64,000 bases of DNA, from contig JAOWCC010000026.1 in the NCBI GenBank assembly GCA_030867875.1, positions 819,001 to 883,000 of the forward strand, given 5' to 3'. The notes beneath the pieces are model-generated. The model did no database searches and was not told the DNA's origin. It was given only the letters and a program-made list of their open reading frames with translations. Below, one piece after another: positions 1 through 64,000 of this stretch. A program made the position numbers and the translations under genes. This DNA comes from Actinernus sp. WN-2022. Taxonomy: Eukaryota > Cnidaria > Anthozoa > Actiniaria > Actinernidae. Each line of letters opens with the position of its first letter. Position 1 is the stretch's first letter.

Positions 1-1036
1 TTTAATAGAGTTCTTGTGTAGTGTGCTATAACAAGGAAATAAAGACGTTTTGAATAATTTATCTATAACGTATAAACAACTACGAAACCGTATATACGGT
101 TTTGTGGCAATACCCACAAAACAAAACAAAACTTTACTGCCCCCGCAAGCTATTCTCTACAGTTCGACCCAGCCAACGGACTTGTCAGTCTACACAGGCC
201 CTATATACGCTGGTATATCTGAACGGAGTACACATTTTTTTTATTAAAACTCATAGTCTACACACGATCGGCATTATTTTATCGTTTCAAATTCGAATCT
301 CAGTTCGATCTTTGAAAACTGCCGCACTCATTGTTCTGATCATGTTCACATTTACATAAACTCAAATAATGCATGCAGACGCATCTAACGCTTTTCAGAT
401 CGCAATGTTCGACCCAATAACGACAATTCACTCATTGGTTTAGATTTCTAACCCTTTGTTGACGATCCAATCAGATATTACGCAAGGCTACTCCTGGTCT
501 ATATAAACGGATCCCATACGCAATTTACAGTTAAACATGCTCTCAACCACATGAGCAACCACAATATGCTACAAGCAACTGATGAAGGAAACCAATTTAA
601 GTTTCCGAAACCGGTCTTGCTCTCTTTAGCACTGTAAACAAGTTCTTTACAGAGGATCTTTTAGATCCCACTATCGTCTCTCATAAATAAAGACCCCATT
701 AATAGACTCTTTAGTCTTCAACCGGGTTCAGATTCCTCCATGAGACTTAACAAACCAGCACTCGAGAAACGATGTAGAAGGTGAGGCGGTGGCAATACCC
801 ACAAAACCCTTTCACTGTTGTGATCACGATATTCATGTGTTTTACGTGTTCTAAATTACACAATTGCGAGTCAATCGATATTTAATGCTTTATATATATT
901 CAATGTATTCAATTATCTTATTGTATGTAGTCTGAACATAACTCAAACGTGATCATTATAGAGTGGTAAAGTGATGACGTCACAACACAAATTTTCGCTT
1001 TAACAATGTCTGAAAGGCTGCCGTGAAATAACCTCA
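1..1036. other. Host non-coding DNA
   Basis: I see no supported gene here. The short open frames have no recognisable motif. The stretch 845-960 is a dispersed repeat listed separately. Confidence 0.6.
845..960 (+). repeat. Dispersed repeat, copy 1
   Basis: About 115 bp matches 49605-49715 in the same orientation, sharing blocks such as ttacacaattgcgagtcaat and tctgaacataactcaaacgt. The family is not recognised and nothing coding is seen. Confidence 0.75.
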
Positions 1037-1230
1037 CACACCAAAAATGAGGCAAATCAGTTAAAATGCGACTGAGATATGAGCAGCTGAATACATAATT
1101 TTCTTTAACAAATCACTGCATTTTTCGAAAATACAGTGATTTGTTAAAGAAAATTATGTATTCAGCTGCTCATATCTCAGCCGCATTTTAACCAATTCAC
1201 CAATTCACATTTTAACCAATTTTTGGTGTG
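1037..1230. repeat. Foldback (MITE-like) element
   Basis: Starts with cacaccaaaaat and ends with the complement atttttggtgtg. The inner arms, about 1070-1127 and 1130-1187, are nearly perfect complements, so the strand would form a long hairpin with a very short loop. No coding capacity. Confidence 0.8.
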
Positions 1231-1366
1231 CAACATTCTTTTGCGTTGGTATTTCAATATCGATGGATCAAAAGTTAAAATTTTGCAAATACTCCAGTTT
1301 CCTAATCGAGACTTACCGCTGAATACAATGACTACAGACGCATGTACTGAGGCTTAGCCTCATTCT

Positions 1367-1489
1367 GAAGTTAAACATTCATAAATACCAGCGAATACCA
1401 GCGAGAAGGTGGGCTATTTACAACTCTACGTATTGTTGTAGTTTCGCATTTTGCACTTTCTCGCTGGTATTTAAGAATGTTTAACTTCG
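1367..1489. repeat. Foldback element
   Basis: The sequence gaagttaaacattc near 1367 and ataccagcgagaa near 1400 are matched in reverse complement by ttctcgctggtat and gaatgtttaacttc at 1459-1489. The arms are about 35-40 bp around a loop of about 50 bp. No coding content. Confidence 0.7.
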
Positions 1490-1689
1490 AATAGAAAACT
1501 GGAGTACGATTACGATTAATTTAGTCTTACATTTTCCAGGAGATATTCTAACAATGTAACTTAGCCTAACTAGAGACTATAGGTAGAGAAAAAGAAAAAC
1601 AAGTAATTACATATAAGTGTACATAGGCCAAAGTAGCAAAGTTTTCGAGTTGGCCTCTGCGACATCAAGAAATAGTAATATAAATTATG

Positions 1690-2756
1690 TGAAATAATTG
1701 TCTAAGAAAATTCAGAGCAAGCAGCATGTTGGCAATTCGGCATAATGGCAATAAGTAGAAGGATATAATAGGAAAAAAAGGAATGTTTGATTTTCTAAGA
1801 ATATTTTTTTGTAGTCTTTCTTAAATTTCCATTTTTCCAATTGTTTAATGTTGAGTGGAATTTCTTCCCATACTCTAGTGGCAAAATATCGAAAAGAAAA
1901 TAGCCCATAGTTTGTTCTTATTGTTGGTCTGTACAGATTATCTCTTGAGGAATATCTAGTATCATAGCTTTGGATTTGAGAAACTGGGACAAGAACATTT
2001 TTCAATATCAATGGAACATTCTGTTTATCATAAACAATGTTATAAGCTAGGACTCCAGTTTTTAATTTTAATATATTATTAAGCCTCAAGATCCCTAACA
2101 GATTATAATAAGGTCTAGCACTTTCACGATTTGGGACAAAGAACATACTTCTAATACATTTATTCTGCTTAGTTGATAACTTAACCAATCTAGAGTTATA
2201 GGTATTACCCCAGCTTATTAATCCATAATTTAAATAAGGATACATCAGAGCGTAATACAATTGTTTTAGTATGTCTAAATTAAGATAATGACGTAATTTA
2301 TTGATAACACCAATATTCTTTGCAATCTTGTTGTTAATGTGCTTAATTTGTGGCTCCCAAGTTCTAAATTTTTAATGTTAATGTCAACGTTTTTAGTAGA
2401 GGTTGTAATAATCATATTATTTGTTTTCTTAAGATTTACTGACAATTTATTTATGGCACAATATTTAAAGCCTTGTGTTAACTCTTCATTCATAATGGCT
2501 TCAAGTTGTTTGGGGTATTTACTAGAATATAATATATTTGTGTCATCAGCAAAGATTCTAAATGATAACTTACGCGATGAGTTTGGCAAATCGTTTATAT
2601 ATAATAAAAACGATAGGGGTCCAAGTGTGGAACCAAGTGGAACTCCACACTTAATGATCTGACTGTCTGATTCTACTTCACCTATTTTTACATACTGTGA
2701 GCGATTATTAAGAAAGCTGGCAAACCAGTTAAATGGAATGCCTCTAATACCATAAC
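1690..2756 (-). pseudogene. LINE reverse transcriptase, C-terminal half
   Basis: Decayed non-LTR retrotransposon. On the minus strand there is the RT core (PLGSTLGPLLF followed by FADDTNI, the catalytic YADD-type box) at about 2500-2680. A second open stretch at 1712-2260 matches the C-terminal region of CR1/Jockey-type LINE ORF2 (YPYLNYGLISWG and RTNYGLFSFRY patterns). Frames are broken between the pieces. The upstream half of the same domain lies at 25953-26586: the reading frame runs from one side of the BEL insertion to the other, with the 5-bp target duplication ataac (2752-2756 and 25948-25952) at the junction. The clade assignment is by pattern only. Confidence 0.85.
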
Positions 2757-3144
2757 TGTTGAGGCCATGCTCAACAATTGTGTTCTTCAGTGTCCCGTTA
2801 CGTCCCGCGCGTGTCCCGTAACTTGTTGTTGTCCCGTGATGCCTTGCGCTTTCACATGTGCTTTTGCTGAGCTGTGAGTTTTGTGTTTCGTGTGTCGCCA
2901 GCCGTGTGTTCGTCCATTTATCCGCTCATTTTGGTAAGTTTCTGTGGCTTTATGTTTGTGATATCACCTGCTAGAAGTTAAGCATTGTGTGTAAGTTCTG
3001 TTTATGTGTTTTTCCAGGTTTTTACCGTCAAATCCGACAAATCTACTCAAATAGTGAGGATCACAAGTGCATGTAAACGGTGAGTCAGATCCTTGAAGTC
3101 AAACCATTAAACGCGTTAAACCATTTTGATCCGCTGGCGATACA
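2757..3144 (+). repeat. BEL/Pao 5' LTR
   Basis: 388 bp, matching 25568-25947 almost throughout. It starts with a short palindrome, tgttgaggcc...gctcaaca, and ends ctggcgataca. The target duplication ataac precedes it at 2752-2756. The 3' copy lacks about 8 bp found here near 2930-2940. Confidence 0.93.
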
Positions 3145-3188
3145 TATTGTAAAAACCAAAGTTGCCAAATATTGTGTTTTGTGCAAGT

Positions 3189-3201
3189 ATGAATGACACT
3201 G
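3189..3201 (+). pseudogene. First codons of BEL gag, cut by Polinton A
   Basis: An ATG at 3189 opens a frame that is cut after four codons and one base by Polinton A. Removing the Polinton and one copy of the cactg duplication puts this ATG in frame with the open stretch that resumes at 18959. This shows directly that Polinton A entered after the BEL element. Confidence 0.85.
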
Positions 3202-3566
3202 AGTAGTATGTAAAATGGGGGTTCTGGGCCACCTTGAAATATTTATGCCGGCGGGGGGGGGGCACTTCATTTCATTCACTCACTCGTCCGCTTGAAAATA
3301 TTTGTGCCGGCGGGGGGGTTCACTTCACTTCGTTCCACTCACCCCCCGCCGGCACAAATATTTTCAAGCGGACGAGTGAGTGAATGAAATGAAGTTCCCC
3401 CCCCCCCGCCGGCACAAATATTTCAAGGTTTCCCAGAACCCCCCATTTTACATACTACTTTATACAGTGTTGCCAAAATTGTCACTAGACATTCTTACAC
3501 CTAAAAAATCCAAAGGTGTAAACCTATTAGAGATATGATTCTATACTGTATATCGATCTCTTCCAC
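3202..3566 (+). repeat. Left TIR of Polinton A, with nested terminal palindrome
   Basis: Inverted match to 18591-18953. The outer 258 bp (3202-3459) is itself a palindrome: it begins agtagtatgtaaaatgg and ends ccattttacatactact, with G-tract/C-tract arms around GCCGGC motifs and the block ttttcaagcggacgagtgag. The inner 107 bp is non-palindromic, carries the early promoter-like cassette and ends just before the F-box gene ATG. Confidence 0.93.
3502..3554 (+). promoter_or_regulatory. Early promoter-like cassette (F-box gene, Polinton A)
   Basis: Pattern aaaaaatccaaa, then attagagatatgatt, then tatactgtatat, ending 14 bp before the ATG at 3568. The same arrangement occurs at 4325-4379, in the right TIR (facing polB), and at the matching places in Polinton B. 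Promoter function is inferred from this repetition and position. Confidence 0.65.
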
Positions 3567-3567
3567 T

Positions 3568-4278
3568 ATGGATAATATATCGTACATCCCGATGGAGATC
3601 CTGGTTAAGATCGTAGAACTTGCTGGCCCTAGGTCATTCGCGAGTGTCGCAAGGACGTCGAAACGCCTAAGCGATGCCGCATCTCTAGCGCGCTACAAAA
3701 ACACGGACAAGGAGTTCCGCACGCGAGTACTCACCCTAGGTCTCGAGTCCACCCACGACGACGCCGATCGAGACGGCTTGGTCAAAAAGTTCGGCGTCCC
3801 CAAGGAGGAAGACGGTTCCGGGCCGCTAGTTTACGCTAGTGGACGTGGCAACCTCAATGTAGTTGAGTGGCTCGTTAACCACTTTCAGTTCACCATAGAG
3901 AACGAGGATGTTTATGGTGCGCTAGTCTGTGCCTCTGAGGATGGTCATTTCGATGTCGTTGAGTTGTTCGTTAACCACTTTCGATTCACCGCAGAAGGTG
4001 TAGAAGTTGGATGCTTTCTAGTAGATTCCTCTGCGAATAACCATCAAAATGTAGTTGAGTGGCTCGTTATCCACTTTCAGCTCACCATAGAGAACGATTG
4101 CGTTCATGATGCGCTAGTCCATGCCTCTGAGTATGGTAATCTTGATATAGTTAAGTGGCTCGTTAACCACTTTCAGTTCACCATAGAGAACGATTGTGTT
4201 TTGGGTGCGCTAGTCTATGCCTCTGAGAATCATAATTTTGATGTAGTTAGGTGGCTCGTTAAGCACTTCGAGATCTAG
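3568..4278 (+). CDS. F-box and ankyrin-like repeat protein (Polinton A)
   Basis: 236 aa. Residues 3-45 form an F-box-like segment (YIPMEILVKIV, then SVARTSKRL), followed from about residue 85 by five repeats of about 31-33 residues of the type ALVYAS..G.LNVVEWLVNHF, the ankyrin-like form common in large DNA viruses. F-box plus ankyrin proteins bind SKP1/cullin ligases and recruit targets, so a role in redirecting host ubiquitination is plausible but inferred. The ATG at 3568 is chosen because the B copy starts at the equivalent ATG, directly after the TIR. The upstream in-frame ATG at 3535 lies inside the TIR promoter cassette. It is the leftmost gene and one of the most diverged between A and B. 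Confidence 0.85.
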   Translation: MDNISYIPMEILVKIVELAGPRSFASVARTSKRLSDAASLARYKNTDKEFRTRVLTLGLESTHDDADRDGLVKKFGVPKEEDGSGPLVYASGRGNLNVVEWLVNHFQFTIENEDVYGALVCASEDGHFDVVELFVNHFRFTAEGVEVGCFLVDSSANNHQNVVEWLVIHFQLTIENDCVHDALVHASEYGNLDIVKWLVNHFQFTIENDCVLGALVYASENHNFDVVRWLVKHFEI

Positions 4279-4324
4279 ATAGACCGGTGTATATCCACCA
4301 ATATGTACTCATTCAAGAATTACC

Positions 4325-4379
4325 TAAAAAATCCAAACTCGAGTAACTGTTAGAGGAATGATTATTATACTGTATATCA
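4325..4379 (+). promoter_or_regulatory. Early promoter-like cassette (zinc-ribbon gene, Polinton A)
   Basis: Has aaaaaatccaaa, gttagaggaatgatta and tatactgtatat in the same order and spacing as the TIR cassette, about 90 bp upstream of the ATG at 4469. It appears to be a diverged duplicate of the inner TIR segment. Confidence 0.6.
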
Positions 4380-4468
4380 CCACCAAATGGTATTAGTGTA
4401 TATTCTTTATTCCACGATACTAGCTTACATTGTCATCGTAGTACGCATTAACACCATACAGATCGAAC

Positions 4469-5017
4469 ATGTCGAAGAAGAACGCCGCAATAACTTGTGA
4501 TTGGTTAATGCGAGGGAAGGACTCGAAATGCCCAAAGAGGATTTCGAAGACATCGAAGTTCTGTGCACAGCACAACTGCCAAATATCAAAAGGCTGTGCC
4601 CCATACGTGCCATGCTTGAAGTGCGGTAAAGGATGTCGCACGATTCTCGAGTTTTGCTCAGTATGCGGAGCACCTCAACGTCGTCTCATTATCAATAAGA
4701 AGAACCGCGACATAAAACGCGCTAAGGAGCAGGAGAAACTTGCAGAGCCAAACGTGGAACCGGAGGAAGAGCTGAATGCTGCCGATGTGAGACGCGCTAT
4801 GGAGTTCGACAAGATGCTAGAGGAAGACCTCAGGAACGAGTTGATTAGGACTGCCAACAAGCCGGGGCCCGTCTACGACTCGTATCCAAGAAAGGCTAAA
4901 GCAGAGGAAGAATTGCCCGCGGAACCAAGAGTGGTGGAACCAGAGGAAGGTCTCGGAGAGTCTCTCACCCGTGCGCTCGACGAGGTGTTGGCTGCCTTGA
5001 GGAGCGAGGACGCTTAG
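4469..5017 (+). CDS. Zinc-binding protein with acidic tail (Polinton A)
   Basis: 182 aa. The N-terminal half is rich in Cys/His: C10, C21, C32 and H35 suggest a first zinc site; C49/C52 with C63/C66 form a zinc-ribbon-like pair. The C-terminal half is acidic and Glu/Ala-rich, with a repeated AEPRVVEPEE-type segment, probably coiled or disordered. It lies between the F-box gene and the TFIIB-like gene, so a nucleic-acid or transcription role is likely, but no exact family is recognised. The B copy (32771-33217) keeps the cysteines and has a shorter tail. It is followed by an A/T-rich hairpin at 5025-5088. Confidence 0.85.
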   Translation: MSKKNAAITCDWLMRGKDSKCPKRISKTSKFCAQHNCQISKGCAPYVPCLKCGKGCRTILEFCSVCGAPQRRLIINKKNRDIKRAKEQEKLAEPNVEPEEELNAADVRRAMEFDKMLEEDLRNELIRTANKPGPVYDSYPRKAKAEEELPAEPRVVEPEEGLGESLTRALDEVLAALRSEDA

Positions 5018-5024
5018 GAATAGG

Positions 5025-5088
5025 CAAAAAAAAAAAGGAATGAAAAAAGTTGTTGCGTGACCCTCTTCATTCTTTTTTTCTTTTTTTC
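5025..5088 (+). terminator. Poly-A/poly-T hairpin between zinc-ribbon and TFIIB-like genes
   Basis: An A-run followed by ggaatga pairs with tcattctttttttc around a loop containing gttgcgtgaccctc. The loop is conserved in B (33227-33294). It could end or process transcripts, or act as a recombination or boundary site; the sequence alone does not decide. Confidence 0.5.
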
Positions 5089-5121
5089 TTTCTATTAAAC
5101 GTATAACATCTACAGCGTATC

Positions 5122-6060
5122 ATGGACGAGCTAATCAGATTGTTTGGTCCTGGAATTCGTAGAAGCCTGCATATCAAACCACAATTGCATATTAACGCCA
5201 GTGAAACATGTTCTGATTGTCTCTGCCCCTTGGAAATACAAGGAACGGAATTCGTGTGTCCCACATGTGGTCTAGTTTCCGAGATCGAACCATGTGAAGA
5301 AACGAAGATCGATGTTGCTACTACTCGACTTCGTATAGTAGGTCCGGACGGATTTCAGTTTCAAAGTGATCTAGACCGCGCAAAACCAAAGCAAAGCGAT
5401 AACACGGACCTGCAACGACGAATGCTCCTACGAGAACTACAAGCGTACAACGCTATTTACAAACAAAATTACGACCTATCGTTCCCTATGAACACGTTAG
5501 GAATCGTAGCCGACGCATTTATCCAAGTAATGAAAGTTTGTCTCAAGCGTAGCGACGTTAAGAAAAATATTTTAGCTGCTCTACTCTACCATGCATGCAT
5601 ACAATGTGGGTTCGTCCGATCTAGAGGCGAGGTTGCTCGCTTCATGCAACTAAACAACAAGAGCATCTGTAGCGGAGAGGTCTTTATACGTTCTATGTAT
5701 AACGACGATAAGATTGATGTAGACTTGGATGTCGAGCACATAGTTCCTCACATTGGAACGACTTTCCTTAAACTCGAGCCTCAAGGAGTACCTATAAACG
5801 TTCAACAAATAGTCCACGAGGTTGTTACTACAGCGATAGAAAGCAATATAGGCCCCAGATCGGTAATTAAGACGAAAGTTGTTGGAGCAAGTTACGAGGT
5901 GCTACGTCGTTTAGGATCGTCTATGTCTCTTAACGAGGTCATTGGGCGATGTGACATATTTGGAAATTCAGTCAAGCGTTTTGTCAAGGAGTTGTCTTCT
6001 TACCATTCCCACTTCGAACCAATCTACACTAGACATGGGCTAACTAGCGATAGGACTTAG
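5122..6060 (+). CDS. TFIIB-like transcription initiation factor (Polinton A)
   Basis: 312 aa, about the size of eukaryotic TFIIB. The N-terminal zinc ribbon has C30/C33 and C46/C49 (FVCPTCGLVSE). Two cyclin-like repeats follow: about 140-185 (ILAALLYHACIQCGFVRS) and about 255-300 (VVGASYEVLRRLGSSMS then GNSVKRFVKELSS). TFIIB bridges RNA polymerase II and promoter DNA, so this could direct host polymerase to the element's own promoters; that role is inferred. Giant viruses encode TFIIB-like factors, but they are not part of the usual Polinton set. The ATG follows attaaacgtataac. The gene ends with TAG where the B copy reads through for another 16 residues. It converges on the minus-strand gene at 6112. 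Confidence 0.85.
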   Translation: MDELIRLFGPGIRRSLHIKPQLHINASETCSDCLCPLEIQGTEFVCPTCGLVSEIEPCEETKIDVATTRLRIVGPDGFQFQSDLDRAKPKQSDNTDLQRRMLLRELQAYNAIYKQNYDLSFPMNTLGIVADAFIQVMKVCLKRSDVKKNILAALLYHACIQCGFVRSRGEVARFMQLNNKSICSGEVFIRSMYNDDKIDVDLDVEHIVPHIGTTFLKLEPQGVPINVQQIVHEVVTTAIESNIGPRSVIKTKVVGASYEVLRRLGSSMSLNEVIGRCDIFGNSVKRFVKELSSYHSHFEPIYTRHGLTSDRT

Positions 6061-6111
6061 CGAAGTGAAAGTGAGAACCATGTTCGTTCCTTTCATAGGA
6101 AACGTCGATCC

Positions 6112-6732
6112 TTACCCTACTAAGCTGCCAAGTTGTTCTCGCATTTCCTTTTGCACTTCTTGCTTGAGTTCGGCTCGAACCCGATCCGGACTTTTTTCAC
6201 CTATGGAAGTCTCTCGACGAATTTCAGATCTCATGATCTCATACTTATTCGCTTCGTTCAGGATGAGACTGTATTCAGAGTCGGATATGTTTTCATCGCG
6301 TAGTGCCTTCGATACTAGATCTCGAATCGTATTGATTTTCGCTTTTGCTAACATAGTTGTCCTTTCATGTTTAGAAACCTTCATTCCTAACTTCTTAGCT
6401 CCAAGGGTCGTAGATGCTGAAATTAATCCACATAGCCCACCAATAACTCCAAGTGGTAGACCAATCACTATTCCAACCCCAGTCAACGCTGCGCCCAATC
6501 CAGATCCAGATAAGATCACAGATAGACCTCCAGTTGCCACTGCGATGCCATGAACTATTCCTTGAGAACGTGCATATTTCTTGCGCACACCTTCGTAGTG
6601 CCTTTCTTGAACTTCTATGTCCGAAAGCGTGTCTCGGATCGTTTGCAGTCTAAAGTTCTTTCCAGTGTCACTAGCAATCGGTGGATAGATACTTGGTGCT
6701 GAGGGAAACGGTTGAATCGAGTCGCCTTCCAT
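6112..6732 (-). CDS. Small two-helix membrane protein (Polinton A)
   Basis: 206 aa. Residues 1-55 are soluble with a helical stretch (RLQTIRDTLSDIEVQERHYE). Residues about 58-108 are a Gly/Ala/Ile-rich hydrophobic hairpin (ATGGLSVILSGSGLGAALTG). The C-terminal half is a charged helix (KVSKHERTTMLAKAKINT onward). Very similar in B (203 aa). This type of protein recurs in Polinton-like elements of cnidarians; a virion or assembly membrane role is possible but unproven. It is transcribed away from the penton-like gene's 3' end at 6751 and converges with the TFIIB-like gene. Confidence 0.85.
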   Translation of the reverse strand: MEGDSIQPFPSAPSIYPPIASDTGKNFRLQTIRDTLSDIEVQERHYEGVRKKYARSQGIVHGIAVATGGLSVILSGSGLGAALTGVGIVIGLPLGVIGGLCGLISASTTLGAKKLGMKVSKHERTTMLAKAKINTIRDLVSKALRDENISDSEYSLILNEANKYEIMRSEIRRETSIGEKSPDRVRAELKQEVQKEMREQLGSLVG

Positions 6733-6750
6733 TGTACGTTATACATATAA

Positions 6751-7410
6751 CTACTCAAGCTTCAACACGTATCGTATCGGGCGACCATGAAAGTCTATCA
6801 GATTGCCTTTCTCATCGAGAATTGTCAGACGAAGACTGCTTTGTATCGTACCTAGAGCTTTGACAGGTAGAGGTTGTAGTGAGGCATACGTCGCTTTCGC
6901 AAATCTATCGCCTCGGATGTGTATTCTACTTAGGACTTTAGATTGTTTTCCATCTTGAATCGAGAATCTGGAATCCACCACGTCGCAGCAGATATACGCT
7001 ATGTCGATTTCATCTTGGATGGACACTTCGTGCATACCTACTTTTAGTCGCGTAGCAATCCCATCTTTATTAATACCCATCAGTTTGCAGAGGTTTCCAC
7101 TAAGTAGGATCGATTGCTTGACTTCTAGGTTCCAAGCCCTCCTATGATGGGGTTTCTCGATTTTTATGATGTCAGCACCGACTGCAGGCGCAAAGAATTG
7201 TCGAAGGCTCGCCATAGTGTGGTTTCCCTTAGGAACGTCGTACGGAAACCCTATACCTTCGGTAGACCACCAGAAGGTAGCATTCTCTGCTAGGTTCCAC
7301 CAACTATTCTCAATAGTGACCTCGACTAGTGAAACGTTCTGTATGAGAATAGGGTTGTCGAAGTAGACAGTATGGTCGGCCAACGTTGTGGTGATATATA
7401 AGAGAACCAT
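6751..7410 (-). CDS. Probable minor capsid (penton-like) protein (Polinton A)
   Basis: 219 aa from the ATG at 7410; longer upstream extensions overlap the divergent gene and are absent from B. The N-terminus TTTLADHTVYFDNPI and the C-terminal block SLRLTILDEKGNLIDFHGRP are shared with B, but the middle is only loosely similar, far below the capsid/ATPase identity. Size, beta-rich composition, the C-terminal pattern and the place among virion genes suggest the single-jelly-roll minor capsid protein of Polintons. A structure comparison would decide. It shares a short divergent promoter region with the gene at 7454. Confidence 0.6.
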   Translation of the reverse strand: MVLLYITTTLADHTVYFDNPILIQNVSLVEVTIENSWWNLAENATFWWSTEGIGFPYDVPKGNHTMASLRQFFAPAVGADIIKIEKPHHRRAWNLEVKQSILLSGNLCKLMGINKDGIATRLKVGMHEVSIQDEIDIAYICCDVVDSRFSIQDGKQSKVLSRIHIRGDRFAKATYASLQPLPVKALGTIQSSLRLTILDEKGNLIDFHGRPIRYVLKLE

Positions 7411-7453
7411 CTTATATGTTGAAGGTATAACTATATATACGTATAGCTTCAAC
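7411..7453. promoter_or_regulatory. Divergent late-like promoter (penton-like / large protein, Polinton A)
   Basis: The 43 bp between the two start codons contains tgttgaaggtataactat and tatatacgtatagcttcaac: a TATA-rich centre with TTGAA/TTCAA flanks in inverted orientation. The same sequence is conserved in B at 35618-35658. The symmetry fits one site serving both strands. Confidence 0.7.
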
Positions 7454-9277
7454 ATGACAGACGCATGGCGGCAGTTCAAGTACCTATTTCCTAATGCCGT
7501 ACTTGGTTGGTTCGAATCTACTTCCGATAATGTTAATTTCATCGATCGGGGAATGTCTCATCGCGTGTTCACGGAGGAAGGTCTTCCTACTAAGACGGGA
7601 GGTGGTAAATTGATGGGGTGGCTCGGTCGCACTGGTAAGGCTCTCGACACAGCACTTGGTGGTAAGTCAGCTTACGAGAGCGTACTATTCGCGCGGGAAC
7701 ACGAAGGTCTTTCCAAGCACGATTGGATAGAAGAAAACGATAAGATCGCAACGTTGAATGCAGATCTATTAGCGAAGTTCGAGAAACGATACCCACATAC
7801 GGATCTTCACAAGTTCTATGCCTCTACGGAAGTGAACGGTCCAGGCAAATATTCGACGAGTATTTGGTTTCGAGATGGAGATTCTAGCTATGTCGTTTAC
7901 GGCGATGATGTCTCAAAGTTATCTGCAGTCACTCAAAGACGCATCGATGACGCATTGCAGGGAATGGTTGATGGTTTCCCATCTACGTTGACACTAGATA
8001 AGAGTGTGAAATATCCTATTCGAGCAGTTCCTTTTACCGAACAGGCACAAGATGTAGATCTCACCAAGTTATGGATATACGTCACACCTACGAAGAAGTT
8101 CGAAGCAGGCGTTCCAAATATATTCAAGGAGATCGTTGTAAAGCATACGACAGCAAAGGAGTCTCGTAGATGGTTATCAGGTCCGGATTTCAAATACTGG
8201 CCTCAACAACTTAATTTTGCAACGTGGTGTGCAACTTCTGGATGCGGAGTGTCATTGTTTGACCCCACTTTCAAAACATATCCACCAGTTGTCCAAGGGT
8301 TCCTACGATTCCACGTATATTTCACGATACGAAGAATTCTACATGAACTTGGAGCTCCTCTACCTGGTAACCGTGCTTTCAAGCAACTCGATAATCTCTA
8401 TAGCAAATCAGTCCTTGAGAAATTGTGCATCGAATTCGGCATATCTCGAACGCCAGACTTTCGGTGGGATGGCTTAGGAGACGTCTACGTAAACTCTCAT
8501 GGAAGAATGGTGAACTATACGGAGAAGTACGCACATAATACTTCGTACTCTGCGAAGTGGCCTGGCGGTGACTTCAAGTTTCCTGAGGAGAGTCGTACGG
8601 ACTATCACTTTCCTTTATCGTACATTAGCAATGACAACGGTAAACAGTACAATTGGTTTACGCCACCAATCGGTAGAGGTTTGACGAATGCTGGATTGGG
8701 TAGATTGAATCGATCTGTCGAAGCTTTTGGATATTGTATTCTAGGCGCTCAAAACGATCTTAACGAATCCATCGTAGATAGTTTCAACGTCAAAGAAAAG
8801 TTTAAGAGCTTAGTCGAAGGCGCTATTCTCGAAAACGATTTAAGGGTGAGCTACAAAAACTATCTTAATGCTATAACGACGACGCATAAGAGGCTCTATC
8901 TAGCAATAGCTATAGGCGTGCGATTATTGCCAAGCAATCTAGTGTACTATCTTGGTAAGGAAGATGGCTATAGGAATCCAATCCCGAAAGCCACGAAAGA
9001 TATGATGCTAGGCACTAACGACATCAATGCAGAAGTCAAAGGACGCCCACCTCCTCCTATGGAAGGACCACCAGATAAGAAATTGGTGCCGCCTATCGAG
9101 ACGCACGAGAAACTAGTTCCTGTACTAAAGGCTGTCCCACCAGATAAGAAATTGGTGCCGCCTCTCGAGACGCACGAGAAACGAGTTCCTGTACCAAAGG
9201 CTGTCCCACAACATGAGATTAATCTCGCGGTGACATCTATTGCCGCAGCTGGAATTGCATGGACGTTGTTTCGTTAA
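7454..9277 (+). CDS. Large conserved Polinton protein, function unknown (Polinton A)
   Basis: 607 aa from the ATG at 7454, directly after the divergent promoter. The N-terminal ~90 residues (GGGKLMGWLGRTGKALDTAL) are unlike B. From about residue 95 (ATLNADLLAKF) the two copies align closely. Conserved landmarks: TSIWFRDGDSSYVVYG, NFATWCATSGCGVSLFDP, FLRFHVYFTIRRIL and YNWFTPPIG. Near the C-terminus are two PPDKKLVPP...ETHEK repeats, then a hydrophobic tail (LAVTSIAAAGIAWTLF) that may anchor in a membrane. It stands among the virion genes and resembles a protein common in cnidarian Polintons, so a structural role is likely but not shown. Its stop overlaps the end of the gene at 9274. Confidence 0.85.
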   Translation: MTDAWRQFKYLFPNAVLGWFESTSDNVNFIDRGMSHRVFTEEGLPTKTGGGKLMGWLGRTGKALDTALGGKSAYESVLFAREHEGLSKHDWIEENDKIATLNADLLAKFEKRYPHTDLHKFYASTEVNGPGKYSTSIWFRDGDSSYVVYGDDVSKLSAVTQRRIDDALQGMVDGFPSTLTLDKSVKYPIRAVPFTEQAQDVDLTKLWIYVTPTKKFEAGVPNIFKEIVVKHTTAKESRRWLSGPDFKYWPQQLNFATWCATSGCGVSLFDPTFKTYPPVVQGFLRFHVYFTIRRILHELGAPLPGNRAFKQLDNLYSKSVLEKLCIEFGISRTPDFRWDGLGDVYVNSHGRMVNYTEKYAHNTSYSAKWPGGDFKFPEESRTDYHFPLSYISNDNGKQYNWFTPPIGRGLTNAGLGRLNRSVEAFGYCILGAQNDLNESIVDSFNVKEKFKSLVEGAILENDLRVSYKNYLNAITTTHKRLYLAIAIGVRLLPSNLVYYLGKEDGYRNPIPKATKDMMLGTNDINAEVKGRPPPPMEGPPDKKLVPPIETHEKLVPVLKAVPPDKKLVPPLETHEKRVPVPKAVPQHEINLAVTSIAAAGIAWTLFR

Positions 9278-10350
9278 CGTCGTTTATATTGCTCTATAGT
9301 GATCACCACTATTGCTACGATGAATAACCAAACGTTCTCAGCTAGTACTCCCAGAGCTTTACCAGCCATAGTAAATATGAAACTCACAATCGATCCAATA
9401 ATTCCAGGTAGGATCTGTCCAAGTTTCTTTCCCATTTCTTTCAACAAACCCCCAGTCGTTTTTAATCCCTTCTTTACTGCATCTGCTGCTTTATCGATAC
9501 CAGCCTTTACTGGTTTCGGTACGGATCTCGACAACAGGGAAACTATCGTACTAACGATAGCGCCAATAGAAGTTACCACTGCAAGAACGGTCATTCCATG
9601 CTTTCTGAAAATGTATTTAATCCTTTCACGTAGCGATGTACGTTCTAGTATGGCTTCTTCTTGACGTTCAAGGAATTCTCTTGCCCTATGGATGGACATT
9701 AACTCCTTCTTAGCTACTTCTTTCTGAGCGTCGGTCGATTCAGAGTCCCCCAGAATAGATTCATTATTTGCTTCCCGTTCGGCGAGTTGTTGTTCTGCAA
9801 ATATTCTTTCATCGGCGGCTTCTTCAGTAGTTGGACCTAAGGCAGCTTTGAGAGAGCTTCGAAACCTAGTGTGTAATTTCTTATCTTTATCATCACCGGT
9901 GAATAGACGTATAAGTGGTCCTTTGCTGCCAAGTTCGCGAACTTTGATTTGTTCGTCTATTAAGTAGATTTCGATATTATGTCGAACACCCGCATCCGGA
10001 TATTGGCCCTTTACTATATCAACCAGCATTTCCTTTGCCGAATCTTGAAAGGTTTGTTCGAATGTGAATCCTCGAAACGGGTCATCGCCTTCTAGGACGT
10101 AGTTGTGAATATCGCTCATGGGAATCATTTCACTACCACCAGCTTCATCTTGACTATCATCTAATATACTAGCTAAGTATCTTCGTTGGTCTTCTTCTTC
10201 ATCTTGCTGTCGTCGGTCTTCTTCATCTTGCTGTCGTCGGTTTTCTTCTCGTCGTTGTCGATCATCTTCATTTCGTTGTCGATCATCTTCATTTCGTTGT
10301 CTATCAGCTGCATCCTTGCGACCTGCATCGCCATCAATCTTAAAGTCCAT
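9274..10350 (-). CDS. Charged coiled protein with C-terminal membrane segments (Polinton A)
   Basis: 358 aa from the ATG at 10350. An ATG further upstream would overlap the capsid gene promoter. The N-terminus holds tandem acidic/arginine repeats of the DRQRNED type (about residues 13-55), absent from B. The middle is soluble; about 245-266 is hydrophobic (VLAVVTSIGAIVSTIVSLL); about 270-310 is amphipathic with GLLKEMGKKLGQILPG; about 315-352 is hydrophobic. The C-terminal 130 residues are almost the same in B. A virion membrane-active or assembly role is plausible by position; no named family is recognised. Confidence 0.83.
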   Translation of the reverse strand: MDFKIDGDAGRKDAADRQRNEDDRQRNEDDRQRREENRRQQDEEDRRQQDEEEDQRRYLASILDDSQDEAGGSEMIPMSDIHNYVLEGDDPFRGFTFEQTFQDSAKEMLVDIVKGQYPDAGVRHNIEIYLIDEQIKVRELGSKGPLIRLFTGDDKDKKLHTRFRSSLKAALGPTTEEAADERIFAEQQLAEREANNESILGDSESTDAQKEVAKKELMSIHRAREFLERQEEAILERTSLRERIKYIFRKHGMTVLAVVTSIGAIVSTIVSLLSRSVPKPVKAGIDKAADAVKKGLKTTGGLLKEMGKKLGQILPGIIGSIVSFIFTMAGKALGVLAENVWLFIVAIVVITIEQYKRR

Positions 10351-10384
10351 GTTAAACATAACTATATATATAGTTATATTCAAC
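10351..10384. promoter_or_regulatory. Palindromic bidirectional promoter (membrane protein / capsid, Polinton A)
   Basis: The 34 bp between two divergent ATGs reads gttaaacataactatatata followed by its near complement ending ttatattcaac. It is symmetrical around a TATA core, and each ATG is equally spaced from the centre. Conserved at 38430-38463 in B with one changed base in the left arm. Confidence 0.75.
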
Positions 10385-11620
10385 ATGATCTCATCAAAGT
10401 TGGATCCCACACAAGCACGAAGAGAGCCTCATGCACTCAAGGCTCCGCGAGACTTGTATAGGAAAACTTTCACTCGATCATCTGCCAATCCAGGTGAGAC
10501 TCTATACGTAGAAGTCCCAAATCTAGCAGAAGGTGTAGTACTAGTACCTGGTAGCTTAGCGCTATTGGTCGACATCGTACTATCTGGTGGACATGCGAAT
10601 AACAGAGTCGTTTCGAACATTGGACGCTGCTTGGTCATACGTAGAATCTGTAGGATGGCAGCTGAAACAGTAGAAGACCTTGTCAGGCCAGACCTCCTAC
10701 AAACGTACTCCGATGTATACCTATCTACGCAGGAGATAGAGTCTAGAGTACAACAAGGCATTCAATCAGAGAACGTAAACAAGCTACGATCGAAAGCTGG
10801 TGACGCAAGTACTTCGTCTGCTGCAGACAACGCGCTCCTAGCTGCATGTGGTTCCAAGTATAGGATTCCATTAGATGTTGACATTCTGACACAACATGGA
10901 GTTCTATATCCATATGCCTTAGAAAATGCAATTACATTCGAGTTGACTCTAGCGCCTGCCAACGAGGTCGTAATTGGATCGGATACGACGAAGATAGGTA
11001 CGTACCAACTTACCAACATCCAACTAGAATACGAAGCAATCAGGGACGGAACGCTGGCTAGTAGTGCATTTCACAAATACGAAATAGGTACTGCATTCCT
11101 ATACAACTATGCCGTTCACTTCAAGACAGTAGATATCGCTAAAACGTCCGATACTTTGATATCTCAAAACGTTAATGTTCCACGACGATCCTTTGCTGGA
11201 CTACTTCTACTATTCATAGATCCACCTACCATTGGCACGCGAGATAGTGAAGCATTCTCGAATCCAGATATCTTGAAGGTAGAAGTAGATGTCAACGGGA
11301 TTCCCAACAGACTCTTTCCAAGCGGCATGCTTCCCCTAGATTTCTGGGAGGCTGCAAAGGGCTGGTTTGGTACACCCAATACTTCCATGACTCCAAAGAA
11401 GTTCTTTGAAAATAGATTCGCTATCCTAATCGATTGTCGCACAGCAAAAGATTCCACCGTTCATGGTGATGGCTTGACACAAACCGGCAGTGGGAAGGAC
11501 ATCGACATTCGCATACATAGAACTGCGAAGGGAAGTGGAAATGTGAAAATGCACATCTACGTCCTTGCGGATGCTCAGGTCATGATATTGAACAGATCTT
11601 TACATAGTATAGTATACTGA
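10385..11620 (+). CDS. Major capsid protein candidate, double jelly-roll type (Polinton A)
   Basis: 411 aa from the ATG at 10385, just after the symmetrical promoter. Beta-rich throughout, with landmarks YRIPLDVDILTQHG, TYQLTNIQLEYEAI, DTLISQNVNVPRRSF, LLLLFIDPP and NRLFPSGMLPLDFW. These resemble the hexon-like capsid proteins of cnidarian Polinton/adintovirus elements, and the gene immediately precedes the packaging ATPase, the usual order. About 28 residue differences from B by eye. The TGA overlaps the ATPase ATG (TGATG-type overlap). A structure prediction showing two jelly rolls would confirm it. Confidence 0.72.
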   Translation: MISSKLDPTQARREPHALKAPRDLYRKTFTRSSANPGETLYVEVPNLAEGVVLVPGSLALLVDIVLSGGHANNRVVSNIGRCLVIRRICRMAAETVEDLVRPDLLQTYSDVYLSTQEIESRVQQGIQSENVNKLRSKAGDASTSSAADNALLAACGSKYRIPLDVDILTQHGVLYPYALENAITFELTLAPANEVVIGSDTTKIGTYQLTNIQLEYEAIRDGTLASSAFHKYEIGTAFLYNYAVHFKTVDIAKTSDTLISQNVNVPRRSFAGLLLLFIDPPTIGTRDSEAFSNPDILKVEVDVNGIPNRLFPSGMLPLDFWEAAKGWFGTPNTSMTPKKFFENRFAILIDCRTAKDSTVHGDGLTQTGSGKDIDIRIHRTAKGSGNVKMHIYVLADAQVMILNRSLHSIVY

Positions 11621-12240
11621 TGGATTCTCTCGTAGAGCACGTACCGTTCAACGCACTCATAGTCGGTCCAACGAATTGTGGGAAGACTGCGTTCCTCATA
11701 GAACAACTTCGTGGATCATTTCGTGGTAAGTTCGATTACATAGTACTGATTTGTCCTACGTATGCCCACAACAAAACTTATCGCGGATTTGCAAATCGAG
11801 ATCCTCGTTTCTTCGTCATGTCACCACCGCAGGATGCCATCGATACTACTTTGAGTATTTGCGCAACATTTTGGTCAGGTACCAATACTCTATTGATTCT
11901 CGACGATTGCGCCGCATCGAAGGACGTCAAGAAACGAACTGAAAAGCTAGTGGACTTAGCCTTTTCTGCACGACATATAGGGCTTTCCGTTTGGGTGCTG
12001 TCCCAACAACTAACGAGCATATGTAAACCCTTTCGCGAGAACGTAGCTATCGTAGTAGCATTTCATACAGCATCGGCCGTAGATGGCAAAAGGATATTTG
12101 AGGATTATGGAGGCTCGCAAGAATGTAAAGAGTTACGAACGATACTTGGATCCCATAAGTTCGCTCGCATGTGCTTCTGTCTCCGCCATCCTTTCGAGGT
12201 AGTGTTAGAGCTCCCAGCACCTACAACATATTATGACTGA
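11620..12240 (+). CDS. DNA-packaging ATPase, FtsK/HerA (A32-like) family (Polinton A)
   Basis: 206 aa. Walker A is GPTNCGKT at residues 16-23; Walker B is LLILDD at 91-96; a sensor-like VLSQQ follows near 128. Size and motifs fit the genome-packaging ATPases of Polintons, virophages and NCLDV (A32). It would drive DNA into the capsid. The ATG overlaps the capsid gene stop and its own end overlaps the next gene by 8 bp, so this is a compact virion cluster. Only about eight differences from B. Confidence 0.93.
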   Translation: MDSLVEHVPFNALIVGPTNCGKTAFLIEQLRGSFRGKFDYIVLICPTYAHNKTYRGFANRDPRFFVMSPPQDAIDTTLSICATFWSGTNTLLILDDCAASKDVKKRTEKLVDLAFSARHIGLSVWVLSQQLTSICKPFRENVAIVVAFHTASAVDGKRIFEDYGGSQECKELRTILGSHKFARMCFCLRHPFEVVLELPAPTTYYD

Positions 12241-12772
12241 TAAGGAAATACTCGAGATATTCGGTGAGGACCCACCACCAACCGACCTAGACGTTACGTC
12301 AGACAATCGCGAATCACTTTCGATCTTAGCCGCAACAGGCGTAACGAAAGAATACTTAGGTAAGAACTTTTCCCTAGGAGACATCTCTAGACTTCCTGAG
12401 AAAGAAGTAGACAAGTTGTATAGGAGGTATCAGGCCGTTCTAGCTCAGCAAGTAACGAAAGGCTTAGTCGACGGTGTGACGCGTCTAGCTACCCGCCTAG
12501 TTGCCTACCTAGTACCAATAGATTCTCAAGAAGCCCTGATCAAGGACATACAAGAAGACCCTCTAGTCCGCAACGAAATAAGTGCTGCGACTGGCCTACT
12601 ATCGCTTAAGGCAGGTCGCCTTGTAGCTCTAGCTAGCGTCCTATTCCACATATCTGGCCACGTAGTCATTCCTGGTACAACTGTTGAACCTTCACATATA
12701 CCTACTATATCGAATCAAGATGGAAGAAGCGGACCAGATAACTGCGAATCCTCCGACGACTGTACCAACTAA
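12233..12772 (+). CDS. Conserved small Polinton protein, unknown function (Polinton A)
   Basis: 179 aa. Soluble N-terminus (EILEIFGEDPPPTDLDV), helical middle (LYRRYQAVLAQQVTKGLVDG), and a hydrophobic stretch at about 128-150 (SLKAGRLVALASVLFHISG), then a polar tail. The ATG lies inside the ATPase end. B has 182 aa with a three-residue insertion (VTG) near residue 12. The pattern recurs in cnidarian Polintons. Role unknown; virion-cluster context. Confidence 0.85.
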   Translation: MTDKEILEIFGEDPPPTDLDVTSDNRESLSILAATGVTKEYLGKNFSLGDISRLPEKEVDKLYRRYQAVLAQQVTKGLVDGVTRLATRLVAYLVPIDSQEALIKDIQEDPLVRNEISAATGLLSLKAGRLVALASVLFHISGHVVIPGTTVEPSHIPTISNQDGRSGPDNCESSDDCTN

Positions 12773-13070
12773 GGTAAAAAATCCAAAGCGTGTTGCAGCA
12801 GGAAAATTAGCTTGGGAGAAGGCCACTGCCAATGCAAAAGAAGCTCAAAGGATGGAGATAGAACGTGAAAATGAACCGTCCAAAGAAACTGACGTAGAGA
12901 AAGGTCAGTTCGAAAACCTGGCTATCCTCACAATCATCGGTACTGGCGCTACATTGCTTTGCACGTACTTTGCGTACAAGAAGTATGTAGATGGAAACGA
13001 GTGTGTTGCCGCCGTTAGCACGACGCGATCTGCAGCTCCGGTAAAGTTTACGGCACTAGACATGGAGTAA
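12720..13070 (+). CDS. Single-pass membrane protein (Polinton A)
   Basis: 116 aa from the ATG at 12720, overlapping the previous gene by 53 bp in another frame. Basic N-terminus, charged helix, one transmembrane segment at about 66-86 (LAILTIIGTGATLL), short polar tail. The start matches B (40808). No family recognised; context suggests a minor virion or assembly component. Confidence 0.78.
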   Translation: MEEADQITANPPTTVPTKVKNPKRVAAGKLAWEKATANAKEAQRMEIERENEPSKETDVEKGQFENLAILTIIGTGATLLCTYFAYKKYVDGNECVAAVSTTRSAAPVKFTALDME

Positions 13071-13107
13071 CTCTTAGAGACTAGAGACCATACTTATATA
13101 TGTCGAG

Positions 13108-13317
13108 ATGGATAAAGAATTGATGAAGACGGCAACCGATGCATCTATAATTGTTGGACTCGCTTCTGGTATTGGGTGGATCGTAAAGAAGACTACCAAG
13201 GAATCTATGCTTAGCGATCCTTCTTCTTCCCTAGTGAATTACGCAAAGTGGACTGCCGTGATACTTGGAAGCTTATACGCGAAACAATATCTTGAGAAAC
13301 AAAAGATCATACCATAA
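13108..13317 (+). CDS. Very small membrane protein (Polinton A)
   Basis: 69 aa, almost unchanged in B despite its length, which supports it as a real gene. Hydrophobic stretches at about 11-28 (ASIIVGLASGIGWIV) and 46-60 (AKWTAVILGSLYA). Preceded by cttatatatgtcgag. Its TAA overlaps the next ATG (TAATG). Confidence 0.8.
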   Translation: MDKELMKTATDASIIVGLASGIGWIVKKTTKESMLSDPSSSLVNYAKWTAVILGSLYAKQYLEKQKIIP

Positions 13318-13742
13318 TGGCAGCAGCAATTGCTATGACAGTTTTCGGCGCTATTTTGAATGCGATGGCATTTACTGGTGGTGGCATACTAGCTAGAATG
13401 ATTGGAAAGGGTGATGTAGATACAGAACGAGAGAGACACGATAGGGCCATCGAAAGACAAGAATCTGAAATGACAGAGTATAGAATCGAACGTCAACGAT
13501 TATACGACTTTGCACAAAATCAGGAAGGTCTTGAACGCGACGCATACAACGTTCAAAGAGATACCAACAAAGCCTTCGTGCAATCCGATAAGTTACGTAA
13601 GGCGCTAGAACGGCTCGAAGAAATGAAAGAACCCCGCTTATCTGACTACTACCGACCCTCGAACGATCAGAAGACTGGTGAGTTGCTCTATGTCGGTGGT
13701 GGAATGCTAGGCGCTGGATACGCTATTAGTAGATGGTTATAG
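13317..13742 (+). CDS. Small coiled-coil protein with two hydrophobic ends (Polinton A)
   Basis: 141 aa. Hydrophobic N-terminus (MTVFGAILNAMAFTGGGI), a long charged coiled coil at about 35-105 (RERHDRAIERQESEM onward), the block EPRLSDYYRPSNDQKTGE, and a hydrophobic C-terminus (LLYVGGGMLGAGYAI). This arrangement recurs in cnidarian Polintons. Last gene of the virion cluster, followed by the tandem-repeat spacer. Confidence 0.83.
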   Translation: MAAAIAMTVFGAILNAMAFTGGGILARMIGKGDVDTERERHDRAIERQESEMTEYRIERQRLYDFAQNQEGLERDAYNVQRDTNKAFVQSDKLRKALERLEEMKEPRLSDYYRPSNDQKTGELLYVGGGMLGAGYAISRWL

Positions 13743-13955
13743 AAACGTACTAGGTACTACTAAGCTACTAAGCTACTACTAGCTACTACTAAGCTACTAC
13801 TAGCTACTACTAAGCTACTACTAAATTACTACTAAGCTACTACTAAGTTACTACTAAATTACTACTAAGCTACTACTAAGCTACTACTAAGTTACTACTA
13901 AGCTACTACTAAGCTACTACTAAGTTACTACTAGCTACTACTAGCTACTACTAAA
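13743..13955 (+). repeat. CTACTAAG-type tandem repeat spacer (Polinton A)
   Basis: About 200 bp of imperfect repeats of ctactaagcta / ctactactaag, between the virion cluster and the integrase hairpin. B has a spacer in the same place built from a related but different unit (aagctactagtaagttaccc). No coding content. Confidence 0.9.
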
Positions 13956-14012
13956 AAAAAGGAAAAAAGAAAGGAATGAGGCCTGATTCTTATTCTTTTC
14001 TTTTTTTTCATC
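13953..14012 (+). terminator. Poly-A/poly-T hairpin before integrase (Polinton A)
   Basis: aaaaaaaaggaaaaaagaaaggaat pairs imperfectly with attcttttctttttttt. Same location as 42129-42191 in B. Possibly ends virion-cluster transcripts or marks a module boundary. Confidence 0.5.
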
Positions 14013-14026
14013 TGTTGAAGTTTAGA

Positions 14027-15090
14027 ATGTATAGATGCATGATGGATTCTAAACTTGCGAATATCTTCTATGGGCCTATGGGCTATTGGAAAGGTCACGC
14101 TGCAATTGGCAAGCTATCTGTAGCAGCGAAAGCATCAGAAGACGTAGCTAGGAGTTGGTTGGAAAAGCAATCTATGTGGCAAATATATCTACCACCACCA
14201 AAACACATTCCACGACCGCATTGGACTGTATCGAAACCAAATGAAGTCCACCAAGCTGATTTGATATTTCTACCACACGATCGACCTGGGCGTGGACGAA
14301 AGCTATACAAGTACGCATTGGTCGTAATCGACGTAGCTTCTCGATACAAAGAATCCGAACCTTTGGCATCTAAAGATAGTGGCGAAGTTTCTGCGGCATT
14401 CGAACGAATCTATAAAGTAGTCCACTCGAATGGCCAAAGACGTTGCAAGTGGATCCTGGTAGAGAATTCATGGGACGTATGTCTGAAACGCTAGCACTAC
14501 ATGGTACGAAAGTTCAACGAGGCGAGGCTGGTAATCATAGAGCACAAAGTTTTGTCGAACGAGCAAATAGAACTCTAGCTGAGAGATTGTTTGGATATCA
14601 GTATGCACAAGAGATGGTGCTTACTTCGGAAGGATCATATGCGCGTAGTAGAGAATGGGTAGTTCGTTTACCAATGGTTATCAAAGCCCTGAACGGTGAG
14701 GTGACTCGACTTACAGGAAAGGAGCCTTCAAATTCTGTAGTGACGCAGCAAGTAGATCTGAAGACTCCTACGTATTCGCGCACTGTTGGATTGAGAGAAG
14801 AGCGCCTACCATTCGACGTTCTAGTTCGATATCTCTACGCACCAGGAGAATTGGAAGGGGGTGAAAAACGTAGAGCTACTGATCCTGTGTGGAGTTTACA
14901 GATATACGCTATTTCGCGAAGTGTAATATCTTCGGGGCAGCCTGTGCTTTACTACCTTGCGAAGCGAGAAGGGGAGAAGGACGCACCCAAACGTGGATTC
15001 GTTCGTGAAGAGCTACAAGTAGTTCCACCAGATACGGAACTACCACCAAGAGGTATTCTATTCGTGCCTAGTTTAGCAGCTCGTAAATGA
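14027..15090 (+). pseudogene. Retroviral-type (RVE, DD35E) integrase, frameshifted (Polinton A)
   Basis: Two overlapping frames give one integrase: 14027 to about 14415 (MYRCMMDSKL... HQADLIF with the first catalytic Asp) and about 14443-15090 (DPGREF with the second Asp, SFVERANRT with the Glu). Alignment to the intact B copy shows a single-base loss near 14415 (ataaagtagtcc here, ataaacgtagtcc in B) that changes frame. The gene would insert the element into host DNA; here it is probably dead unless helped in trans. It converges on polB, whose last codons overlap its end. Confidence 0.92.
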
Positions 15091-18000
15091 AATCATCCAT
15101 GTCTAAGTCTTTATGTCCATAGGCTAATGTATCGATTCCATTATTATGGATCCAACGCTTGGAGTCGAATGGTGAAAGGGATATTTTATTAATGTGCTGC
15201 CCATAGATGTGGTGGCCTTCCGATCGTAGTACATCCATCCCATGCCTGAAGGTCTTCTTAGCAAATAGCGATTATTTGTACTGCTCGTGGCGGATGTGCT
15301 TCTTTACAACTACCTTGCGGATTCCTTTAGCCTTCCTTATGGTTTTCCCATCAGCCTCTAGGATAGAATACATCTTCGGTCGAAGACCTACGTACTCAGC
15401 GATTGGGCGCCCGGCACACTCGTCCTTCATCTTTCCAAGGACTTTCTTGTTTGCTGTGCTATGTAGTGGATGCTCCTTAGGGTAGTCAGATGTGTCGTAG
15501 AGATCTTCGTGGGCAGCCATGTCGGCATACACATCGTCTGTCTGGATTTCAAGGAGTAAACTGTCTGTGTCTGTATACATAAGTTGGCATCGGTCTACAT
15601 ACTGTCCAAGCAGTTGGTTGTAATAGAAGTCGTACATCAGATGCTTTGAGAGGTCAAGAATGCTCATTCCCACGTAGACTGGACGGTTCAAAATTAGTCG
15701 ACTCTTATGCATATGCAGGGCTGCCAGATCGTCATCGAAGATGTTTGCCCGTGCGAAGGTTGGGCTAGCAATCAGACGTCTAAGTTTGTCCTCTTCGCTG
15801 GCACGCACTAGATCGACATTTACATGCTTGCGTAAGTTCTCCATGGTTTTGCCGAAGACGCTATTGTTCATCAATTTGTACAGGTCCTTTTCGAAGTCGC
15901 TCGTAGCCAGTTTACGAAGGTCAGTGTTCTTTCGGATATAAGGCTCCATCCACGGACTTTGGTCAAATCGTAGTGCTCTGTGAATCTTCTTGAGATGCAT
16001 GCCTAGGGATAGGTAAAGCTGTAGATTGCGGTAGTGGAGTACGTATCGCTCTTTGTCGTGGAGGTTTGGCACAAGCTTTTCAACCTCTATCGATGTACCT
16101 TTGAGGTTGCGCTGATATTCGGACATCCACTCTTTTGGGATTTTCATGCGCTCTGGTGCTAGCGGATAGGCGTTGTGCGCGTTGTGGAGTTCTTGTGGGT
16201 ATTCGAGATCCACTTCTAGGATGTAACCTACATCAGAATCAGTTACAAGATTGGTGATTTCTTCTTTTGTTGGCATACACCACTCGAATCCTCCCGTTGG
16301 CAGATATTGACTCATCGCCCATCCATATAAGTTGTTGGCATCGAGGTACTGGATGTACGTTGTGGGCTTGGATTGGTCGTGGCACTCAACCAGAGGATTG
16401 TTGGCCTTGGCGTGTCTCTTGGATACCATAGATATTCCACCACGTAGACCTTTCTCTACGAAGAGATGCATGTCATAGTCGGTCAATAGTTCCAGCTCCA
16501 CACCCGTAGTTTTCAAGAGCGCATCCCAAGAGAGACCAGGGCTGGTGTAGTAGTGTGCAGGATCCAAGCCATACTGACGTAGACACGTTTCCCGAAAGGT
16601 CTCAAAGACATCTGCCAGAAGAAGCACGTCAGTTTGGAGGTAAAGGTCGTGGTAATCTCCCATGTTCTCACAGCCGAAGGTGTTCCAGACCTTTTGAGCG
16701 TGTTCGTAGTCCTCCTCGGAAATTCCTTCAGCCGATAGCTTGCTGTAGAAGTCGGCTTGTGGTGGGAGTGGATCTGCAAACCGATCCCAGCTATCCATAT
16801 ACTCATACGGATAGATGCCTTTTCGCAAAAGCAGGCGTTGCCGCTCTACACTAGGCTCATACAGAGCAGTAATCTGGAAGGCTTCTGGCTGGTTAGCTGA
16901 CACCAGCTTGTCTAGGGATGCTAAGAGGAATTGAGCGCTGTCGATGAATCGCAGCTGGTCTAAGGAGAACGATATGTACTTCTCCGTGTTGTTAGGGATA
17001 CATGCGATCTGCCCCTTCGTCTTGGAAATAGCCTGCATTATTAGATGTGAGTCGTAACCACGCAAGTTGTGGAATACGACTGGTATGGTCGTGGTTTTGG
17101 GGTTCAACCGCAGCTTGAGGTTACAAGCATTGTGGGCTGCGCCTCTGTACTTGCCTGTTATGTGACAATGGTCGCGAACTGAGTCACCGTAGAGTGGCTC
17201 CTCACACACGTGACAGATTCTGGCCGTATCGTGGGCAAACCAATTCTCTGAGGTCATCCGTATTTCCTTGGGGGTCATCAAAACTACTTTGATTCTCGAT
17301 TCTTCTTTTTGCATTGCCTCCAGGAACCGTTCTGCGGCATCCAGACCTCTGTAAACGACTGGAGGCTCTGTATGACCATCACATCGAACCACGACGTAGC
17401 CAAATCCACAAGCCACATGGTGTTGCGTGTTCTGAGTGTTGCTCTTTGTGGGATCCAACTCTGGTCCTGCGATCTTAGTGGTCAAAGCCTCGAAATCTGC
17501 ATAGATAACATACGGAGCTGGTAGCTGTTTGTGGTGGTTTCGGAAGGAGATCTTGTTTTCACCCTCTTTAGGCATTTCCACTCTCACGGCGGTTCCCCCT
17601 ATACCTTTACATTCTGGAATGTGTTTTTCGAGGTCTTCTCGACAGTACCCATGTAGGCATCGCTCGCAGAAGTGCTTCCTCCCGCGGTGTTTGCTATGAC
17701 TGTAGAGGAGGCGGTTCAAGTCCTTAATCCAGGTATAGTGGTACTTTCCGGACTCCTCTATGATCAGCATGTTGATGCGTGGGATGTCCCCACATTGCTC
17801 GCTAATCCTATAGACCACCACCACACCTTTCTCCCAGCCGAAGACATTGATTGCTAGTTCGTTTTGTTTCTCAACCCGGCGAATCTGCGATATGGGCGTT
17901 GGTGCATCGACTCCTGTAAAGTCTAGGCCGTCGTCTATAGGATACCTAGATGGTCTGTATGCATGTCCTCCGTGAAGAACTGGAAATAACGATGACCGAA

Positions 18001-18520
18001 GAGCCCATCGTAGGCAGTTATCATCCTCATTTCGAACGTTCACCACGGCTTTCTTATTTGCAACTTCAGGAGGTAGTTCGATGAAGGATCCACCTCTCAG
18101 AGGTTTGTAGAGAGCGATGTTTAGCCAGAGCAGGATGATGTGGTCGACAACCCATCCAGAGCCTCTATTCGTCCACTTCTCGAGACGCTCTAGAATAGTT
18201 GGGATGGCTCTGTCTAAGGCCTCATGAATCTCGTCGGTCTGCATGACGGTCTCCTGGTTGTGGCGCATCGTAGGGTCAGTAAACTCGCTGCTACCGTCCG
18301 GATGGTACTTCCTGAGCATCACCTTCAGAGCGAGTTGAAACTTCACGCCACGTAGGTCATCGACTTCTTCCACCAATTTCTGATGAATATTGTGGCGCGT
18401 GCCTTCTAGGAAGGCCCTTGGGTCAACGCCTAGTTCGTGGCCTATGGGGACGTCCATCTGCCACCCACGTAGATACTTACCGATGGTCCGATGGGTTCTC
18501 TCAAATGTGAGGTGTTCCAT
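15068..18520 (-). pseudogene. Protein-primed DNA polymerase B, HNH-bearing type, with one in-frame stop (Polinton A)
   Basis: Replicates the element. From the ATG at 18520: zinc-finger-like CERCLHGYC at 285-293; exonuclease motif I YADFEAL (340-346); an endonuclease-VII/HNH-like zinc module (C436, C439, DHCH 450-453, AHNACN 462-467); exonuclease motif [12 protein letters not shown] (484-493); polymerase motif [12 protein letters not shown] (725-735); motif [11 protein letters not shown] (882-891); motif C YTDTDS (982-987). A TAA at 15272-15274 ends the 1082-aa frame, but the same frame stays open for about 67 more conserved-looking codons to a TAG at 15068, so the C-terminus is truncated or needs readthrough. 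It lies beside the right TIR, whose cassette faces it. This polymerase is not the same lineage as that of Polinton B. Confidence 0.93.
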
Positions 18521-18590
18521 ATTGGGTGGTTTATATATCTTAGTAAATCTATACGTTTAAATGGTTATACGATATTGAGTAAATGTGTGT

Positions 18591-18953
18591 GTGGAAGAGA
18601 TCGATATACAGTATAGAATCATATCTCTAATAGGTTTACACCTTTGGATTTTTTTAGGTGTAAGAATGTCTAGTGACAATTTTGGCAACACTGTATAAAG
18701 TAGTATGTAAAATGGGGGGTTCTGGGAAACCTTGAAATATTTGTGCCGGCGGGGGGGGCACTTCATTTCATTCACTCACTCGTCCGCTTGAAAATATTTG
18801 TGCCGGCGGGGGGTGAGTGGAACGAAGTGAAGTGAACCCCCCCGCCGGCACAAATATTTTCAAGCGGACGAGTGAGTGAATGAAATGAAGTGGCCCCCCC
18901 CCGCCGGCATAAATATTTCAAGGTGGCCCAGAACCCCCATTTTACATACTACT
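18591..18953 (-). repeat. Right TIR of Polinton A, with nested terminal palindrome
   Basis: Inverted match to 3202-3566. The outer 255 bp (18699-18953) is again a palindrome with agtagtatg...catactact ends. The inner part holds the early promoter-like cassette (about 18601-18656, minus strand) upstream of polB. G/C tract lengths differ from the left TIR. Confidence 0.93.
18601..18656 (-). promoter_or_regulatory. Early promoter-like cassette facing polB (Polinton A)
   Basis: Reverse-strand copy of the cassette at 3502-3554 (atacagtata, aatcatatctctaat, tttggattttttt read on +). It lies about 80 bp upstream of the polB ATG at 18520. Because it is in the TIR, both ends of the element carry the same outward-in promoter. 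Confidence 0.6.
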
Positions 18954-18958
18954 CACTG

Positions 18959-21366
18959 GAGCGCTTTTAGAGCGAATTGAGGCGCTTGACCGTTCTAGAA
19001 GAGGTTATACGGCATCACTCACTCGAGTGATAAACGAAGTTGACATTGCAATAGAAGACTTTGCAAATGTAGTTAAGGTGCAGGGACTTCAGTCTCGACT
19101 AGAAGCAACATGGAAAAAATACTGTAGGTGTTGTGATGAGTACGATTACATTGATCATGATAGTGAAAAGTATGAAGAAGTACGGAATCAATTCAAATTC
19201 CAGTCACTTAGAAAGAGGAATTATGAGCTGAAATTAGAGCAATACCTAGCAAATGCCAGAATATATTTTGACGGACAGGTGGCTGAGGAAATAAACACGC
19301 CCCGGCAAGCCTCGTCCAAGAGTTCAGTCGGGTCGGCAGTGAGTCTAGCCTCAGGAACGAGTACCTCAAGCTCAAGGAGGTACAAAGTGAGACTCGCTGC
19401 TGCAAAGGCTGCTCTAGCCGAACAACAAGCTGAGAAAAGGAAAGGGCGAACGATTGAAGCTGAAATGAAGCGTGTAGAAATCGAAATAAAACAGAAGGAA
19501 CTCGAACTAAGAAACCGCCTTGAGCTGACTAGACTTAAGGCCGATGGTGAACTGGCCGAAGCCAAGGACAAGGCCGAACTAGCTAGGCTTGAGTTTTTTT
19601 ATGACAGAAGAGCCCTTAGACCCTGGCAGTGATCTGGTGACTCAGGCTCAGTCTCGTGCCCAGTCTCCCATGCCACCAACCATGACAGAAAGGGAAACAG
19701 AAATCGTAGAGTCCCCATCTCTCTCAGAGCCAACTGTACAAATCGAACCCCCGCCAACCCCTCAACAAAGGGATCGCCCTGGTCCCCCGGGTGGTAACCT
19801 CTCACCCCACACTTCTACGCCCCTTGTGGCCCTGCCCTGGGGTCCTGATGGTACTCGCCATATCGGAGTCCAATCAACTGTTTCTCCCTTGTATAACCCC
19901 CTCATGGCCTTGCCACATGTGTCTGAAAGTCTTCGCCCCACTAGAGCCAAGTCTCCTGTGTGCACGCCCCTCATGGCCTTGCCACATGTGTCTGAAAGTC
20001 TTCGCCCCACTAGAGCCCAGTCTCCTGTGTGCACGCCCCTCGTGGCCTCAACCCATGTGTCTGAAAGTCTTCGTCTCACTGGAGCCCAGTCTCCTGTGTG
20101 TACGCCCCTCGTGGACTCACTCCATGTGTCTGAAAGTCTTCGCCCCACTGGAGCCCAGTCTCCCGTGTGCACGCCCCTCGTGGCCTCAACCCATGTGTCG
20201 GAAGGTCTTCACCCTGCTGGAGCCCAGTCTACCGCGTCTGCTGTGTATACACCCCCTATGGCCACACCATGGGGGTTGGATGGTCTTCGCCCAGCCGGTG
20301 TCCAGCCAACAGTGTACCCTGTGTCCAGATCCCCAGCCTGGGGGTCTGATGGCCTCTGCCCAGCCAGAGACCAGGTTGTGGAGCAACAACAAATGCCGAT
20401 GGTAAGTGGCATGATGAGCGAAACTCTGCTCACTTCCATTGCTGCAACAATGGAGAAAATCAGCATGTCCCACGATCTCCCGAAGGTGAGAGTGCAGAAG
20501 TTCGATGGCTCTCCCGAGAAATTCCCAGTTTTCAAACAAAGATTCCATCAGATGGTGGGATCTAGACCTCTTGATGACACTGTAAAAATGGCCATGTTGC
20601 TGCAGTTCTTGGAGGGCCCCGCCCTTCAAGCGGTTGAAAGGTATGAGGCCCTCCCGGGTGACCTTCGTAGTGCGATGAACACTCTTGAGGACCGGTTTGG
20701 TCGCCCATCACAGGTCGTGCGTGCAAGTGTTGAAAAATTTACCAAAGGTCCCCCTATCCAAAGAAACGACAATGAAGGCCTGCGACGCCTTGCAGACACA
20801 GCACAGGTGACATATGATACCCTAAAGGCTATGGGATTCCTTGGAGAAATGAGCACTGACAATCTAGAGAAAGTCATAGCACGCTTGCCGCAGTGGGCAC
20901 ACACTAGATTTGCAGAACACCTTAGGAAACTAGATCGGAACGGGCAAATAATGCCAACATTTAGGAATGTAGTCGAATTCCTGAAGGATAGAGCCGATGT
21001 TGCTAATCACCCTTTCTTTTCTAAGTCTGGAAACCCACTAGCATCCCACAATCCATCGAAATCGAAGGCACCAACAAATAGAGCTATGACCTACGCTACT
21101 AACGCAGATATAGCTGAACCCGCCTGCCCGCTGTGTAATCAGTCGCATCGCTTATACCGTTGTGAATCGGTCAAGGCAAAGTCGCCGAAGGATCGTAGCG
21201 AGTTTGTCAAATAGAAGAGAATTTGTTTCAATTGCATCAGTTCAACCAAGCATATCGCTACTATGTGTAAATCTTCCATCCGATGCCGAGCGGAAGGCTG
21301 CGGCAAACCACACCACACCATGCTACACCTGAAGGAAGCCGCCCAACCTAAGAAAGGGACTCCCCC
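18959..21366 (+). pseudogene. BEL/Pao gag, broken
   Basis: Continues the gag frame begun at 3189. The first part (to about 19600) is helical and charged (QAEKRKGRTIEAEMKRVEI). After a frameshift at the T-run near 19592-19598 comes a Pro/Ser-rich section with 69-bp coding repeats, then the gag core (VQKFDGSPEKFPVFKQRF; LLQFLEGPALQAVERYEAL), typical of BEL/Pao (DUF1759-like). CPLCNQSHRLYRC and, past an in-frame TAG at 21212, CFNC...H...C zinc-knuckle patterns follow. It would package element RNA; now non-functional. Confidence 0.88.
19880..20230 (+). repeat. 69-bp coding minisatellite in BEL gag
   Basis: Five to six tandem copies of a 69-bp unit encoding roughly SPVCTPLVASTHVSESLRPT. Unit length is a multiple of three, so copy number can vary without breaking the frame. 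Confidence 0.85.
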
Positions 21367-24300
21367 GTGAATAAGGATTCCGGAAACAGCAATCACGTTG
21401 AAGCTAACCCTCTTCCAGCAGAAGACGCTGCACATGGATCATATTCTACAACCACCGCCGATGACATGCAGGAGGTTCTGCTTCAGGTCATCCCCCTAAA
21501 GGTGATCGGAGACAATGGTGAAGTGAAGACAACCTACGCTTTAATAGATTCTGGTTCTGACATTACCATGATAGACCCCTCGTTAGCAAGGGAAATGAAC
21601 ATGAAGGGAACCACAAGCAGATTCTCGCTCAACACAGTGAATGATAACAACATACAAGAAGAAGGAGTTAAGGTCAACTTCAGTATCGCGCCTGTGAGTG
21701 GTGACGACGACGACATAATTAAAGTCGGAGCCGCATGGGCTGTGAAATACCTCACTATACCACTTAAGCACCAGAAGTTAACAAGGCACGTCGAGCAGTG
21801 GCCGCACTTACGACACGTGCGTTTTCCGGAAATAGAAAGGAAGAAGATTTCGGTCCTACTTGGCACCAACGTCCAAGAAGTGTTCATACCCCTTGAAGTG
21901 AAGAAAGGAAGACCAAATGAACCCCTAGCCATTAGATCGCGTCTGGGCTGGAGCATTCTTGGTGGTTGCTCGGGTTGTAGCACGAACAGACACTTTAACT
22001 CTAACTTCATCAACTCTGAAGACATATCACTTGACCGTCAAGTAGAAGAATTTTGTAAGTCCGAGTCGTACGGTACAAATAGGCGAGACGCCAAGTCAAT
22101 GTCTGTTGAGGACCGCGAGGCTATGAAGATCATCGACGATACAATCAGTAAGAATGAAGGTCATTACCAGATGGGACTATTGTGGAAACATGAGCATCCT
22201 AACTTGCCTTACAACCGAAGCCTTGCGAAGTCGAGGTTACGTCATCTGAAGAAGCGTTTTCTCCGTGACCCAGACCTAGCAGTGAAATATAAGGCCGTCA
22301 TAGAAGAATATCTGTCCAAAGGGTACGCGAGAAGATTGACGGATGAAGAAGCCGCTGAAAGAAGTGACATTACGTGGTACTTACCTCATCACCCTGTGTG
22401 CAACTCAAATAAGCCAGGCAAGGTGAGGGTTGTGTTTGACGCTGCAGCGAGGTTTTCCGGCTTGTCTCTTAACGACAAGCTACTCCAGGGCCCGTGCCTT
22501 ATCAACGATCTACCAGGAGTCCTGATGAGGTTCCGACAAGGAGAGGTAGCGTTTACCGCCGACATCGAAGCGATGTTCTACCAAGTAAAGGTAGCTCCAT
22601 GTGATACAGACGCCCTACGATTCCTTTGGTGGTCCAGCAGTATCGATGCACCACCAGAAGAGTACCAAATGCTCGTCCATATTTTCGGAGCGACGTCATC
22701 ACCATGCTGTGCTAATAAGGCTCTGAAAATGACAGCAGATGCCAATGAAGATAAGTACGACCCCGAGGTTATCAGTGCCGTACGAAGGAACTTTTACGTT
22801 GATGACGTATTGAAATCAACAGCCACAAAGGAGGAAGCTGTGAAGCTAGCTGTGGGCCTAATTGGACTGCTGAAGGAAGGAGGTTTTCACCTAACTAAGT
22901 TCACCAGTAACAACCGTGAAGTTCTGGCATCCATACCCGTTGTCGAGAGAGCGAACCCAAATCTTGACTTGGATCTTGACCAACTTCCCATTCAGATAGC
23001 GCTTGGCATATGCTGGGATGCCGAGTCTGACACCGTCCAGTTCAAGGCTTTGCCAACCGAGAAGCCGCCCACGAAACGTGGAATACTGTCTGTCATGAGT
23101 TCTCTCTTCGATCCTCTTGGCTTCCTCTCGCCGCTTATTCTGTCGATCAAGGTGCTGTTACAGGAGCTATGGAGGATGAACTGTCCTTGGGATGATGATA
23201 TTCCAGAGCCATACTTATCGAAATGGCGGAAATGGGTGGAGTCCCTGCCTCGTATTATCCATGTTAGGCTTCCAAGATGTTATAAGCCTTCCGATCTTGG
23301 AACCATCTGCGAGACCCAGATCCACCACTTCTCAGATGCGTCTAGACGGGGATATGCCGCTGTTTCCTTCCTCAGAATGACCAATGAGCAAGGGAAAGTG
23401 CACTGTGTCTTCATCATGGGGAAGGCGCGGAATGCCCCAATGAAGGACTGGTCCATACCACGTCTAGAGTTGCAGGCGGCAGTACTAGCGACACGATTGT
23501 ACAGAGTGATCTCAGAGGAACTTGACATACCTATAGACGACGTGTACTTCTGGTCAGATTCGATGATAACCCTACAGTACATCAAGAACAGGAGGAGAAG
23601 GTTCCAGACCTTCGTCGCAAATCGCCATACAGAAATTCAAGATATCACCACGCCCGAACAGTGGCATCACGTCCCCGGAAAGTTGAACCCAGCTGACGAT
23701 GGATCGCGAGGGATGGATATCGAGTCGTTTATCCCAGGCTGTCGCTGGTGGTCCGGACCTGAGTTTCTTTGGCAGTCAGAAGACAAATGGCCAACTAAAG
23801 TCGTAGGAGAAGTTCCCGACGACGATGCAGAAGTCCGAAATGAGAAGAACTTGATGTCATCGAGCACACATCCGACTCCAGTTGACGATCTCTTGACACG
23901 TTTTTCGTCCTGGACTCGCTTGGTAAGAGTGATGACATGGCTGCTACGATTCGTGGGACGGATCAAGGGAACAAAGAGCATGCAGGGTTCCGGAAGAACA
24001 CTTACCCTTGCTGAGATACATCACGCCAGTGACGTTATTGTACAACTCGTACAGCGTCAATGCTTCCAGGAGGAACTACTTGCCTTGCAAAGTGGAGGAC
24101 AAGTTAAAGTGAGCAGCAAGTTAGCTACGTTGAACCCTACTCTAGTTGAAGGAGTTGTACGAGTGGGTGGGAGAGTTCATCGCGCACCGATATCGTTCAA
24201 TGCTGCGCATCCGATGGTCCTTCCAAAGGATCATCTGGTATCCAGGTTAATTGTACGCTACTATCACAAGATTCTAGGTCATGCTGGACGGAGCATGTAA
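21367..24300 (+). pseudogene. BEL/Pao pol: protease, reverse transcriptase, RNase H
   Basis: 977 codons open. Aspartic protease-like [13 protein letters not shown] at residues 58-70; RT with [15 protein letters not shown] and catalytic FYVDDVL near 475-481; the BEL/Pao-specific region after RT ([19 protein letters not shown]); RNase H beginning [14 protein letters not shown] near 650; an integrase zinc-binding start ([10 protein letters not shown]) at the end. The first codon is not ATG, and the frame is shifted relative to gag by a nearby indel. It ends at a frameshift at 24298-24300. Confidence 0.93.
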
Positions 24301-25382
24301 TGTCGGATATGCGTCAACGTTTCTGGATCTTACGAGGGAGAGCATTGGTTCGGCAAGTGTTGCATGTGTGTGTCGACTGTCGCAAGCGCAACGCCCCTAC
24401 TATGCAGCAAATGATGGCGGACCTGCCAAAGGAGAGACTCGTGCCATACGAGGCACCATTTACGTACACTGGCGTTGACTTCTTCGGACCCTTCCATGTC
24501 AAGCGTGGCCGCGGTACCGAGAAGGTGTATGGATGCATATTTGTGTGCTTCAACAGTCGAGCTGTCCATGTAGAAGATGTCAGTTCCCTAGAAACTGACG
24601 CGTTCATTCAAGCACTTAGAAGTTTCATGTCCCTACGTGGATTCCCGAAAGAGATATGGAGCGACAATGGGACCAACTTCACAGGAGCTGAAAGAGAACA
24701 GAAACGCTCAATTCGAGAGCTCGATAAGGAAGCAGTCAAGAAGGAGCTGCACCAGATTGAGACGTGGAGTGGTATAGCTGTCCAATCGTAAGATGGCGGT
24801 TCCAGCCCCCGGCAGCAAGTCACATGTCGGGTGTCTGGGAGCGACTTATACGGAGTGTGCGTAAGTCAATGAAGGCTGTTCTAGGCAACCCCGCCGCGCT
24901 GGTGAGCCGAGAAACACTTAGGACAGTGGTTTGCCGAAGTTATATCCATCCTAAACAGTCGCCCGATCTGTCCTAACAGCGACGACCTGAGTGATTTGGA
25001 GCCTCTCACGCCAAATCACCTGCTACTGCAGAGAAAGAATATTCTTCTTCCCCCTGGAGTGTTCGCCAATGAGGACTTGTACTTACGTAAGCAGTGGAGA
25101 TGCGCACAGTTCCTAGCGGACTGCTTCTGGTCAAGGTGGATAAAGGAGTACATACCAACGTTGCAGCAAAGTCAGAAATGGGTCCTCCCAAAGAGGAACC
25201 TTGCAGTGAACGATCTAGTTCTTGTCGCAGACAACTGTGTACCCGGAGCCGATGGCTGCTTGAAGAGTCGTCAGGTTCTTCCCAGGAGAGACTCCCGTGT
25301 GCGTGCTGCTGAAGTGAAGACGAAGAACTCCACGCTCGTTCGTCCGGTGACCAAGCTGTGTCTCCTCGAGGAATCGGCATAA
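24300..25382 (+). pseudogene. BEL/Pao integrase, fragmented
   Basis: The first piece has [10 protein letters not shown] (zinc site), [12 protein letters not shown] (first Asp) and [10 protein letters not shown] (second Asp). A frameshift near 24780 puts the third-residue region ([11 protein letters not shown]) in another frame. A C-terminal tail ([12 protein letters not shown]...LVLVADN) typical of BEL/Pao integrases (DUF5641-like) runs to 25382. Not functional as read. Confidence 0.9.
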
Positions 25383-25567
25383 CGTGGACACGAGAAAGAC
25401 TAGACGATCGCAGACTGCTTAGCGAAGGATACCATCGTTTAAGGAACATTTAGGAACACTCGAACTGTTGTTATTATTAGTTTCTCATACGCATGTACGG
25501 GGCGTATCGTTACGTTGTTATTCAATTTACTGCATGGCTCGTAACCATTAAGCCTGGCCCCCCAGGA

Positions 25568-25947
25568 TGTTGAGGCCATGCTCAACAATTGTGTTCTTCA
25601 GTGTCCCGTTACGTCCCGCGCGTGTCCCGTAACTTGTTGTTGGCCCGTGATGCCTTGCGCTTTAAGATGTGCTTTTGCTGAGCTGTGAGTTTTGTGTTAC
25701 GTGTGTCGCCAGCCGTGTGTTCGTCCATTTATCCGCTCAAGTTTCTTTGGCTTTATGTTTGTGATATCACCTGCTAGAAGTTAAGCATTGTGTGTAAGTT
25801 CTGTTTATGTGTTTTTCCAGGTTTTTACCGTCAAATCCGACAAATCTACTCAAATAGTGAGGATCACAAGTCCATGTAAACCGTGAGTCAGATCCTTGAA
25901 GTCAAACCATTAAACACGTTAAACCATTTTGATCCGCTGGCGATACA
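25568..25947 (+). repeat. BEL/Pao 3' LTR
   Basis: 380 bp, starts TGTTGAGG, ends GATACA, followed by the duplication ataac (25948-25952). Near-identical to 2757-3144 apart from a short deletion and scattered substitutions. No clear polypurine tract precedes it (sequence is C-rich: cctggccccccagga). Confidence 0.93.
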
Positions 25948-25952
25948 ATAAC

Positions 25953-26586
25953 GGTATAATTTTTTAAGGAGAATCTCATGATTGACAGTATCAAAAGCTT
26001 TGGCAAAATCAAGAAATATCCCACACGTAATGTCCTTTTTATCAATTGCCATCTTAAGAGTATCCGTAATATCAAGTATTGCCTATTCAGTACAGTGTTT
26101 TTTTCTAAAGCCAAATTGATATTCAAATAGAATTTTGTGCTTATCTAAGAATTGAATAAGCTGGTTATAAACTATTCTTTCTAATAGCTTACTAAAGGAG
26201 AAAGTGTTGCAATAGGTGTGTAATTAGCTGGGTCAGTAAAAATAGCACTCTTAAAGACTGGAGTGACTCGTGGAATATTAAAAATATCTGGTACAACCCC
26301 TGTTAGTATTGATTGGTTATATAAATAAGTAAAGGGTATTGCCAGTTGCTCTTTAGCAAATTTAATCAGTTTATTTGGGATATCTAGTGAGGCTTTTTAA
26401 TCACTTAAACTTGAGAACATTTGACTAACTTCTTCCCTTGTAACTGGAGACATAACAACGCTAGAGATAGGTGAATTACGTATATATTGTGCTGGGCTTT
26501 CATTAGTAGTTTCAATTAGTCCAGAGAGCTCAGAGCCAACTGAGATAAAATGTTGATTAAACTGTTCTGCAATCTTGTGCTTATTA
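25953..26586 (-). pseudogene. LINE reverse transcriptase, N-terminal half
   Basis: Minus-strand pieces KIAEQFNQHFISVGSEL, FNIPRVTPVFKSAIF, ILFEYQFGFRKKHCTEQAI and LDFAKAFDTVNHEILLKKL are the first RT blocks of a LINE, with a stop and frameshifts. The last block runs straight into the BEL boundary and continues at 2756. At 26586 the sequence is cut by another repeat. Confidence 0.85.
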
Positions 26587-27700
26587 CTCGGGCCAGCGTA
26601 GGCTGGGCCCGAGTCAAGTTTCGCAAGTGTTTATTATTTTTATTTTTATTATTTTCTGTGTCGAGCTTTCGCGCGGTCAACCAATCACACTGCACGCGTT
26701 GACTCAACACGTGACAGGATGAACCAATCAGATTCGATATCGCTCGGGATACTTAATTTATAAACACAGTTAAAACAAGATCGCGGAAACCCGGGATTCG
26801 GTAGCCTGATTTTCAGATGGTACGAGGTCGTCCGCTCTCACTTCTCTCAAATATAAACAGCTTAATGTTTTATTTAACTTCATTCGTGGGAAATATTTAA
26901 ATTCATTCGTGGAAAGCCTTCCAACAGGCTCAGGATATTGCAACTGGTGCCCTTGTCGGAGCCGACGAACACACAAGAGTCAAGAGTGTTTCTTCGATGG
27001 ATTTCAGTGGCAAGATGTTGAGTTTTTCTAGAAGAACTTTGGATGGAAATGTCTCACATTTTACGAAAGGATTAGGGATTATAGGTGGCGCTCCTGATCG
27101 CATGTGGCCTGACGTTGTGAAATATTTGTACCGAAATGTAAGTAAAACAACAAAACTTACCAGTTGAGTTTACATTGTTGTTATTTAATATTCGTTTCTG
27201 TTAAAAGTAATGGCATCAGCAGTAAATGACCCGATTCCTGTTGTTCTAGGCCAGCGTCGGCATCTCGGTGATAGAAAAAACGAGTGGATCGAAGCCGTTT
27301 ATATTTTTGTCGTCACGCAGTTTTATGTTTGCCGACGATTGATACGATCGAACGGGCTTGAAACTCCGGCTTTGACTTCTTATTATTTTGCTAAACTGCA
27401 CAGAAGACCTTGAAATTACCGTTCAATAAATCTACCTTAATTTATCCAAAAGAAAGTTTTGATTTATATCCCCGAAGAAGGAAATTTATTTTATTTTCTC
27501 TTCTTGCTGTTAACAATAGGAAATGGACAATCTGAAATGGACAATCTGAAATCTACAACGTATACCGTCTCGTTTTTCTCGGACAATGGAAATCGAGATA
27601 CCGTGGCGCATGTAATCTCGGTGGCAGGAAAGAGGTCGGGCGGAACTTCTCGAAACGAGCGATAGTATTAATTGGTCTACCCAACAATAGAAAACACCCT
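26587..27700 (+). repeat. Dispersed repeat (ctcgggcc family), copy 1
   Basis: Begins with a small hairpin, ctcgggccagcg...gctgggcccgag, and shares many blocks with 59950-61960 (aatgttttatttaacttcat; gtcgtcacgcagttttatgt; taccgtctcgtttttctcgg). It interrupts the LINE at 26586. Family unknown; the short ORFs inside have no recognisable domain. Confidence 0.75.
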
Positions 27701-28422
27701 AACCTTTAGAAAGTGCAGTACAAAAACCATAGAGTATAGTATTATGGGTGCAATCAGAATACAGGTCTCGAGAGGTTCAGTGCTACCGATCTGAGGAAAG
27801 GCTCGCAGGGTAGGAGGGCCACACATTTCTCTGTGTATACTAGTTTAATAGTGTTACCCTCTTTAAATAGTTATTTTCCAAGTGGTGTACATGCATGAAA
27901 TCAACGCACACAATATTTTATTAAACATTAGGGACTAGTCAAAAATTAGCAGGGGAGATGCAGGGGGGGGGGGGGGTGTCGATAATGAAATAAAAAAATA
28001 AAAAAAATATAACCCTCCCTGGACAATGAGTATGAAATATTTTGACCGTTTCTCCCCTATAACCATCCCTTTTTCAGTTCCCCATGATTTATGACCCTCC
28101 ATTTTGGGGGATTCAAAACAATTTTACCCTCCATCTCAACCCCCTCCCCCCTGCTAATTTCTGACCAGTCCCTTCAGCGACAACCCTCATGAAACCCCGA
28201 TTTAATTATCAGTAAAACTTTGTAATTAGAAGCTCCCGTAAGGGACCGTGACCACCTTTGGGGGTTGAGAATTGGAAGGTGGAAAATAGCATTTACAAAA
28301 CAGGTTTTGTTAACAACACTACCGATCTCATACAAGTGCCTTTAAATATATGAATTAAGATTTGTTTGCCATCTAGTACACCCATGTGATAGCAATCATG
28401 TAAATTATCACAAGCATGAGTA

Positions 28423-28852
28423 GTGAATCCCCGGGGGGGGGACTCTCCATAACAGTAGACGGGGGTGATCGTCCTATCCCTTAGGGTATAAAATTCTACC
28501 ATCTGCTATCCCTTAGGGGTGTTCAAAGAGTCTGCTATCCCTTAGGATCATCCTATCCAAAAAAAAGCCGGACTTGAAGACTGGATGACAGCACTCTCAA
28601 CAGTCACCAGAAAAGAGATGCGCTCGATGGCGGTGTCTTAAGGACCGTAATAAAAATTCAGGAAAACTGAAAATGTGTTTGTTTTATTGCTATCTCTTAG
28701 GGTTAAAAATTTCTTCGGCCACACCCAATGTGCTATCTCTTAGGGGTAAATTTGCTGTTGACCACACCCAATGTGCTATCCCTTACGGTTAAAATTGATT
28801 TTGCCGACGATCACCCCCGTCTACTGTTATGGAGAGTCCCCCCCCCCCGGGA
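28423..28852. mobile_element. G/C-tract MITE with TIRs
   Basis: The end cccgggggggggactctcca is matched inverted by tggagagtcccccccccccg, and the arm continues taacagtagacgggggtgat. agtgaat occurs on both sides and only once in the empty homologous site near 30248, so it is a 7-8 bp target duplication, hAT-like. The interior is made of repeated tatcccttagg units. No ORF. Confidence 0.8.
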
Positions 28853-29323
28853 GTGAATCAATTATCCTGCTCCCCTAGCTAGCACAAACCATTAGGGCAC
28901 CCAACAAAGTTTTCGGTTAAAAAGCTGTTCGGGAGAGTAAGTTAGCCTAAAACTTTCGGATTTGAAAAAAATGTCCCTATCAATTTTTTTCTGAAATACT
29001 GGCTAGAAAATTTGTTTTCAATCCCTAGAAAATTATAGAAGACAAGCATACATGTGTGCAGAACTCGCACTCAGGCATGATCGAAAAGTGCTTCGATACT
29101 GTATACAAAGCTATGACAGGAGTTAAACTAGAAGTAATCAGAGATTATCAAAGTGCATTCAACATATTTTTATAAGAGAAAGGACTGGGCTTCCTGTGGT
29201 AACACAAAAGGCTGAAAGATTGCTGCAATGATGTGGACAGTGTAAATAATCCTGATCAAAAATGCTTGTTTTTAACTAATTTTGAATGTATTGACTTATA
29301 TGTAATATAAAAGGGGATGTATC

Positions 29324-29480
29324 TGGGTATAAAACTGTAATTATCTTTGTGTAACATTAAATCATCGGATGCGATGCTTATGTGGCTATATATCTACATA
29401 CATGTACGGTAGATATAGCCACATAAGCATCGCATCCGATGATTTAATGTTACACAAAGATAATTACAGTTTTATACCCA
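29324..29480. repeat. Long near-perfect palindrome
   Basis: Arms of about 72 bp, starting tgggtataaaactgtaatta and ending with its complement, with a loop of about 12 bp (acatacatgtac). The arms look identical by eye, which implies recent origin or gene conversion. Confidence 0.88.
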
Positions 29481-30571
29481 TGTGTGTTTCATGTGGTTAT
29501 CATTCATTTGAGCATTCGTAGCACATTTTGCAGTGTTGTATACAGTGTAAAGCAATAGTTGGAGTCAACCCTATAGCTAGCTACAGCTATTCAGATGTGT
29601 ATAAACTGCATTCAATTAATCATTCGTGTTCACTATTTATCACTGGTCTTGTGTTGCCACATGTATATTTTCTCAAACACATGTAGCTACTGTTAATGTT
29701 ACAAACATGGCTGCAATTTGCTTTCTGCTTTCCATGGAAGTTCGCATCACAGGCACCATGTAAAATAGGATTCTTTTTACATGACTAATATAATATTCTT
29801 ATTATATGGCTTCTCTGGAGACAAAGAATCACAATTCTTCTTCAAAAGAATTTATATATGTAACTCTTGTAAAAAGAATCTAAAGTAATTTATTCTTCTC
29901 TCAAAGCCAGGCTAAAAATATTAGGGACTAGTCAAAAATTTGCAGGGGAGATGCAAGGGTGGGGGGGGGGGGGGGGGGGGTGTGTGGGTAGAGAATGAAA
30001 TAAAAAAATATCCCTCCCTGGACAATGACCCTTTCTCCCATATTATCACCCCTTTTTTCAGTTCCCATGATTTATGACCCTCCATTTTTGGGGATTCAAA
30101 AAAATCTCAACCTCCTCCCGGCCATGCTAATTTCTGACCAGTCCCTTCAGTGACAACCCTCATGAAGCCTCAATTTAATTATCAGTAAAACTTTGTAATT
30201 AGAAGCTCCCATATGTGATTGCAATGTAAATTATCACAAGCATGAGTAGTGAAACAATTATCCTGCTCCCCTAGCACAAACCATGTATGACACAAAAATA
30301 TGCTAGAACTCCATGTATTAATTAAAAGTGGCCCAAGTTAAGGTTGTATTTATTCGTTATGCTCTTTTGACATTAAGAATAATTCTTCAAATGGCACCAT
30401 TTTTTTATTTCTACTACATGTTTAATAACACAATTCTCTGCTGTACAAAAATTATTAGAACATTGTATTGACGATTTCCTGTCTTAAAGTTTGGAAACGT
30501 AACACATGCATTTGATGCTAGAAACTAATTTCAAGTGCCATTTTTAATGTTTTCACAAAGTCATCAATTCT

Positions 30572-31084
30572 TTACATGAATTGTTTTAGAACATTTTGCT
30601 CCTCCCTAACTGAAAGCCCGAGTATAATGCCCAACGGGCGTCTTGTTTGTATAAGTTTTATTATTCCTAACAACCTAGTTGTAATTGTCTGTCCCTTAGT
30701 TTTACGCTTAATTAAAGTACCATTCAATTTCCAGATTGCTTTTAAGTTATCTTTATACATTTGAAAATGTGTTACGTAATATTTCTTCTTACTTTCATTT
30801 TTTATCCAGTTAAGTTTATTAGAATAAGCCTTATATTTAGCTACCTTGATAGGATCACTACTTAAGAAGTGTGTACGATACATTTTTTGTTTAGTTGTTA
30901 TTGATTTAAGTATACCATTTGTTGTCCAAGGCTTGGACACTTTGATTTTACTTCTAACTGGTCTAACTGGTGCATGCTTATCTATTATGGTTTTAAGGGT
31001 ACTTATTGCATTGTAGCCAGCTTGATTTAGATTCACACTCTGAGTAAATAACTCATCCCAATTAACAGAGTCAATATCACTCAA
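30572..31084 (-). pseudogene. LINE ORF2 segment upstream of RT
   Basis: About 150 residues typical of the linker between endonuclease and RT in CR1/Jockey-type LINEs (DKHAPVRPVRSKIKVSKPW, then LIKRKTKGQT). It could be the upstream part of the LINE at 25953-26586, separated by about 4 kb of later repeats; the join is not certain because the frame at the junction cannot be proven. Confidence 0.75.
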
Positions 31085-31570
31085 ATATTCCTCTTTACGT
31101 ATTCATGACGTAACACTTTACCGCGTCAGGCAAAAAAGGGCCCGGACGACATAATATGTAAATGTATTTTGAAATTTTACCATGTTTTTCATACTTGTGG
31201 TGCGATTACAATATGCATCGTGAGCGCCACATTGTGCTACTAACAAGTAGTGTTCATTTCATGAAATTGACTAGTGAAATCGAAGACGAAATTTACGATA
31301 TTTTTACACAAGGGTGTGATCACAATTTTAGCAGACGCAAATGTTTCCTTATCATCAGACAATTCTTTCAAGGTGTAACTTATACTATTGCTCAAATCAT
31401 ATGAGCTACGGCGAGCAGAATGATTGCTGAAAAGACATTTTTTGGCCAAAAAGTGATCATCTGGTTCATCTTTTTTATAGTTTACTCTTTAAGGTGGCTC
31501 GCCTGGATTTTCCAGGGACGCACCATATCCACTTTGAACGGCTGATACTCCACTGTCAGAGCACGGTCGG

Positions 31571-31903
31571 AGTAGTATAGTCGGCGTCAGTTAAATACCA
31601 CTTTTTCTTGTACAACAAAACTCAAAAGGTTGTGAATGTTATGGACGCCTTGTTTTCTTGCACAAGGGGCGTCATAAAGCGAATTCAGAAATCCACTTCA
31701 TGACGCCCCTTATGCAAGAAAAAAGGCGGCCATACCATTCACAATCTTTTGAGTTTTGTTGCACAAGAAAAAGTTGTATTTAACTGACTCCGACTATACT
31801 ACTAGGGGTAACTAAGGGTCATTCAAAGTATCACTAGACATTCTTGTACATAAAATCCAACTTGATAATCCTATTAGAGATATGATTACATATAGTTATA
31901 TCG
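31571..31903 (+). repeat. Left TIR of Polinton B, with nested terminal palindrome
   Basis: Inverted match to 46991-47324. The outer 233 bp (31571-31803) is a palindrome: agtagtatagtcggcgtcag ... ctgactccgactatactact, with arms that also contain cttgtacaacaaaactcaaa. Its sequence is unlike the A palindrome beyond AGTAGTAT. The inner part resembles the A inner TIR (cactagacattctt; attagagatatgatt). Confidence 0.93.
31851..31903 (+). promoter_or_regulatory. Early promoter-like cassette (F-box gene, Polinton B)
   Basis: taaaatccaac, attagagatatgatt, then acatatagttatatcg, 13 bp before the ATG at 31916. Homologous in layout to 3502-3554. Confidence 0.6.
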
Positions 31904-31915
31904 ATCTCTTCCACT

Positions 31916-32593
31916 ATGGATTATATATCGTGCCTCCCTCTAGAAATCTTGACTAAGATCGTAGAGCATGCAGATCCTTGGTCATTCGCAAGCATCTCAA
32001 GGACATCGAAACGCCTAAACGATGCCGCATCTCTTGCGCGCTACAAAAACGTAGACCAAGTGTTCCGTAAACTAGCACTATGCTTTGGTTTGAGGTCTAC
32101 TCATAGTGACGACGATCGAGACGAATTGGCTCGAACTTTCGGTATTTCCGCAAGCTCCATCGACGATAGCTTTTCTCTTCTCTACGCCAGCGAATATGGT
32201 GATCTTAATGCTGTTAAGTGGCTCATCAAGCACTTACGTTTCGATATGATGGACAGACACACCAATCACGTTCTACGCGCTGCCCTTGAGCATGGTCATC
32301 TTGGTATCGCTAAGCGGCTCATTAAGCACTTTCAGTTCACCAAAGAGGATAAGGCCGTCAGTTTTGCTATATTAGGTGCCAGTAGGAATGGTCATCTTAA
32401 TAACGTTAAGTGGCTCATGCGACGTTTTCAGATAACCCTAGAGTATGAATGCATTGATCTTGCTATAGAATACGCCTGTAACAATGGTCATCTTGATATC
32501 GCTAAATGGTTCGTTAAGTGGCAGTACTCCCAGCTCACAGAGGACGAAAGGGTTGTACTACGCAACTACATGGATGCTCATTCTGCCACGTAG
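31916..32593 (+). CDS. F-box and ankyrin-like repeat protein (Polinton B)
   Basis: 225 aa. F-box-like N-terminus (LPLEILTKIVEHADPWSF, then SRTSKRLNDAAS) and four ankyrin-like repeats (LLYASEYGDLNAVKWLIKHL type). The F-box part is close to A, but the repeat region differs in number and sequence, as expected for a fast-evolving host-interaction gene. Function inferred as a substrate adaptor for a host SCF ligase. Confidence 0.85.
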   Translation: MDYISCLPLEILTKIVEHADPWSFASISRTSKRLNDAASLARYKNVDQVFRKLALCFGLRSTHSDDDRDELARTFGISASSIDDSFSLLYASEYGDLNAVKWLIKHLRFDMMDRHTNHVLRAALEHGHLGIAKRLIKHFQFTKEDKAVSFAILGASRNGHLNNVKWLMRRFQITLEYECIDLAIEYACNNGHLDIAKWFVKWQYSQLTEDERVVLRNYMDAHSAT

Positions 32594-32622
32594 GAAGCCA
32601 AAGTGTCACTAGATATTCGCGC

Positions 32623-32680
32623 ACCTAAGAAATCCAAACTTGAAGTATATGTTAAAGGAATGATTACTATACTGTATATT
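32623..32680 (+). promoter_or_regulatory. Early promoter-like cassette (zinc-ribbon gene, Polinton B)
   Basis: cctaagaaatccaaact, gttaaaggaatgattac and tatactgtatat, about 90 bp before the ATG at 32771. Same spacing as 4325-4379 in A. Confidence 0.6.
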
Positions 32681-32770
32681 ACCACTAAATGGTATTAGTA
32701 TATATTCTTTATTCCACAATACTAGCTTACGTTGTTATCTTAGTACGCATTAACACCATACAGATCGAAC

Positions 32771-33217
32771 ATGTCGAAGAAGAACTCAAATGTAGACGCC
32801 GCAATAACTTGTGATTGGTTGATGAGAGGGAAGGACTCAAAATGTCCAAAGAAGATTTCGAAGACAACGAAGTTCTGTTCCCAGCATAACTACCAAATCT
32901 CAAAAGGCTGTGCCCCATATGTACCATGCTCGAAGTGCGGTAAAGGATGTCGTACTGATTACGAGCTTTGCTCAGGATGTGACCGTCTTACCATCAAGGT
33001 GAAGTCTTCCGGTGTCTATATAAGACGCGCTAAGAAGTCCAGCAAGACGCTAGAGGGTCCAAGAAAGGAGGAACTTGCAGAGCCAAACATGGTGGAACCG
33101 GAGGTAGCATTGCCCGCTGAATCAAGAGTGCTGGAACCAGTGGAAGGTCTTGGAGAGTCTCTCAACCATGCGCTCAACGAGGTGTTGGCTGCCTTGAGGA
33201 ACGAGAAGGACGCTTAG
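32771..33217 (+). CDS. Zinc-binding protein with acidic tail (Polinton B)
   Basis: 148 aa; keeps the cysteine/histidine layout of the A copy (CDWLMRGKDSKCP; FCSQHN; CSKCGKGCRTDYELCSGC) but lacks about 35 residues of the tail. Position between F-box and TFIIB-like genes is unchanged. The spared zinc sites suggest they are the functional part. Confidence 0.85.
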   Translation: MSKKNSNVDAAITCDWLMRGKDSKCPKKISKTTKFCSQHNYQISKGCAPYVPCSKCGKGCRTDYELCSGCDRLTIKVKSSGVYIRRAKKSSKTLEGPRKEELAEPNMVEPEVALPAESRVLEPVEGLGESLNHALNEVLAALRNEKDA

Positions 33218-33226
33218 GAATAGCCA

Positions 33227-33294
33227 CGAAAAAAGAAAAAAGGAAGAATGAAGAAGGTCGTTGCGTGGCCCTCTTCATTCTTCCTTTTTTTTTC
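33227..33294 (+). terminator. A/T hairpin with conserved loop (Polinton B, left)
   Basis: aaaaaaggaagaatgaag pairs with cttcattcttccttttttt; the loop is aaggtcgttgcgtggccct. The whole unit is nearly the reverse complement of 42129-42191 in the same element, so the two form an inverted repeat around the central gene block. Confidence 0.6.
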
Positions 33295-33324
33295 TATTGA
33301 ACGTACGACATCTATAGTTGTATC

Positions 33325-34317
33325 ATGGACGAGCTAGTCAGATTGTTTGGTCCGGGAATTTGTAGAAGCCTGAATATCAAACCACAAGTGGAAAATATTA
33401 ACAACAGTGAAACATGTTCTGATTGTCTCTGCCCCTTGGAAGTACAAGGAACGGAATTCGTGTGTCCCACATGTGGTCTTGTTTCCGAGGTTGAACCATG
33501 TACAGAAACTAAGATCGACATTATTACTACTCGACTGCATATAGTAGGTCCGGACGGGTTTCAGTATCAAAGTGATCTAGACCGCGCAAAACCAAAGCAA
33601 AGCGATGATGACATAGAACTGAAACGACGAACGCTACTACAAGAACTACGAGCATACGACACTATTTACAAACAAAGTTATGATTTATCGTTCCCTATGA
33701 ACGCGTTAGAAATCGTAGCCGACGCATTCACCCAAGTAATGAAAGTTTGTCTCAAGCGTAGTGATGCTAAGAAAAATATTTTAGCTGCTCTACTCTACCA
33801 TGCATGCATACAATGTGGATTCGTCCGATCTAAAGGTGAGGTCGCTCGCTTCATGCAACTAAGAAACGAAGGCATCCATAATGGAGAGGTCTTCATACGT
33901 TCTCTGTGTGACGACGATAAGATTGATGTAGACTTGGATGCTGAGCGCATAGTTCCTCACATTGCGACGACTTTCCTACAACTAGATCTTGTAGGAGTAC
34001 CTAGGGACGTTCAACAAATAGTCCACGAGGTCGTTACTAAGGCAATGGAAAACAATATAGGCCCCAAATCAATGCTTAAGACGAAAGTCGTTGGAGCAAG
34101 TTACGAGGTGCTACGTCGCTCCGGATCGTCTATGTCTTTTAAGGATGTCGTTAAGCGATGTGGCATATTTGGAAATGCGGTCAAGCGTTTTGTCAAGGAG
34201 TTGTCTTCTTACCATTCCCACTTCGAACCAATCTACACTAGACATAGGCTAACTAGCAGTAGGACTTGGCAAAGTGAAAGTGAGAACCATGTTCGTTCCT
34301 TTCATAGGAAACGTTGA
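33325..34317 (+). CDS. TFIIB-like transcription initiation factor (Polinton B)
   Basis: 330 aa. Zinc ribbon (CSDCLCP ... CPTCGLVSE), and two cyclin-like repeats (AALLYHACIQCGFVRSKG; VVGASYEVLRRSGSSMSF). Extends 16 residues past the point where the A copy stops (TAG in A, TGG here) and ends 3 bp before the convergent gene's stop. Intact. See A for role. Confidence 0.86.
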   Translation: MDELVRLFGPGICRSLNIKPQVENINNSETCSDCLCPLEVQGTEFVCPTCGLVSEVEPCTETKIDIITTRLHIVGPDGFQYQSDLDRAKPKQSDDDIELKRRTLLQELRAYDTIYKQSYDLSFPMNALEIVADAFTQVMKVCLKRSDAKKNILAALLYHACIQCGFVRSKGEVARFMQLRNEGIHNGEVFIRSLCDDDKIDVDLDAERIVPHIATTFLQLDLVGVPRDVQQIVHEVVTKAMENNIGPKSMLKTKVVGASYEVLRRSGSSMSFKDVVKRCGIFGNAVKRFVKELSSYHSHFEPIYTRHRLTSSRTWQSESENHVRSFHRKR

Positions 34318-34320
34318 TTC

Positions 34321-34932
34321 TTACATTCCAAGTTTTTCTCGCATTTCCTTTTGCACTTCTTGCTTGAGTTCGGCTCGAACCCGATCCGTGCTTTTTTCAC
34401 CTATGGAAGCCTTGCGACGAATTTCAGACCTCATGATCTCATACTTATTCGCTTCGTTCAGGATGAGACTGTATTCGGAGTCGGATATGTTTTCATCACG
34501 TAGTGCCTTCGATACTAGATCGCGAATCGTATTGATTTTCGCTTTTGCTAACATAGTTGTCTTTTCATGCTTAGAAACCTTCATTCCTAACTTCTTAGCT
34601 CCAATGGTCGTAGATGCTGAAATTAATCCACATAGACCACCAATAACTCCAAGTGGTAGACCAATCACTATTCCAACCCCAGTCAACGCTGCACCCAATC
34701 CAGATCCAGATAAGATCACAGATAGACCTCCAGTTACCACTGCGATGCCATGAACTATTCCTTGAGAACGTGCATATTTCTTGCGCACACCTTCGTAGTG
34801 CCTTTCTTGAACTTCTATGTCCGAAAGCGTGTCTCGGATCGTTTGCAGTCTAAAGTTCTTTCCTGTGTCATTAGCGATCTGGGGATAGATACTTGGTGCT
34901 GAGGGAAACGGTTGAATTGAATCGCCTTCCAT
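34321..34932 (-). CDS. Small two-helix membrane protein (Polinton B)
   Basis: 203 aa, nearly identical to the A copy, including the glycine-rich hydrophobic hairpin (VVTGGLSVILSGSGLGAALT) and the charged C-terminal helix. The last residues differ (MREKLGM). Confidence 0.85.
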   Translation of the reverse strand: MEGDSIQPFPSAPSIYPQIANDTGKNFRLQTIRDTLSDIEVQERHYEGVRKKYARSQGIVHGIAVVTGGLSVILSGSGLGAALTGVGIVIGLPLGVIGGLCGLISASTTIGAKKLGMKVSKHEKTTMLAKAKINTIRDLVSKALRDENISDSEYSLILNEANKYEIMRSEIRRKASIGEKSTDRVRAELKQEVQKEMREKLGM

Positions 34933-34951
34933 CGTACGTTATACATATAGC

Positions 34952-35617
34952 TTACTCAAGCTTCAACACGTATCGTAGAGGTCGATCACGGAAGTCCATG
35001 ATGTTGCTTTTGTCATCGCGAACAGTCAGTCGAAGGCTGTTCCGCATTGTTCCTAGAGCTTGGACTTTCGTTGATTCCATCAAATGATAGGTCCTTCTGT
35101 TAAACCAGGTGCCTTCTACGTTAAGGCTAGCTAGTACAGTCGTGCGCTTTCCCTCAAGGAGTGAGAATTTGGGATCCACCGCATCACAGTGGATATATAT
35201 TGTTTGGATATATTCCATTATCAGGTCGTATTCTCTCACTTTTAATGTTACGTTTCCATCCTCGTCTTCATTTCCTTTGATACCCAATATTTCACAGAGA
35301 TTTTTACTGAACTTGATTGGTTTCTTCACATCTAGGGTCCAATATTTTTTACTGGATATGTCTATAAATTTAATGATGTCAGCATCGACTGCAGGTGCTA
35401 AGCGATCCATTAAGGTAGTTATCTTATAATTCCCTAGATTGATTGTGTATGGGAACCCCACACCCTTGACTTCCCACTGAAACGTGGCCTTCTCTTTTAG
35501 ATTCAACCAACTGTTCTCAATGGTGGTTTCAAGTAGCGAAATATTATTGATAATAATTGGGTCGTCGAAGTAGACCGTATGGTCGGCCAAGGTTGTGGTG
35601 ACAGTAAGGATCGTCAT
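34952..35617 (-). CDS. Probable minor capsid (penton-like) protein (Polinton B)
   Basis: 221 aa. Shares the ends TTTLADHTVYFDDPI and SLRLTVRDDKSNIMDFRDRP with A, while the middle is strongly diverged although neighbouring virion genes are near-identical. This points to replacement or selection on this surface protein. Start at 35617 sits beside the divergent promoter. Confidence 0.6.
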   Translation of the reverse strand: MTILTVTTTLADHTVYFDDPIIINNISLLETTIENSWLNLKEKATFQWEVKGVGFPYTINLGNYKITTLMDRLAPAVDADIIKFIDISSKKYWTLDVKKPIKFSKNLCEILGIKGNEDEDGNVTLKVREYDLIMEYIQTIYIHCDAVDPKFSLLEGKRTTVLASLNVEGTWFNRRTYHLMESTKVQALGTMRNSLRLTVRDDKSNIMDFRDRPLRYVLKLE

Positions 35618-35658
35618 TATATGTTGAAGGTATAACTATATATACGTATAGCTTCAAC
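35618..35658. promoter_or_regulatory. Divergent late-like promoter (Polinton B)
   Basis: Contains tgttgaaggtataactatat and acgtatagcttcaac, the same as 7411-7453 in A, although the protein N-termini on both sides have changed. Confidence 0.7.
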
Positions 35659-37359
35659 ATGAGGAGGTCCGGAGGTCTTTTCAGTTACCATTACGACGGG
35701 AAAGACGAAGAGGAAGAGTTCCCAACACCGAATGCTAACATAAGGTCAAAGGCTGAGAATCAAGCTAGGAGAGAGAATCAAGCTCGGCTAGATAGAGAAG
35801 ATGTGAAAAGTAGAGAGGTTGCAACATTGAATGCAGATCTATTAGCGAAGTTCAAGAAGAAATACCCACATGCAGATCTTCACAAGTTCTATACCTCTAC
35901 GGAAGTGAATGGTCCAGGCAAATATTCGACGAGTATTTGGTTTCGAGATGGAGATTCTAGCTATGTCGTTTACGGCAATGACGTCTCGAAGTTACCTACT
36001 ACGATTCAAAAGCGCATCGATAATGCGTTGTGGGATGTGCATAAAGGTTTCCCATCTACGTTGACCCTAGATAGGAGTGCGAAATATCCTATTACAGCAG
36101 TTCCTTCTACTGAACTGGCACAAGATATTGATCTCACTAATCTATGGATATATGCCACCTCAACGAAGAAGTTCAAAGCTGGCGTTCCAAATATATTCAA
36201 GGAGACCGTCGTAAAGCATATGACAGCAAATGAGTCCTACCATTGGTTACATGGTCCAGATTTCAAGTACTGGCCTCAACAATTGAATTTCGCAACGTGG
36301 TGTGCGACTTCTGGATGTGGAGTGTCATTGTTTGATCCTATTTTCAAAACGTATCCACCAGTCGTTCAGGGGTTCCTACGATTCCATGTTTATTTCACGA
36401 TACGAAGAATTCTACGTGAACTTGGTGGTACTCATGGAGTTCCTTTACCTGGTAACTCTCATTTCAAGCAAATGGATAACCTCTATAACAAAGCAGCTCT
36501 TGAGAAATTGTGCATTGAATTTGGTATATCTCGAACACCAGATTTCCCACCAGACTTCCGATGGCACGGAGGTAGGAATAATGGATTAGGAGATGTATTC
36601 CTGTTATACCAGGGATCAACTGGCTACGTAAACGGATATGTAACTGCCCATGGTCGAAGTTACGACAAAGCAACCACATGGCCCGCGGACTCTACTTTAT
36701 TTAAAGACCAAGGAGGTAAGGAGAACACTCTGATAGCTTTTATTAGGAACGATGAACACGAAGGGAAACAATACAATTGGTTTACGCCACCAATCGGAAA
36801 GGGTTTGACAGATGTTGGATTGGGTAGGTTGAATAGATCTGTCGAGGCTTTTGGACATTGCGTACTTGGTGCACAAGCCGACTTGAACGAATCCATCATA
36901 GGTAGCCATAACGTCAAAGAAAAGTTTAAGAGCTTAGTCGAAGACGCTATTCTCGAAAACGATTTAGTGGTGAGCTACAAAAACTATCTTACTGCTATAA
37001 CGGCAACACATAAGAGGCTCGATCTAGCGATAGCTATAGGCGTACGATTATTGCCAAGCGATCTAGAGTACTATCTTGGTGAGAAAGATGGTTATAGGAA
37101 TCCAATCCCGAAAGCCACGAAAGATATGTCGCTAGGCGTTAACGACATCAATGCAGAAGGCAAAGGACGCCCACCTCTTTCTATGGAAGGACCACCAGAT
37201 AAGAAATTGGTGCAGCCTCACAAGAAACAAGATCCTGTACTAAAGGCTGTCACGCACAAGAAACAAGATCCCGTACAAAAGGCTGCCCCACAACATGAGA
37301 TTAATCTCGCAGTGACATCCATTGCCGCAGCTGGAATCGCATGGATGTTGTTTCGTTAA
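35659..37359 (+). CDS. Large conserved Polinton protein, function unknown (Polinton B)
   Basis: 566 aa. The N-terminal ~55 residues (acidic, SYHYDGKDEEEEF then RRENQARLDRED) are unrelated to A. From ATLNADLLAKFKKKYP the two align to the end, including NFATWCATSGCGVSLFDP and the hydrophobic tail. The Lys/Pro repeats near the C-terminus are shorter (HKKQDPV type). A small insertion around residue 300 relative to A (PDFPPDFRWHGGRN). Confidence 0.85.
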   Translation: MRRSGGLFSYHYDGKDEEEEFPTPNANIRSKAENQARRENQARLDREDVKSREVATLNADLLAKFKKKYPHADLHKFYTSTEVNGPGKYSTSIWFRDGDSSYVVYGNDVSKLPTTIQKRIDNALWDVHKGFPSTLTLDRSAKYPITAVPSTELAQDIDLTNLWIYATSTKKFKAGVPNIFKETVVKHMTANESYHWLHGPDFKYWPQQLNFATWCATSGCGVSLFDPIFKTYPPVVQGFLRFHVYFTIRRILRELGGTHGVPLPGNSHFKQMDNLYNKAALEKLCIEFGISRTPDFPPDFRWHGGRNNGLGDVFLLYQGSTGYVNGYVTAHGRSYDKATTWPADSTLFKDQGGKENTLIAFIRNDEHEGKQYNWFTPPIGKGLTDVGLGRLNRSVEAFGHCVLGAQADLNESIIGSHNVKEKFKSLVEDAILENDLVVSYKNYLTAITATHKRLDLAIAIGVRLLPSDLEYYLGEKDGYRNPIPKATKDMSLGVNDINAEGKGRPPLSMEGPPDKKLVQPHKKQDPVLKAVTHKKQDPVQKAAPQHEINLAVTSIAAAGIAWMLFR

Positions 37360-38429
37360 CGTCGTTTGTATTGCTCTATAGTGATCACCACTATTGCTAC
37401 GATGAATAACCAAACGTTCTGTGCTAGTACTCCCAGAGCTTTACCAGCCATAGTAAATATGAAACTCGCAATCGATCCAATCATTCCAGGTAGGATCTGG
37501 CCAAGTTTCTTTCCCATTTCTTTCAACAACCCCCCAGTAGTTTGCAATCCCTTCTTTACTGCATCTGCTGCTTTATCAATACCAGTCTTTATTGGTTTCG
37601 GTACGGATTTCGACAACAGGGAAACTATCGTACTAACGATAGCGCCAATAGAAGTTACTACTGCAAGAACGGTCATTCCATGCTTTCTGAAAATGTATTT
37701 GATCCTTTCACGTAGCGACATACGTTTTAGTATGGCTTCTTCTTGACGTTCGAGTAATTCTATTTCGTTATGGATGTGTATTTTCTCTTCCTTAGCCGCT
37801 TCCTTCTGATCCTCAGTTGACGTTGAGCTTAGAAGTATGCTATCTTCTACTTTGAGATGTTCGGCGGCCTTTTCTTGACCTTGGATGACTTGTTCTGCTC
37901 TTTCTGCATCTGTAGGACCTAGGGCAAATTTGAGATCTTTACCCATACTTTGATATCTTTCACCCTTCACTGTGGTCAAAGGTATGGGCTTCTCTTTACT
38001 TCCAAATGCGTGAAGATAGATTCTGCCCCGTTCCTTATCGGCCTCCCATACTTTAGTTATCTCAAGGTCTCCACGAATCCCTACATCCGCATAGTGTTCC
38101 CATACAGCATCGAATAACATTTGTTTCGTTCTATCCGATATGCCTGTTTCGAAGAATACGTGGCGATCGCTAAATTTAGGCCGTTCGATTCTATCCTCAT
38201 CCATCAATTCACTAAGCTCTCCATCTGTCAATGCCGTTTCCTGATACTTCGGTCGAGCACCTTCTTCATTATAATTGCGTCTAGTTTTCAGGTTGAGTGA
38301 TTCACTAGGATCCACATTCGTAGAGTCTGTAAACGTCAATTTCCGTGCTTCTTCATTGACAGTATCGTTGTCGTCTCTACCCTTTCCAGCTTCATCAGGT
38401 CTTTCCTCATACCTCCCATCAGAGGCCAT
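37356..38429 (-). CDS. Charged protein with C-terminal membrane segments (Polinton B)
   Basis: 357 aa from the ATG at 38429. The N-terminal ~200 residues are unlike A except in being acidic; from about residue 225 (RQEEAILKRMSLRERIKYIF) they are almost identical, including both hydrophobic stretches. This is a second case of an N-terminal swap within a conserved gene. Confidence 0.83.
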   Translation of the reverse strand: MASDGRYEERPDEAGKGRDDNDTVNEEARKLTFTDSTNVDPSESLNLKTRRNYNEEGARPKYQETALTDGELSELMDEDRIERPKFSDRHVFFETGISDRTKQMLFDAVWEHYADVGIRGDLEITKVWEADKERGRIYLHAFGSKEKPIPLTTVKGERYQSMGKDLKFALGPTDAERAEQVIQGQEKAAEHLKVEDSILLSSTSTEDQKEAAKEEKIHIHNEIELLERQEEAILKRMSLRERIKYIFRKHGMTVLAVVTSIGAIVSTIVSLLSKSVPKPIKTGIDKAADAVKKGLQTTGGLLKEMGKKLGQILPGMIGSIASFIFTMAGKALGVLAQNVWLFIVAIVVITIEQYKRR

Positions 38430-38463
38430 GTTAAACATATCTATATATATAGTTATATTCAAC
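38430..38463. promoter_or_regulatory. Palindromic bidirectional promoter (Polinton B)
   Basis: gttaaacatatctatatata and the near complement to ttatattcaac, 34 bp, between divergent ATGs at 38429 (-) and 38464 (+). Same as A except one base in the left arm. Confidence 0.75.
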
Positions 38464-39699
38464 ATGATCTCATCAAAGTTGGATCCCACACAAGTACGAA
38501 GAGAGCCTCATGCACTCAAGGCTCCGCGAGACTTGTATAGGAAGACTTTCACTCGATCGTCTGCCAATCCAGGTGAGACTCTATACGTAGAAGTTCCAAA
38601 GCTAGCAGAAGATGTAGTACTAGTACCTGGCAGCTTAGCGCTATTGGGCGACATCGTACTATCTGGTGGACATGCGAATAACAGAGTCGTTTCGAACGTT
38701 GGACGCTGTTTGGTCATGCGTAGAATCTGTAGGATGGGAGCTGAAACAGTAGAAGACCTTGTCAGGCCAGACCTCCTACAAACATACTCCGATGTATACC
38801 TATCTACGCAGGAGAGAGAGTCTAGAATACAACAAGGCATTCAATCAGAGAACTTGAATAAGCTACGATCGAAAGCTGGTGACGCAAGTACTTCATCTGC
38901 TGCAGACAACGCGCTCCTAACTGCATGTGGTTCTAAGTATAGGATTCCCTTAGATGTTGACATTCTGACACAACATGGAGTTCTATATCCACATGCCTTA
39001 GAAAGTACCATTACGTTCGAGTTAACTCTAGCGTCTGCCAACGAGGTTGTAATTGGATCGGATACGACGAAGATAGGTACGTACCAACTTACCAACATCC
39101 AACTAGAATACGAAGCAATCAGGAACGAAACGCTGGCTAGTAGTGCACTTCACAAATATGAAATAGGTACTGCATTCCTATACAACTACGCTGTTCACTT
39201 CAAAACAGTAGATATCGCTAAAACGTCCGATACTTTGATATCTCAAAACATCAATGTTCCACGACGATCCTTTGCTGGACTGCTTCTACTATTCATAGAT
39301 CCACCTACCATTGGCACGCGAGATAGTGAAGCATTCTCGAATCCAGATATCTTGAAGGTAGAAGTAGATGTCAATGGGATTCCCAATAGACTCTTTCCAA
39401 GCGGCATGCTTCCCCTAGATTTCTGGGAGGCTGCAAGAAGCTGGTTTGGCACACCCAATACTTCTATGACTCCAAAGAAGTTCTTTGAAAATAGATTCTC
39501 TATTCTAATCGATTGTCGCACAGCAAAAGATTCCACCGTTCATGGTGATGGCTTGGCACAAACCGGCAGTGGAAAGGACATCGACATTCGCATACATAGA
39601 ACTGCTAAGGGAAGTGGAAATGTGAAAATGCACATCTATGTCCTTGCGGATGCTCAGGTCACGATATTGAACAGATCTCTGCAGAGTATATTATACTGA
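38464..39699 (+). CDS. Major capsid protein candidate (Polinton B)
   Basis: 411 aa, the same length as A, with about 28 differences by eye, mostly conservative. Landmarks YRIPLDVDILTQHG, DTLISQNINVPRRSF and LLLLFIDPP are kept. The stop overlaps the ATPase start. Intact frame with mostly silent changes against A suggests purifying selection. Confidence 0.72.
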   Translation: MISSKLDPTQVRREPHALKAPRDLYRKTFTRSSANPGETLYVEVPKLAEDVVLVPGSLALLGDIVLSGGHANNRVVSNVGRCLVMRRICRMGAETVEDLVRPDLLQTYSDVYLSTQERESRIQQGIQSENLNKLRSKAGDASTSSAADNALLTACGSKYRIPLDVDILTQHGVLYPHALESTITFELTLASANEVVIGSDTTKIGTYQLTNIQLEYEAIRNETLASSALHKYEIGTAFLYNYAVHFKTVDIAKTSDTLISQNINVPRRSFAGLLLLFIDPPTIGTRDSEAFSNPDILKVEVDVNGIPNRLFPSGMLPLDFWEAARSWFGTPNTSMTPKKFFENRFSILIDCRTAKDSTVHGDGLAQTGSGKDIDIRIHRTAKGSGNVKMHIYVLADAQVTILNRSLQSILY

Positions 39700-40319
39700 T
39701 GGATTCTCTCGTAGAGCACATACCTTTCAACGCACTCATAGTCGGTCCGACGAATTGTGGGAAGACTGCGTTTCTCATAGAACAACTTCGTGGATCGTTT
39801 CGTGGTAAGTTCGATTACATAGTACTGATTTGTCCTACGTATGCCCACAACAAAACTTATCGTGGATTTGCAAATCGAGATCCTCGTTTCTTCGTCATAT
39901 CACCACCGCAGGATGCCATCGATGCTACTTTGAGTATTTGCGCAACATTTTGGTCAGGTACCAATACTCTATTGATTCTCGACGATTGCGCCGCATCGAA
40001 GGACGTCAAGAAACGAACTGACAAGCTAGTGGACTTAGCCTTTTCTGCACGACATATAGGGATTTCCGTTTGGGTGCTGTCCCAACAACTAACGAGCATA
40101 TGTAAGCCCTTCCGTGAGAACGTAGCTATCGTAGTAGCGTTCCATACAGCATCGGCCGTAGATGGTAAAAGGATATTTGAGGATTATGGAGGCTCTCAAG
40201 AATGTAAAGAGTTACGAATGATACTTGGATCCCATAAGTTTGCTCGCATGTGCTTCTGTCTCCGCCATCCTTTCGAGGTAGTGTTAGAGCTCCCAGCATC
40301 TATAACATATTATGACTGA
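39699..40319 (+). CDS. DNA-packaging ATPase, FtsK/HerA (A32-like) family (Polinton B)
   Basis: 206 aa with Walker A GPTNCGKT (16-23) and Walker B LLILDD (91-96). About eight substitutions from A, none in the motifs. Overlaps genes on both sides. Confidence 0.93.
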   Translation: MDSLVEHIPFNALIVGPTNCGKTAFLIEQLRGSFRGKFDYIVLICPTYAHNKTYRGFANRDPRFFVISPPQDAIDATLSICATFWSGTNTLLILDDCAASKDVKKRTDKLVDLAFSARHIGISVWVLSQQLTSICKPFRENVAIVVAFHTASAVDGKRIFEDYGGSQECKELRMILGSHKFARMCFCLRHPFEVVLELPASITYYD

Positions 40320-40860
40320 TAAGGAAATACTCGAGATATTCGGTGAGGACGTAACAGGTCCACCACCAACCGATCTAGACGTTACGTCAGACAATCGCGA
40401 AGCACTTTCGATCTTAGCCGCAACAGGCGTAACAAAAGAATACTTAGGTAAGAACTTCTCCCTAGGAGACATCTCTAGACTTCCTGAGAAAGAAGTAAAC
40501 AAGTTGTATAGGAGGTATCAGGCCGTCCTAGCTCAGCAAGTAACGAAAGGCTTAGTCGACGGTGTGACGCGTCTAGCTACCCGCCTAGTTGCCTACCTAG
40601 TACCAATAGATTCTCAAGAAGCCCTGATCAAGGACCTACAAGAAGACCCTCTAGTCCGCAACGAAATCAGTGCTGCGACTGGTCTACTATCGCTCAAAGC
40701 AGGTCGCCTTGTAGCTCTAGCTAGCGTCCTATTCCACATATCTGGTCACGTAGTCATTCCTGGTACAACTGTTGAACCTCCACATATACCTACTATACCG
40801 AATCAAGATGGAAGAAGTGGACCAGATAACTGCGAATCCTCCGACGACTGCACCAACTAA
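40312..40860 (+). CDS. Conserved small Polinton protein (Polinton B)
   Basis: 182 aa, as in A with an extra VTG near residue 12. Hydrophobic segment SLKAGRLVALASVLFHISG kept. Unknown function. Confidence 0.85.
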   Translation: MTDKEILEIFGEDVTGPPPTDLDVTSDNREALSILAATGVTKEYLGKNFSLGDISRLPEKEVNKLYRRYQAVLAQQVTKGLVDGVTRLATRLVAYLVPIDSQEALIKDLQEDPLVRNEISAATGLLSLKAGRLVALASVLFHISGHVVIPGTTVEPPHIPTIPNQDGRSGPDNCESSDDCTN

Positions 40861-41155
40861 GATAAAAAACCCAAAGCGCGTCGCAGCTGGAAAAGCACTA
40901 GCGTTAAGCAACAAACTCGCTAAAGAAGCTCAAAAGAGAGAGTTGATGCGCGAAAGTGAATCATGTAAAGAAACTGACGTAGAGAAAGGTCGGTTCGAAA
41001 GCCTGACTATCCTCGCAGTCATTGGTACTGGCGCTACATTGTTTGGCACGTACTTTGCGTACAAGAAGTATGTAGATGGTAATAAGCGTGTTGCCACCGT
41101 TAGCACGACACAACCTGCAGCTCCGGCAAAGCCAACGGCACTAGACATGGAGTAA
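40808..41155 (+). CDS. Single-pass membrane protein (Polinton B)
   Basis: 115 aa from the ATG at 40808, overlapping the previous gene. Transmembrane segment LTILAVIGTGATLFGTYFAY. The N-terminal half differs somewhat from A (ALALSNKLAKEAQKREL). Confidence 0.78.
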   Translation: MEEVDQITANPPTTAPTKIKNPKRVAAGKALALSNKLAKEAQKRELMRESESCKETDVEKGRFESLTILAVIGTGATLFGTYFAYKKYVDGNKRVATVSTTQPAAPAKPTALDME

Positions 41156-41192
41156 CACTTAAAGACTCGAGACCATACTTATATATGTCGAG

Positions 41193-41402
41193 ATGGATAA
41201 GGAATTGATGAAGACGGCAACCGATGCATCTATAATCGTTGGACTCGCTTCTGGTATTGGGTGGATCGTAAAAAAGACTACCAAGGAATCTATGCTTAGC
41301 GATCCTTCTTCTTCCCTAGTGAATTACGCAAAGTGGACTGCCGTGATACTCGGTAGCTTATACGCAAAGCAATATCTTGAGAAACAAAAGATCATACCGT
41401 AA
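41193..41402 (+). CDS. Very small membrane protein (Polinton B)
   Basis: 69 aa, the same sequence as A although several bases differ silently; that pattern supports a real, selected gene. TAATG overlap with the next gene. Confidence 0.82.
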   Translation: MDKELMKTATDASIIVGLASGIGWIVKKTTKESMLSDPSSSLVNYAKWTAVILGSLYAKQYLEKQKIIP

Positions 41403-41836
41403 TGGCGACGTTAGCAGCTATTGGAATGTCTATTTTCGGCGCTGTTTTGAATGCGACGGCATTTACTGGTGGTGGCATACTAGCTAGAATGCTTGGAAAG
41501 AGTGGTGATGTAGATGCAGAACGAGAGAGACACGATAGGGCCGTCGAAAAATTAGAACGCGAAATGAAAGCGTATAGAATCAAACGTCAAAGCTTATATG
41601 ACTATGCACAAGAGCAGGAAGGTCTTGAACGCAAAGCACACAACGATCAAAGAGATACCAACGAAGCCTTAGTGCGATCCGATAAGTTACGTAAAGAGCT
41701 AAAACGGCTCAAAGAGATGAAAGAACCCCGCTTATCTGACTACTACCAACCCTCAAACAATCAGAAGACTGGCGAGTTGCTCTACGTTGGTGGTGGAATG
41801 CTAGGTGTTGGATACGCTATTAGTAAATGGATATAG
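41402..41836 (+). CDS. Small coiled-coil protein with hydrophobic ends (Polinton B)
   Basis: 144 aa. Same layout as A: hydrophobic start, coiled coil (ERHDRAVEKLEREM), EPRLSDYYQPSNNQKTGE block, hydrophobic end. The coiled coil is more diverged than the block. Confidence 0.83.
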   Translation: MATLAAIGMSIFGAVLNATAFTGGGILARMLGKSGDVDAERERHDRAVEKLEREMKAYRIKRQSLYDYAQEQEGLERKAHNDQRDTNEALVRSDKLRKELKRLKEMKEPRLSDYYQPSNNQKTGELLYVGGGMLGVGYAISKWI

Positions 41837-42130
41837 ATACTACTACTAGCTACTAGTAAGTTACCTAAGCTACTAGTAAGTTACCTAAGCTACTAGTAAG
41901 TTACCCTAAGCTACTGGTGAGTTGCCCTAAGCTACTAGTAAGCTACTAGTAAGTTACCCTAAGCTACTGGTGAGTTGCCCTAAGCTACTAGTGAGTTGCC
42001 CTAAGCTACTAGTAAGCTACTAGTAAGTTACCCTAAGCTACTGGTGAGTTGCCCTAAGCTACTAGCAAGCTACTAGTAAGTTACCTAAGCTACTAGTAAG
42101 CTACTTAAGCTACTACTAAGCTACTACTAA
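41837..42130 (+). repeat. Tandem repeat spacer (Polinton B)
   Basis: Imperfect repeats of aagctactagtaagttaccc and aagctactggtgagttgccc, about 20 bp each, in the same place as the CTACTAAG repeats of A. Longer than in A and with a different unit. Confidence 0.9.
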
Positions 42131-42191
42131 AAAAAAAAGGAAGAATGAAGAGGGTCACGCAACGACTTTCTTTATTCTTCCTTTTTTTTTT
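42129..42191 (-). terminator. A/T hairpin with conserved loop (Polinton B, right)
   Basis: aaaaaaaaaaggaagaatga pairs with the later ttattcttcctttttttttt; the loop agggtcacgcaacgactt is the reverse complement of the loop at 33227-33294. Confidence 0.6.
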
Positions 42192-42209
42192 CATCTGTTG
42201 AAGGTTAGA

Positions 42210-43253
42210 ATGTATAGATGTATGATGGATTCTAAACTTGCGAATATCTTCTATGGGCCTATGGGCTATTGGAAAGGTCACACTGCAATTGGCAAGCTAT
42301 CGGTAGCAGCGAAAGCATCAGAAGACGTGGCTAGGAGTTGGTTGGAAAAGCAATCTATGTGGCAAATATATCTACCACCACCAAAACACATTCCACGACC
42401 ACATTGGACTGTATCGAAACCAAATGAAGTCCACCAAGCTGATTTGATATTTCTACCACACGATCGTCCTGGACGTGGAAGGAAACTATATAAGTATGCA
42501 TTAGTGGTAATCGATGTAGCTTCTCGATACAAAGAAGCCGAACCTTTGGCATCTAAAGATAGTGGTGAAGTTGCTGCGGCATTCGAACGAATCTATAAAC
42601 GTAGTCCACTAGAATGGCCAAAGACTTTGCAAGTAGATCCTGGTAGAGAATTCATGGGACGTATGTCTGAAACGCTAGAACTACATGGTACGAAAGTTCA
42701 ACGAGGTGAGGCTGGTAATCATAGAGCGCAAAGTTTTGTTGAAAGAGCAAATAGGACTCTAGCTGAGAGATTATTTGGCTATCAATATGCACAAGAGATG
42801 GTGCTTACTTCGGAAGGATCAGATGAGCGTAGTAGAGAATGGGTAATTCGTTTACCAATGGTTATCAAAGCCATGAACAGTGAGGTGACTCGGTTGACTG
42901 GTAAAGAGCCTTCGAATTCTGTAGTGGTGCAACAAGTAGATCTGAAGACTCCTACGTATTCGCGCACCGTTGGATTGAGAGAAGAGCGTCTACCATTCGA
43001 CGTTCTAGTTCGATATCTTTATGCACCAGGAGAATTGGAAGGAGGTGAAAAACGTAGAGCTACTGATCCTGTGTGGAGTTTGCAGATATACACCATTTCG
43101 CGAAGTGTAGTATCTTCGGGACAGCCTGTGCTTTACTACCTTGCGAAGGAGAAGGACGCACCCAAACGTGGATTCGTTCGTGAAGAGCTACAAGTCGTTC
43201 CTAGGGATACAGAACTACCACCAAAAGGAATTCTGTTTGTACCTAGACGCTAA
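42210..43253 (+). CDS. Retroviral-type (RVE, DD35E) integrase (Polinton B)
   Basis: 347 aa, intact. Catalytic residues: D78 (HQADLIF), D143 (QVDPGREF) and E178 (SFVERANRT), with 35 residues between the last two, as in retroviral integrases. Start taken at the ATG at 42210, preceded by a tgttgaaggt motif like the late promoters; an ATG at 42222 is also possible. Inserts the element; the observed 5-bp duplications are its expected footprint. Its stop overlaps the last codon of polB by 4 bp (convergent). Confidence 0.92.
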   Translation: MYRCMMDSKLANIFYGPMGYWKGHTAIGKLSVAAKASEDVARSWLEKQSMWQIYLPPPKHIPRPHWTVSKPNEVHQADLIFLPHDRPGRGRKLYKYALVVIDVASRYKEAEPLASKDSGEVAAAFERIYKRSPLEWPKTLQVDPGREFMGRMSETLELHGTKVQRGEAGNHRAQSFVERANRTLAERLFGYQYAQEMVLTSEGSDERSREWVIRLPMVIKAMNSEVTRLTGKEPSNSVVVQQVDLKTPTYSRTVGLREERLPFDVLVRYLYAPGELEGGEKRRATDPVWSLQIYTISRSVVSSGQPVLYYLAKEKDAPKRGFVREELQVVPRDTELPPKGILFVPRR

Positions 43254-46200
43254 ACAGCGTACTCTATTGGCTCGGTGTGGATTCCATCGGGAAGAACGCG
43301 TCTTTTGTCGTAGTAAGCCGATAGCCCAAGCTTCCGTTGTTTGTAGGTTGCTATGCCTTCTGGCGATAGTCGGAAGCCTCGGTTATTTGCCATGTCGATA
43401 CTACCCTGGAGGGCTGCTTTGAATCGTTCCCACGAAATGTCGTTGTGCCGTCTAGACATACCTTTAGCGGAATACTTCTTGCTGCCACCTGTATCGACGT
43501 AGTAGGCTTTCGAGCATAGGGCAATGGCGCGCTGTCCTTCGAATTCGAGTTTGAAGAGTCCTGGTGTACGACTGCTCCATTCGTCCCAAGCTAGCCATTC
43601 ATTCCTTTCGGCTTCGAAATCTTCTCGCAGTTCCGGTCTTACAACCTCATCGAGGCTATTTCCCGAGATGGCAATGTAGGCACTGTCTGTGTCCATCTGT
43701 ATATATTCGAAATCATTGCGATCAATGTACTTGTCGATGAAGTCATAGTAGAACTCAAGCATACGCAGCTTTGCGAGCTGGTACACAGCGATACCTACTT
43801 GGAAAGGGCGTTTGATTTGGATCTGGTCCTTTCGGCTCTCGAGTTCATATGCATCACCAATCTCTTCCAGGTCTTCGAACCAAACACTTCGCAATGCTTT
43901 GTCCACAACCTTCTCATCTTTTGTATAGGTGACCTTTGTTTGGCGTCCCAAGTCTTCGAGCAACTTTCCATAGGCGCTGTTTCCTAGCAGCTTGAACACA
44001 TCTGCCAGCAAAGCCTCACCTTTATCTTCATCTCCCATACGACGTGCCTCAGTGACTTGGTCCACGAACCATCCGAAGATTTCTTTGGGTTCGTAATCTA
44101 TCGTGCGGTAGACAGCAGTGATCACTGCGCCGTGATCTACATACCAAAGTAGAAGAGGAGCATAGAGTAGCAACTTCTTTCCAGAGAGACTTCCAACTAA
44201 CTTCTTTTCCTCGCTGAGCTTTCTACCTGTCTTTGTGAGGTAGGCCAACATTTCTGGAGGGATTGCTTCTTTGGGGATTTTCTTGTTGTAGAAGAAGGGT
44301 GGCATCTCCTCAAATTCCTTCCACAATTTCTTTGGTATCTCGATGTCTACTTCTGCATATCCAAACCACGTTCCACCAAGTAGACATTCAACGAATCCTT
44401 CGGTGGCTGGACCTGGATCGTCATAGTGCACAACCTTTTCTTTTCCACAAGGCATTTCGAATTCCATGGTAGAAAGATATAGGGCGTTGGCATCGTATCC
44501 AAGAATCTTACGACAAGTCTTAGTTCCTCCCTGATGACTACGAATCTTAGTCACTCCTGCTTCGTGGAGTCTGGTGAACACTATGCTTGGACCTCCCACG
44601 ACAGCGTCTTTCAGCATGCGGTAGGCTTCCTTACTTGGAGCGTACATCTCAGCTCCCCTTTCTACACTACCTCGAAGTAGGAACTGTAGTGAGACTCCTG
44701 GAATGGACACTGCGTCTTTCAGCATGTCTACTCCTTTCTCGTGATAGAAATCTCGCATCTTTTCGAGTGCCTCTAGGAATGGAACTACATCTAGGTCGTT
44801 GTAGTATCGTAGCCAGTCTGCAAAGGTTTCCATTCCTTTGTCGAGAAAGGTGCACTCACAGTCTTCGAACTCTGACATAGATAGTAGATGTTCTCTTTTC
44901 AACTTCGAACCCCACTCTGGATAGTCTGGTAATCCAATGTGATCCAACTTGTCTGGAGAATCGAACCACTCATATGGGAAGAAACTCTTTTGCGATTCGC
45001 ATCCATATGCCTTGATCCAACGTTCTTAAGAAGTTCCAGGTCCAAGGTAGTTGATCACATCAAGGAAACGGAAATCTGGGGTCAATAGGAACATAGTGGA
45101 ATTGGCTTTCTTTGCTACCAGGATCTTTGAACAGGTGTCGGCAATGATTCCTACGAAGTGCTCCCTGATCAGATTAAGATCGTACCTGCCAGAGTTGAAT
45201 CCCACTACTGGAACTTGGCGGATCCATTCGTCGATCTTCGCTTGTTGTTTCTTTGGTAGGGTGTCAAAAGAGAATTCAGGTGTCTTGGGGCAGAACTGTT
45301 CTGCAATGACTTCTTGGATCGCTTTCGCTCTTCGCTGGAGTTCTTCGACGAAGGCTTCGATGAGTTCTTTTGGATTGCGTCGACAGATGTGGGTTGACTT
45401 TCGATTATATGTGTCGGCAATTGATACTGATATTGGGACATGGACGTTTTCGATGGTCAGGTGGTCTGTTGGTTGTCTTCCTTTCGTTGTATCGAGATAG
45501 GCTTCGAAATCGTAAACTATGAAGTGTGGGTAGACAGTTTGTGTTGGTGTGGGGACCGGTTTGTTTTTCTTCTTTGTAGAGCAACCCCAAGCTTCCACTA
45601 CTGTATAACCAGCTCCTTGTAGCTTTGCCGTTCTTTCACAGGTCTTGAGATAGAGCCTCCTTTCCCTAGGGAAGCATTTCGGGCAGCCATGGAAATAGCA
45701 TCCATGAAATTGAAAGATGGTTTTCGAAATAGGTTCGTAGCCGTCGACCGGCGCTCCTTCGATCCAATGCTCTCCACCATGCCCACAAGCTGCATGATGA
45801 ATGTGTTGTCCAATCCTTTTGGTTTCGCGTTCCAACCAGCATAAAGCGACTTTGCTGGCTGTGCTCTCTGGCCAGAAGGCTTTTTCGTATGCCGACTGGG
45901 GTACTGTGATTACTTTTCCGGGGCAAACGATCTTTGTTTCGCCACGCCTGCAACGATCTGCATGACGGTGAAGGTCTGAGGCTTTCGTGAACCGTTGCTT
46001 ACAATCGTTACATACGTAGATGTGCCCTAGCTTGTTGATGTTCTTGATGTAGAAGGCATGTCCGTCGTATATCCCAATCGTCATCGTATGCTTGTAGTGA
46101 GCTGCATGTCGCGTCAGATGCCAAGCGCCGTCCTCCGTGGGTTCATACACCCGAATACCGATTCCAAAGTGTAACTCGACTTCCTCCAGCTGGTCTAAGG

Positions 46201-46885
46201 AAGTTCTGGGAACGTCTTGTGTGGGTGCTGTCAGGCGATAGAAGTTCTGGGCAAGTTTTCGAGCTTTGACGCAACACCTATCTACTCTTGCTCCTTCATG
46301 CATGGCAAGGCAGCGCCAAAGACATAGGTTGTCGCCATATCGATCAAGGGCAAGCATTCCTTTCTTAAGGCGAAGCCATTGGGGCAGTGGACCTGTTCCC
46401 AACAAAAGCTGACGATCGATCACGACTTTGACATCTACGTAGATCCAACGAACGAAGGCCCATTGGGTATTTGGTCGAGTGATGTTGTCGGGATTCAATC
46501 GAGCTGTCTCCTTGCTATTGATCCACTCTTCTGCATCTTCTAGGATGTTCACCCATGGAGAGCCTGGGACAGTCTTGGAGAATAGAATCACGCGTCCGTC
46601 ATTGACATTGCGAATGCGATAGGTGTAGCTATAGCGTAGGTAGAAGCTGGTGGTTACCTTTGCAACTAACTTTTCCATGATCCTAGGAGTCAAGTCTCCT
46701 GCCACACCTTGGAAGAAGCGCCATCGGATAGTACGGCGACCTATCTCCATCCCCTCGAGCATTCCATCTCTCTCCTCTAGAATAGCACCTGCCTCTCGAG
46801 CTAGACTCCGTGGAAGTGGTTCACTACGGGGTCTCACCATTCTCCCTTCGATATAACTATGTGTTAGGATAGCTTTAACAGGCAC
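43250..46885 (-). pseudogene. Protein-primed DNA polymerase B, second lineage, one in-frame stop (Polinton B)
   Basis: About 1,211 codons from the ATG at 46885. Zinc-finger-like C292/C295...H306; a Cys/His block FHGCYFHGCPKC (393-404) with a following AGYTVVEAW, suggestive of a restriction-fold endonuclease module; exonuclease motifs YDFEAY (458-463) and FNSGRYDLNL (563-572); then a TAA at 45026-45028 (codon 620). The same frame is open beyond it: motif A YDANALYL at about 797, motif B KLLGNSAYGK at about 965, motif C QMDTDS at about 1063. A single stop thus separates exonuclease from polymerase. It has no HNH module and does not align with the polymerase of A beyond general family motifs. 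Confidence 0.92.
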
Positions 46886-46919
46886 TCGAATTTGGATTTT
46901 ATGTGTAAGGCCGTTGCAG

Positions 46920-47051
46920 CGATATAATTATATGTAATTATATCTCTAATAGGATTATCAAGTTGGATTTTATGTACAAGCAATCGATGTCGATATAACT
47001 ATATGTAATTATATCTCTAATAGGATTATCAAGTTGGATTTTACGTACAAG
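46920..47051 (-). promoter_or_regulatory. Tandemly doubled early promoter-like cassette facing polB (Polinton B)
   Basis: Two copies of about 61 bp (46920-46980 and 46991-47051) each carry cgatataa.tatatgtaatta, tatctctaataggattatca and agttggatttta. Only the outer copy belongs to the TIR; the inner one is an extra duplication just upstream of the polB ATG at 46885. Confidence 0.65.
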
Positions 47052-47324
47052 AATGTCTAGTGACACTTTGAATGACCCTTAGTTACCCCATAGTAGTATA
47101 GTCGGCGTCAGTTAAATACAACTTTTTCTTGTACAACAAAACTCAAAAGGTTGTGAATGTTATGGACGCCTTTTTTCTTGCACAAGGGGCGTTATGAAGT
47201 GGATTTCTGAATTCACTTTATGACGCCCCTTGTGCAAGAAAACAAGGCGTCCATAACATTCACAACCTTTTGAGTTTTGTTGTACAAGAAAAAGTGGTAT
47301 TTAACTGACGCCGACTATACTACT
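46991..47324 (-). repeat. Right TIR of Polinton B, with nested terminal palindrome
   Basis: Inverted match to 31571-31903; the outer palindrome is 47092-47324 (233 bp, same length as on the left). The two ends differ by a few substitutions only. Confidence 0.93.
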
Positions 47325-48122
47325 GTCGGACTAGCCACTTCACCCATTTACTAGAAATAGAATACACGTTCCAAAAATGTAGGTTTGTTTGATATTGGTG
47401 TTACCATAGTAACACAGCGTTGACGTCATGTATGTATTTTACATATCATCAATTTTCTCGAAATCTAGACCTCAATTTTTAAAACGACCTAGTGTGTCCT
47501 GTAGTTTCAATTTAGGCCTTCAAGACTGCAAAGTTTAAAAAAATTGTATGAGAGCGTTTTCGAAAAAAATTGGGTTGAATATTTTCATTCAAAAAATAAA
47601 CAATTCGCCTTACTTCCTGTTTAGTAGTCGAGAACTGTGTTTTCCGGATAGATTCAAGCGATGTTATTAGCATATTTCATACCTGTGGCATAGGACTACT
47701 TCCCATGAAAATGTCATTCCATTTGCTTTATTCGATTTCGGTTTATGGAATCATAAGTAATGTCATAAATATGCTCATTTTATTCAAAATAGTAACGTAT
47801 TTGCTAAGGAAGCTGTAATTAGAAAACTAGTCGATAAATATTTTGTTTAATCCTTTCACCTGAAATTCAACATGTACCCTGGCCCTGTAAATTTCAAGAG
47901 CATTGAATCATTTTAAGGGCGCGAAATAAAAACAAAACAAAGGGAACTTTTACATTCTTCTACGCAAGCTTCATTGCTGTATCATTTTGTTTATAGCTTG
48001 CGTCTTTCTGAAATTTCTCTTTTGTCTAGATTCTACATACTTGTGTGCTTTTGAACTAACAAGTTTACCATGCACGCTTTGCTACTGCCGGAACGCTCCT
48101 GCAAATTCTGTTCTTAGTACAA

Positions 48123-48411
48123 TAGTCACGCTGCCAGTTGTAACGCTGTTATAGCGATGTTTCGTGTGTCGTCATCCATTGTCATTAATGTGCCAACCAG
48201 AGATCCATTGGTTCCTATAATATATAACTTATAATATTTATTTACAAAAGGTTTTATAATATCACTAATACAAAATCTCGTTTTTAATTGATATTTAGAA
48301 AATGTGGTCAAGACGTCACGGGCACTTTTTCCCGATCTGGTTACTAAAAACACATTATTCAACATTATCATCCCGCACTACCAAGCTTCATGGTTTAGCT
48401 AATTTACATGT
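48123..48411. other. Single-copy centre of the TTAA foldback
   Basis: The only part of the foldback without an inverted partner. A minus-strand frame of 81 codons (48126-48371, beginning MIMLNNVFLVTRSGKS) covers most of it. No family recognised; it could be captured host sequence or chance. Confidence 0.35.
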
Positions 48412-49292
48412 CATTGTACTAAGAACATAATTTGCACGAGCGTTCTGGCAGTAGCGAAGCGTAGCAAGCGTGCATGGTAAACTTGTTAGTTCAAAAGCAC
48501 ACAAGTATGTAGAATCTAGACAAAAGATAAATATCGGAAAGGCACAAGCTATAAACAAAATGATACAGCAATGAAGCTTGCGTGGATGAATGTAAAAGTT
48601 CCCTATGTTTTCGTTTTTATTTTGCGCCCTTAAAATGATTTAATGCTCTTGAAATTTACAGGGCCCGGAGAGTACATATTGAATTTCAGGTGAAAAGATT
48701 AAAAAAAAATATCGACTTGTTTTCGAATTACAGTTTCCTTAGCAAATACGTTACTATTTTGAGTAAAATGAGCATATTTATGACATTACTTATGATTCCA
48801 TAAACCGAAATCGAATAAAGCAAATAGAGTGAAATTTTTATGGGAAGTAGTCCTATGCCACAGGTTTGAAATATGCTAAAAACATCGCTTGAATCGATCC
48901 GGAAAACACAGTTCTCGACGACTAAACAGGAAGTAAGGCGAATTGTTAATTTTTTGAATGAAAATATTCAACCCAATTTTTTCGTAAACGCTCTCATACG
49001 ATTTTTTCAAACTTTGCAGTCTTGAAGGCCTACAGTTAGACTACAAGGCACACTAGGTCGTTTTAAAAGTTTAGGTCTAGATTTCGAGAAAATTGATGAT
49101 ATGTAAAATACATGACGTTGACGCTGTGTTGCTATGGTAACACCGATATCAAACAAACCTACATTTTTGAAAGTGTATTCTATTTCTAGTAAATGGGTGA
49201 AGTGGCTAGTCCGACCGTGCTCTGACAGTGGAGTATCAGCCGTTCAAAGTGGATATGGTGCGTCCCTGGAAAATCCAGGCGAGCCACCTTAA

Positions 49293-50370
49293 TGCCAGCA
49301 GGTATACACGAATGTCATACATCGAAATCATCCCCTCTGACAGGATTCCAAATTTTTGTGGTCATATTTGTAATCGGGCCCTTACATCAAAATCACGTAA
49401 ATTTCACCACTGATTTTTGTCGTCAATTTCTTGAAACTGACATTTATTGTTAGGAATGAAATGTAGCGCTCCTCGTCAAGATTACAATACAATATTCAAC
49501 CTGATATTAGGAACACCATTGTAGGAATTATTTAACTTGAATGTCGTCCATTTATTAATAGTCTTCATTTTTATCGTTGTTATCGTCACGATATTAATGT
49601 TCTTAACGTGTACTAAGTTACACAATTGCGAGTCAATCGATATTTAATGCTAAATATATATTCAAGGTATTCAATGATGTCATTGCAGTCTGAACATAAC
49701 TCAAACGTGATCAATAGTAGTCTCTCTTGTGTTTAAAATCACACTGACATATGAAATTGCAAACACACGGATGTCTGATACATGGGGAAAGCAATGTTCC
49801 AATAACAAAATGCTTTTGTATATTGACAGGAGTCCATAACCAGGAGCGTCCATATCTCCTATATAGTTGTCACAGCGTTTTTACAAGTTGGGCTATTTTT
49901 AGATAATTTTCCCCGCCAATTAATGGTTGCACCGTGGCGTAACAAAAGATGCCTCATTAGCTACTTTTGTTATACCAAACAACATGGCTGCTACGCTTTT
50001 GTGATTTGATTCCCTTAGGAATAATTACAACTCAACAATAGCGGGAAACCGTTCTAAAAATAACATAACTTGTGAAAACGCTGTGACATAGGCCTAGAAT
50101 GCGGGATGGACGCTTAACAAATACAATATTAAGTATAAAGTTACAGAAAAGTTGCATATGGAAGCACCCACACTTCAAATTTTAAATATCTGGGTGTGAA
50201 TAATATCGTGATCTATCTACATTGCACTTCATATGACGTAGATTTAAAAAAAGGAGTCGAGAAGTAAATAAATATATCAACCCATTTTCCTCATTCTCAT
50301 AATAATTAGTAATTGATGTCAGTAATAGATATAACATATACATGTACTGTAGGCCAAGGTCTTCTTCTTT
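49293..50370. other. Intergenic host DNA with repeats
   Basis: No gene seen. Contains the second copy of the dispersed repeat (49605-49715, compare 845-960) and an imperfect foldback at about 49845-50115 with arms tgtcacagcgtttttacaag and cttgtgaaaacgctgtgaca and ends gagcgtcc / ggacgct. Confidence 0.6.
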
Positions 50371-50372
50371 AT

Positions 50373-50600
50373 GGGGAGCCGGAGTGGCGCAGTGGTTAAG
50401 AGCTTCGCACCTCATCTCCGTGACCCGGGTTCGATTCCGGTTTGCGGCGCCTCGTGTGAGTTACGTTTTTTGGTATCTTGCCCTTGGTCCGAGGCTTTTC
50501 CTCTGGAATCTCTGCTGTTCCTCAATCCGCAAAAAAAAAACACGCTAAATTCCAATTCGATCTGCGGTTTAGCCTGATCAGCCTCTATGGTTGTTTGAGG
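50373..50600 (+). repeat. tRNA-derived SINE
   Basis: The head looks like a tRNA: A box tggcgcagtggt (50385-50396) and B box ggttcgattcc (50428-50438) at normal spacing, so transcription by RNA polymerase III is possible. A non-tRNA body follows (gttacgttttttggtatcttg, a run of A). The right end is not clear. Listed as a SINE because the acceptor stem does not pair well and the body continues. Confidence 0.75.
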
Positions 50601-50889
50601 TGAAAATTCAGATTTTTTTATTTTCGTTACTATGCAACGCTTTGATATTATATTCATAGGATTGATTTTGATTAGCTAAATATATTAGAGTTTTTCTGTA
50701 TCCTCTGTGTTTCAATGTGAAAAACAGAGAGAATGTTTATATTTTAAAATCTGCAATATCGGATATATTGTTTTCCTATTATCAGTTCGCAATAGCGCTG
50801 CGCGTGAGTGACGTCACGAAAATTAAGACCCCCCGCATGACTCAGACAAACAAACCACTTTTCGCGTTAGAACTTACAAGAATTGACCA

Positions 50890-51052
50890 GCACTTCAGTT
50901 CGTCGTCTGACTATTCTACCAAAAATGACGGCTTTCCTGCATTATATTCCGAAAGAGAACCTGATGATTGTACTGTCGAACAGCTTAAACGTTGGCTAAA
51001 ATACAGAGGATTGAAACAAAGCGACAAACGGCAATCCTTTCAAGCGAGGTGC
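50890..51052 (+). CDS. Possible SAP-domain exon
   Basis: The plus frame contains EREPDDCTVEQLKRWLKYRG followed by a Lys/Gln-rich turn, which fits a SAP-like helix-extended-loop-helix DNA-binding motif. A possible donor site (aag^gtgc... region near 51050) follows. Such SAP exons are frequent in cnidarian repeats of YqaJ-type recombinase genes. No further exons are seen, so it is probably a fragment. Confidence 0.4.
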
Positions 51053-51450
51053 AAAGATGGCGCGAAATACAGTGTTTGTATGGGAATCCGATGCCAAATA
51101 ATTTCCGTAAAATCGAATTTCTGGACTATTCACTGCCTGAAAACTTTAGATACCAGGTAAGAGATTAACTGATCAAACTTTGAGGGATGTAGTTATACTG
51201 GGAAGCGTGCAATCGTGTTTTTCAGTTTCCCATACATTTCGGCTGTTTAAAACAACGAGTCAAAGGTATAGAAAACTGAAAACACGATTGCACGCTTCCC
51301 AGGACAGCTACATCCCTCAAATTTTGATCAGTTAATCTCTTACCTGGTATCTTAAGTTTGCAGGCAGTGAATAGTTCAGAAATTTGATTTTACGGAAATT
51401 AGTCTTTGGCATCGTATTCCCATACAAACACTGTATTTCGCGCCATGTTT
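51048..51450. repeat. Long imperfect inverted repeat
   Basis: 51048-51215 (gcgcgaaatacagtgtttgt ... ggaagcgtgcaatcgtgttt) is matched in inverse by 51270-51450 (aaacacgattgcacgcttcc ... acaaacactgtatttcgcgc). The right arm carries the 78-codon minus frame that mirrors the plus frame of the left arm. Confidence 0.8.
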
Positions 51451-51719
51451 GTCTGACCCTTGCGGGGGGTCTCGTACCAGACAATCTATTTTTAGAAACT
51501 GTGCGCAGCGCTATTGGTGGTGTGCAACAAATCCCCAGAGATTCAAATAACAAAGACTTGGCCGTCATGTTGGATGAACTAATAAGAGAAGCTTAACGAG
51601 GAATCTTTTGTTAAAGGGAACCAAGGTAACGGCGATGACGTCACATAGACGACCAGCAATAGACGATAGCAAGACTTAAATTACATCTCGAGAAATAATA
51701 AATTTCCAGCCAAACTTGG

Positions 51720-52377
51720 CAGGCTGTTTTATAATAATAATAATAATGATAATAATACATTTATATAGCGCCAATTCCCTACAGTCCATTAGCGCTTTAC
51801 ATATAATATAAAAATAAAAATATTAAGAAAAATTCATTTAAAAAAATATTTTAATTTAAAAATTTTTAACAGGTATTTTAAAGCTCTCAACTGTTTGGCT
51901 ATCTCTTATAAAGGCCAGTAGTGAGTTCAGGAGCCTAGACGCGGACACAGAGAAGGCTCTATAGCCATACCCTTTCAAGTTATATGGTGCGAATTCTAAC
52001 AGGTTCCTAGAGGCAGATCTTAGTTGCCATTTCGGTACATAAGGACGGACTAGATATTTCAGATAAATAGGAGCCGTGTCATTCAGGCACTTATATGTAA
52101 GTAATAATATCTTAAAACTGATCCTACATTCTATTGGCAACCAATGTAGCTCCTTTAAAACGGGTGTAATATTGTCGTACTTGTTTGTCATAGATATTAA
52201 TCTGGCTGCTGAATTTTGGACACTCTGAAGTTTCTGGATCAATTGTTTTGGCAGTCCACAAAGTAATGAATTGTAAAAATCCAGCCGTGATGTAATAATG
52301 GCATGCACTAATATCTCAGCCCTGATATATATTTTCGTATTCGCCATATCGTTGGAATCTATATATCGTATATCCAC
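51720..52377 (-). pseudogene. LINE (CR1/L2-like) ORF2 C-terminal fragment
   Basis: 173 codons: [51 protein letters not shown] and [17 protein letters not shown] are the standard end of CR1/L2-type reverse transcriptases. An aataat microsatellite near 51732 (the 3' tail on this strand) supports a LINE end. Confidence 0.88.
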
Positions 52378-52399
52378 AATGACGTCATGAAGAGAACAT

Positions 52400-52930
52400 C
52401 TGGAGCATTGAATGAAAATGACAGTAAAGAAATGCTAAAAAAAGTCGTTAAAAATAATCTCCGTTGCAGCATTGAATGAAAACTACAATAAAGTACTTAA
52501 ACATTTCGAAAAAGACGGTGTTTGCAGTAATGGGCTTATTTTAACGGTTTACAACGGTTCACCTCTATTTGTGACGTCAGAATGACGACATAACTTGCTT
52601 TGATTGCTAAACCAATAGCATCATTGGAAAGAGCAGCCAAACTAGGTTCAACATTTCATGATTTGCCACGGGTATTAATTAAAAGCAGAAAATGAGAACG
52701 GTTCACCCCTTTTAACGACTTTGAAAAAATGTACTTCATTATACTTTTAAAGATCATAAAAAGGTTGAACCGCTGTAATTTTCAGCATTTTTGCTTAAAA
52801 CATGGTAATATAAACATGTTTTGGTTGCTCTTTCCAGTGATGCAATTGGGTTGGCAATCAGAGCTAGTTATGACGTCATTGTGACGTCAAAAAATAGGGG
52901 TAAACCGTTGGGCGAACTAATTGGTGACTT
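52400..52930. repeat. Foldback repeat, copy 1
   Basis: Block aaaccaatagcatcattgga with flanking tgacgtca motifs near 52565-52645 is matched inverted near 52830-52900, making this a foldback. A related inverted copy lies at 56265-56580. No coding content. Confidence 0.65.
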
Positions 52931-52960
52931 TTGAGATATCAAAATAGTTGTTTAAATGAT

Positions 52961-53191
52961 GGAATACCTTGCCTCTTGAATTAAGAACACTTGCCTCTGT
53001 AAAGAGTTTCAAAAAGGCTATTGTGAGTTCATGGAATAAGTATTAAGGCACCTTTATTTACATACTTATTTTTAATTTTTACTAGCACACACATATATAT
53101 ATATATATATTACATTTTATCATATTACATTTCATTATAATTTTGTACTCCTATTTTTACTTATATATATGTTTGTGTGTATATATATATA
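52961..53191 (+). pseudogene. LINE ORF2 tail and 3' UTR, part 1
   Basis: A 28-codon frame ending at 53045 (LPLELRTLASVKSFKKAI, then WNKY stop) has the usual C-terminal pattern of LINE ORF2. An AT-rich 3' UTR with a TA microsatellite follows and is cut at 53191 by the foldback; it resumes at 55933. Confidence 0.6.
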
Positions 53192-55932
53192 AGTAGTATA
53201 GGGCGCATGGAATTAAGCCCCTTTTTTGCGGTGTTATGCTAATTTTTAAGGCACTCATGAATAAAGTGGTGAGCTCATGAATAAAGTGGGGTGGTTTCTC
53301 ATTATCTATTGTCTTTCCGCATGAAGAAAGTGCCGCGAGCTCATGAATAAAGTGCTGCGCTCATGAATAAAATGGAATCTCATTAAATGAAGTGGTTTCT
53401 CATTATCTATTGTTCCTTTGGATGAGGTCATCGATCTATTCGGGCATGTTTGGGCAAAGCCTATTGTTTGGGATCGTCTGTAAAACCAGGAGCCGTCGAC
53501 CCTGAATACATTCAAGAAATTGAGTAGCAACAAGATGGAAGTCATCTAAAATCCATTCGAAGTTGAATGAAAAAAGTAAAACATATCTTGCAATATCTAA
53601 ACCCCTTCGTAGCGTAAATAGTAAGAACAAACTACTCGTGATAGGCTCTAAACTGTCTTTATTATTTTCCTTTACAGTTAATAACTCATAAGATAATTGT
53701 ATACAAAATCCGGTATGGTTCATTAGATCAACTCTGCTGTTGTTTTTAGGGATTAGCGATAACTGAAGGGCCTATTGTTTTGAGGACAATTCTTGTGATG
53801 CAAATTCTTCTCTAAAACTGAACTATAATTACCATACGAATATAAACAAACCACCAGATAATTAAACAAAGTTTATTCAATCTCAAAAACACCAATTTTA
53901 AAAACAGTTCGTTTTTCCTTATCCTCGCGGAGTTGATAACTTTCTTATTTCTCAGTTCTTGGGTTGATATAATATACCATGTTACAAGATTACACTGATT
54001 TATGTTTCATTGATTTTTTTTCTTGTTGACAAATGCTACAAACAGTTGTGTTTTTACCGAGGAGAGGAAAATTAATGACCTAGGTAGTCTGGTCTAGTCT
54101 AAAAACTCTACTTTAGCAATCATTTTCTAATCTAGTCTAGAAATTGTATTATTTTTCTAGTCTAGTCGTTCTAAACTACAAAGTATCTAGTCTAGAAACT
54201 AACAACACTCACATCACCCGATGCCCACAAGCCCTGAACGCCCGCCGCCCGTCAACGGGCGTCAACGCCCGTCAACGTCCGTCAACGCCCGCCGCCCGTC
54301 AGCGGGCGTCAACGTCCGTCAACGCCCGCCTTCTCCTTCTTCGTCCTCCTCCCTCCTCCTCCTCCTCCTCCCTCCTCCCTCCTCCCTCCTCCTCCTCCTC
54401 CTCCTCCTCCTCCTTCTCCCTCTTCCTTCTCCTCCTCCCTCCTCCCTCTTCCTCTCCTCCTCCCTCCTCCTCCCTCATCGCTACCCCAAAGCTGATGTTA
54501 CAAATGTTACAGAAAATATCTGGACAACCGAAAGTATAGCATAAGGAAGCTTTGGGGTAGCGATGAGGGGAGGAGGGAGGAGGGAGGAGGGAGGAGGGAG
54601 CAGGGAGCAGGGAGGAGGGAGGAGGGAGGAGGGAGGAGGGAGGAGGGAGGAGGAGGAGGATGAGGGAGGAGGAGGAAGAAGGAAGAGGCGGGCGTTGACG
54701 GACGTTGACGCCCGCTGACGGGCGGCGGGCGTTGACGGACGTTGACGGGCGTTGACGCCCGTTGACGGGCGGCGGGCGTTTCAGGGCTTGTGGGCATCGG
54801 GTGTTGTGAGTGTTGTTAGTTTCTAGACTAGATACTTTGTAGTCTAGATATTTTGTAGTCTAGAACGACTAGACTAGAAAAGAATACAATTTCTAGACTA
54901 GATTAGAAAATGATAGCTAAATTAGAGTTTTCAGACTAGACTACCTAGATTAACAATTTCTAGACTAGACTATAAAATGATAGCTAAAGTAGAGTTTTTA
55001 GACTAGACCAGACTACCTAGGTCATTAATGTTCCTCTCCTTGGTAAAAATACAACTGTCTGTAGCATTTCTCAACAAGAAAAAAAAATCAATGAAAACAT
55101 AAATCAATGTAATCTTGTAACATGGTATATTATATTAACCCAAGAACTGAGAAATAAGAAAGTTATCAACTCCGCGAGGATAAGGAAAACGAACTGTTTT
55201 TAAAATTGTTGTTTTTGAGATTGAATAAACTTTGTTTAATTATCTGGTGGTTTGTTTATATTCGTATGGTAATTATAGTTCAGTTTTAGAGAAGAATTTG
55301 CTTCACAAGGAGTTTTCCTCAAAACAATATATAGGCCCTTCAGTTATCGCTAATCCCTAAAAACAACAGCAGAGTTGATCTAATGAACCATACCGGATTT
55401 TGTATACAATTATCTTATGAGTTATTAACTGTGAAGGAAAATAATAAAGACAGTTTAGAGCCTATCACGAGTAGTTTGTTCTTACTATTCACGCTACGAA
55501 GGGGTTTAGATTTTGCGAGATATGTTTTAATTTTTTTATTCAACTTCGAATGGATTTTAGATGACTTCCATCTTGTTGCTACTCAATTTCTTGAATGTAT
55601 TCAGGGTCGACGGCTCCTGGTTTTACAGACGATCCCAAACAATAGGCTTTGCCCAAATATGCCCGAATAGATCGATGACCTCATCCAAAGGAATAATAGA
55701 TAATGAGAAACCACTTCATTTAATGAGATTCCATTTTATTCATGAGCGCACCACTTTATCCATGAGCGCGCCGCACTTTTTTCATGCGGAAAGACAATAG
55801 ATAATGAGAAACCACCGCACTTTATTCATGAGCTCACCACTTTATTCATGAGCGCCTTAAATTTAGCATAACACCGCAAAAATTAACATAACAGCGCAAA
55901 AAGGGGCTTAATTCCATGCGCCCTATACTACT
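53192..55932. mobile_element. 2.74-kb foldback with Polinton-like termini
   Basis: Begins agtagtatagggcgcatgga and ends with the complement, ...ccctatactact. The arms run to about 54510 and from about 54545, so nearly the whole element is inverted repeat. Each arm holds the same 95-codon frame (53436-53723 -, 55383-55670 +), polypyrimidine tct/cct tracts and repeats of gtcaacgcccgtcaacg type. The end motif is that of both Polintons. Flanks are TA-rich, so the duplication (tata) is not decisive. No transposase, integrase or polymerase. Confidence 0.85.
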
Positions 55933-56060
55933 TATATATACCCTTTCTATTTTCTTTCTTTTATGATGTATTTATGAAATTTTCTTTTTGAGCAGAGCCC
56001 TACTGAAAATCACTTTACGTGACGTAGGCCGTCTGGGTAAAGAAAAATATTATGCGGCAT
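55933..56060 (+). pseudogene. LINE 3' UTR, part 2
   Basis: tgagcagagccctactgaaa ... gacgtaggccgtctgggtaa resembles the 3' UTR end of LINEs and follows on from 53191 when the foldback is removed. Confidence 0.5.
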
Positions 56061-57980
56061 CGTCATTTTCACCTGTGATAAAGTATGACACTGAATGGAT
56101 CTTTATTTGAGTACGGATACTCATCAGACATATATATATATTAAAAAAACATCCTGGTTTCCACGAGAGCCGTATATACAAATATAATAATAAAAACTAT
56201 ACATATAAACGTTAGTTACAGGTTAATAAATATAAAAATAATCTCATTATATTGTACCTATTTTGGCCGCACTTTCCAATGATGCTATTGGTTTAGCAAT
56301 AAGATAAATTTATGACGTCATTCTGACGTCACAAATTGGGTGAATCGTGGGATGAACCGTTGTAAACTGTTAAAAAAACACTTCTGCAGAAATCGTCTTT
56401 TTACGTCATTTTATCAAAACATTTAAGTACTTTACTCTCATTTTCATTCAATGCTGCAAAGGTTAATATTTTGACGACTTTTCTAAAAACATTGTGGTTC
56501 TTTACTATCATTTGCATTCAATGCTGCAAATGATATTATATACATGACGACATTGTGACCTCATTAAACAGCGATGGACATGAAGCAGAATATACAAGAT
56601 GTACATTCTAACAATAACAGAGGCTACCAAGTTTGGTAATAATTATCTTATTGCTCGAGATTCTGCAGCCGATTTCATAAAGAAGCTTCTCAGACAATCA
56701 TCTGCAAAATATGTTGACACAGTCGAAATACTGGACACAAAGTTAATACAGTTGAGACTTCCCAACCCCCTCCCCATTTCAGTGTTGGTTGTGAATGAAT
56801 TCTAGATTGAAAGAGGAGGTTAATTTAAAGAACGGTCTCTAAATGCGAGCGTGTTGTAATCTGACCCTACTGACGTCACTAATCAATTGTTCAAGGTTGT
56901 CAGCCATCTGCGCGAAATTACTTCCGTTCCATGTAAGTCGCGGTGAAAATCGAGCCATTTGTCGATAACTCTTGTATTTTCGTTTTAGTGTTTTGAAATT
57001 AATAAATTCACCCCAAAATATCTAGCAGCCCTCTTCTAAAAAGGAAAAGATGTTGGTAGCAAAACAATATTTGTTGGAACGGGACCCGGTTGTTTCGAAT
57101 TCTAATTATCACGTGACTTTGCTTCCTCTCTTCTTATTTTTCTTCTAGATATAGTGCAACATATCCTCGCTCTACAATTACCAATAATCAGTATTTCAAG
57201 CGTGTTTGCCATTTACTGATTATTGGTAATTGTAGAGCGAGGATGCGTTGTATAGTTAGGGCCTCTAGCCCCTGAGGAATCTGAGCTTGAGTCGCTCGGC
57301 CCGCGTGGGGTCTAAGCTCGGTTATTACACAGCGTTCGGAAAAACGATCGACTACAGATCGGGTTTCTGAGAGCTTCCGTGTTAAAAAAGAGGACACATT
57401 ACGGTATGTGTATTAAGTTAGAACTCCATTTGCCTCGTTTGGTACATAGTTTTGGACCGCCTTGTCACTGATGTATTTCTAGGGGGAGGGGACTATTAAG
57501 TATTAACTATTTTAAACTATTTTATTCTATTAACTATTGTAACGATGGTATCCCTGTGGACATTTATCACATGACATAATGCACCAATAAGAACGTTGTT
57601 GTCACATGTGCGTTGAAGGAAACCCGAGGCCAGAGGAATAAACTAGAGACAAATGGATCTCTGGAGTTTAGTTTAATAAATTGAATAGCTAAACATTACA
57701 ACTATTACGGGTTGATGGTATTAACTATTATTACAAAAAGAAATGAAAGAAACAAAAGAACGGCCTTGATCAAATCAAGTATCGATCTGTAACTGCCACT
57801 TATGTCTATTTAGAATTTAGAATATTTCGGAAGATAAGAAGAAGCAAGAGCAAGAACAAGAATAAGAACAATATAAAACTCGATCAAGGTTGTTTAAACT
57901 TTCAAGGGAAACTAACTTCAAGCCCTCATTTTAAGACATTTGGACTATCCGTAGCTATTAATATTTAATCAATATAACTC
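56061..57980. other. Intergenic host DNA
   Basis: No supported gene. Contains an inverted copy of the 52400-52930 repeat (about 56265-56580), an open frame at 56599-56805 without recognisable domain, and a hairpin at 57150-57245 whose arms atcctcgctctacaattacc and its complement flank a loop of about 25 bp. Confidence 0.5.
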
Positions 57981-57982
57981 AC

Positions 57983-58054
57983 AGCTTTTTCAGTGCTGAC
58001 AGTCCTGTGAATGTTTTTCTCGTGATGGTCTTGATGTTGTTATTATCAAGGTAT
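57983..58054 (-). CDS. Leucine-rich repeat exon 3 of host gene
   Basis: Exactly 72 bp (24 residues), read on the minus strand as YLDNNNIKTITRKTF then GLSALKKL, one LRR. Acceptor ttttaacag and donor gtgagt flank it. Same phase as the two upstream exons. Confidence 0.85.
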
Positions 58055-58258
58055 CTGTTAAAACGATTAATGGTATAATATTTAGTTTAAGAATAATTCA
58101 CGATGATTTATTGCACATCTTATTGTGCATTTTACATTATTCGAAATAGTTTATTGTGGCCGATAAACATGAAATTAAGGTTAAAGAACATTCATAGATA
58201 CGAGTTACTTCTCATCTTTTCAATTAAATATTACAGTTTTGTTTTACTTCCTACTTAC

Positions 58259-58330
58259 AAATAGGAGAGGTTTTTATTTTCTTCGAACATTCCTGGAGAG
58301 AGTTCCTTCAACTTGTTCATACGAAGACTC
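58259..58330 (-). CDS. Leucine-rich repeat exon 2 of host gene
   Basis: 72 bp, one repeat (SLRMNKLKELSPGMF then ENKNLSYL). Acceptor atttatttag, donor gtaagt. One-repeat, 72-bp exons are the classic structure of LRR receptor genes such as the LGR and relaxin-receptor families; the exact gene cannot be named from three repeats. Confidence 0.87.
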
Positions 58331-58709
58331 CTAAATAAATGAGAATAAGGTTGTTTCAATCAAAGCAGCCATAACTGACCAGCTAGATTATGGATTGACA
58401 GTAATAATGGAGGATGCAATAAAGATGGACAAATGTCCACATAAATATTTTCTACGGGAAATCGAGACCGTCGCCATATCGCCATTAATCTTGACTACAG
58501 GAAATTGATGTGTTGTATACATTACAAAGACAAAACCAAACTGATAAGCCATTCTACTGCCAGAACATGCTGTCACAGTACTTGATCCATAACTCGGTAT
58601 AGTTTTGTATAGTATAGTTTTACACCTTAAAAACCAGTCATACACAATTCGCGCTCCCTGTGCTCTTTATGTACACAGTAAGTAAGTTTCCAATGTTGTC
58701 AGTACTCAC

Positions 58710-58781
58710 AGAACACGTAGCTTGCCAAGACCCGCAAAAGAGTTTCCATGAAGGTTGTAAATTAAATTTCGTCCAAGATCC
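58710..58781 (-). CDS. Leucine-rich repeat exon 1 (of those visible) of host gene
   Basis: 72 bp, one repeat (DLGRNLIYNLHGNSF then GLGKLRVL). Acceptor tttcttttgcag, donor gtgagt. The remaining exons must lie further along the minus strand on either side, beyond what I can recognise here. Confidence 0.87.
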
Positions 58782-59949
58782 CTGCAAAAGAAATAAGCGA
58801 ATGTAAATAACCCTGAGGATCCTTCCCCTATATTCAAACCCTCTCACCATAACAAGCCTTATGCATAATAGAGTTTAACGCTCATTGACATATTCCGTTG
58901 CAATGCAACACCGTTGCCATTCTGGCGGGAGCAAATACAAGTTTGACTTCCGGTGTTACGTATGCCAGGCCTAACAGCCACCTGATAGTTTTAATGCTTT
59001 CAAGTGTTTGTAAATTTTATTCGTGGTTTACCTGAAAGGTTTTCATGAATGAACGAAAGTATTCAAAAGTAAAGAGCAAGCCATGGCAGGTGCTAATGTC
59101 GCTGGAAAACGATAAAGCTTGGTTAATCTTGTTAAAGAAATACTTGGCAAGAAGCTCAATCAGATAATTTTGAGGGAATCGTTCAGGACTCGAAAGGCAA
59201 TTGTACTTGAACCTAGGGAAAGGGAAATGATTAATAATTTATACTGAGTAACTCATAAAAAACATTAACGGGAAGCGTACTTCGCATTCACCCGTCCGGC
59301 GCCACCAACACAGTAAAATCGGGAATGAATGGGAAAGCAAATTTGTTGGACTCTCCTCAGGTGAAGACAATCCCTTCTCACTATTGATTGATAGAATATC
59401 TAAATAATATCTATAGTTGTCAAATACACAGAAACAGAAATGACTGCTTTCAGCGAGAACATGGCTTCTTAAAACACGAAGAAAACACGGCTACCTCAGT
59501 CCTCAGTAAGCTACTAAAATCGTGGTACAAAGAAAATCACGGAAACGAGAAAAACTAAACAATCAGTTTCATCAAAGCAAACAGCTTTTTTTTGGATGGT
59601 TTTACGGCTTTATTTTCATGCATATGACTCGTGTTCATTTATCGTTAGTTGTAATGTAGCGATGAAATGACCCGGGCAAAAAGTGCACAAAAAAGTGCGC
59701 AATGAATAATTATGAGTAATAATAGTGCGCAATGAAATATTAATGAGTATAATAGTGCGTAATGAATAATTAATGAGTAACAAGCGGCTGTACGCAGCCT
59801 TTACTCGGGCTTAGTTGAAATTTTAATGGCAGTTGAAATAAGAAGTGTTGTGTGATCACGTTCTAAATTCTCCCTTAGAAAGCAAAGAATTTGAAGGAGA
59901 ATTTATAACTTGATCAGGAGTCACTTATGCCCTTGTTGCACACAGCTCT
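58782..59949. other. Intergenic or intronic host DNA
   Basis: No further LRR exon or other gene recognised. A short tandem array at about 59690-59785 repeats gtgcgcaatgaataattaatg-like units three to four times. Confidence 0.5.
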
Positions 59950-61960
59950 GTAATTACTCGGGCCAGGCCTTGGGCCGAGGTACGAGTCAGAAATCGCAAG
60001 TGTTATTTTTTTATTTTTTTTGTGTCGCTGTTTTGCACGGGCAACCAATCAGATTGTGCCTTCTTTCAATTTCACCACCAATCAGATTACACTGTACTGG
60101 TCACGTGAACAATAGCCATGTTAATTTATTTACATAACTTAATACAGTAAATACAAGATGACCTACTAGGGAGGAAATTTCTTTCTAATTTAATTTGGAG
60201 TGGCAATTTTTTCCTCAAGCGCTTGCAATTTTAACAGTTTAATGTTTTATTTAACTTCACTCGTGGGAAAGCCTTCCAACAGTATATTTCGACGTTCTGA
60301 CTTTCGGAGCGTTCGTAATTTATGGACTTTCGCGTAAGTCGGGGTAACAAGCCAAATGAGTCGCGTTTTAGGAATACCAGGGTTTTGAGTTGTATAATTA
60401 ATTGTGCATGGGCCACGTAAAATGGTACGTTGGCTCGAATAAACACTCAGTGAACGGAACCACACAAGACATCTGCATCGGATGCTAGACCTGGTCTAAA
60501 ATTGTTAGGTTTTTTTTTAATTTGGGGTTTAAGTTTTTAGATGGTCTGATTTGAGAAAATGAATTATTAATGACCAGAGTGGCGTTGTATTCTGCAATCG
60601 CTCCGAAACGTGAAATGTACAAATTAGTCTCGTCTCACGCGTGGGAACACTCTCCTGTGATTGGTCAATGGGGTAGCTGTTGGCACCCGTGATCAGATCA
60701 AGAGTGGGCGTTCTCACGCGCTGAGTGCAGATGCGTCGGTAAACGCCGCGAAATAGTGCATATTCGCTTACGAAAGGATGGATCACTCTCCGGAATATGT
60801 GTAGTAAGTTTTGCAAAAATTCAAACATGTTATTTTAACCAAGTTACTATCTGATACTATCACTATGACACAGTCTTAAATCGTGACCAGTGACCCGCGA
60901 CCCGCGACCAGTGACCCGTGACCCGTGACCCGTGGCCCGTGACCAGTGACCCGCGACCCGCATTATAGACTCGCCGCGTTTTTTACCCAGATCAGCAGAT
61001 CGCCAGAGATTTTATATACGACACGACGACCAGGGGTTGATCAAAGCCAGGACCCGGCTAATCCACAGATCGAATTGGAATTTATCGTGTTGATTTGCTG
61101 CTAAAATCAAAGGCTTCTTCGAAAGAAATGGCAAGATGTTTAGTTCTTCTTGGAGGACTTTGGATGGGCTTGAATGAAAATTTCTAAAATTTTACGAAAT
61201 GATTATGGATAACTGGCGCTCCTAATGTCTAAACGCACGTGGTGAAATGACATTTGTAAGTAAAATACACACAACACTTGTTGTTATTATTTAATATTCG
61301 TTTCTGTTAAAAGTAATGGAATCAAATAGAGTAGTAAATGGACAGATTCCTCAGTAGTTCCAGGCCAGCGTCGGCACTTTCAACTGAAACTTTATTTATC
61401 CACGTAATATTCTTATTGGTTTTTATAGAAGCCGTGCTATAAATATACGGAGGGTACAAAGTGCAGGTTGCAGGTTGGGTGCTGCAGGTTGACAGTTTTC
61501 GGTTAATAAATGAAATATATCAATAATACATTTATGGGCATGACTTTTAGGCGATCATCGCAGCCGTTATCTATGTCGTCACGCAGTTTTTTGTTTGCCG
61601 ACGATTGATACGAAAGGGCTTCAAACTCTGGCTCTGCTACTTCTTATTTTGCTGAACTGCTCAGAATACCTTGATATTACCGTTCAATAAATCTACCTTA
61701 ATTTATCCTAAAGAAAGCTTTGATTTATACCCTCGAAGAATAATTTATTTTATTTTCTCCACTTCGCCTTCTCTTGCCGTTAACAATAGGAAATGGACAA
61801 TCTACAATTAATCTACAATGTTTACCGTCTCGTTTTTCTCGGCCAATGGAAATCCAGATACGGTGGCGCATAGAGGTTTCTCTCGGCGACAGGAAAGAAA
61901 TCTCTGCTCGCAGGGAAATTGATCTGCGATCCAATTCCAGGGAAATACACACGATGTTCT
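59950..61960 (+). repeat. Dispersed repeat (ctcgggcc family), copy 2
   Basis: Longer, diverged copy of 26587-27700, starting ttactcgggccaggcc. It contains insertions absent from copy 1, including a cccgtgacc-type tandem repeat (60882-60962) and a block near 61445-61560. Confidence 0.72.
60882..60962 (+). repeat. Short minisatellite, (cccgtga)n type
   Basis: About eleven imperfect 7-bp units cccgcga / cccgtga / ccagtga. Position within the dispersed repeat suggests local expansion. Confidence 0.85.
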
Positions 61961-62090
61961 GACATTTTGAGTATTTTGTTCGATTTTCATTTAATTAATT
62001 AATTAATTAATTATTTATTTATCTATTTATCTATTTCATTTATCAATCGAAAACTGTCAACCTGCACCCAACCTGCACTTTGTACCGTCC
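61450..62090. repeat. Inverted-repeat pair
   Basis: ggtacaaagtgcaggttgca ... gttgacagttttcg at 61452-61502 is matched inverted by cgaaaactgtcaacctgcac ... gcactttgtacc at 62047-62086. ataaatata occurs outside both ends. It may be a small foldback containing part of the dispersed repeat. Confidence 0.55.
61985..62040. repeat. Microsatellite, taat/attt/atct
   Basis: Runs of taattaattaattaat followed by atttatttatctatttatct. Confidence 0.85.
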
Positions 62091-62099
62091 GATAAATAT

Positions 62100-63230
62100 A
62101 GTCGTATCAAGTATGACAACATATTTTAATTAAAATTTAATATAAAATTTTAATATAAACTTATTTATTTTATGACAAATAATGTAGTAGTACAACTACT
62201 CTACTAAAAATAACAACGCATATTCATGTTTAAAAAATTAAGAATTTTAACTCGGTCACTTCATGACATGAGTATAAAGAATCACAGGGCCCACATAAGG
62301 AGCTTCCAGGAGGTCATAACAAAGGTAAGTGTTCAATAGGGATTTATGTAGGAGAGAGACCGAAGATAATATTTTCTCTGTATGTTAACTAGCTTTTGCT
62401 TGTCAAATTACCCATATATTTACATGCCCACAGGCACATCATATTACCAGTTAAGAATCTTTGTACCAATTCATGATCATTGGAATAAAAAGCTGCTCTG
62501 AATTTTGAAAATCACATGGCAACCATCATATATATATATCAATACTTATTTGAGCCTATGAGAGAATTATAAATTCTTTTAATTAAGACCCTTTTTACAA
62601 GACTTACATGTAAATTGTTTTTTGAAGATGACTTTTAAGAAGAATTGTGATTCTTTGTCCCCAGATAAATCATAAAACTATTTTCATAACAATTATGTCT
62701 TGGAAAAACTTAGAGTGCCTGGCATGGGATGCTAACTGCCATATAAAGCAAAATGCAGCCATGATGTTTCTAGCAGTAGCTAAGGTAGAGTGATGTTATG
62801 CACCATATGTATATTAGACTAATCTGGAATTTAAGCAAATGTCAAATTAAAGCGAGCATTCTTTATTTGAGACAATATACCAACACTAGAGCAGTGATCA
62901 TATAATGGGTAACTAGTTCCTGTAAACACTAATGTTGGTCTGCGTCGGCGAGAAAGGTAAACACTGGTATAATCGACTAAAGTCGATTGAGGTATGCTAA
63001 CCGCCGTGAAAAGCGAGTAGCAGCTGACGTTTCGAGAGGTATCCCTTCATAGTAAAAAAGGGAATTGTGGGTGGGGAAACGGTTTATATAGTGTTGAGTG
63101 CATGATTACCGCTGAGGAAACATGTACTCGCATCAATTGGGATCAAAGAAAATTGCGCCAATAATAGAAATGCTAATAGCTGTAAGAGGAACAATAAGGA
63201 GTGATGAGTAAACTAAGGAAACATGCCAGG
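62100..63230. other. Intergenic host DNA
   Basis: AT-rich; no gene seen. The part around 63020-63060 (agctgacgtttcgag, then tatcccttcat) resembles terminal sequence found next to Penelope-like elements in cnidarians (recognised by pattern). Confidence 0.5.
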
Positions 63231-63360
63231 AAGGGTAAAGTGACGAACTACAGGTTTGGCGAGATCCTTGCTGTTAGTTCTAACATCTAGCGTTCGCGGA
63301 ATCGATCTCCTAAGCTTCGCCCTGTTTCTCCGATGTAGATTTTGTTAATAAGTGTAAAGG
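63231..63360 (-). pseudogene. Penelope-like element, GIY-YIG endonuclease fragment
   Basis: The minus strand reads IYIGETGRSLGDRFRER, then after a one-base shift DVRTNSKDLAKPVVRHF and LPG, a characteristic run of the Penelope GIY-YIG domain. Frameshifted and truncated; a decayed retroelement. Confidence 0.8.
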
Positions 63361-64000
63361 TGAGTAAATACACGAAGTAAGAAAAGAGCATGCGAAGTAA
63401 GAAACAAATGGGGCCTGGGTACGAGATTGCTGTTCGGCGACTATTTCATGACCACAAAACAGACACTATTGCGCATGTGTTGATTTTCTCACTTCTGGTT
63501 TAAAAAGATGTTATTGATCACATTTTCCACAAAACAGAGCATGGATTTTGGAAACCGACAATAAATACCAAAGTTATGGCTTTTCGTTCGCAATAAAGCT
63601 TAAAATTGTGCTGAAAAGTGTTGTAAGATCTTCATTTGTTCTCTTAATGGCAAACACATGTTCAGTTTGATGCACCTTAATTCATAGGTTCGGAAATTTG
63701 TCATAAAGTGATAGTAACTCAAACATCCATGGCTAAATTAGGAATTTTCTGATTTTGATGATGTCATCGTGACGTCACTTGATGACGTCATCTGATTACA
63801 AAACTTTACCCTAGGGGTAACCTTGAGAATAATCATTGCCATCTCTTAAATTTTTTGGGTTTTGAGAGGCTGCAGAATTTTCTTAGCAACGGCGTACAAA
63901 TTGTAGATTTAAATATGTCAATGGGCCCTTAAAGTGCATATGAGGTGACCTTATATTTTCGTAATTTTACTTTTCAATGTAAATAAAATGTATGTAAACT
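63361..64000. other. Intergenic host DNA
   Basis: No gene or clear repeat recognised. Several tgacgtca motifs occur near 63758-63792. Confidence 0.5.

Follow-up and report, generated by a model that had tools for sequence, protein, structure and literature searches.

What do complete palindromes do at the ends of a Polinton? The question is raised by a stretch of 64,000 nucleotides from Actinernus sp. WN-2022 (the window), which holds two Polintons, A and B, and a gene-free foldback, F (Table 1). A check of the sequence confirmed that both Polintons open and close as complete palindromes with the tip AGTAGTAT (258 and 255 bp in A, 233 and 233 bp in B), and that F has this tip in common with them. 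The initial annotation offered three ideas: that the integrase of Polintons mobilizes short foldbacks as well, that foldbacks were acquired by Polintons to form their ends, or that hairpin ends serve replication. From sequence comparison, we consider it probable that the palindromes act as replication ends able to form hairpins, each making up one unit with the adjacent polymerase gene.

Table 1. Features of Polintons A and B and of foldback F, in window positions.
Feature	Position	Strand	Evidence or remark
Target-site duplication CACTG, left of A	3197..3201	.	
Polinton A	3202..18953	+	Ends, duplication, genes
A left terminal palindrome, 258 bp	3202..3459	.	Self-complementarity, folding
A inner TIR, left	3460..3566	+	~80% identity to B inner TIR from 3476 onward
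A32-type packaging ATPase of A	11620..12240	+	PF04665, 4.4e-11; 96% identity to B
Integrase of A, two overlapping frames (13976-14494, 14443-15090)	13976..15090	+	93-97% identity of its pieces to the B integrase
DNA polymerase B of A (A-type)	15272..18520	-	PF03175, 3.3e-17; tree
A inner TIR, right	18591..18698	-	
A right terminal palindrome, 255 bp	18699..18953	.	Self-complementarity
Target-site duplication CACTG, right of A	18954..18958	.	
Target-site duplication GTCGG, left of B	31566..31570	.	
Polinton B, inside foldback F2	31571..47324	+	
B left terminal palindrome, 233 bp	31571..31803	.	Self-complementarity, folding
B inner TIR, left	31804..31904	+	
Packaging ATPase of B	39699..40319	+	96% identity to A
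Integrase (rve) of B, 351 aa	42198..43253	+	PF00665, 1.8e-10; 3723 relatives
DNA polymerase B of B, C-terminal ORF (B-type)	43250..44947	-	PF03175, 8.9e-10; 25% identity to A
ORF upstream of B polymerase, presumed N-terminal part of B-type polymerase	45026..46885	-	96-97% identical copies beside B-type palindromes
B inner TIR, right	46990..47091	-	
B right terminal palindrome, 233 bp	47092..47324	.	Pairing better than commonest family copy
Target-site duplication GTCGG, right of B	47325..47329	.	
TATATA, left copy of probable 6-bp duplication of F	53186..53191	.	
Foldback F, 2741 bp, AGTAGTAT ends, gene-free	53192..55932	.	Member of dispersed foldback family
TATATA, right copy of probable 6-bp duplication of F	55933..55938	.	

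On the + strand of the window, AGTAGTAT occurs five times, always where a palindrome or F begins (3202, 18699, 31571, 47092 and 53192). The matching ATACTACT ends lie at 3452, 18946, 31796, 47317 and 55925, and two extra copies (11843 and 41837) sit away from element ends. Gapped self-complement identity is 234/267 and 232/265 for the left and right palindromes of A, 210/235 and 222/235 for those of B, and 87% for F. Folded as single-stranded DNA, the left termini of A and B are more stable than dinucleotide shuffles by 29 and 25 s.d., and none of 200 shuffles matched either terminus. As first noticed, the A-left and B-left palindromes are unrelated past the 8-bp tip; their top local alignment score is 16, against a mean of 17.6 over 50 shuffles. 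Because complete palindromicity forces AGTAGTAT onto the inner edge of each palindrome, its presence there is not an independent sign of a second mobile end. Flanking duplications of 5 bp, which had been expected, hold for A (CACTG) and B (GTCGG); the latter is exactly 5 bp because the intact target persists in the opposite arm of F2, the foldback hosting B. They do not hold for F, whose flanks (TATATA-F-TATATA) fit even lengths only, with 6 bp among them, so that a 5-bp duplication is ruled out. A dispersed motif, AGTAGTATTTATAGTAGTAT, was set aside as part of an unrelated repeat.

Both elements have the hallmarks of Polintons/Mavericks (polintoviruses): a 15.8-kb size, an rve integrase, a PF03175 polymerase, an A32-type ATPase, long terminal inverted repeats (TIRs) and (AGT)2//(ACT)2 ends. 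The same motif is the commonest vertebrate Maverick end in the available text of PMC8097293, and that of PMC12220804 states 5-6 bp duplications for Polinton-like viruses. A and B depart from the known pattern in two respects: the terminal 125-258 bp appear to be complete, co-evolving hairpins, and the duplications are 5 bp, whereas 6 bp has been reported for intact vertebrate Mavericks. Their candidate capsid ORFs gave no significant Pfam match. Between A and B, the integrase, the ATPase and three other proteins are 93-97% identical and five further proteins 46-80% identical, against 25% for the polymerases, which are the most divergent proteins but not the only divergent ones. DNA similarity ends immediately past the integrase gene. 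No polymerase domain was found in the B ORF at 45026..46885. One relative, with an integrase 61% identical to that of B, has an A-type polymerase in the tree. In IMG/VR, queries with the integrase, the polymerase and the tip pattern found no close relatives. An AGTAGT-type terminal palindrome was not seen in the end stretches of two distant polymerase relatives (40%), whose contigs are possibly incomplete. A contaminant contig in a bacterial MAG contains an integrase-polymerase pairing and stops before any TIR.

The palindromes could be mobile, MITE-like foldbacks that were captured as new Polinton ends or are moved alone by the Polinton integrase. The common tip and the dispersed AGTAGTAT foldbacks of the F family fit this view, as do the unrelated palindromes of A and B beside homologous inner TIRs, an arrangement which indicates replacement of each outer end as a whole. 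We surveyed the 1.39-Gb host genome, where a first look gave 1244 candidates for the B palindrome, 88 for the A palindrome and 2759 for F (40 of each were scored). Of 195 pattern matches, the first 100 led to 97 B-type palindromes (84 judged by spacing and 13 by junction reading); all 97 are Polinton ends, with no stand-alone copy among them. Likewise, none stands alone among the A-type matches listed, all of which are at Polinton ends, and 30 of 30 B loci are joined to the inner TIR. The proposed search for other Polintons with such ends was fruitful: besides the B-type palindromes, it yielded another 18 A-type pairs of ends, from 15 distinct insertions, each palindromic from its first or second base onward and flanked by a 5-bp duplication. 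Seven of eight B-type pairs also have 5-bp duplications, and the eighth reads 8 inside a TTA repeat. F relatives, in contrast, have 6-bp duplications in both cases where the two tips were caught (GAGGAA and TACATA; four other guessed pairs missed the tip), and F matches A in the tip alone and B in 10 bp. Mobile foldbacks are thus a decidedly unlikely source of the palindromes. Movement of short foldbacks by the Polinton integrase finds no support at the A and B palindromes; a stand-alone F family does exist, but the 6-bp duplications of both testable relatives differ in length from those of the Polintons, an outcome that the initial annotation had named as refuting, and they speak against the A/B integrase. 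For the idea that foldbacks were acquired as Polinton ends, no donor turned up, and the A- and B-type ends examined carry the palindrome.

The type of palindrome matches that of the neighboring polymerase in 29 of 29 typed elements, which represent few independent events because the B copies are nearly identical. The polymerase is A-type in 11/11 typed A-palindrome elements and B-type in 18/18 typed B-palindrome elements; typing left out seven A-palindrome and four B-palindrome elements and read the B-type from the N-terminal ORF only. Could the palindromes be integrase recognition structures without a role in replication? Each palindrome has AGTAGT at its two edges, this tip is a known Maverick end (available text of PMC8097293), and A and B combine near-identical integrases with an identical tip. 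However, the inner AGTAGT is a consequence of palindromicity, and because the palindromes are wholly different while the integrases are 93-97% identical, the integrase cannot read palindrome sequence past the tip. We therefore regard integrase recognition as quite unlikely.

The two arms of the palindromes change together. Among 16 termini, 12 of 48 stem pairs (46 cells) have both-sided changes, versus one to two pairs (one to five cells) with a slid partner, in a test where rows are related and the stem was drawn from the same alignment. None of 500 shuffles reached the 12-pair or the 46-cell count; a measure of further pair types was not above shuffles (266/500). Pairing is imperfect: stem pairs 27/128 and 31/124 are unpaired in 7 and 9 of the 16 termini, A-type ends retain a CC/TT mismatch in one orientation, and 7 of 108 pairs are mismatched in the commonest B copy. 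In the B family, three of five single-site variants restore a mismatched pair, against a chance expectation of 2%, which overstates the case because the restored states (159T, 42G and 59A) recur in other termini and are perhaps spread or ancestral rather than new. Variants that break a pair number two of five, or three of six if the left end in the window is included. A suspected stronger conservation of outer over inner arms did not hold up in the family comparison.

Some termini are inverted: 4 of 97 B-type and 0 of 38 A-type. Compared with the family copy, the four have 5, 8, 3 and 9 differences when reversed and 18, 17, 20 and 16 as they stand. They are also better paired (222/235, 224/235, 218/235 and 224/233, versus 212/235 in the family copy), and in three of the four the opposite end of the element has the usual arrangement. 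The better-paired state of the right B end in the window is largely found in three of the inverted termini as well, and so need not be a private correction. Inversion favors a hairpin; recombination between chromosomal arms or misassembly can also produce it. In parvoviruses, inversion of termini is a hallmark, and both orientations occur about equally often. The Polintons resemble them in having palindromic fold-back ends, in the occurrence of inverted termini and in that the ends of one element can differ. They differ from parvoviruses in that equal frequencies are not seen in either family, inversion being rare, and in that the element has its own polymerase gene.

Arms might also match and invert only through recombination or copying in the chromosome, with no function for the element. 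Single inverted, better-paired termini are in keeping with this, and long palindromes can extrude as cruciforms and then be repaired. Against it, A-type stem variants are common to both ends of an element and to several insertions, and were therefore fixed before insertion; moreover, palindrome type tracks the polymerase. We judge purely chromosomal matching to be unlikely. Of the three ideas raised at the outset, hairpin ends that serve replication are the best supported, by paired arm evolution, polymerase linkage and inverted termini, although inversion is rare.

If the palindromes are replication hairpins, a separate PolB lineage would copy or initiate each type, and the polymerase or its terminal protein may recognize the palindrome. 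The hairpin would form on linear replicating or displaced single-stranded DNA, where inversion and arm matching could also take place, and annealing of complementary TIRs might keep left and right ends alike. The outermost AGTAGT would be a Maverick-type end, used by the integrase common to A and B and giving the 5-bp duplications. Such a division would set integrase recognition (the AGTAGT tip) apart from replication recognition (the hairpin). A bolder reading, which we put forward tentatively, is that these Polintons have exchangeable telomere-polymerase cassettes: a matched-arm hairpin telomere, occasionally inverted at one end, may be copied by its own polymerase lineage, with polB and hairpin swapped together on an integrase-capsid chassis.

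Palindrome-rich ends and protein priming are found together in the telomeres of Streptomyces linear replicons, so the two are not mutually exclusive; those telomeres have several small palindromes, unlike the single terminal hairpin proposed here. Bidnaviruses, with PolB and TIRs derived from a polintovirus, offer a precedent for the transfer of a polymerase together with terminal repeats as a single module; their terminal repeats are without parvovirus-type hairpins in the available text of PMC4061559, whereas those of A and B fold back. Mixtures of Alpha/Beta hexon and PolB in adintoviruses point to exchange of polymerase clade against capsid clade, and unlike in A and B, no link to a terminal structure is described in the available text of PMC11071296. 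Among the open-licence PMC papers listed in literature searches, no title or opening of an abstract described palindromic or hairpin Polinton ends. Polintons are believed to stand near the origin of many DNA viruses of eukaryotes. To our knowledge, the copying of Polinton ends has been inferred and never measured. A co-evolving hairpin tied to a polymerase lineage is a concrete, testable cis-element, and its linkage suggests how one integrase-capsid background could switch replication systems. The cassette reading, if true, would amount to an end-replication mode, intermediate between those of adenoviruses and parvoviruses, in which a Polinton-type polymerase is joined with hairpin transfer at the ends.

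Foldback F resembles foldback/MITE families, which are abundant and gene-free with common tips; the A and B palindromes are unlike such families in that none examined stands alone. With the flanks of F joined as a query, no second copy of the target was found. F differs from known foldbacks in its Polinton tip, AGTAGTAT, and in the 6-bp duplications of both testable relatives. It belongs to a separate, abundant foldback family with a Polinton tip, and a different, Polinton-type integrase that makes 6-bp duplications may move it.

Both ends of each Polinton in this stretch are complete palindromes with small gaps, which run inward from the element's outermost base. The initial annotation had described the palindromes as complete; its coordinates are exact to the base. 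Both elements have exact 5-bp target duplications. The duplication of Polinton B (GTCGG) is certain because the other arm of the 2-kb foldback that holds B keeps the unbroken target. When the left ends of A and B were folded, both lay far outside shuffled sequences. On the forward strand of the window, AGTAGTAT occurs five times: each terminal palindrome, four in all, starts with it, and so does the gene-free foldback F. AGTAGT is the known end of Mavericks. Because any palindrome that opens with AGTAGTAT also has to close with the complement, finding the motif at the inner edge adds nothing to the evidence for a mobile end. Polinton A is inserted just downstream of the first copy of a repeat that probably represents the LTR of a BEL/Pao-like element; the gag-like and pol ORFs of that element follow, and A apparently splits its leader region.

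Coordinates of the Polintons, their ends and other features of the window
Feature	Position	Description
Polinton A	3202-18953 (+)	
Palindromes of A	3202-3459; 18699-18953	
Polinton B	31571-47324 (+)	
Palindromes of B	31571-31803; 47092-47324	
Foldback holding B	31489-31570 joined to 47330-49292	2 kb, TTAAGG...CCTTAA ends
Foldback F	53192-55932	2741 bp
Element around F	52164-56738	F nested in it; arms 88% complementary (52567-52654 / 56249-56336)
End of A/B DNA similarity	15071 (A); 43246 (B)	between integrase and polymerase
Tandem arrays	13758-13955 (A); 41828-42144 (B)	rich in CTACTACTA / CTACTAGTA units; just upstream of integrase gene
Additional inner-TIR motif copies	4322-4378; 32600-32679; 46920-46971	within the elements
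Repeat (putative LTR)	2936-3144; 25739-25947	98% identity
BEL/Pao-like ORFs	19589-24791	gag-like and pol
Inverted repeat	29324-29480	perfect, 68 nt, 21 nt between arms; no link to any element in the window

Palindromic ends recur in the 1.39-Gb host genome, which contains the window. A search with the A palindrome (40 of 88 candidates scored) found 18 further end pairs and two single ends. Every one of the 18 pairs had a 5-bp duplication, and their palindromes, 125 to 194 bp long, began at base 1 or 2; shared flanks (one group of two, one of three) leave 15 distinct insertions. In both single ends, the palindrome came first and then the inner TIR. Three shorter elements of 7 to 8.5 kb (G000:C813:24582005-24589250, C685:65745621-65754112 and C235:8842678-8849913) have A-type palindromes at both ends and common flanks, and are probably one insertion within duplicated sequence. 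With the B palindrome (1244 candidates, 40 scored), all 30 loci cut out, one being the window's own left end, joined the inner TIR directly. Seven of the eight testable B pairs had a 5-bp duplication; the eighth reads 8 and lies inside a TTA repeat.

The initial annotation had suggested that the Polinton integrase might also move short foldbacks. We searched for stand-alone copies with a pattern of 31 bases, taken from the B palindrome's inner arm and matched exactly, and found none: among the first 100 of 195 matches, all 97 B-type palindromes were Polinton ends, 84 assigned by spacing and orientation and 13 by reading the junction. The 84 form 42 inverted pairs spaced 14.4 to 15.4 kb apart. 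Twelve of the other 16 matches (one of them L088) join an inner TIR and four are outer edges, of which three lie within palindromes that the count above includes; reading the fourth (C635:88768138) showed that it too joins an inner TIR.

A 5-bp duplication is impossible for F, as the phase of the flanking TA run allows only even lengths. The first 400 bp of F drew 2759 candidates (40 scored), and tips were fetched for four single ends and for six pairs that had been guessed. Four of the guessed pairs missed the tip; it was caught in the other two and in each of the four single ends, and was AGTAGTAT every time. Both caught pairs had 6-bp duplications (GAGGAA and TACATA), the length that one account reports for intact vertebrate Mavericks (PMC8097293). 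F is a dispersed family with the Polinton tip and a 6-bp kind of duplication.

The two arms of the hairpins have changed together. Sixteen A-type termini were aligned, excluding right ends, repeated insertions, L059 (194 bp) and the window's A (258 bp); by eye, the latter two carry extra repeats in both arms. In the 48-pair stem, 93.1% of cells were paired and 12 pairs (46 cells) had changes on both sides, compared with 35 to 46% and one to two pairs in slid controls. None of 500 shuffles reached the observed values, save for the number of pair types, which was ordinary (266/500). The clearest pairs, columns 14/142 (8 A-T, 8 G-C) and 18/138 (8 C-G, 8 G-C), are never broken; columns 27/128 lack pairing in 7 of the 16 termini and columns 31/124 in 9.

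Of the 29 B-type loci from outside the window, 24 are identical to one another and have seven mismatches in 108 pairs. The other five carry a single change each; three of these changes restore pairing at a site and two disrupt it. The window's left B end, a sixth variant, breaks a pair. Its right end has five pairs restored, one changed from A-T to C-G, one broken and one unpaired site changed; much of this state is found again in three inverted termini, and it is thus a shared, better-paired variant rather than a private event. Chance restoration is 2% per change, and because of that recurrence the resulting P of about 8 × 10−5 for three of five is not to be read as one for independent events. 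Pairs 42/192 and 59/175 are paired differently in different copies, so not every paired state can be ancestral.

Hairpin transfer in parvoviruses yields inversion of the terminus. We found such inversion, with the loop turned round, in the four outer-edge B-type termini (L136, L137, L138 and L139), which differ from the commonest B copy at 5, 8, 3 and 9 positions when reversed and at 18, 17, 20 and 16 when not. For three of them, the element's other end was listed and has the usual arrangement; that of the fourth was not among the matches listed. Inversion is rare in the B family (4/97 among the first 100 of 195 matches); the 29 remaining cut-out B loci have the usual orientation, and in the A family the same arm is outside in 38 of 38 termini (32 with repeated insertions counted once). 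Arm-to-arm recombination or misassembly could also produce the inversions.

Palindrome type follows polymerase type. Both Polintons encode an rve integrase, a PF03175 polymerase, an A32-type ATPase (a Pfam match in A; 96% identical to it in B), an ankyrin protein with an F-box-like start and a weakly TFIIB-like protein. The integrase, the ATPase and three other proteins are 93 to 97% identical between A and B and five further proteins 46 to 80%, whereas the polymerases are only 25% identical. On the left, DNA similarity begins inside the palindrome edge, by 16 bp in A and by 21 bp in B, and the inner TIR from there onward is ~80% identical. DNA similarity is thus absent from the outer palindromes and from the region of the polymerase, but present in most of the rest. 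The inner TIR may act as a promoter of both the ankyrin gene and the polymerase gene. The array upstream of the A integrase resembles the AGTAGT end motif, many times repeated.

An A-type polymerase N-terminus lies inside the terminus of eleven distinct A-palindrome elements, one of them the window's (91 to 100% identity across the part read), and the B-type N-terminal ORF is present in 17 elements with the B palindrome (96 to 97%). With the window's B, the types match in 29 of 29 elements, the typed set leaving out seven A- and four B-palindrome elements with stretches insufficient for typing. Because the B copies are a recent expansion, this is strong evidence of linkage but a weak guide to the number of independent events. 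On balance, we favor the view that the palindrome is a replication end and that it is matched to the element's own polymerase. The hairpin might then act by self-priming, be recognized by the polymerase or by the terminal protein of that polymerase, or form a protected telomere. For the joint transfer of polymerase and TIR, an account of bidnaviruses offers a precedent (PMC4061559), and mixed hexon-polymerase pairings are reported in one of adintoviruses (PMC11071296). Our literature search found, among the papers listed, no description of a Polinton terminus as a conserved hairpin tracking the polymerase.

A tree of polymerase pieces places A and B in separate clades, both with full support (the bootstrap had not settled); since 18 rows per clade had been chosen by likeness to A or B, the informative extra row is L001, which groups with A. 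The tree of integrases, by contrast, has A and B as sisters (support 98/86). The L001 integrase is 61% identical to that of B and its polymerase pieces 40 to 65% identical to those of A, so polymerase and integrase have parted company. L001 (1-5112) is a Polinton fragment with an integrase and an A-type polymerase, on a contig filed under a bacterial MAG, of which it is probably a contaminant. Named polymerase relatives came from a sea slug, a sea anemone, a coral, a ribbon worm, snakes and one bacterial MAG, which makes it plausible that the host is an animal. Elsewhere in the host genome, AGTAGTATTTATAGTAGTAT (loci L007-L010, position 1501) recurs within a dispersed repeat of at least 500 to 1300 bp.
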